Of a stretch of 30,387 nucleotides of DNA, positions 1 to 30,387 are shown piece after piece (within the stretch, counting starts at the first letter, position 1; each line of letters starts with the position of its first letter). The stretch is from a virus. The stretch covers positions 1 through 30,387 of IMG/VR virus record IMGVR_UViG_3300042691_024634; one strand, written 5' to 3'. Under the pieces are notes generated by a model. It saw nothing but the letters and a program-made list of their open reading frames with translations, was not told where the DNA came from and searched no databases. The position numbers were made by a program, and so were the translations under genes.

Positions 1-295
1 CATTGTAAACTTCAGTAAGTGGCGAACGGTCGTTATCGTTTTTCTCAGGGTCATATAGTTTTACCCATTGTCCGTTAACTTGAATCTCGTGATACCAAAC
101 CTCTACAAATGGGGATGAACCGTCTTTTGTAGGAAGGATTCGGATTCTTTTTTGTGCAGATTTTTCGTTTTTTTGAAGAATTGCTGAAAAATACCTTTTC
201 AATCTGTCTACTTGTGAAATGTTTTGTCTCTGTGGACTTGCTGGCTGTGAATTTTTCTCATACTGCGCCAATACAGCATCTAATGGACTTGACAT
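1..295 (-). CDS. gp32-like single-stranded DNA-binding protein, N-terminal part (cut by window edge)
   Basis: An open frame starts at the ATG at 295-293 and runs off the left edge, giving 98 residues. After about 45 residues of polar N-terminus it reads RIRILPTKDGSSPFVEVW, then H-x-I-x-x-NGQWVKLYDP. This resembles the start of the T4 gp32 OB-fold core, which has an RFLPSK...PF segment, then NHGFKKNGKWY. gp32 coats single-stranded DNA during replication, recombination and repair. The zinc ligands and acidic C-tail lie outside the window. It is the first gene after a terminator (371-397) and has its own candidate promoter at 336-366, so it is probably expressed separately from the structural block. 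The identification rests on a short N-terminal match only. Confidence 0.7.
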   Translation of the reverse strand, partial: MSSPLDAVLAQYEKNSQPASPQRQNISQVDRLKRYFSAILQKNEKSAQKRIRILPTKDGSSPFVEVWYHEIQVNGQWVKLYDPEKNDNDRSPLTEVYN

Positions 296-335
296 AATTT
301 GTTTTTTTTAAAATTTATTACTCTTTTATCTAACC

Positions 336-366
336 AAAAGATAGTCATAAACTCAAAAAAGTCAAA
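336..366 (-). promoter_or_regulatory. Candidate Bacteroidota-type (-33/-7) promoter for the SSB gene
   Basis: On the minus strand TTTG (366-363) is followed after 19 nt by TATCTTTT (343-336). The known Bacteroides consensus is TTTG, 19-21 nt, TAnnTTTG, so this matches all but the last base. It begins just after the upstream terminator and leaves a leader of about 40 nt before the ATG at 295. It differs from the TATTTAT element upstream of the structural genes, consistent with use of the host sigma factor for a replication gene. Inference from pattern only. Confidence 0.4.
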
Positions 367-370
367 TAAA

Positions 371-397
371 AAAAGGGGTATCGTAGACACCCCTTTC
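371..397 (-). terminator. Rho-independent terminator ending the leftward structural block
   Basis: The arms 389-396 and 372-379 form an 8-bp stem (AAAGGGGT with ACCCCTTT) around a 9-nt loop. Read on the minus strand it runs into a T-rich tract (368-374, then ATTT). It lies 23 nt beyond the stop of the 233-aa gene and before the SSB promoter. On the plus strand no T tract follows, so it acts leftward. Confidence 0.75.
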
Positions 398-419
398 TCA
401 CACACTATAAAATCATTTA

Positions 420-1121
420 TTACATTTCATCTTCTTGTTGAAAGTCGTTAAATGTTTTCTTAACTTCATTTGCTGAAAAGTTTTCTACATCATCAGAAGT
501 TAATACATATTCATTTTTACCTGTTTCTTCCATTTCATCTTTTTTGTCATCAAAGAAATCAGTTAATTTTTGATTGTATGGGTAAGAGTCCAAAGAACGT
601 AACATTAGTTTTTCTTCAGGGGTTTTATCTCTGTACTTGTCAAATTTAGTTTCCAATGAATTAATTTTATTCATAATATCATCCATGTGTTGTAACTTTT
701 TTTCTAAATCATCTAACTTGGAAAACATGCTATTCATAAACTCTTCTTGTTTATTTTTAATTTCCTCTTGATTTGTAACTAAGTCTGTAATATCAACCTC
801 TTCAGTTTCTTCTTCACCTCCTTTATCGTCCCCTACTTCTTCAATATCAGGGTCTTTTTCTACATCTATAGGTTCAGGCACTTCAGTTGCCCCTCCAGCA
901 TCTCCTCCTCCTTCAGCAGGGGGTGCTGCCGCGTCTCCTCCTGGTGGTGGAGGCGGTGCTGCCGCATCATCACCCGGAGGTGGTGGAGGTGGTGCAGCTG
1001 CGTCACCCGGAGGTGGTGGTGCTGCAGCTAATGGGTCTTCAGGTGGTGCTTGTTCATTAATATACGCATTGATTTGATTGAATCTTTTTAGTTCCTCCAA
1101 AATTTTCTTATCTATACTCAT
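420..1121 (-). CDS. Pro/Ala-rich, acidic coiled-coil protein, probable virion component (233 aa)
   Basis: I cannot assign a family with certainty. Residues 1-24 form a charged helix containing I-N-E followed by Q. Residues about 25-80 are low complexity, with repeated proline runs separated by GDAAA-type spacers. Residues about 84-110 are strongly acidic. Residues about 112-165 show heptad-like spacing of I, L, M and F typical of a coiled coil (MFSKLDDLEKKLQHMDDIM). The tail ends with SLDSYPYNQKLTDFF and an acidic C-terminus. It is the last gene of the leftward structural block, 13 nt behind the 75-aa gene and 23 nt ahead of the terminator. The extended linker plus coiled coil would suit a fibre, whisker or scaffold-type protein, but that is inference. 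Confidence 0.75.
   Translation of the reverse strand: MSIDKKILEELKRFNQINAYINEQAPPEDPLAAAPPPPGDAAAPPPPPPGDDAAAPPPPPGGDAAAPPAEGGGDAGGATEVPEPIDVEKDPDIEEVGDDKGGEEETEEVDITDLVTNQEEIKNKQEEFMNSMFSKLDDLEKKLQHMDDIMNKINSLETKFDKYRDKTPEEKLMLRSLDSYPYNQKLTDFFDDKKDEMEETGKNEYVLTSDDVENFSANEVKKTFNDFQQEDEM
872..1049 (-). repeat. Proline-run / GDAAA coding repeat in the 233-aa protein
   Basis: About three imperfect units encode four to six prolines followed by GD or GDD and then AAA, after which a Gly/Ala-rich stretch follows. The DNA is locally GC-rich (GGAGGTGGTGG-type runs on the plus strand), unlike its AT-rich surroundings. Such runs are prone to slippage, so length variation between relatives is likely. 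Confidence 0.75.
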
Positions 1122-1134
1122 TTTAGTAAAAATT

Positions 1135-1362
1135 TTATCCGTTTAATAATGTTTTAACACCTGTGGGTGTTTCAACTTTTAATGTTCTGTTTGTTTTTAC
1201 GGTGTTATCAAATCTTTCAATTAATCCGTCTTTCATTCTAATAGTGTAACAATCACCAGTATCCAAGTCACAAACTTGCTTATGGTCGTTATCTATTTGT
1301 TTTTCACTGATTCTTGTGTCTTTTCTCAAGTAATCATCTAATAAACTTTTTACATTGCTCAT
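1135..1362 (-). CDS. Small conserved-looking protein of unknown function (75 aa)
   Basis: An unrecognised 75-residue protein. It has a charged helical start (SLLDDYLRKDTRISEKQID), a CDLDTGDCYTI segment whose two cysteines are six residues apart, and a beta-like C-terminus. It lies between the 2405-aa giant gene (33-nt gap) and the 233-aa coiled-coil gene (13-nt gap), in the same orientation, so it is probably co-transcribed with virion genes. A TATTTAT element lies 16 nt upstream of the ATG. The close cysteine pair could bind metal or form a disulfide, but no full metal-site motif is visible. Confidence 0.7.
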   Translation of the reverse strand: MSNVKSLLDDYLRKDTRISEKQIDNDHKQVCDLDTGDCYTIRMKDGLIERFDNTVKTNRTLKVETPTGVKTLLNG

Positions 1363-1378
1363 AGTTCTAATTTTATAT

Positions 1379-1385
1379 ATAAATA
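1379..1385 (-). promoter_or_regulatory. TATTTAT element upstream of the 75-aa gene
   Basis: TATTTAT in sense orientation, 16 nt before the ATG at 1362, followed by ATATAAAATTAG. It closely matches the element upstream of the sheath gene. Candidate phage late promoter; see the finding on the whole set. Confidence 0.45.
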
Positions 1386-1395
1386 TGTTCTTATT

Positions 1396-4300
1396 TTAAA
1401 TTGTTGAGAATACTTCGTAGAACGAGGTGAAAATATTTACGTAATCTTGATACCCAGGTAATAAACCTGCATCATATTGACCCAAAACATAATCTTTTAT
1501 TTGTTGAGCACTTAATGCGGGGGGCCCGAACGCAATAGGTGTGTCCCAAGTTGTATAGGCAAATTGAGCAAGAGCTTTACCGTAAGACTTAACATCATTA
1601 GTATCAGGATTCAATGTTTTCAAATTATCAATTATCGGAAGTAATGGTGTAAAGAAAGATACCATAAATTCTGTAGATGTAGTATTTGCAGTAAAACTTG
1701 CCAACGCTCTTGGGGTTCCTTGTATTTCAACACAAACTTGTTCTTTTAAATACGTATCCATACCAGCACTGAATTTATTCTCTGTAGAAATTTCATAAAA
1801 ATTAAGATTAGTCACTTCTATTGATGTTGCTGCGTCGTTATAACTATTCAAAGGTCTAGTATTTATAAGACCCATAAGTAGTGCTCTTAATTTGGCATTA
1901 TTAGTAGCGTTACTGATAATTGGTAATAGTTGTTCTATAGTGTAAATGGATTTACTAACATTTACAAATGGTAAAGTTTGGTATTTTGTAACTTCAAGAC
2001 ATTTATCGGTTGAAGACTGCACCGTATTAACCACCGGGTCTGTTATAATTTGTGTTTCTTTTTCTGTTGGTGTTTTTTGTACTACAATTTTTTCTTTATA
2101 TGCTTGAAGTAATTTTGCATTTGTATTGATAACCAAGTTATCCACATTAGGTAAACTATATTTTGGTATCCTTGTTCCTTTGAAATCAGTAGTGAATGAG
2201 TTTTCACTTATGTTATGAGTCACTTCATAAATCCAATATGGTCCATAAAATAATGGTATATGTCTCAATACAAAATACATTGTTGGTTGAATCATAACAT
2301 TACCCATACCTTTAACACCACAACTATACGACCTTGATTTGTATATACTATACATTGATACAGATTGTTGTGCAACTTTGTCTCCAGCCACTGAACTACC
2401 AATATCAGCAAACACTTTGAAAGACTCTGAAGTATTCTTCATTTCTGACATATCCAATGATACGTCTTTGAATATACTTTGGTTTTGAATGCCAAAATCT
2501 ACGCTAAACCCAACTACTCTATTTGTTTTTGAATAATCTCTATTTGGGTCAGAAACTCTTAAAGGGTTGTCAGCAATTCTTAAATCAAAACTATCGTCAT
2601 CAAATCTAATAAAAGAATTCTCTTTTGGTTTGGGATACTCTGAAGGATTACCCATATATAAACAAAGGAACTTAGGACTTGAATCTGTGTAATCAACTTC
2701 TAAATATGTACCAAACAATGAGTTAGGTATGTCTATATCAATTGGTTTACCATTTTTAAGCGCCTGTTGTATTCCATAGAAATTAATATATGCTGGCATT
2801 GCAAAGAACATAAATTGATTGTCACTTAATATGTTACTTACAACTGTCATCAAGTTCAAATCAGGATTTGTTTTAACATCCAACCTTTTTATAACTTGGT
2901 CAATGTCAACAACAAACGTATCTCCGATATCACTATTTGCTCTATCCATAAATAAGAAATCTTCAAATAGTGTTACATATTTTAAATCAGAACCTGCAAT
3001 CCACTTATCATTAAACGCCTTTAATGTGTTATACAATGTAAGTTTACCAACATCACCTGAAACTGCACTTGCCGTTTCATTTGTTGTAACAGTAATTTCT
3101 TTAAGGTTTTTATTTAAACTGGTAAATGTTTGAGTTAAAATTTTATCTTGTAATGTGTTTTGTTCTGTTAAAAAGTTATCAATTAAAGTTGTAAACTTTT
3201 GTTTGTTCAATGTAGGGTCTTGTAACTTTTTTGTAGCATATAATCTTATTATTGGTGCCAACTGTTCAATATTTTCTGATGTAAATGCGATATTCATATC
3301 AATAAAGAAATCAGCAATATATGACTTATCTGAACCTTGTAATGGTGTAACATTTTGTTGAACATTCAATGGTTGTTGTATTGGGTTTGATATTACAGGT
3401 TCAGTTGAAACTATCGCTTGAAGTTTCAATGGACTATCAAAATTTGTTGGTGCATTTGGATAATAAGTAACAACCATCTGATACAACCCAGTTGTATTAC
3501 CATTTACTTCACAAACAAAAGTATTGTTTGTTGTATTACCTGTTGTTATAACTCCTGTTACTAAATTTGTATTGTCATTTATATCTGAGTTATTTTTATA
3601 AAAAGAAATGTTTCCAACTTTATTAATATTAAAATTAGGGTCTCCATCTATTTTATATACTTGATACCCAACTCCTGGTTTTACAACATTAATGTAGTTG
3701 TAGTTACTTGGGATGTTTAAATCTAATGGTGGAATAATACTTGCCGAATCTCCAACTAACTTCAACTGATATGAGTTTGTTAAATTTGATTGTGGACAAT
3801 TTAAATATGTTTGAAAATAACTTGAACAATATGTTTCAGGTGAAGATGCCTTATTAGAAACAGCACTTGAACCTAAATAATTATATGTCGTTGTTAAACT
3901 ATTATTATTTGCTATTTTTTTAGCACAAAAGAATTTTTTGTTCCCGCTGTTATCTAAAGATTCGATAAATAATATTTTTCCTTTTGATTTGAATGTTGAT
4001 TCAATACCATCATAATTCACACGGTCAATTATATTATAATTGTTAGGATTAGTAATATTGAATTGTTGTCCGGTACACAAATCTTGGAATGTATATTTAT
4101 CTTGTCCACTTACGGGTGGTGAATATGCCGGTAACGTTCCGTCAAATTCATCAAATAAATTAAGGTTTGGAAACTCTGGTTGTATTTCAGTTTGATATTC
4201 AATCCCCGCATCATATGAAAATCCTAAATATAATCTCAGTGTTTTCCAAGCATCTAAATTTTGTGTATAACTTTGTAGTACTGTCACGTTTGTTCCGTCA

Positions 4301-7300
4301 CCAGCAAGAGTTGCTGGTACATAAGGGTCAAATGTTAATTTATCTTTTTCAGGAACAAATGTTTGTAATGAAGAAAAAGAATTAAAAAGTAACCTATCAA
4401 ACTTACCAGGGTTTCCAATTTTTAAAACACAATCAAATTTTAAAAATTCATCAACAGCCTTTGTAAACTCAACAATTTGTTTTTGCCCTAAAGTTTTACC
4501 ATCAGTATCTTCACCAACAAAAGTTAAACCCGTCTTGTTTACCAAAAACAAGTTTTTTAATACTGTATGTAATCTTTTTTGACTTAAATTTTTTACTTTA
4601 TTTGGGTCACTATATGTTGGGTCTATTATTTCATCTTGTAATAGTAAGTCGTTCCCTGTTGGATTTGGGTTACAAAATGCTAAAAACTTTTTTTCAAATT
4701 CGTCCAACATTTTAACATCAAAAATAGAAAAAAGTTTTTCAAAATCCCACCCCCCAGTACTATAACTATCAAACTCTTCGGTTGGTCTTATAACATCCAA
4801 ACCTTCAACATATCCAAAGTTTGGTACCGCCCACAATGCCCTTACTGAACCGTCATAAACAAAAGGGTTGTTATTAAGTTCTATTGTTATAGTGTTATTA
4901 TTATTGACACATTCAAAAATAGCTTCATCAATTGGTATCCCTCCCATAGATGGGTAAACCATAACATACTGTTGATTGTTATCTGTAATTTCTGAATAAG
5001 AATAGTAGTTTACTTTAAGAAGTGACCTGTTTGGGTTTTGTGGGTCAAAACCAAAATTCAAATAATTTGTTGCATTATTATTTTTTCCAATTCTAAAGTT
5101 GTTTTCAGTATAAGCTGTTAAAAAATCATTTTGAGTGTACCCAGTAAATAAATCTTTACCTGTAACAAAGTAATGAACACTATTTATTACATTTGGATAA
5201 AATCCTGTTCCTATTATATCTTTTGTTTGTATTGAAGGTGTAGGAAATTGTTCTGTAACTTGTAAATTAATATTTTGTGAATTTCCACTATAGTCAGGAA
5301 CAACATATGTTTTTGTTATTGCTGAAGTAATTGGGTCATAATTTTTTATATAGTCAAAACTTTTTTGTGTATTTTCTAATATATCTACATTTTCTAAAAC
5401 AAATCTTTTATATCTATGCCAAATTGAACCGTATTTTAATACCCAAGCATATGGTAATTGGTGAATTGCAGAATACTTTTTTAAAGTTTCAGCCAAATTA
5501 GATAAGTTTGTTAAACTACCATCACTTTCAATATTATAAATACCCTCATTTTGTAAACTATTAAAAACAAGTGAATTTAGAAAAATATAACCTAATGCGA
5601 CGTATGGATTTTGAACACCATTTTTTTGTTTTTCAACACCATCCAATAATGAGTTAATAAAATATGGGGTATTTAATAACGATGTTGTTTTATTAGAAAT
5701 GGTGTTACCTGAGTAATTAGGTGTAAAATTTGTGCGTTCTGTAATATAGTTACCATCCTCGTTATCATCTCTATATTCATAATATGATTTCAAAAGATTT
5801 CTTGTTGTTACTGGTACATTATTTTCTTCTGAAATATAAGATTGATTATAATTTTTTAATGGGGAAGGGTCAAATATTGAAATGTTTTTATATTTTTCAG
5901 TTTCATTTATTCTTGCTATTGTTTTTTTGTCATCTAAATATACAAATACTTTTGTTGTGTCGTTTAATTCTAAAATACTAGTTTCTGAATAAACGGATGT
6001 CGGATTAAAAACAAATGGATATGTGTCCAAAAAATTGGTTTTATTTGTTTCAGTGCTCTCCAAATAAGATTTAAGAGTTTTTGCTAAAGGTAAGTCTGAA
6101 CTAATTTGAACTGACCTATTACTTAAAGTATCAATACTATAGATTCCGCTTGAATCGTTTACTTGGTTTTGTAAATAAGGTGTTCTGTAAAGTCTTCTAA
6201 TAAATGTTTCCCAACTTTCACCAGTACCATCGTTTGATATTTTCTTTAAGTAATCAATATATGTGTTAAATGTAAACTTGTAGTTTTTTAATAATTGATT
6301 TAATTCAATACTATCACCAATTGAAAGTTCAACGTTTTTACTTTCAATGTCTCCATATAATTGGTCAACTTTTAGTTTTGATGCTAACGCAACATCAAGT
6401 TTACTATAGTTTGCAGCAATATATGTTCTTTCAAATAATTCATAAAAGAATGGAATTGCAACAAGGTCTTGATATGGTGGTGTTTTGAATGGAAACTCAA
6501 GTGCGTTTGCAGAAACATAACTACTGTAGTCTGCAGGGTTATTATAAACGTTTGCAGTTACAGGTTTTGCAGTCTCTGTTGTTCCTTTCAGATATGCTTC
6601 AACAAATCCAATTTCAGGCCAAATTTTGTAATCAAACGCTCTTGTTTGTTTAATTATTTTTGGGTCACCAGGATATTGAATAACATATAAATCTCTTTGG
6701 TCTGCTTGTTTTTCTTTAACAAAATAAAGAGGCCAAGGATAAATTACATTATCTTGACTTAATTGCCCATTTGTATATTGAATTGCATCTTTACCATCAA
6801 CAGAAAAGTTTTTATCAGGAGGTAACACTGAAGTTAATCTTGTTGGGTCTTGCCTTACATCCCAAGCTCCTTGATGGACATCTTCCATTAATCTATAAAA
6901 TGCATCTGCTCCTGCAAATATAATAGCAAATATATTTCTGATTGTTGGTTTGAACCCAAGACCTCCGCTATCAGGATTTTTAAGTGCTCTATCTGCTAAA
7001 ACTTGTGCTAATATTTTTTCAATTATTTCCTCGTTTGTGTTTAAGGTTTTGTCAATGTTATCAATTTTATCTAAAAAACTATTTGGTTCATACGTACCAT
7101 CAGAAATTCGTCTATCACCAAACACATAAAAAAAACTATTATCTTCAACAATGTTTCCATTTGCATCCAACACCTTTTTGAATAACTCAGCATTTTTTTC
7201 TTCATCCAACTTAAACTTTTCAAATTCTGATATACCATCTGTTGTTGTTATATCAAGTTGTTTTCCTGTTCTATAATAATATGTTTTTATTATGTCACTA

Positions 7301-8613
7301 CTGTTATTTAACCAAGAAGAAAAATCTAAGGTTTTCAATACGTCTTTTAGTTGTATGTCCACATTAATTTCGTACTCACCTCCCGAACCAAATGTGGCAT
7401 TGTTTTTTAATTGTTGTGTAAAAAATTCAATCCTTTCTTGAACTTTGGTTTCGTAGTCTTTTTGTGTTTGTTCACTTATGTCTTTTTTGTATGGATAATA
7501 AATAAGGTTACCAACAACATAATAACTTGAGTTATCTAAGAAGTTATTGATTGAGTTTGTATAAACACTTTCTCTTAATTTTGAAAGGTTGTATCTATAA
7601 TCCGCAATATCGTTTAACTTAGAAAAATCACCTTTGTTTTTAGCATCTTCTTCAGCCTTTTTTGCATAATTACTTGACCTTGCAATAAATTCTTCAATTG
7701 ATATAGGAGGAAAGTTTGCGTCTAACAAACCTTTTCTTTTATAGATATCATAAACCTCTTCTAACTTTTGTCTTCCTTTATATGTGTTTTTTGTGGTAAC
7801 AGTATTGTTTGCAACATCCTTAGTTGTAATTTCAGTATTGTACATTTTGGGAGCGGTAATAGAATACTGAAGAGGAGTATCAAAAAGAAGTGCAGTAAAT
7901 TTACCAACAAGTTTCAAACTAATTTGAAAGTTACCTTTTGCAGAATCAAATCTTGAATTAAACGACAACAAAGACAAACGATATCTAATCGCCTTTCCGT
8001 AATAACCTTTTAAGGTCAAATAGAATAGAGGATATGGAAAATTAAAAAATGCAGAATATATAGAGTTTTCTCCTTGTTCAAAAAGAGCTCTTCCTTGTAT
8101 ATCTGTCATTTCAATATTTACTTCAGGCACTCCCGTTCCTTTAATGTTTACTGAAATACTATTTATACCCAACATTTGAGTATCTTCATATTTTGTTACA
8201 GAGTTTTTAAATCTTGGTTTCCCATCGTTTTGAACAATTTGTTCTGATTTTTGATTTAACCCTTGTCCCAATCTTGATTCAAGACCTGTTATTTGGTCAG
8301 ACCAACTTGTATCAAATTGTTTTTTTCCCTTTGGTTGTAAGAAATTTAATTTTAAATCATCTTGACCATTGAACAATGTTGCAATAGTTGTGTTTACAAC
8401 TGGTGAATCAAAACTTTCACCAATTGCAAGTTTTGTTCTTGGAATAATAAACGTTTCAAGATTTGCATAATATACCAAGTCTTCTTGGTCTACAAATCTT
8501 GGCGTAGGTTTATTTTCAACGTCATATATCTCATTTGGATTTACAACGATTATATTGTCGTAGTCTGTTTCAACAAATATTTTTTTAGTTTGAGCAATTC
8601 TTTTATCTGCCAT
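1396..8613 (-). CDS. Giant baseplate hub-like structural protein (2405 aa)
   Basis: One of two giant tail genes. Residues about 150-256 (INSISVNIKG to TAPKMY), with FPYPLFYLTLKGYYGKA in the middle, resemble the tube-forming part of phage baseplate hub proteins. Near the C-terminus, about 2094-2140, the sequence GNVMIQPTMYFVLRHI then GPYWIYEVTHN and TTDFKGTR resembles the later beta-domain of gp27/VgrG-type hubs. The roughly 1800 residues between are Asn/Tyr/Thr-rich and unassigned. I see no catalytic motif. Its start overlaps the end of the 105-aa LysM gene by 11 nt, suggesting translational coupling. T4 gp27 is only about 390 residues, so this would be a greatly enlarged hub or a fusion of hub and periphery. 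Virion role likely; exact T4 counterpart uncertain. Confidence 0.7.
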   Translation of the reverse strand: MADKRIAQTKKIFVETDYDNIIVVNPNEIYDVENKPTPRFVDQEDLVYYANLETFIIPRTKLAIGESFDSPVVNTTIATLFNGQDDLKLNFLQPKGKKQFDTSWSDQITGLESRLGQGLNQKSEQIVQNDGKPRFKNSVTKYEDTQMLGINSISVNIKGTGVPEVNIEMTDIQGRALFEQGENSIYSAFFNFPYPLFYLTLKGYYGKAIRYRLSLLSFNSRFDSAKGNFQISLKLVGKFTALLFDTPLQYSITAPKMYNTEITTKDVANNTVTTKNTYKGRQKLEEVYDIYKRKGLLDANFPPISIEEFIARSSNYAKKAEEDAKNKGDFSKLNDIADYRYNLSKLRESVYTNSINNFLDNSSYYVVGNLIYYPYKKDISEQTQKDYETKVQERIEFFTQQLKNNATFGSGGEYEINVDIQLKDVLKTLDFSSWLNNSSDIIKTYYYRTGKQLDITTTDGISEFEKFKLDEEKNAELFKKVLDANGNIVEDNSFFYVFGDRRISDGTYEPNSFLDKIDNIDKTLNTNEEIIEKILAQVLADRALKNPDSGGLGFKPTIRNIFAIIFAGADAFYRLMEDVHQGAWDVRQDPTRLTSVLPPDKNFSVDGKDAIQYTNGQLSQDNVIYPWPLYFVKEKQADQRDLYVIQYPGDPKIIKQTRAFDYKIWPEIGFVEAYLKGTTETAKPVTANVYNNPADYSSYVSANALEFPFKTPPYQDLVAIPFFYELFERTYIAANYSKLDVALASKLKVDQLYGDIESKNVELSIGDSIELNQLLKNYKFTFNTYIDYLKKISNDGTGESWETFIRRLYRTPYLQNQVNDSSGIYSIDTLSNRSVQISSDLPLAKTLKSYLESTETNKTNFLDTYPFVFNPTSVYSETSILELNDTTKVFVYLDDKKTIARINETEKYKNISIFDPSPLKNYNQSYISEENNVPVTTRNLLKSYYEYRDDNEDGNYITERTNFTPNYSGNTISNKTTSLLNTPYFINSLLDGVEKQKNGVQNPYVALGYIFLNSLVFNSLQNEGIYNIESDGSLTNLSNLAETLKKYSAIHQLPYAWVLKYGSIWHRYKRFVLENVDILENTQKSFDYIKNYDPITSAITKTYVVPDYSGNSQNINLQVTEQFPTPSIQTKDIIGTGFYPNVINSVHYFVTGKDLFTGYTQNDFLTAYTENNFRIGKNNNATNYLNFGFDPQNPNRSLLKVNYYSYSEITDNNQQYVMVYPSMGGIPIDEAIFECVNNNNTITIELNNNPFVYDGSVRALWAVPNFGYVEGLDVIRPTEEFDSYSTGGWDFEKLFSIFDVKMLDEFEKKFLAFCNPNPTGNDLLLQDEIIDPTYSDPNKVKNLSQKRLHTVLKNLFLVNKTGLTFVGEDTDGKTLGQKQIVEFTKAVDEFLKFDCVLKIGNPGKFDRLLFNSFSSLQTFVPEKDKLTFDPYVPATLAGDGTNVTVLQSYTQNLDAWKTLRLYLGFSYDAGIEYQTEIQPEFPNLNLFDEFDGTLPAYSPPVSGQDKYTFQDLCTGQQFNITNPNNYNIIDRVNYDGIESTFKSKGKILFIESLDNSGNKKFFCAKKIANNNSLTTTYNYLGSSAVSNKASSPETYCSSYFQTYLNCPQSNLTNSYQLKLVGDSASIIPPLDLNIPSNYNYINVVKPGVGYQVYKIDGDPNFNINKVGNISFYKNNSDINDNTNLVTGVITTGNTTNNTFVCEVNGNTTGLYQMVVTYYPNAPTNFDSPLKLQAIVSTEPVISNPIQQPLNVQQNVTPLQGSDKSYIADFFIDMNIAFTSENIEQLAPIIRLYATKKLQDPTLNKQKFTTLIDNFLTEQNTLQDKILTQTFTSLNKNLKEITVTTNETASAVSGDVGKLTLYNTLKAFNDKWIAGSDLKYVTLFEDFLFMDRANSDIGDTFVVDIDQVIKRLDVKTNPDLNLMTVVSNILSDNQFMFFAMPAYINFYGIQQALKNGKPIDIDIPNSLFGTYLEVDYTDSSPKFLCLYMGNPSEYPKPKENSFIRFDDDSFDLRIADNPLRVSDPNRDYSKTNRVVGFSVDFGIQNQSIFKDVSLDMSEMKNTSESFKVFADIGSSVAGDKVAQQSVSMYSIYKSRSYSCGVKGMGNVMIQPTMYFVLRHIPLFYGPYWIYEVTHNISENSFTTDFKGTRIPKYSLPNVDNLVINTNAKLLQAYKEKIVVQKTPTEKETQIITDPVVNTVQSSTDKCLEVTKYQTLPFVNVSKSIYTIEQLLPIISNATNNAKLRALLMGLINTRPLNSYNDAATSIEVTNLNFYEISTENKFSAGMDTYLKEQVCVEIQGTPRALASFTANTTSTEFMVSFFTPLLPIIDNLKTLNPDTNDVKSYGKALAQFAYTTWDTPIAFGPPALSAQQIKDYVLGQYDAGLLPGYQDYVNIFTSFYEVFSTI

Positions 8614-8920
8614 AATAAAAAATATGTGTATCTAATGCGGATTTGTAGTCTTGAAGGGCGGCAACTAATGGAAAAGGTATAACTATAATTGTTCCATCAG
8701 GAATATTTGTTTCCAATCCTCCAAAATTTGGGTTTGCCATCATAATTAACCAACCAAAATAAGGTGCACCATATTTTTCAAAACTTATTTTATCCAATCT
8801 ACTTTTATTTTTTACATAAACATATTTTTGGTCTGTTGTTCTTTGTGGTAAGTTCAAAAACGGGACTACTGTCTGACTTCCGTTGATTAGAAAATTTTGA
8901 TATCTATTATAATATTGCAT
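8603..8920 (-). CDS. LysM-type baseplate protein, gp53-like (105 aa)
   Basis: The core, about residues 33-85, reads as a LysM fold: a beta start (KYVYVKNKSRLDKISFEKYG), a helix-turn with PYFGWLIMMANPN, then IPDGTIIVIPFP. Small LysM proteins of this kind (T4 gp53, P2 gpX) sit in contractile baseplates next to the hub or wedge. It begins 2 nt after the stop of the 2155-aa gene and overlaps the start of the 2405-aa gene by 11 nt, so the three genes form a tight translational unit. T4 gp53 is 196 residues, so this is a short version close to the gpX type. The LysM assignment is fairly firm; gp53 versus gpX is not settled. Confidence 0.7.
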   Translation of the reverse strand: MQYYNRYQNFLINGSQTVVPFLNLPQRTTDQKYVYVKNKSRLDKISFEKYGAPYFGWLIMMANPNFGGLETNIPDGTIIVIPFPLVAALQDYKSALDTHIFYYGR

Positions 8921-8922
8921 AA

Positions 8923-11900
8923 TTATTTAAATGATTTTTTTAAGTTATACCTATCTCCACTTGAATTTTGGTCAGACCATAACTCTTCAAGATTTTTTCC
9001 ATTCAAACCTATAATTGGAACTTGCCCTTCATAAGACATTATTCTTGTTACGGTTCTATTGTATGGGTTGTATGTATTAAATGTATTTGTAAAATAATTA
9101 TCTTTGAACTTCTTAAATCTTTCATCAACAATACCTTTTGACCTTGTATAATTTATAACCAAAGCCTCGTTTCCTGTATTTAATTTATCGTTAAAGAATT
9201 GTTTCCATTGTGTTTTAACTTCTTCACTTGCTGTAGGTATTGCATCGTCAACAATTTTATCTGTGAACGTAGTTCCGTTAGTTATTATTTCTTTTCCAAA
9301 CAACATAAAGAATCTATTTTCAGAGGCATCAATGTTATTTGGGTCAACATCTATGAAGGAATCAAAAGCAAATTGGTCATTGTAAGTGTAAGTAGAACCT
9401 GTAGGAATTATTTGTTCAACTTCTAAGTTGTTTATATATCTATTTAATTCTGTTTTAATTTTTAAGAAATCAATTTTTAACTCATCAAATGCGTTCGCAG
9501 CTCCGGTGTTAGGGTCAATACCCGCAGTACTTCCTGTAAGGTCAAAGACTAATGGATTACCTTTTTGGTTAATATAACCATCAACTTTACTTGTAACATA
9601 ATTCAGTTTATCAATAGTAAATACCAAACTTAATTCATCCGAGACAATCGCACTATTACAACCTTCCAACAATGCCAACATTTTTACACCTTCTTCATCA
9701 ATTAGTTTTTGAATTTGTTTTTTTACTTTTCTAATATCTTGATTTGTGAAGTTATAATTAACAGCAACATCAATCAAAGGACATAAATCATCATCAACGT
9801 CTTTTTTAGCCTTTCTAGTCAAGTCTTCAATTTTGTTTTGTATTTTTTCTGTTTTACCAAAAATATATCCTACATTACTTGTATTACCTGTTAACCAATC
9901 AAAATACCCTTCTGTATATTTTCTTTCGTCAGTAAAAATTAATAATCCACCTAACAAGTAACTTTCATTAACTTTCTCTAAATTATTTAAAACTGTTGTT
10001 GCGTAACTTTTAGTTTGGTCAGCCAACTTGTTCATTACGTCTTTATATTGTATTGTACCAAATGATTTGCCAGTATCTAAATTAAAACTACTATAAGTGA
10101 TAGTACCAATAGTATCTCCTTTAGAATCTGTTCTTTGTTTGTTTGGGTCATCAACTATTCCGATTTCATCTTTAATTGATTGTAATAGTGCTGCATCATA
10201 TTGTGTGGTTACATCTTCTGTAACATCGGCTCTATCATCATACATTTCAGTATTTGCGTAATAATTAAATGATAATGCATTTTGTAATTTTGCAACAGGG
10301 GCGGCTAATCCGTGTCCTCCAATAAATTTAAATTGCATTTGTATACTAGCAATCATCGGTTGTACCCCAATACCTTCAGGATTTAAATCATATGGTATGT
10401 CTTCATATGAAAAACCAATACTATCAATCACAATTTTAGTATGGAAAAAGTCTCCAAATCTTAAAACACAAACAGGAGGAGCACCAAATACACTATTAGT
10501 CACATCGTTGTATATTAAAGTTACTCTACCATTATTATCTTTATTTACTGTAGGTATTGTATCTCCAGGTCTCATACATTGTTGTAAGAATGTAAGTCTC
10601 GCATTCAAACCTTCAGGTGTTATTGAGTGGAAGGCAGGATGGAAGTACTTCAACTTACTTCTTAAACTATCATAAATCATTGGGTCTTTTTGTTTGACCA
10701 ATTCAAAATAGTTACACTCGGTTAATAATTTTCTTGCAAGTCTTTTTGTTAAATCACTTCTTTGTTTCAAAGTTTCTTTTACCACAGGGTCTTGTTTAAT
10801 TCTAACTTCTTTTGGTGGTGTTACCACTTTTTTAATCACAGTTGTAGTAAACGGGGTTGGTACTGGTGGATTTGTAACAGTCACATCTTCGGGTGGAACA
10901 TATTCTGTAAACACTTCAGGTGGTGTAAAATCAGTATTAACCTCTTCTTCTGTAATTACTGGTTGAGTTTGAACTTGTTGTTCTAATACAGGATAAACGT
11001 CTTTAATTCTTACCCTTCTACAAGCCATTGCGTTTACTGATACGTTACCTTCGTCAGAATCTTTTTGGAATGGTTCTCTACAATTAATTGCCTTATATTT
11101 AGGGTCTGCTAGTGTGACTTCTTCTCCTTCAATTTCATCTTTTATAACAATTTTTCCTTCCTCAATTGCTTGTTTTAAACTAACTCCGTCATAATTAAAA
11201 GCATCAATATATTGTCTTATTGAATTCATCCTTCTTTTGGCTAAACCTTCATTATAAACAGGACTTTGTATTGAAGAGGCCGCACCCGCTATTGTAAAAC
11301 TACATTTACCTCCTATTTTTATAAATGAAGCTAACTTTTGGAAAAATGTTTGTATTTCTAAAAAACTTTTGTCTATATAATCAAAAAACTCATTGACAGC
11401 GGTTATTCTTGTGTCCACATATTTTGCAAGGTATGTTTTTTGAGCAAAAGATGTTGATGCCAAAACTTCTGCGGTTTTCCCTTGTCTCAGCGGGTCACCA
11501 TACTCAAAAATGTAGTCCAATGCACCTCTGAAAGTGTGTTTACCTAAATCAACTTTTGACGCAGGATATTTTGTTAAATATGCGGTTTTTAAATCTCTAT
11601 ATTTTTCTAACCACCAAAAATAATCAAAATTTGTTTGGAAATAACCAGGTGTTCCTTGAAAATCTTTTGCTAATGGATAGTCATTATGAAAGAAGAAAAT
11701 TAATTCTCCTAATACAGGTGTTTCTAAAACTGCAGGTGGTTCTGTAATTGTAGGTGTCGCAGATACTGGTGGTGGTGATGTCGGAGGAACTGTAACAGGT
11801 GGTGCGGTTGGTGGTGGTGTTGCTGTTGGTAAATCCACGTCATAGGTAATAACTTCAACTTCTTCAGTTGTTGTTTCTTCGGTAAAATAAACAATATCTT

Positions 11901-14900
11901 CTGGATAATATATTTCTTGTTGAATTTCAAATACATCTCTTGGTGTAAACATTGGAAACTTCTTAACCAAATCATACAAATCGTATTTTGTACATCCAGC
12001 GAAGAAGGATGTTAATACTTTATTTACAACAGAGTTTGAACTTTCATTTTCTAATTCCTTGTCAACAATCACATTCAATATAGATGGGTGGTCAACAACA
12101 ATTTTCCAATTTAAAGAACCCGTTCTATTAGTACCCCCATATGTATATATTGGTTCAGGTCTTCCAATAAAAGTGTTATCCATCCATTGTGTAGATACGG
12201 ATTCTCCATAAGTCACGTCATAAGGTGGAAACCACATTATTCTACCTCCGTTTGGTCCTTTTTCACAAGCAGGTAAATCCTCATAAGTATAACCAGGTCT
12301 GTTTGATGTTCTCCACGCTAAATTTTCTAACGAGAACATATATTTTTTTACTTTGTCGTTAACAATATTAGTTGACTCTTTTCCTTTCCAAGGAGCAATA
12401 TTTAAGTTGAACGTGTTATCAAGAACTGAATAGGTATATTTTCTGATATTACCATCTGTTTTTTGAAGTTCATCATAATCCATATAAGGTCTGTCTTTTG
12501 TAAAAACTCTACAATATTCATAACCTGTAGGTGTATTTGAACTTTCCGGTACTGAATTTTTGGTGGTGTATCTGATTACTCTTGAACCTTTTGTTAATTC
12601 AATGTACCCATCATTAAAAACTTTAGACACTTGGTTGATAGCGTTACCTACGTGCTCTAACTTATTGTTTGAACGATTACCAGCATCTACTAATTTTTGT
12701 GTTACATCTAAAATTGAACCATTAGTAAACTCATATAACGTTGACTGAGTTGGTTCATATTGAGAACTTATTTGTGAAAAATTAAATATTGAATTATCAG
12801 AAAACACCGAACCTCCAACACCTGCATAATTTCCAGGTATCATCCAATTTTCTCCACCTTTACCTGCCCTTGAAATCCAAGTAAACCCTCCTTGTACACC
12901 ATTCAAACTATCAATATATGACCTTGAATTTAATCCCGTATAAGGACGATTCATTTGTTCTCCTTCATATTCTTGACCAATCTTTCCATAAGAAAATACC
13001 GGACTTTTTGAAGCAACACCCTTTATTTTACTTTCAGGAAGTTCTCCATCAGGTGATACTATTTCAGTAATTTCAGATTTACGTTTTCCAATATAATAAT
13101 TTCCTTGTGGCGCTAAAAGATTATTTCCTATTTTATAATCAGGTCTGAAAACATTATATCTTAATTGGTCATATAATAAACCTCTTGTCGCAATTGATGT
13201 ATATTCAACAAACAACTCAGAAGCCGATTGATTTTTTGGTTGTAATAATCTAAACACTCCACCAATAGCACCACCAATTATTGATAATGGGTTTGTAAAA
13301 ATTGCTGACCCTTTTTTATCAGGATAATCAAAATACTCACCAGGTATAAATGAATATGGCGAATATGTTCCTGCTAAACGCGCTGCAAAATTAATTGCTT
13401 GACCTAAAAATAAATCAGGGTTTGTAATTGTATAATCTTTTGCATACAATGGAATTTGTCCCGACAACAATCCAATCGCGTCAAATGGGTCGGTATTCGG
13501 TTTACTTGATATTTCTCCGGTATCGGGGTCAATACTTGAATCCAAAGCATTTACTCTTGCTAATGTCTGTTGGAATAACTCTAAAGCTACTCTAAATTTG
13601 AACTCTTTATTTAATTGCATTGCACCAATTTGTGCTAATGCTGAATCCTGTGACAACGAACCATCTGAACCACTTGGATTGTCACTAAGTAAAATACTAA
13701 ACGGTGTATATGTTGATGGTAAGAATATAAAAGTGGAATCACTATTGGCATACGGTAAACCCGTTGCTGGTATTTCTAAATCATCAATGGTTACAAGTTC
13801 AGGGTTACCATAACTTCCTGTTCCTGAAACATATTTATTAATTACATATGCTTGGTTCTCTTTAAGTTCTCCAACTAATTCTAATTGACTATTAATCGTA
13901 TCTGTAAAATCATATTCACCTTCGTTTGTTCCTAAAGCAATAAATTGATTAATTTCAACAGTATTACCATAAGAACCACTTACTTGGGTTGAAGGAAGTT
14001 TTGGTCCGTACTTGTTTATAACATATAAGAAGTTTTCTCTTACTTGTCCTATAATTTCAAGTTGACTATTTATTGTATCTGAAAAATCATAAATTCCTTC
14101 GTTTGACCCAAGTACTTGAACATTGTTCATATCATATCTTGTGTCACCATACCCAGCAGTAGTGCCAGGGGTATACTTGTTTAATACAATTAAATCTTGT
14201 TCTTTTTCATTACCTATTAAATACAAGTAACTATTAACAGTATCCGTTATTGTATATTCACCACTACCATTTGTAAGAATTACTTCATTATCATTAATTG
14301 ACCACTTAGTTATACCATAATCTAAAGAGGTTGCTGGTTTATATACGTTCTTTGTTTTCAAGAAAATTTCTCTTGAATTTCCTATTGTTGTAAGATTACT
14401 TATATACGCATCTTGAATATTATACAACCCACTACCTGTTGTATTAATAACTTCATCATCATTTATATACCAAACAGTATTACCATAATCTTGTGGTGAG
14501 GTTGGTTTATATGTGTTTTTTGTTTTATGGAAGATTTCTTGTTGGTTTCCGATTTGATATAAGTAACTATCAAGGGTATCCTCTATCGTATAGATTCCAG
14601 CACCCATACTTAAAATTGTTTGGTCATCATTTATGTACCAAACAGTATTACCATAATCTTCAGGTTGTTCAGGTTTATATAAATTTCTTACTTTATGAAA
14701 AACTTCTTGAGTGTTACCAATTTGAAATAAATAACTATTAAGTGTGTCCGCTATGGTGTATTCTCCTTCACCTACAGTTCTTATTACTTCGTCGTCATTA
14801 ATGTACCATACAGTATCTCCGTATTGGTCTTGTCCCACCGGTTTATAAACATTTCGTACAATGTGAACCGTTTCTTGGTTGTCCCCAATTCTTTCTAATT

Positions 14901-15390
14901 TACTACCAATAGCAAGTGGGTATCCATAGTTTCCTAAATTTGTGTTTTGAACAAAAGTGTTATTTATATTAATAGTGTTACCATAGTTAGTCCCAATACC
15001 AACAGGGCCATAAAGGTTTTTGACATATAATAAACCTTCTTGTCTGTCACCTATTCGTTCAAGTAAGCTATTAATAGAGTCAGGAAATCCGTATTCACCT
15101 TCATTTGTTTTTGTTCCTAAATCCAAATTGATACTAACCATAGTGCCATAAGCACCATCTGAATTAGTTGGCCCGTATTGATTTTTTAAATATAATCCTT
15201 TTTCTAACTTATTTGCAATTGAGTCAACCGTAGGTGAATCTTTGATTGCATAATCAACAATAACAAATTCGTTGATTGCTGGTATGTCACCTGTTGAAAA
15301 GGCGTTTTCTACCTTATATGGTGGTAAATTCCTTACCATCAGTTTCTTTCTGAAGTTCTCTGTAGAATTAAAAGATAATGGACTTTCCAT
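8923..15390 (-). CDS. Giant tail/baseplate protein with nine-fold repeat and OmpA-like domain (2155 aa)
   Basis: Modular giant. Residues about 58-535 hold nine imperfect units of about 52-57 residues built on the pattern N-x-Y-x-P ... YGNT ... GxGxYTIxDTxxSxL ... IG. Residues about 1187-1220 are a Pro/Thr linker. About 1225-1455 resembles an OmpA/MotB domain (SFTIAGAASS, then YNEGLAKRRMNSIRQYI, ending CRRVRI). A second Pro/Thr/Val linker follows to about 1540. Residues about 1640-1722 (VLRFGDFFHTKIVIDSI, then DLNPEGIGVQPMI and LQNALSFNYYANTE) resemble the domain that accompanies LysM hub proteins of contractile systems. The C-terminal 400 residues are helical and unassigned. It follows the tape measure and is followed after 2 nt by the LysM gene, the expected place for baseplate genes. 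No single T4 homologue fits. Confidence 0.7.
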   Translation of the reverse strand: MESPLSFNSTENFRKKLMVRNLPPYKVENAFSTGDIPAINEFVIVDYAIKDSPTVDSIANKLEKGLYLKNQYGPTNSDGAYGTMVSINLDLGTKTNEGEYGFPDSINSLLERIGDRQEGLLYVKNLYGPVGIGTNYGNTININNTFVQNTNLGNYGYPLAIGSKLERIGDNQETVHIVRNVYKPVGQDQYGDTVWYINDDEVIRTVGEGEYTIADTLNSYLFQIGNTQEVFHKVRNLYKPEQPEDYGNTVWYINDDQTILSMGAGIYTIEDTLDSYLYQIGNQQEIFHKTKNTYKPTSPQDYGNTVWYINDDEVINTTGSGLYNIQDAYISNLTTIGNSREIFLKTKNVYKPATSLDYGITKWSINDNEVILTNGSGEYTITDTVNSYLYLIGNEKEQDLIVLNKYTPGTTAGYGDTRYDMNNVQVLGSNEGIYDFSDTINSQLEIIGQVRENFLYVINKYGPKLPSTQVSGSYGNTVEINQFIALGTNEGEYDFTDTINSQLELVGELKENQAYVINKYVSGTGSYGNPELVTIDDLEIPATGLPYANSDSTFIFLPSTYTPFSILLSDNPSGSDGSLSQDSALAQIGAMQLNKEFKFRVALELFQQTLARVNALDSSIDPDTGEISSKPNTDPFDAIGLLSGQIPLYAKDYTITNPDLFLGQAINFAARLAGTYSPYSFIPGEYFDYPDKKGSAIFTNPLSIIGGAIGGVFRLLQPKNQSASELFVEYTSIATRGLLYDQLRYNVFRPDYKIGNNLLAPQGNYYIGKRKSEITEIVSPDGELPESKIKGVASKSPVFSYGKIGQEYEGEQMNRPYTGLNSRSYIDSLNGVQGGFTWISRAGKGGENWMIPGNYAGVGGSVFSDNSIFNFSQISSQYEPTQSTLYEFTNGSILDVTQKLVDAGNRSNNKLEHVGNAINQVSKVFNDGYIELTKGSRVIRYTTKNSVPESSNTPTGYEYCRVFTKDRPYMDYDELQKTDGNIRKYTYSVLDNTFNLNIAPWKGKESTNIVNDKVKKYMFSLENLAWRTSNRPGYTYEDLPACEKGPNGGRIMWFPPYDVTYGESVSTQWMDNTFIGRPEPIYTYGGTNRTGSLNWKIVVDHPSILNVIVDKELENESSNSVVNKVLTSFFAGCTKYDLYDLVKKFPMFTPRDVFEIQQEIYYPEDIVYFTEETTTEEVEVITYDVDLPTATPPPTAPPVTVPPTSPPPVSATPTITEPPAVLETPVLGELIFFFHNDYPLAKDFQGTPGYFQTNFDYFWWLEKYRDLKTAYLTKYPASKVDLGKHTFRGALDYIFEYGDPLRQGKTAEVLASTSFAQKTYLAKYVDTRITAVNEFFDYIDKSFLEIQTFFQKLASFIKIGGKCSFTIAGAASSIQSPVYNEGLAKRRMNSIRQYIDAFNYDGVSLKQAIEEGKIVIKDEIEGEEVTLADPKYKAINCREPFQKDSDEGNVSVNAMACRRVRIKDVYPVLEQQVQTQPVITEEEVNTDFTPPEVFTEYVPPEDVTVTNPPVPTPFTTTVIKKVVTPPKEVRIKQDPVVKETLKQRSDLTKRLARKLLTECNYFELVKQKDPMIYDSLRSKLKYFHPAFHSITPEGLNARLTFLQQCMRPGDTIPTVNKDNNGRVTLIYNDVTNSVFGAPPVCVLRFGDFFHTKIVIDSIGFSYEDIPYDLNPEGIGVQPMIASIQMQFKFIGGHGLAAPVAKLQNALSFNYYANTEMYDDRADVTEDVTTQYDAALLQSIKDEIGIVDDPNKQRTDSKGDTIGTITYSSFNLDTGKSFGTIQYKDVMNKLADQTKSYATTVLNNLEKVNESYLLGGLLIFTDERKYTEGYFDWLTGNTSNVGYIFGKTEKIQNKIEDLTRKAKKDVDDDLCPLIDVAVNYNFTNQDIRKVKKQIQKLIDEEGVKMLALLEGCNSAIVSDELSLVFTIDKLNYVTSKVDGYINQKGNPLVFDLTGSTAGIDPNTGAANAFDELKIDFLKIKTELNRYINNLEVEQIIPTGSTYTYNDQFAFDSFIDVDPNNIDASENRFFMLFGKEIITNGTTFTDKIVDDAIPTASEEVKTQWKQFFNDKLNTGNEALVINYTRSKGIVDERFKKFKDNYFTNTFNTYNPYNRTVTRIMSYEGQVPIIGLNGKNLEELWSDQNSSGDRYNLKKSFK
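13790..15220 (-). repeat. Nine tandem ~160-bp coding repeats in the 2155-aa tail protein
   Basis: Units begin near the encoded motifs NQYGP, NLYGP, NVYKP, NLYKP, NTYKP, NVYKP, NKYTP, NKYGP and NKYVS. The middle units are most alike: YGNTVWYINDD occurs three times, and a 24-bp DNA word spanning about 14469-14492 recurs about 168 bp further on, near 14637. The outer units are more diverged. The pattern indicates duplication of a roughly 55-residue structural unit within the gene. Confidence 0.8.
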
Positions 15391-15405
15391 TCAATTGCTT
15401 TTCAA

Positions 15406-15412
15406 ATAAATA
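15406..15412 (-). promoter_or_regulatory. TATTTAT element upstream of the 2155-aa gene
   Basis: TATTTAT in sense orientation, 15 nt before the ATG at 15390, within the 41-nt gap after the tape measure gene. Candidate late promoter, one of ten in the window. Confidence 0.45.
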
Positions 15413-15431
15413 GAACTTAATCTACTTTTTA

Positions 15432-17252
15432 TTATATGACACCTTGTTGTTTTTTATACATATCAAGTTTGTATAATACTGTGTCCATTATTTGTTTTTG
15501 TACTTTGGGGTCGCTAAATAAATTTGATATGTTACCACTATCTCCCGCAACACTTCCATTTATGTTTATGTTTACATCTACTTTACCACCCATTTCAACT
15601 TTACCTCCACTCATTTTCTTATTCAATGCATCACCCAAATTAGTACCAACCGCAACTTCGTCACCTACAATACCTTCATATATTTTACCCTTAGACATAA
15701 TTTTCGGAGCACCTCCTGCAGGAAAATAAGCATCTGAAATAGAAACACCACTAGATATCTGTCTTCTAATTGTTTCAGTTGCGCTTTCTGACCTTCTTAT
15801 CGCCTCAGGACCAAGAGTAAACGCATCTGCAGCATCGGCGATGGCTTTATTGATTTCAGGGGCAACAAGACCGGTACTAGGTGCTGCTAAATTTGCAGCA
15901 CTTATCGCCGCTTCCCCCATCTTTTTATTTGAATTTTCTATTGTCCTTAAAAATTTATCTCTGTCTGGCATACTTTTTAGAACCGCTTCTTTAATAATAT
16001 TAACGTCTTTTGCTTGATTTTCTTGAATTGTCATTTGAGAAATTGCTAAATCTTTTTCTGATTTTGATGCTTTGTCTTGATAATCTTTTATTGCTTTTTG
16101 TGCATCTGTACTTTGAAGTTGTGCCTTTAATCCTTCCGCAGAATCCGATTCTAATTTTCTAAATCCAGGTATATCTATTGATACTTTACCTCCTTTTCCA
16201 ACTTCAGCTAATCCCGCTATCATACTTTGAGTGTCCTCATCAAAATTGTCCAAAGCAAAAGTTTCTTTTAAATAATCCATTTTAGCAGCTTCTTTACCTG
16301 TTTTAACCAAATCTTCCAAATTTGACCCTGTCAATTCTGCTTGTTGTCGTAATCTATACATATCTTCTGTTGAAACGGAAAATTCACCAGTCGCTTTATT
16401 GAAAGTAACTGCAGCCTTTGTTGAGTTTACTAATTCATTTTGTAAACCTTCCATATCATTTTGAGCCATATACATCAATTGAAAAGGGTCGGCTAATTTA
16501 CCAACCGTACCACCTAACATTTGAAAATTAGCAGCCAACTGAATAGCACCTTCGGGGTCTAAAGCACTATTTTGAACCGACTTAGCACCAATAGATTCAA
16601 TATTTGTACGAAGTAACATTGCTTGTTTAACCATATTTTTCATACCCTCAACACCATCTTTAAACCCAAATCCACTTATTGACTTCATGTTGGATTGAAT
16701 TGTTGTTAAATATGCCTTTGCACTTAATCCAGCCTTTCTAGCTTCAACTGATAAATCGTGAATTTGTGATGTAGCTTCTAACTGTGTCACACCAAATCTT
16801 GTCATTTCGGTGATTAATGTACCAACATCTTTAGTTGACAAACCTGTCGCCTTACTTATTTCAACCATATTGGTAAGGGTTTCTTGTGATGGGTTAACCA
16901 TCCTACCCATCCCTTCTGCTAGACCACCTACTGCATCAACAACATCTTTGAATGAAGAACCTAATTCTATAGTATTTTGGTACGCAAGATATAGTTTTTC
17001 TCTAAAGGCGTCAGTACCCATAGCAACACCACCCATACTTCTTTGCATAGCCAAGGTACTGTCGTTCATTTCTGTCATGGACTTGTTTATATTATCCAAA
17101 ACAACTTTCATACTATCACCTAGAACAAAATTATCAATTGCGGTTTTTAAATCATTAAATTGTTCAATGACCCCTTGTGTTGCAGCATATGATGATGTTT
17201 GCCCTCCACCGGCAGCTGCAGAGGCAGCATTAGTATTTTCACTTAATAACAT
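15432..17252 (-). CDS. Tape measure protein (606 aa)
   Basis: A largely helical protein with an Ala/Gly/Ser-rich N-terminus, long stretches rich in Met, Leu, Ala and Lys, and a C-terminus with KVDVNININGSVAG followed by a helix that ends in KKQQGVI. This composition, its position between the gp26-like gene and the baseplate genes, and its length close to T4 gp29 (590 residues) mark it as the tape measure. Such proteins fill the tail tube and set its length; at about 0.15 nm per residue the tail would be near 90 nm. The N-terminus carries L-S-E. A TATTTAT element lies 10 nt upstream of the ATG. Sequence similarity within this family is low, so the call rests on context and composition. Confidence 0.75.
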   Translation of the reverse strand: MLLSENTNAASAAAGGGQTSSYAATQGVIEQFNDLKTAIDNFVLGDSMKVVLDNINKSMTEMNDSTLAMQRSMGGVAMGTDAFREKLYLAYQNTIELGSSFKDVVDAVGGLAEGMGRMVNPSQETLTNMVEISKATGLSTKDVGTLITEMTRFGVTQLEATSQIHDLSVEARKAGLSAKAYLTTIQSNMKSISGFGFKDGVEGMKNMVKQAMLLRTNIESIGAKSVQNSALDPEGAIQLAANFQMLGGTVGKLADPFQLMYMAQNDMEGLQNELVNSTKAAVTFNKATGEFSVSTEDMYRLRQQAELTGSNLEDLVKTGKEAAKMDYLKETFALDNFDEDTQSMIAGLAEVGKGGKVSIDIPGFRKLESDSAEGLKAQLQSTDAQKAIKDYQDKASKSEKDLAISQMTIQENQAKDVNIIKEAVLKSMPDRDKFLRTIENSNKKMGEAAISAANLAAPSTGLVAPEINKAIADAADAFTLGPEAIRRSESATETIRRQISSGVSISDAYFPAGGAPKIMSKGKIYEGIVGDEVAVGTNLGDALNKKMSGGKVEMGGKVDVNININGSVAGDSGNISNLFSDPKVQKQIMDTVLYKLDMYKKQQGVI

Positions 17253-17262
17253 ATTTTATTTT

Positions 17263-17269
17263 ATAAATA
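17263..17269 (-). promoter_or_regulatory. TATTTAT element upstream of the tape measure gene
   Basis: TATTTAT in sense orientation, 10 nt before the ATG at 17252 and followed by AAAATAAAAT. Candidate late promoter. Confidence 0.45.
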
Positions 17270-17283
17270 GATTCTTATTCAAT

Positions 17284-17442
17284 TTACTGAAATGTCTCAA
17301 TTAACTTTTCTATAAAATATTTTCTTTCGTAAGTAGGCATTTTAAGTAATTCAGTGTAATTAAAATTACAATACTTTGACAAATAAAATATTTCGTCTAA
17401 TAAATTTTTTTTATACTGAGAAGAAAGGCCGAAAAAATTCAA
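17284..17442 (-). CDS. Short frame behind the gp26-like gene: candidate frameshift extension or tiny tail gene
   Basis: Overlapping the end of the gp26-like gene, the +1 frame is open from 17463 to a TAA at 17284. It encodes a protein-like sequence: NFFGLSSQYKKNLLDEIFYL, then CNFNYTELLKMPTYERKYFI. The only ATG (17340) would leave 18 residues and discard half of this. Full use of the frame requires a TTG start (17442, 52 residues) or a +1/-2 ribosomal frameshift near the upstream stop (17413-17411). Upstream of 17464 the frame is closed by TGA. It sits between gp26-like and tape measure genes, where many phages express tail assembly chaperones by frameshifting. An indel in the T6 run near 17435 is an alternative explanation. 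Expression mode unknown. Confidence 0.45.
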   Translation of the reverse strand: MNFFGLSSQYKKNLLDEIFYLSKYCNFNYTELLKMPTYERKYFIEKLIETFQ

Positions 17443-18160
17443 CCCCAAAGGAAACTTCGAAAGTCACCTTTTCTCCAGACGGGGCTATAATTGTTCTGTT
17501 TAAATCAATTCCTGGTTCACATTCTCTAATAAATTTTCTTAGTTCTTTAGAATCTTTAATCGGCATTTGTGTAATAAAAGATGCAATTGTACTTTTATCA
17601 GAATTTCCATCAATCTCCACAATATGTTTTTCTAATGTTTTTGTGACAATAGGAACAACCATTCCTTGTGGGTATGATTCTTTTATTTTTTCCAATTCAT
17701 TAGAATCACCTAAACTTAATAATTTTAATTTAACGTTCCGTTGTGATGAAGGTAAAGTAAAACTAAATATTCCATTTTCATCAGGCTGGTGATTTTGTTG
17801 TTTAAAATTTAATTCGTCAAGCATTATTGATACTTCAAAATATTTTTGGGTTGCTGGGTCTAACACTTGAAAAGTGTAATCGGGTCCGAATGCAGTGTTT
17901 CTCAAAAAGATAAGTATCGCCTTTGCATCACAATCCAATAGTTGATTTACGTCAAAACCTGGTTCATAAATTTTAGATTTTAATAATGCGTTTATTAATC
18001 CGTCTTTTGGCGAATTAGGTGACATTATAAGGTTTTCGTCACTCGCATTTAGATAACCAACTTTCAGACTTTCTTTTTTATTCTTATAAAAAATACCCTT
18101 AGACGGAAGTTTGACAACATCGTGAGGTAAATTAAAACTTTCTTGCATAAAATTTTCCAT
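17411..18160 (-). CDS. gp26-family baseplate/tail assembly protein, putative tape-measure chaperone (249 aa)
   Basis: The N-terminus FNLPHDVVKLPSKGIFYKNK, then VGYLNASDENLIMSPN, fits the T4 baseplate protein family (T4 gp26-like), which starts with an LPSKG-type segment and a conserved acidic DE turn. The core continues with LLKSKIYEP, LLDCDAKAILIFLRNTAFGPDY and a C-terminal helical part with IRECEPGIDLNRTI. T4 gp26 is 208 residues. Its place between the tail tube and the tape measure is where assembly chaperones are found. Unlike many relatives I see no zinc-ribbon cysteines in the middle. It follows a terminator-like hairpin (18208-18231). No clear TATTTAT element precedes it; the leader has TTATTTTTAAAATAAAAT. 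The gene ends with FFRPFFSV and TAA, where the overlapping frame takes over. Confidence 0.65.
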   Translation of the reverse strand: MENFMQESFNLPHDVVKLPSKGIFYKNKKESLKVGYLNASDENLIMSPNSPKDGLINALLKSKIYEPGFDVNQLLDCDAKAILIFLRNTAFGPDYTFQVLDPATQKYFEVSIMLDELNFKQQNHQPDENGIFSFTLPSSQRNVKLKLLSLGDSNELEKIKESYPQGMVVPIVTKTLEKHIVEIDGNSDKSTIASFITQMPIKDSKELRKFIRECEPGIDLNRTIIAPSGEKVTFEVSFGVEFFRPFFSV

Positions 18161-18200
18161 AATATTTTATTTTAAAAATAATCGTGAAAACTCTTATGTA

Positions 18201-18231
18201 AATAAAAAACCCCACTAATAATAGTAGGGTT
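18201..18231 (-). terminator. Rho-independent terminator after the tail tube gene
   Basis: Arms 222-231 and 208-217 (of 18xxx) form a 10-bp stem, with one G-U wobble in the minus-strand RNA, around a 4-nt loop. The minus-strand transcript continues into TTTTTTATTT. It lies 23 nt beyond the stop of the tail tube gene. A strong stop here would let the abundant tube protein be made in excess over the downstream chaperone and tape measure. Confidence 0.75.
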
Positions 18232-18254
18232 AAAAAATTAATCTTATGAAAAAA

Positions 18255-18743
18255 TTAATAAACTAATATACATCTGTCAGGTTGCATAGTTGCTTTTACT
18301 GTGATAAGACCATCTTCGCTGTATCCAAGTGAATCAAAGTCAACACCACCTAATAAACATCCTTGTAGTATCCATTTTTCAACAGCCACACCTGTTGGGT
18401 CTAACATTTCTAAGTCAACATCTTTTTTGTATCCTGCAGCATAACCCTGACGACCTGTAACTGATTCAGAGTGTAGACGAACCCATTCCATAAGTGCTTG
18501 TGCTGCCGATGGACCAATCGGGTCTCTAAATGTGACATCCATTGAACCCCATTTAAATTTTCCAGCAACAAAGGTTGATGTATTTAAGAATGGAATTTCA
18601 ACTGGTGTACTTTCATATTTTGGTCTACTTGTACTTTCTACATACCAAGAGTTGATTCCAAGTTCACTTGGGAATGTAAGTATAAACCTGTTCTTTCTTT
18701 TTGGTTCATACTGAAAGGGCATTTTCATTAACAAATCAGCCAT
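18255..18743 (-). CDS. Tail tube protein, gp19-like (162 aa)
   Basis: The length of 162 residues matches T4 gp19 (163). The sequence opens with PFQYEPKRKNRFILTFPSEL and continues with WYVESTSRPKYESTPVEI, WGSMDVTFRDPIGPSAAQAL and KWILQGCLLGGVDFDSLGYS, the usual beta-sandwich pattern of T4-type tube proteins: a FxlxFP strand near the start, PxYE, a D-P-I turn and a C-terminal F-D-x-x-x-Y segment. Hexamers stack into the inner tube of the tail. A TATTTAT element lies 33 nt before the ATG and a strong terminator follows, so this gene can be a separate transcription unit, suiting a protein needed in many copies. Confidence 0.9.
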   Translation of the reverse strand: MADLLMKMPFQYEPKRKNRFILTFPSELGINSWYVESTSRPKYESTPVEIPFLNTSTFVAGKFKWGSMDVTFRDPIGPSAAQALMEWVRLHSESVTGRQGYAAGYKKDVDLEMLDPTGVAVEKWILQGCLLGGVDFDSLGYSEDGLITVKATMQPDRCILVY

Positions 18744-18776
18744 ATCGTTCTATTTTTTTGTGTCTTTTATTTTATT

Positions 18777-18783
18777 ATAAATA
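18777..18783 (-). promoter_or_regulatory. TATTTAT element upstream of the tail tube gene
   Basis: TATTTAT in sense orientation exactly 33 nt before the ATG, the same spacing as for the sheath gene. Candidate late promoter. The rest of the 114-nt gap (18744-18857) is A/T-rich with nothing else recognised. Confidence 0.5.
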
Positions 18784-18857
18784 TTGTGTAATTAATTTTT
18801 TTCTATTTACTTCCAATTACTTTTCAAATAATATATAGCATAAACTAGTTAAAAATA

Positions 18858-19715
18858 TTATACTTCTATTTTTTCTCCTCCTTTAGTTAAATACATTTTT
18901 ACTGGTTTTTCTTCATATTCAGTTTCAATAAATTTTTTCATATGTTCTATGTTCTTTGGGTCATCGTCTGAAAAACCGATAAATGGTACAACCTCATCGT
19001 TTTTGATGTCATTTTTAAACATCCCTTTTTTTCCAATTTCTTGTGAAAGTTCTTTACAATAAGATATAAATCTTCTCATTGCTTTTATTTTTCCTTCTTC
19101 AGGATTTGTCGCACTTCCTTCCCCAAATGTAACTGGTTCAAACATACACATATCTAAATACTCCATAATAATGTCCTTGTCATTTACATTTAAGTCAAAG
19201 GATTCGTCAATTGGATTATCTGCCCAATTTCTGTATTTTTTTAAGTTACTTACACATTCACTACTTCTTATCCCATTATGATTTGAGATAATATAATTAT
19301 AGGTTGCTTCTTTTAATGTTTCAGGATTGTGACCTCTAGCTGTAATAATTGCAAATATTGAACCTCCATTAATACATTCAATAAAGTCATTCCAAGAAGG
19401 ACCGGGACTTGCAATCATAGAATCAATAATAAATTTCTTATCACCTTTTGTCCCAAAATTTCTAAACGGGTCAGATGCAAAATTTACAATAGTAGTTCCT
19501 TTATAAGGGAAGTTTTCCTTACCAATCATATGTCTATACTCAGCAAAATCTTCAGTAGACATACCTACTTCTTCATCATTTTCTGTAAGAAGGATTATTG
19601 TTGTTGGCATAAAAACAATATTATCATCCCAATCAAAGGCATAATATTTACTATCAGGTGTACCTTCAGGGGTAACACCTTCTATAATCCTTCTCAAATG
19701 TTCCCTAATATTCAT
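18858..19715 (-). CDS. HAD-superfamily phosphatase-like protein (285 aa)
   Basis: HAD motifs are in order: motif I YAFDWDDNIV (about residues 25-34; nucleophile Asp and Asp+2 present, Asn instead of Thr later in the motif), motif II AIITARGH, a lysine in EEGKIKAMRRF, and motif IV IGFSDDDPKNIEHM with the acidic metal ligands. This is consistent with an active Mg-dependent phosphohydrolase; the substrate cannot be told. The start ATG overlaps the stop of the 46-aa ORF (ATGA), indicating coupled translation. The position between sheath and tube genes is unusual for an enzyme. The first 13 residues (NIREHLRRIIEG) form a basic helix ending in I-I-E-G, which resembles a T4 prohead protease site, so packaging into the head is a speculative option. 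Confidence 0.75.
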   Translation of the reverse strand: MNIREHLRRIIEGVTPEGTPDSKYYAFDWDDNIVFMPTTIILLTENDEEVGMSTEDFAEYRHMIGKENFPYKGTTIVNFASDPFRNFGTKGDKKFIIDSMIASPGPSWNDFIECINGGSIFAIITARGHNPETLKEATYNYIISNHNGIRSSECVSNLKKYRNWADNPIDESFDLNVNDKDIIMEYLDMCMFEPVTFGEGSATNPEEGKIKAMRRFISYCKELSQEIGKKGMFKNDIKNDEVVPFIGFSDDDPKNIEHMKKFIETEYEEKPVKMYLTKGGEKIEV

Positions 19716-19852
19716 TTACTATTAAGTTTTTCTAATATTTTTTCTAACTGACTTTCAGTTATTACAATATTTTGTTTTTTCTTTGAGAAAGTCTTAGGAC
19801 TTGATTTGAAGTCACCAATTGATTCTTTAATTAATTTTTTTTGAATTTTCAT
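19712..19852 (-). CDS. Small basic protein coupled to the HAD gene (46 aa)
   Basis: An ATG at 19852 opens a 46-codon frame ending with a TGA that overlaps the HAD start codon (ATGA), strong support for a real translated ORF. The product is lysine-rich (MKIQKKLIKES...) and ends with a helix NIVITESQLEKILEKLNSK. Function unknown. Short ORFs of this kind often serve as translation initiators for the next gene or as small capsid or DNA-associated proteins. A TATTTAT element lies 13 nt upstream of the ATG, right behind the hairpin that ends the sheath gene, so this ORF and the HAD gene probably share one promoter. Confidence 0.65.
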   Translation of the reverse strand: MKIQKKLIKESIGDFKSSPKTFSKKKQNIVITESQLEKILEKLNSK

Positions 19853-19865
19853 AATATTTTTTATT

Positions 19866-19872
19866 ATAAATA
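19866..19872 (-). promoter_or_regulatory. TATTTAT element upstream of the 46-aa/HAD pair
   Basis: TATTTAT in sense orientation, 13 nt before the ATG at 19852, followed by AATAAAAAATATT. It starts 6 nt beyond the sheath-gene hairpin, giving a terminator-then-promoter arrangement. Confidence 0.45.
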
Positions 19873-19877
19873 TATTA

Positions 19878-19899
19878 TGGGGGAACTTTCATTCCCCCA
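19878..19899 (-). terminator. Hairpin just after the sheath gene, probable terminator
   Basis: An 8-bp stem (19878-19885 with 19892-19899, five G-C pairs) with a 6-nt loop begins 5 nt after the sheath stop codon. The downstream minus-strand sequence is ATAATATATTTATAA, A/T-rich but without a solid T run, so it may be a weak terminator or an mRNA 3'-end stabiliser. Confidence 0.55.
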
Positions 19900-19904
19900 A
19901 TTTA

Positions 19905-22900
19905 TTAAATATTATCAAATGATGCTCCCGTTGGTGTTATAACAAACTCAATGTCAATGTATTCAAGAGCCCTTGTAGGTTTCAAAAATATCTTACCTGT
20001 CAAAGTGTTTGAGTCTAAATCTTCAGGAGTGTTTGATACTTGAACTCTAAAGTCAATTAAACCTCTATCTCTTCTGATTGAATCTAATATTGGGTTAACT
20101 GAATCCAAGAAGTCTTGTCTTACTTTTTGGTCATTTTGTTCAAACAATAATCTTACAGCCACTGCAGATATTAGTTTTCTTGCTTGTAGTAACAACCTTC
20201 TAACGTTGATTCTGTCAAGAGCAGACTCTCTAATTTGCATTGTCTTATTACCCCATATAACAGTACCGACATCGTTGAAGGTTGCAATTGGGTTGATTCT
20301 TCCTGAGTACAATGTATCTCTATCTTCTTGTGTAAGTTTCTTACGTGCTTTAATTGAGTTAACCAAACCTCTCGTGTAACCCGCAGATGCGAACCAAGGG
20401 AAGGCAATGTTATCTGTTAATGCCAAGTTTTTAACTACCTCTGAAGTTGCAGGAATATAAATTTGAGTGTTATTAACAGTATCTCTTGTTAAAATCCAAG
20501 GATAGTAAGTTGCAGTATAATTTGAATCAATTGAGGTGTTTTCCAAATTGTCTACAGCCTGTTGTGGGAATATTAAACCATCTTCAATATTACTAAAAGT
20601 AGGTAAGAATAAATTAAAATCAGGTGTAGTACAAATGTAAATTGAATCGGCTCTGTCCGTTTCAATCATATCAATCGCATCTTCAACTAAGTTGTTGTTA
20701 TTTACATAATCAATACCAGGTGTTGCAAATACATTTATGTTAACCGCTTCAGGATTTGCAAAAGTATCTTGACCCCATTTGTATGCGTAGTAATCAGTAT
20801 TTGCCCAATTCTCTTGATTTGGCCCTGCAATTGCCTTGAACGCTCCCCATCCTGTTGCGGTTGGGTATGTTATACTTGGAGCAGCTCCGTATTTAAACCC
20901 ACTTTGTCCTAATGCAAAACTATCGTCATTTGTTCTGGATTCTCTGTAAATGTCCCAACCATCAAATCCACCATACGCTAAAATTGTAAATTTACGAGCC
21001 AATAATTTGTAATATGGACTTGATGTGCTTGTAGGTTCAGCATCAAAGGACGCTACCCCAACCTCAAACGCTTGTGTGTATGCTGAAGTTAAAACGTCAT
21101 ATTGAGTTACAACCGTAGCACCACTATCCATATGGAAACCTTTAGTTATGTAACCCCAAGGAATACCTTCAGTATCTGTTGCTAAGTTTGCTGGTATTTG
21201 TTTTCCTTTATATTCAAAGAAGTCATAATCAATACCTGCTATGTTAGAAATACCTAAGTATGCTTTACGAGGATTTTCACCACTTGATATTACAGGGTTA
21301 TCTCCACCAGTGGAAGAACCAAAAGGAGGGTTGTAAATTACGTCACCTGGTTGTAAGTATTTTGTTTTATATACAACAAATGGAGGTGTCGCGTTTGCAT
21401 ATTCTCTTGATATGTAACCTTCAAATCCACAAGGAAGAGCGTCAATTGGTGCTTCGTCGCTCATTTCTAACATTACATACTTAGATTTCAACTGATATTC
21501 ACCATTAGATGTTCCTATTTTATTAGCGACATAATTGTTTTGATTTGGGTCAAGTCCACAATTTGTAAAACTTTCAATGACAATTGGATTTTGGTCGTTA
21601 TCATAGAAATCTCTAATAAATACGTCAAAGGTTTGTTTGTTAAATGATATATTACCAATAGACATTTTTACAAGTCTATTAGCTGCATTACCATCTGAAA
21701 TCAAAACAAATTTGAAAAGTTTGTAAACTTTATTACCTCTTAATTCCGATACTAAGTATGGTGTTTCAGGTGTTTTATATCTTTCTAAATAAAACGCGAT
21801 TGAATCATTATAATTAAAATCCAAAGTGTCGGTTACACCAGGTAGCGAAATTAAATCACAACTAAGTCCTCTGATTTGACCTGCTCTGTATCCATTTAAT
21901 AATAAACTTGAATATGTTTCTTCTACAAATAAAGGAACTTCAAATCTTGATTTACCAAAGTTACTTCTACCAAATACCTTTGATATGAAGTTTTTATCAG
22001 TAGAATTCATTGAAGTGGTGAATTGGAATGTGTTACCTTCATAACTAATACCTGATATAACAAAAGGTAAGAAAGGATTTTCACTCACACCTGAGTATGT
22101 ACCTGTACAAATCATTTGTACATCAGATGTTCCTGTAACTTGGAATTGAGGACCAGGTTGTGTTGCACTATAATTAGTGATACCTCTAGACCTTAATGTT
22201 GCAACCACTAAGTCATCATAAGTCACATATGGTGAACCTGAGTAGTTTGTTGCATAAAATTGAACTGAACCACTAAATCCTCCTGTAATACCTGTCAAAG
22301 TCGCAACAGTAGCACCATAACCTTGACCGAAGTAAGTGTTTGGTGGTCCTTGGTAGTAGTCAAAAAGTGCGTAATACCAAGCGTCGTTAGTAGTTGCTGA
22401 CAAATTCGCTAAAGATAAATTAACATTGTTAACACCGAATGTTTCACTGAATCCAGTAACTGTTGCAGAACCATTAAGTGAAACACCTGTAACGGCACTT
22501 AACGTACCACCACTAACCGTCCCCCAAAATACTGAAGTAGAACCTGAGTTTACACTTGAACCTGAGAAAAGCCTAACTTGTTCTGACAAGTACATTTGTA
22601 AGTCATTATCTACTGAAGATGTTGTACCGTCATTCGCAGTATAATTGTTATAAAAATTGTTGTTGTTGTTAATTGCCGCAGGAATTGATGCCGTATAAGT
22701 AATAGAGTATCCAGTACTTGCGGTAAATGTCACAATAGCGGATGTCACTCCTGTCGCAACAATCGTAGACGGGTCAACGTTACCTACAGTCGTAATAGAC
22801 CAAGATGGGCCAGCATCATATCCCGACAATCCTAATATTCTTGTTACAAACAATTGATTAGACTGTTGTAGATATGCCTTTGCAATGTACCCTAATTCAT

Positions 22901-23123
22901 ACTTAGGAATTTGAGTATTAACAAATTTTTCGGGACTTGTTCCCCCAAAATATACTTGAAACTCGTCAAAATTAGTAATAAAGATTGGTTCAAATGCTGG
23001 ACCACGAAGGGTCTCACCAGCCAAACCTAAAGTTGTTACACCTACACTTTGTGCAACAAAAGTTAAATCTCTTTCTGAAGTGTAAACCCCAGGTGAAACG
23101 AAAACCTTGTTAGATGATGCCAT
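19905..23123 (-). CDS. Tail sheath protein, gp18-like, enlarged (1072 aa)
   Basis: The N-terminus reads VFVSPGVYTSERDLTFVAQS then TLGLAGETLRGPAFEPIFI, F-x-x-YFGG and a YIAKAYLQQSNQLFVTRIL segment, characteristic of contractile tail sheath proteins. The C-terminus has VIWGNKTMQ, then INVRRLLLQARKLI, FLDSVNPILDSI and a final beta strand after TGKIFLKP, the conserved sheath handshake domain (about residues 950-1072). T4 gp18 has 659 residues; here an extra Ser/Thr/Gly/Asn-rich beta segment, about residues 105-380, lies between the conserved start and the VFGRSNFGKSRF region. It forms the contractile outer tube. A TATTTAT element is 33 nt upstream of the start and a hairpin follows the stop. Confidence 0.92.
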   Translation of the reverse strand: MASSNKVFVSPGVYTSERDLTFVAQSVGVTTLGLAGETLRGPAFEPIFITNFDEFQVYFGGTSPEKFVNTQIPKYELGYIAKAYLQQSNQLFVTRILGLSGYDAGPSWSITTVGNVDPSTIVATGVTSAIVTFTASTGYSITYTASIPAAINNNNNFYNNYTANDGTTSSVDNDLQMYLSEQVRLFSGSSVNSGSTSVFWGTVSGGTLSAVTGVSLNGSATVTGFSETFGVNNVNLSLANLSATTNDAWYYALFDYYQGPPNTYFGQGYGATVATLTGITGGFSGSVQFYATNYSGSPYVTYDDLVVATLRSRGITNYSATQPGPQFQVTGTSDVQMICTGTYSGVSENPFLPFVISGISYEGNTFQFTTSMNSTDKNFISKVFGRSNFGKSRFEVPLFVEETYSSLLLNGYRAGQIRGLSCDLISLPGVTDTLDFNYNDSIAFYLERYKTPETPYLVSELRGNKVYKLFKFVLISDGNAANRLVKMSIGNISFNKQTFDVFIRDFYDNDQNPIVIESFTNCGLDPNQNNYVANKIGTSNGEYQLKSKYVMLEMSDEAPIDALPCGFEGYISREYANATPPFVVYKTKYLQPGDVIYNPPFGSSTGGDNPVISSGENPRKAYLGISNIAGIDYDFFEYKGKQIPANLATDTEGIPWGYITKGFHMDSGATVVTQYDVLTSAYTQAFEVGVASFDAEPTSTSSPYYKLLARKFTILAYGGFDGWDIYRESRTNDDSFALGQSGFKYGAAPSITYPTATGWGAFKAIAGPNQENWANTDYYAYKWGQDTFANPEAVNINVFATPGIDYVNNNNLVEDAIDMIETDRADSIYICTTPDFNLFLPTFSNIEDGLIFPQQAVDNLENTSIDSNYTATYYPWILTRDTVNNTQIYIPATSEVVKNLALTDNIAFPWFASAGYTRGLVNSIKARKKLTQEDRDTLYSGRINPIATFNDVGTVIWGNKTMQIRESALDRINVRRLLLQARKLISAVAVRLLFEQNDQKVRQDFLDSVNPILDSIRRDRGLIDFRVQVSNTPEDLDSNTLTGKIFLKPTRALEYIDIEFVITPTGASFDNI

Positions 23124-23156
23124 TTTAATTTTTTAAATTAATGTTTTATTTTATAT

Positions 23157-23163
23157 ATAAATA
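23157..23163 (-). promoter_or_regulatory. TATTTAT element upstream of the sheath gene
   Basis: TATTTAT in sense orientation exactly 33 nt before the ATG at 23123, followed by ATATAAAATAAAAC. The same extended string precedes the 75-aa gene. Candidate late promoter. Confidence 0.5.
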
Positions 23164-23211
23164 CATCATTCAAAATCAAAAAACTTTACTTTCAAAGAAT
23201 ATTTATTAAAT

Positions 23212-23241
23212 GGTGAGAAAAAATTCTACCTTTTTTCTCCC
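23212..23241. other. Perfect 9-bp inverted repeat between sheath promoter and 49-aa ORF
   Basis: GAGAAAAAA (23215-23223) pairs perfectly with TTTTTTCTC (23231-23239) around a 7-nt loop, and a bulged T allows two more G-C pairs outside. On the minus strand it lies in the spacer upstream of the sheath promoter; on the plus strand it ends 18 nt before the 49-aa ORF. It could be a protein-binding operator or an RNA hairpin. No T run follows in the minus direction, so it is not a standard leftward terminator. Confidence 0.4.
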
Positions 23242-23258
23242 TATAATTTTTATATTCT

Positions 23259-23408
23259 ATGAAAAAAATAAAAAACATTAAAATCTCACCTGAAGTACAC
23301 GAAATACTAAAAAATTATTGTGATGAAAATAATTTAAAGATGTATAAGTTTTTAGAAAGTTTAATTAAAAAAAATTGCCAAAAGGAAAAAGACATTTACG
23401 GAGAGTAG
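23259..23408 (+). CDS. Ribbon-helix-helix-like small protein (49 aa)
   Basis: An ATG-to-TAG frame of 49 codons on the strand opposite to its neighbours. The product fits a ribbon-helix-helix (Arc/CopG/MetJ) pattern: a short basic beta strand (KKIKNIKIS), helix A (PEVHEILKNYCDEN), a turn, and helix B (LKMYKFLESLIKK). Such proteins are dimeric DNA-binding regulators, often autoregulated. The stop ends at the base before the convergent stop of the 346-aa gene. The ORF occupies most of the only intergenic space between the tail-completion and sheath genes and is followed by no visible terminator. A 9-bp inverted repeat just upstream might be its operator. Short length is the main reason for caution. 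Confidence 0.55.
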   Translation: MKKIKNIKISPEVHEILKNYCDENNLKMYKFLESLIKKNCQKEKDIYGE

Positions 23409-24449
23409 TTAAACCAAGTAAGCCGTTGTGTTTAATGTTGACGATTGGGTGTTGTCATTTTTTACTACAATAATTTTTAACACGTCTTCTTCAGTGATTT
23501 GAATAGTCTGTAGGTTGTCACCAACATAATTATTATTTATATATACTGAGTATGAACTTATATTATCTGTACTATTAACAATAATGTCTGCAGTATATCT
23601 AAATGTCTCATTAAGCTGAGTGGTTCCCGATGGTAATAATATTTCCAAATCAAAAAAGTTGGGTCTTGGTGGTTCAATTTTTACATTTCTTCCTCTAACT
23701 TTTGTATCCACTTCAAACATTGTAACTTGTCTTGTGATTGCTGGAGAAATTTGGAACTCTTCTTCGTCTATTAAAAGACCTTTCATTGTGAACTTGTAAT
23801 TTGCAATATAATATTTTCTTTTTTCTAAATCTTTAGCCGATTCATCAGAAACGTCATCTAATATTATTGGAATGTAATGTCCTTTAATTTGTTGGTAAGC
23901 TTGTTTTGATGTAAATGTTTGCATTACAATTTTATTAAACTCATTGAGTTCTCTCATTCTGTTACAAAATAGTTTTACATTAAAACCGATATCTACAGGA
24001 ATTGGTTGTGGTATTTTATAAACGTCAGCACCTTTTCTTTGACCATCCCAAGTTGGTACCGTGTAATAGAAAAATTCTCTTCTTACTGGTATATTTGCTG
24101 CCCCTCCTTGAAAAGTTCCGTATTTTACTTCGGGCATACGAACAGTAGCGATAAAAGGTAGGGAAACATTATTATCTAAATCTTGAAAATTCCAAGTCTC
24201 AACAAATTGTGACCAGTTTTGATTTGTAATTATTTTATCTATTGTAGGTACTTTTTTACCTGAAACCACTAATTGTAGTTGGTCTTTTACAAAATCTAAC
24301 ATCCCCAAGTCTAAATCGGCATGAAGAACACCCTTTGGAAGATATGTACCATTATCTGTAATATCATCCAACATCTGTTGTCTTCTTTCTCTACCAACCT
24401 TTTCAGGAATTAATGGTAAATATTTTTTTACTTGTTTTGGAAATCCCAT
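23409..24449 (-). CDS. Tail-completion / sheath-terminator candidate, gp15-like (346 aa)
   Basis: I do not recognise this with certainty. The central part, about residues 100-240, contains PFIATVRMPEVKYGTF, VYKIPQPIPVDIGFNVKLF, RMRELNEFNKIVMQTFTSKQ and FTMKGLLIDEEEF. This alternation of beta strands with a helix after P-x-P-V-D-I resembles the tail terminator / sheath stabiliser proteins of T4-like phages (gp15), which cap the tube and sheath and bind the neck. From about residue 265 a separate beta domain (PNFFDLEILLPSGTTQLNE to the end) looks like an immunoglobulin-like extension. T4 gp15 is 272 residues, so the added domain explains the larger size. It lies 1 nt after the 171-aa neck candidate and before the sheath gene, as expected. 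Confidence 0.5.
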   Translation of the reverse strand: MGFPKQVKKYLPLIPEKVGRERRQQMLDDITDNGTYLPKGVLHADLDLGMLDFVKDQLQLVVSGKKVPTIDKIITNQNWSQFVETWNFQDLDNNVSLPFIATVRMPEVKYGTFQGGAANIPVRREFFYYTVPTWDGQRKGADVYKIPQPIPVDIGFNVKLFCNRMRELNEFNKIVMQTFTSKQAYQQIKGHYIPIILDDVSDESAKDLEKRKYYIANYKFTMKGLLIDEEEFQISPAITRQVTMFEVDTKVRGRNVKIEPPRPNFFDLEILLPSGTTQLNETFRYTADIIVNSTDNISSYSVYINNNYVGDNLQTIQITEEDVLKIIVVKNDNTQSSTLNTTAYLV

Positions 24450-24450
24450 A

Positions 24451-24966
24451 TTATATTCCTCTAAATTCGTTATCTGTTACTGGTGCAGCAACTATAGACC
24501 TATAGAATGGTTTGTATCCACCATAGGTGTGTTTGTTGTCGGAAACAACCCTTCCGTCATTAACTACTGAATAGTACCTTACCCTTGTTTCTGTTTCATA
24601 ATATCCAATGTAATCACCATAGGCGATTTCAATACCCATATTGTCCAACTCTTTTTGATATACACCAACTTTTAAATTACCTGGCTCTGTTTGTGAAAGT
24701 TTAGTTGACCCATAATCTGAGTTTGTTGGTGCCTCAATTTGTACATAACCCTTAAATTCAACTGGAGGTAAAAACTGAATTGCATCGTCTATTGTTTCAC
24801 CATAAACATCATCGTTATTAGTTCTTTGTCTGTCAACTCTATACAAAACCAAAGTGAAGTTCATATCACCCGATAACCACTCTTCACCCATTTCAATATC
24901 CAAATTGAAGTCTTCTTCAGAAAAAAACTTATTTAATCTAGTAATTGGAACTTTATTTTGACTCAT
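24451..24966 (-). CDS. Neck / head-closure candidate, gp14-like (171 aa)
   Basis: A beta-rich protein with VEFKGYVQIEAPTNSDYGST, then MGIEIAYGDYIGYYETETRVRYYSVV and GGYKPFYRSIVAAPV. The layout of a YV-x-I-E strand, a GDYIGYY strand and a C-terminal GGY...A segment recalls T4-like neck protein gp14 and related head-closure proteins, but the match is by feel only. It is the first gene of the leftward structural block, next to the gp15-like gene (gap of 1 nt), and divergent from the helicase gene. A TATTTAT element lies just 4 nt before its ATG, so a transcript from it would be nearly leaderless. Virion role likely, precise identity open. Confidence 0.5.
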   Translation of the reverse strand: MSQNKVPITRLNKFFSEEDFNLDIEMGEEWLSGDMNFTLVLYRVDRQRTNNDDVYGETIDDAIQFLPPVEFKGYVQIEAPTNSDYGSTKLSQTEPGNLKVGVYQKELDNMGIEIAYGDYIGYYETETRVRYYSVVNDGRVVSDNKHTYGGYKPFYRSIVAAPVTDNEFRGI

Positions 24967-24970
24967 ACTA

Positions 24971-24977
24971 ATAAATA
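24971..24977 (-). promoter_or_regulatory. TATTTAT element upstream of the 171-aa gene
   Basis: TATTTAT followed by TAGT and the ATG. The same order and 4-nt spacing (TATTTAT-TAAT-ATG) occurs at the SOD gene on the other strand. A -10-like element this close would give a leaderless mRNA; alternatively it acts in translation. Confidence 0.4.
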
Positions 24978-25011
24978 CTTTGATTGATTTTTTATTAATA
25001 TTTACTATTTT

Positions 25012-25018
25012 TATTTAT
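25012..25018 (+). promoter_or_regulatory. TATTTAT element upstream of the helicase gene
   Basis: TATTTAT in sense orientation, 6 nt before the ATG at 25025, in the short divergent region 24967-25024 that also carries the opposite-facing element of the 171-aa gene. Confidence 0.4.
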
Positions 25019-25024
25019 AACATA

Positions 25025-26791
25025 ATGGAAGAGTTTATAACAAAAACCCCCGAAACAAGAGCACTTCAAATTTTAGACGAATATGAAGGGTCAAATAACT
25101 ATATCCTAAATTTAAAACACAAAAAACTTAATAGTAAAACTTTTACCCCCACAAGAAGTCAGGCGGAATATATTATTAATTACCAAAATACAAAACCAAA
25201 AGTTGCAAAAAAATGGGTAAAACTTGATTCTTATTTTGGAAAAAAACTAAAAGAAGATAAAATGTACACTAAAGAACCAACTGAAGTGTATGTTGAAAAA
25301 TTGTTGGTTGAAAAGGATAAATCATATCACATATGGGGTAAAGTTTGGAGTGGTGAGACTATTCACGATTTTTGGTTACCAAAAACTGCACTACTAAAAG
25401 ACAATGAAGTTAAAAATGTTGTTATCAATTATTCAAATTACGAACATAGAGCACCTATGTCACACCAAAAAGAAGCAATAGAAAAACTTGTAAGAAACAA
25501 AAAGTTTATTCTTGCTGACGATATGGGTCTTGGTAAAACAACATCAACAATTATATCTGCACTTGAAACGGGAGCAAAAAAGATTTTAATTATCTGTCCA
25601 GCATCTTTAAAAATAAATTGGCAACGTGAAATTGAAAACTACACAGATAGAAGTGTTTTTATCGCTGAAGGAAAAAAGTTTTCAGATGAATCAGATTTTG
25701 TAATAGTAAATTACGACATACTCAAAAATTTCCACGATATAAAAGATAACGATAAATCCATTATTATGAAAACTAATTTTGAACTAGTAATAATGGATGA
25801 AGCTCATATGATTTCAAATCCCCAAGCACAAAGAACAAAGATTGTTAACGACTTGTGTAATAAATTAGAAAGGGTTTGGTTACTTACAGGAACACCTATG
25901 ACATCAAGACCAATGAATTATTTTAATTTGTTGAAACTTGTTGATAGTCCTGTTGCCGCTAATTGGATGGCTTATGCTAAAAGATATTGTAATGGTTATC
26001 AATTTAGTGTTGGTAATAGAAAAGTGTGGAACGTTACGGGAGCGTCTAACTTAGAAGAATTAAGAGAAAGAACTCAAACACATATATTACGAAGACTAAA
26101 AGAAGATGTGTTAGATTTACCTGAAAAAATTATAACACCTGTTTACTTAAGGTTAAAATCAAAAGACTATGAAGAATTGATGGGTGAATATTACGATTGG
26201 TATGAAAAAAACCAAGAAGAGTCATCATCACTTACAATTCAGTTTGGTAAGTTAATGAAGGTAAGAAAGGTAATTGCTCAAGAAAAAGTTAAATCAACAA
26301 TTGAATTGGCTGAAAATATAATAGAGCAAGGAAAAAAAGTTATTATATTTACAAACTTTACAGACACTTTACAAGAGATTTATAATCATTTTGGAAAACA
26401 AGCCGTTTATTTAGACGGTTCTTGTTCAAAACCACATAGACAAAAGGCGGTTGACGACTTTCAAGAAAATGAAAAAATTAGAGTATTTGTTGGGAACTTA
26501 AAGGCTGCGGGTGTTGGTATTACTTTGACTTCGGCAGAGGCCGTAATTATGAACGACTTATCGTTTGTTCCTGCTGAACACGCACAAGCAGAAGACAGGT
26601 CACATAGGATTGGTCAGAAAAATTCAACATCAGTTTATTACCCATTGTTTGAAAATACTATTGAGGGTGCTATATATGATATACTAAATAGGAAAAAGAA
26701 AATCATATCTACGGTTATGGGTGACGATACAATGATGGATGACGCATCCGCAATAGAAGAAATGTTAAATATGATTTCTTCAAAGAGGTGA
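25025..26791 (+). CDS. SNF2-family (SMARCAL1-like) helicase/translocase (588 aa)
   Basis: Superfamily 2 motifs are complete: motif I ADDMGLGKTTSTI (about residue 165), Ia ILIICPASLKINWQREI, motif II VIMDEAHMISN (about 256), motif III LLTGTPMTSRP (about 288), then in the second RecA-like lobe YLDGSCSKPHRQ (about 462), AAGVGITLTSAE and the arginine-finger motif AEDRSHRIGQ (about 524). The short spacing between lobes fits the SMARCAL1/HARP group of annealing helicases and fork remodellers. In a phage this likely acts in replication, repair or recombination, as UvsW does in T4. I chose ATG 25025 over an upstream in-frame ATG at 24980, since the extra 15 residues (IDFLLIFTIFIYNI) read as translated promoter DNA. 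Its TGA stop lies 11 nt before the SOD start. Confidence 0.88.
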   Translation: MEEFITKTPETRALQILDEYEGSNNYILNLKHKKLNSKTFTPTRSQAEYIINYQNTKPKVAKKWVKLDSYFGKKLKEDKMYTKEPTEVYVEKLLVEKDKSYHIWGKVWSGETIHDFWLPKTALLKDNEVKNVVINYSNYEHRAPMSHQKEAIEKLVRNKKFILADDMGLGKTTSTIISALETGAKKILIICPASLKINWQREIENYTDRSVFIAEGKKFSDESDFVIVNYDILKNFHDIKDNDKSIIMKTNFELVIMDEAHMISNPQAQRTKIVNDLCNKLERVWLLTGTPMTSRPMNYFNLLKLVDSPVAANWMAYAKRYCNGYQFSVGNRKVWNVTGASNLEELRERTQTHILRRLKEDVLDLPEKIITPVYLRLKSKDYEELMGEYYDWYEKNQEESSSLTIQFGKLMKVRKVIAQEKVKSTIELAENIIEQGKKVIIFTNFTDTLQEIYNHFGKQAVYLDGSCSKPHRQKAVDDFQENEKIRVFVGNLKAAGVGITLTSAEAVIMNDLSFVPAEHAQAEDRSHRIGQKNSTSVYYPLFENTIEGAIYDILNRKKKIISTVMGDDTMMDDASAIEEMLNMISSKR

Positions 26792-26798
26792 TATTTAT
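26792..26798 (+). promoter_or_regulatory. TATTTAT element upstream of the superoxide dismutase gene
   Basis: TATTTAT then TAAT then ATG (26803). It begins directly after the helicase stop codon and has the same 4-nt spacing as the element of the 171-aa gene. Confidence 0.4.
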
Positions 26799-26802
26799 TA
26801 AT

Positions 26803-27516
26803 ATGTTGTTCAAAAATTTATATAAAAAAATTAATCTAATAGAATCACGACTTGATAGTCCGTCACTTTTGAAAGAAAATATAATTTCAGAAATAAAGCA
26901 AGTTAGTGTTGAAAAGTTACCTTATGAATTTGATTCCTTAGAAACATTCATTGATAGTGAAACAATGAAGACTCATTACAATAAACACTACAAAGGTTAT
27001 GTTGAAAAGTTGAATGTTGAGTTAGAAAAAATTAAAGGTAAAGATTTAGATTTAGAAGAGATTATTAGAAAGATTTCAAAATTTAATACTAAGGTGAAAA
27101 ACAATGGTGGGGGAGCGTTCAATCACGCATTGTTTTGGAAAATGCTTTCACCAAAAAAACAAACAATAGAAGACCCTATTAAAAGTAAAATTGAAAAAAC
27201 TTTTGGTTCGTTTGAAAAATTTAAAGAAGAATTTGAGCAAGCATCAAAAGATAGGTTTGGTTCAGGTTGGGTTTGGTTAATACTCACAGACACTAAAAGG
27301 TTAAAAATTGTTACAACCGCAAATCAAGATAATCCTTTAATGAATACAGAAAAAGAAAAAGGTTATCCATTATTGGGATTGGATGTTTGGGAACACGCAT
27401 ACTATTTAAAGTATAAAAATCAAAGAGATAAATACGTTTCAAATTTTTGGAAAGTGGTAAATTGGGGATTTGTTAATGACCAATATACTACGCAGTTAGA
27501 CAGAATGTCATCATAA
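26803..27516 (+). CDS. Mn-type superoxide dismutase with N-terminal extension (237 aa)
   Basis: Converts superoxide to oxygen and hydrogen peroxide. All four metal ligands of the Fe/Mn family are present: His58 (THYNKHYKGYV), His108 (GGGAFNHALFW), Asp194 and His198 (LGLDVWEHAYYLKY). The gateway Tyr66 and the GSGWVWL and VVNW segments are kept. Gln175 in ANQDNPLM, with Gly rather than Gln before FNH, points to manganese. An N-terminal stretch of about 35-40 residues precedes the usual start of the family (LPYEFDSLE); it has a basic segment followed by L-I-E-S, not a signal peptide. Start: ATG 26803 is preferred to the overlapping GTG at 26788. It is followed after 26 nt by the gp13-like gene. 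An intact bacterial-type SOD is unexpected in a phage structural region. Confidence 0.92.
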   Translation: MLFKNLYKKINLIESRLDSPSLLKENIISEIKQVSVEKLPYEFDSLETFIDSETMKTHYNKHYKGYVEKLNVELEKIKGKDLDLEEIIRKISKFNTKVKNNGGGAFNHALFWKMLSPKKQTIEDPIKSKIEKTFGSFEKFKEEFEQASKDRFGSGWVWLILTDTKRLKIVTTANQDNPLMNTEKEKGYPLLGLDVWEHAYYLKYKNQRDKYVSNFWKVVNWGFVNDQYTTQLDRMSS

Positions 27517-27517
27517 A

Positions 27518-27539
27518 GATATTTATATAAAAAAATATC
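27518..27539 (+). promoter_or_regulatory. TATTTAT element within a small hairpin before the gp13-like gene
   Basis: TATTTAT (27520-27526) lies 16 nt before the ATG at 27543. It is inside a 7-bp inverted repeat (GATATTT with AAATATC, 8-nt loop), which spans the 26-nt gap after the SOD stop. Candidate promoter; the hairpin could be incidental in such AT-rich DNA. Confidence 0.4.
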
Positions 27540-27542
27540 CTT

Positions 27543-28664
27543 ATGTCAACAACCGTAATTATTACTGAACCAGAAAGAGGTAAGTTATACAAAAGAATCC
27601 GTAATCTTTTAGGTGCACCATTACGTGGTGTAGAGTTAGATGATGAAATGATGGACTCTCTTTTAGAGTTGTCTATAGAAGATTATGAACAAAATGTTCA
27701 AGATTGGTTAATTGAATCTCAATGGACATCACTAGCAGGGTTAGATGTCTCAGAACAATCATTAGCAAGAGCACTTACAACAAGAGATATGAATTGGGAA
27801 ACCCAATATACATATGCTTACTCTAAAATTGTTGGGTTGCAAGCTGGTGGGGATTGGGTTTTAGAAAAAGATTATATTGAATTAGTTCCAGGACAACAAA
27901 TTTATGAAATACCTAAATGTAGAGAGGTAAATGAAATTTTGTGGTTTGCACGTTCAGAATTGGATGCTGCTTACTTTGACCCATTTATGGGTGGTTTCGG
28001 AGGATTTGGTGGTATCGGACTTGGTGGTGGTGCAGGATTCTCACAGATGGGAACGACAGGTAACTACTTCATTACTCCGGCATTTGATATTCTTTTAAGA
28101 ATGGCTGATATTCAAATGAAAAGAAGAATTATCACGGGCGATTTAACTTATAGAATTACCGCACTACCTGGTGGTAAAAAAGCACTTCATTTAATGAATG
28201 TGCCTGGTGGGAAATTTGATTTTGGAAATATACAATATCAAAAGTATAGAGTATGGTATTGGTATTATGATACTTGTGATAGAGAAAATTGTTTGGCTAA
28301 CAACCCCGATGTGATAAGACTCCCATCAGATGTTGCAGTTGATAGGTTACGATGGGACAAACTTAACTACCCAGCACAAACTTGGGTTAGAAGATGGTTT
28401 ACCGCATATTGTAAAGAGACACTTGCAAGAGTAAGAGGAAAATACAGCGGTAATTTAAAAACACCGGATTCTGAATTAACTCTTGAATATCAGTCGTTAT
28501 CAACAGAAGCAAAAGATGAAAAGACCACATTACAAGAGGAGTTGAAGACAAGATTGGAAAGAATGAGACCTGATAAACTTATGGAGGCAAAAGCATTACA
28601 AGCAGAAAATTTAAATAAATTATTAAAGTTAAGAGCCTTCCAAAGTCCGTACAATATTATTTAA
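27543..28664 (+). CDS. Neck protein candidate, gp13-like (373 aa)
   Basis: The N-terminal helical part, about residues 10-55 (LYKRIRNLLGAPLRGVELDD, then EMMDSLLELSIEDYEQNVQD), matches the start of T4-like neck proteins (gp13), which have RLGAP followed by an acidic V-E-L-D-D helix region. A beta part with PGQQIYEIPKCREVNEILWF follows, then a Gly/Phe-rich loop (about residues 140-170), YRVWYWYYDT, and a helical C-terminus after TWVRRWFTAY. T4 gp13 has 309 residues and helps join head and tail. It is on the plus strand, away from the other neck and tail genes, and follows the SOD by 26 nt. The 110-aa gene begins 3 nt after its stop, so the two are likely co-expressed. Structural role likely, gp13 assignment moderate. 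Confidence 0.55.
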   Translation: MSTTVIITEPERGKLYKRIRNLLGAPLRGVELDDEMMDSLLELSIEDYEQNVQDWLIESQWTSLAGLDVSEQSLARALTTRDMNWETQYTYAYSKIVGLQAGGDWVLEKDYIELVPGQQIYEIPKCREVNEILWFARSELDAAYFDPFMGGFGGFGGIGLGGGAGFSQMGTTGNYFITPAFDILLRMADIQMKRRIITGDLTYRITALPGGKKALHLMNVPGGKFDFGNIQYQKYRVWYWYYDTCDRENCLANNPDVIRLPSDVAVDRLRWDKLNYPAQTWVRRWFTAYCKETLARVRGKYSGNLKTPDSELTLEYQSLSTEAKDEKTTLQEELKTRLERMRPDKLMEAKALQAENLNKLLKLRAFQSPYNII

Positions 28665-28667
28665 TTT

Positions 28668-29000
28668 ATGCCAATTTTTAAATCAATACCCATAACAAAA
28701 ACAATTTATGGTAAAGAAGTTGTTGTATCTGATTCTGTTGTTGTTACAAATACAAGTTATACGACAACAGGTGAATATGTTGTAATAATAAAGGATGTGG
28801 AGTCTTGTGAGTTATATTTAGACCCAGTATCTACTGAACACGTTGTTGTTAAGGCGTTAACACACGTATTGATAAAATCAGATAAATTGATTGACGAAGA
28901 ATATGAAGAGGTTGAACTCCACAATGGGTCGTGTGTGGAGTTCAGAAAGGTTGGGGACTATTGGTATATACTTTCATCGGATGGATTAAAAAATTCTTAA
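28668..29000 (+). CDS. Small beta-rich protein, probable virion component (110 aa)
   Basis: Nearly all beta-type sequence: GEYVVIIKDVESCELYLDPV, then VVVKALTHVLIKSDKLIDEE and SCVEFRKVGDYWYILSSDGL. The ending W-Y-I-L-S-S-D-G resembles the end of small domains in phage fibre and capsid decoration proteins, where a G-x-W-x-I/L-S-S-D-G segment closes the sheet. No enzyme motif or membrane segment is seen. It starts 3 nt after the gp13-like gene, so a head or neck surface role is plausible. Its TAA overlaps the stop codon of the convergent polymerase gene. Function not established. Confidence 0.65.
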   Translation: MPIFKSIPITKTIYGKEVVVSDSVVVTNTSYTTTGEYVVIIKDVESCELYLDPVSTEHVVVKALTHVLIKSDKLIDEEYEEVELHNGSCVEFRKVGDYWYILSSDGLKNS

Positions 29001-30387
29001 TCAAACGTGTAAGCCATTAAATCACCTTCTACATCAAATTCAAAATATTCCTCATCATCTACTTTATTTACCTTTATTTCTTTCTCCATCAATTTTTTGT
29101 TATGTTCAACTCTTTTGGAATCAACTAAATTAATGGTATCATCAATATACATATAGTAAGGGTCAATACCTACTGACTTCCAAAAAACAAGTTCCATATC
29201 TGATAAAGTTAATACCTCATCTAAATTGTCTTGGTCTTTTTCTTTTTTAGGTGTTCCTCTATCTAATTCAGTTTGTGACTTAGTAAAAATTGGTCTATCC
29301 TTTGGGTTTTCAATTAAGATATCTTCTCTAATCTCAGGTTTGAAGACAACAAGTAATGGTTCAATTCTTTTATTAAATGCCGCCATATATCTTGCAACAT
29401 TGTACTCACCAAGTAAATCAGGATTTTTTTCAATTTCTTGTTCATCTATCAAATAACAATTCAACACAATTTCATCTTCGTATTCAATCGGAAATGGTTT
29501 TCCATTATTTGTTTCATATAGAGAAACTTCTTCTTTTGTTGCTTTTATTTTTTTAGTTTTTTTCTGAACATCTCCGTGTGATTTTTTTTCACCATTATTA
29601 ACATACAAAATAGTATCACCTAAACCAGGTTTTTTACCTGCTCTTATTAATAATTCCATATGTGCTTGACGAGACATTGAATTGCCTGACTTTGTTTTCT
29701 TTGTTACGTGAACTTTATAATCATCTATTGATTGTTTAACACGTGCCTTGTTTGCAATTTTAGATAGTGGAATTTGTCTATTATAAAGTTTATCCACGTA
29801 TTCATAATAGAAATCTAAAAATTCACCACCCTTACCATCAAGTAACATTCTTAATCCTTTATCCAAAAATTCCGCAACATATGTTTGAAGTTTTTTAGAT
29901 TTAATAGTATTACCCGTAAGTTTAACTTTACCTTTGTCTGTTAGTAGTGCGTAGTTTTTTCTTGCCACATTGATTGTTGCTGGCCACACCCCATCAATAT
30001 CAAGACCCATTTCATCTCTTAAAAATAAATCATTGTATTCTGCAACATCTGCCTGTGAACCAAAATATTCTTTATCCTTAACAACAAGTTCGTTTAAACC
30101 TTTACCGACATAAGAATAAGTTTCCCTACCTTCAGGGGTTTCAAAGTTTACACCATCAGTATCCATCACAAGTGGAATGTAACCTCTTTCCATAAAAAAC
30201 ATAATCATTTGTCTTAGGTATTGTCTACCAGTACAAGTAATCTGTTCACCCATATCCATATCACCCCAAGGAAATACGTGAGGAGCGGACAACGAACCAA
30301 AGAATGCGTTAATAAAAATTTTAATTGGTAACTGCTTTCTATCAAAAGATACAGACATCTTTTTATCTTTCTTTGAGTATTCTGATG
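28997..30387 (-). CDS. Family B DNA polymerase, C-terminal part (cut by window edge)
   Basis: Replicative polymerase of the T4 gp43 type. The frame is open to the right edge, so the ATG at 30358 is internal, not the start. Motif B is seen as KIFINAFFGSLSAP (usual core N-S-x-Y-G, here N-A-F-F-G). Motif C follows about 40 residues later as MDTDGVNF, with both catalytic aspartates but Gly in place of the usual Ser. The thumb-region KKxY-type element appears as RKNYALL followed by GKVKLTGNTIKSKK. Motif A and the exonuclease lie outside the window. About 385 residues follow motif C, around 100 more than in T4. The C-terminus (FDVEGDLMAYTFD) may hold the sliding-clamp contact. It is convergent with the 110-aa gene, stops overlapping. 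Confidence 0.88.
   Translation of the reverse strand, partial: SEYSKKDKKMSVSFDRKQLPIKIFINAFFGSLSAPHVFPWGDMDMGEQITCTGRQYLRQMIMFFMERGYIPLVMDTDGVNFETPEGRETYSYVGKGLNELVVKDKEYFGSQADVAEYNDLFLRDEMGLDIDGVWPATINVARKNYALLTDKGKVKLTGNTIKSKKLQTYVAEFLDKGLRMLLDGKGGEFLDFYYEYVDKLYNRQIPLSKIANKARVKQSIDDYKVHVTKKTKSGNSMSRQAHMELLIRAGKKPGLGDTILYVNNGEKKSHGDVQKKTKKIKATKEEVSLYETNNGKPFPIEYEDEIVLNCYLIDEQEIEKNPDLLGEYNVARYMAAFNKRIEPLLVVFKPEIREDILIENPKDRPIFTKSQTELDRGTPKKEKDQDNLDEVLTLSDMELVFWKSVGIDPYYMYIDDTINLVDSKRVEHNKKLMEKEIKVNKVDDEEYFEFDVEGDLMAYTFD

What the first reader, a model, noticed from the sequence alone, without database searches (positions are those of the whole stretch)
1379..27526. TATTTAT element in sense orientation upstream of ten genes: candidate late promoter of a T4-like phage
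TATTTAT occurs 4-33 nt before the starts of the 75-aa gene, 2155-aa gene, tape measure, tail tube, 46-aa/HAD pair, sheath, 171-aa gene (all minus) and the helicase, SOD and gp13-like genes (plus). It is always in the coding direction, and the divergent gap 24967-25024 has one copy each way. Sheath and tube share an identical 33-nt spacing, and two genes share a 4-nt spacing with TATTTAT-TArT-ATG. The T4 late promoter is TATAAATA, whose reverse complement is TATTTATA. A gp55-like sigma with a different preference is one explanation; a translation signal is another. Intergenic DNA is very AT-rich, so chance must be excluded.
Basis: partly seen in the sequence, partly recalled or inferred. Interest (0 to 1): 0.65.

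Follow-up and report, generated by a model that had tools for sequence, protein, structure and literature searches.

The report
Variant late promoter of Bacteroidota T4-like phages
A short DNA word, TATTTAT, sits just before the operons for virus particles in a large group of phages that probably infect Bacteroidota; it looks like a rewired version of phage T4's late gene switch, and about a quarter of the genes that carry it seem to make messages with no leader before the start codon.

Summary
Observation confirmed. Ten of 18 gene starts in the window have a sense TATTTAT within 40 nt and none has an antisense copy (shuffles: mean 0.86, maximum 5, in 5000). In relatives of 292 and 229 kb it precedes 99 and 66 genes (expected 18 and 10 copies). 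It marks operon starts (39-65% of genes after gaps of 15-59 nt or divergent gaps) and is nearly absent inside operons (2-8%). It favours virion genes. It also occurs in the cultured Flavobacterium phage immuto and in Microcystis phage Mel-JY01. In Mel-JY01 it lies about 34 nt out, above a Shine-Dalgarno leader, so it is a promoter, not a translation signal. T4 and S-PM2 controls show TATAAATA and ATAAATA instead. The likely reader is a diverged gp55-like sigma conserved in these phages: gp55 profile E=0.001; T4 gp55 is the top structural match (Z 10.0, tied with sigmaE). Differences from T4: bases -10/-9 are TT, and a T-rich patch lies about 15 nt upstream. About 27% of the elements end 4-6 nt before the ATG, implying leaderless mRNAs. 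Early-type genes carry Bacteroidota sigmaA-type promoters. Verdict: new variant of T4 late transcription. Start sites and sigma dependence are inferred, not shown.

The parts
1379..1385 (-). TATTTAT element, 16 nt before the 75-aa gene (TATTTATATATAAAAT)
   Evidence: homologues in G001/G002 keep it (spacing 15 and 13) and so does the 74-aa gene of immuto (20)
15406..15412 (-). TATTTAT element, 15 nt before the 2155-aa gene (heads the operon with gp53-like and 2405-aa genes)
   Evidence: 24 of 24 distinct relatives keep it, spacing 13-17
17263..17269 (-). TATTTAT element, 10 nt before the 606-aa tape-measure candidate
   Evidence: 5 of 6 distinct relatives; immuto tape measure also has it, spacing 19
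18174..18180 (-). variant TATTTTT before the hub gene (13 nt), downstream of a GGGGTTTTTT terminator-like sequence
   Evidence: read; exact TATTTAT in only 2 of 31 relatives; immuto hub has exact TATTTAT at 31 nt
18777..18783 (-). TATTTAT element, 33 nt before the tail tube gene
   Evidence: 25 of 25 distinct relatives, spacing 30-36
19866..19872 (-). TATTTAT element, 13 nt before the 46-aa gene that overlaps the HAD-like gene
   Evidence: 20 of 30 distinct relatives; the HAD-like gene downstream has none (0 of 31)
23157..23163 (-). TATTTAT element, 33 nt before the tail sheath gene
   Evidence: 37 of 37 distinct relatives, spacing 30-39
24971..24977 (-). TATTTAT element, 4 nt before the 171-aa gene (leaderless class)
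   Evidence: 32 of 32 distinct relatives; spacings 4-6 apart from one copy at 0
25012..25018 (+). TATTTAT element, 6 nt before the helicase ATG at 25025 (leaderless class)
   Evidence: 17 of 25 distinct relatives, mostly spacing 6
26792..26798 (+). TATTTAT element, 4 nt before the SOD ATG at 26803 (leaderless class)
   Evidence: 7 of 7 distinct relatives, mostly spacing 4
27520..27526 (+). TATTTAT element, 16 nt before the gp13-like neck gene
   Evidence: 24 of 24 distinct relatives, spacing 12-17 (one copy at 26)
19905..23123 (-). tail sheath gene (gp18-like)
   Evidence: phrog_23, E=3.5e-53
18255..18743 (-). tail tube gene (gp19-like)
   Evidence: phrog_4542, E=2.9e-24
27543..28664 (+). neck / head-tail adaptor gene (gp13-like)
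   Evidence: phrog_211, E=8.7e-11

Best explanation
TATTTAT is the -10-like core of a phage-specific promoter that switches on late (virion) operons in a group of large T4-like phages that probably infect Bacteroidota. RNA polymerase carrying a phage-encoded, diverged gp55-like sigma would recognise it as single-stranded DNA at about -13 to -7, helped by a T-rich patch about 15 nt upstream, and start on an A about 5-7 nt downstream. Where the ATG sits 4-6 nt after the element, the start site falls on the start codon and the mRNA is leaderless. In the other genes a short A-rich leader without Shine-Dalgarno sequence follows. Shown by sequence: strand bias, operon-start location, conservation, late-gene preference, co-occurrence with the sigma, the upstream T patch, and the 4-6 nt class. 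Inferred: the start site, recognition by this sigma, late timing, and leaderless translation.
For: Genome-wide sense enrichment in relatives. Positive controls with the same pipeline: T4 TATAAATA 21 sense against 5 antisense, S-PM2 ATAAATA 26 against 2. Negative controls: two Bacteroidota phages of other lineages, phi38:1 and FCL-2, have no excess (0 and 1). Operon-start location. Late preference by operon head: 8 of 11 virion genes against 2 of 19 (G001, P=0.001) and 4 of 19 (G002, P=0.009) other genes, mostly DNA metabolism. Cultured immuto has it before terminase, portal, sheath, tube, hub and tape measure. Mel-JY01 keeps it above a Shine-Dalgarno leader. gp55-like protein: gp55 HMM E=0.001, profile comparison E=1.7e-4 over region 2, best structure match T4 gp55 7d7c_F, Z 10.0, 102 residues, 3.0 A, tied with sigmaE region 2 at 9.6. 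It is present in immuto and Mel-JY01, which lack the other, sigma70-like phage sigma. In T4, gp55 flips A-12, A-9 and A-8 (PMC7892883); TATTTATA keeps A-12 and A-8. The residue lining the -12 pocket (Y97) aligns with an invariant Tyr, while the -9 pocket residue H95 aligns with Tyr. Host-type TAnnTTTG promoters also sit 4 nt before ATG in early-type genes, the placement expected of a -10/-7 element in a leaderless gene.
Against: No transcript data exist here. The sigma gene is not in the window, which is a 30-kb fragment; it is inferred from relatives. Portal and major capsid genes lack an exact element in G001 and G002, and the hub has a variant. The DnaB-type helicase has one (spacing 27-28), so late-only use is not strict. 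LR756508 encodes a homologue of the sigma but has no TATTTAT excess. A T4-type sliding clamp was not found by sequence. T99, which contacts A-8 in T4 gp55, aligns with Gly, although A-8 is kept. The structural tie means fold alone does not single out gp55. Co-occurrence of sigma and motif rests on few independent lineages.
Confidence: 0.8

Rival explanations
1. TATTTAT is a promoter element, but it is read by the phage's sigma70-like protein (P0001) or by a host alternative sigma, not by the gp55-like protein.
For: G001 and G002 carry a full sigma70-type protein with regions 1.2, 2 and 4, whose closest cellular relatives are Bacteroidota sigma factors at about 43% identity. The upstream T patch resembles a two-part promoter.
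Against: immuto and Mel-JY01 have TATTTAT promoters but no P0001-like protein (best six-frame E 0.086), while both encode the gp55-like protein. P0001 resembles the sigmas that read TTTG...TAnnTTTG, which these genomes also carry. Bacteroidota phages of other lineages show no TATTTAT excess.
Confidence: 0.12
2. TATTTAT is a translation-initiation or mRNA-stability signal.
For: Many copies sit 4-6 nt before the ATG, and the phages lack Shine-Dalgarno sequences.
Against: Genes inside operons (gap under 15 nt) need translation too but carry it in only 2-8% of cases. Spacing is trimodal over 4-37 nt. In Mel-JY01 it lies about 34 nt upstream, above a Shine-Dalgarno sequence. A second, T-rich element 15 nt further upstream makes no sense for a ribosome.
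Confidence: 0.04
3. Chance in AT-rich gaps, or by-products of terminators.
For: Gaps are very AT-rich; whole-window counts are not in excess.
Against: Strand bias, dinucleotide shuffles, near all-or-none conservation per gene, and an upstream pattern that persists in 183 copies without a recognisable terminator.
Confidence: 0.02

Closest known systems
T4 late promoter with gp55/gp33/gp45 (Straboviridae; also cyanophages such as S-PM2)
   Same: Short AT-rich -10-like box in the sense direction before virion operons; phage-encoded sigma with a region-2 fold; six of eight box positions identical (TATAAATA against TATTTATA); contact positions -12 and -8 kept.
   Different: TT instead of AA at -10/-9; a conserved T patch about 15 nt upstream where T4 has no conservation (PMC2988020); gp55-like protein is about 248 aa with an extra C-terminal domain; many genes apparently leaderless; no Shine-Dalgarno leaders in most members; clamp not identified.
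Aeh1 late promoter (CTAAATA), a known variant of the T4 box
   Same: A T4-like phage whose diverged gp55 goes with an altered late box (PMC1524935).
   Different: Aeh1 changes -13/-12; here -10/-9 change.
Bacteroidota sigmaA promoter (TTTG-N17-22-TAnnTTTG)
   Same: Two-part, AT-rich, used by the same phages for other genes, also found 4 nt before ATG.
   Different: Different core and spacing; TATTTAT lacks the TTTG ending and the genes that carry it are largely another set.

Membership tests
T4-type late promoter | TATAAATA consensus at -13 to -6 | tested here: not met
   TATTTAT(A) is enriched in sense in G001, G002, immuto and Mel-JY01; sense TATAAATA is not comparably enriched there, while the T4 and S-PM2 controls show it
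T4-type late promoter | located in sense upstream of virion gene operons | tested here: met
T4-type late promoter | no conserved -35 or upstream sequence | tested here: not met
   G+C at -16..-14 (counted from the first T) is 10% against 38% in coding controls; TTT 38% against 4%; no such patch in T4
T4-type late promoter | transcription needs gp55, gp33 and the gp45 clamp | not testable with these tools
   gp45 Pfam models find no convincing hit in G001, G002, immuto or Mel-JY01, which is inconclusive; gp33 was not sought
gp55 late sigma family | sigma region-2 domain related to gp55 | tested here: met
   gp55 HMM hits G002 protein E=0.001 and G001 E=0.0026; reciprocal search hits T4 gp55 E=0.013; AlphaFold2 model best match 7d7c_F Z 10.0, tied with sigmaE at 9.6
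gp55 late sigma family | C-terminal sliding-clamp-binding motif | tested here: inconclusive
   no T4-like hydrophobic-acidic tail is evident in alignments A2 and A4; cyanophage gp55 rows in A3 also lack an obvious one
sigma region 4 | C-terminal domain (residues 155-248) has a region-4 helix-turn-helix | tested here: inconclusive
   confident model (pLDDT 85); top match sigma-H 3mzy residues 133-202, Z 5.9, but tied with unrelated folds
Bacteroidota sigmaA promoter | TAnnTTTG with TTTG about 19 nt upstream | tested here: not met
   TATTTAT has no TTTG ending; TAnnTTTG is a separate, also enriched motif, mostly at other genes

The most novel reading that the evidence does not exclude
In this lineage one protein may combine what gp55 and gp33 do in T4: an N-terminal gp55-like region 2 reads TATTTAT, and the extra C-terminal domain reads the T patch about 15 nt upstream. 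The system routinely fires leaderless late mRNAs in hosts that do not use Shine-Dalgarno sequences.
Probability: 0.3. Interest if true: 0.75.

Novelty: new variant of a known kind. Interest (0 to 1): 0.62.

Why it matters
T4 late transcription is a textbook system known mostly from phages of Proteobacteria and cyanobacteria. This shows a second, rewired form in an abundant aquatic lineage that probably infects Bacteroidota, with a matched change in promoter and sigma that can be tested against the published T4 gp55-DNA structure. It gives a ready rule for annotating operons in hundreds of uncultured contigs, and it makes leaderless translation in Bacteroidota directly testable with the cultured phage immuto.

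Tried and rejected
Whole-window count of TATTTAT: no excess, so counts without position mislead. Translation signal: rejected. Searching the gp55-like protein against PDB sequences gave nothing; only structure and profile comparison worked. Foldseek alone gave no significant hit. Sliding clamp by Pfam: nothing convincing. C-terminal domain fold: inconclusive. Paper searches for TATTTAT late promoters, immuto promoters, or leaderless Bacteroidota phage mRNAs found no prior description in the held library; subscription papers are not covered. The lineage resembles the moraphages (PMC12619734), which report a sigma factor among shared genes but no promoter motif; membership was not tested.

Full report
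What is there. The window is a 30,387-base virus fragment, 32% G+C, with T4-type virion genes (sheath, tube, hub, gp53-like wedge, neck) plus a UvsW-type helicase, DNA polymerase, SSB and a superoxide dismutase. TATTTAT as such is not over-represented (26 against 20.7); its placement is. Ten of 18 starts have a sense copy within 40 nt, none an antisense copy, against a shuffled mean of 0.86 and maximum of 5 in 5000.

Beyond the window. I fetched 80 relatives of the sheath locus and two large relatives, G001 (292 kb) and G002 (229 kb). Sense TATTTAT lies within 50 nt of 99 of 342 and 66 of 225 gene starts, with antisense close to background. For the window's own genes, conservation is almost all-or-none: sheath 37/37 distinct upstream regions, tube 25/25, 2155-aa 24/24, gp13-like 24/24, 171-aa 32/32, SOD 7/7; but 0/40 for the 346-aa gene, 0/31 for the HAD-like gene and 0/22 for the 110-aa gene, which follow another gene closely. 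Intermediate cases are tape measure 5/6, 46-aa 20/30 and helicase 17/25. In G001 and G002 the element precedes 2-8% of genes with an upstream gap under 15 nt but 50-65% of those with gaps of 15-59 nt and 39-57% of divergent ones. It therefore marks operon starts.

Controls. The same pipeline recovers TATAAATA in T4 (21 sense, 5 antisense) and ATAAATA in S-PM2 (26 and 2). The cultured Flavobacterium phage immuto has TATTTATA at 24 genes (shuffled 2.8) and Microcystis phage Mel-JY01 at 13 (2.6). Two Bacteroidota phages of other lineages have no excess. In immuto the element precedes terminase, portal, sheath, tube, hub and tape measure.

Promoter, not translation signal. G001, G002 and immuto have no Shine-Dalgarno signal and median spacings of 12-18 nt. 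Mel-JY01 has Shine-Dalgarno sequences at 55% of its TATTTAT genes and a median spacing of 34 nt, with the leader in between. Among 583 distinct TATTTAT upstream regions the spacing is trimodal: 4-6 nt (158), 12-18 nt (209) and 28-37 nt (about 97), with few at 1-3 nt. At spacing 4 the base before ATG is T in 98%. In leadered genes the A-rich run starts at about the same distance from the element. The simplest reading is a start site about 5-7 nt after the element, with the first class leaderless. Host-type TAnnTTTG promoters also sit exactly 4 nt before ATG in early-type genes.

A second element. In 183 promoters of G001, G002 and immuto without a recognisable upstream terminator, positions -16 to -14 from the first T are 50-56% T and 10% G+C, against 38% G+C in coding copies of TATTTAT. 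T4 shows no such patch, in line with the literature (PMC2988020; PMC7892883).

Late preference. Judged by operon head, 8 of 11 annotated virion genes carry it, against 2 of 19 other genes, mostly DNA metabolism, in G001 (P=0.001) and 4 of 19 in G002 (P=0.009). Several of the exceptions have T4 counterparts that, from general knowledge, are late (UvsW, the resolvase). The DnaB-type helicase is a true exception. Genes without TATTTAT are enriched for TATCTTTG (17 against 0.2) and for TTTG-N17-22-TAnnTTTG (19 against 0.9), the Bacteroidota sigmaA promoter (identity of that promoter from general knowledge), which points to a Bacteroidota host. The nearest cellular relatives of the phage's own sigma70-like protein are Bacteroidota.

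The likely reader. G001, G002 and four other large relatives encode a roughly 250-aa protein with a weak sigma region-2 match, as weak as that of T4 gp55 itself. A gp55 profile finds it at E=0.001, and its own profile finds T4 and S-PM2 gp55 as best outside matches. Profile comparison aligns region 2 (E=1.7e-4). Its predicted structure (mean pLDDT 73) matches T4 gp55 in the promoter complex best (Z 10.0), tied with sigmaE region 2 (9.6). Homologues are in immuto (annotated hypothetical, YP_010114565.1) and Mel-JY01, which lack the sigma70-like protein. T4 gp55 flips A-12, A-9 and A-8 (PMC7892883). TATTTATA keeps A-12 and A-8 and changes -10 and -9. In the profile alignment Y97 (-12 pocket) matches an invariant Tyr while H95 (-9 pocket) matches a conserved Tyr instead of His. 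T99 (-8) matches Gly, which is unexplained. The extra C-terminal domain could be a region-4-like reader of the T patch, but the fold comparison is inconclusive.

Limits. No RNA data. The sigma gene lies outside the window. LR756508 has the sigma homologue but no TATTTAT excess. Portal and capsid genes lack an exact copy in G001 and G002. Gene starts come from a simple ORF caller. The held literature contains no description of this promoter; the moraphage lineage (PMC12619734) looks like the home group, but membership was not tested.

Noticed in passing
window 26803-27516 (+), 18858-19715 (-), 19712-19852 (-), 420-1121 (-); many small genes in G001/G002: Short N-terminal tags (e.g. MKIIITESQY, MKKIIRLTESD, MLFKNLYKKINLIESRL, MNIREHLRRIIEG) recur on unrelated proteins, including the SOD and the HAD-like protein, and resemble capsid-targeting leaders of T4 internal proteins. 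By a simple pattern, tagged genes are commoner among TATTTAT genes (18 of 166 against 6 of 402).
   Followed up: partly
window 26803-27516 (+): Phage-encoded Fe/Mn superoxide dismutase (PF02777, E=1.4e-41) with a late-type, apparently leaderless promoter.
   Followed up: partly
L105:15721-16536 (+) (relative G002; not in the window): A phage sigma70-type protein (271 aa, regions 1.2, 2 and 4) whose closest cellular relatives are Bacteroidota sigma factors.
   Followed up: partly
G001, G002 and relatives, e.g. L114, L117, L126, L140: Host-type TTTG...TAnnTTTG promoters lie exactly 4 nt before ATG in several early-type genes, suggesting leaderless early mRNAs too.
   Followed up: partly
immuto NC_055915 and Mel-JY01 PP395634, upstream regions: Other strongly enriched upstream words: TTAGGTAT (14 against 0.1) and TTCGTATA (9 against 0.0) in immuto; TAACAGGA and AACCTAAC (7 each against 0.1-0.2) in Mel-JY01. 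Possibly early or middle promoters.
   Followed up: no
window 1396-8613 (-) and 8923-15390 (-): Two very large genes (2405 and 2155 aa) flank a gp53-like wedge gene in one operon; neither has an informative PHROG match.
   Followed up: no
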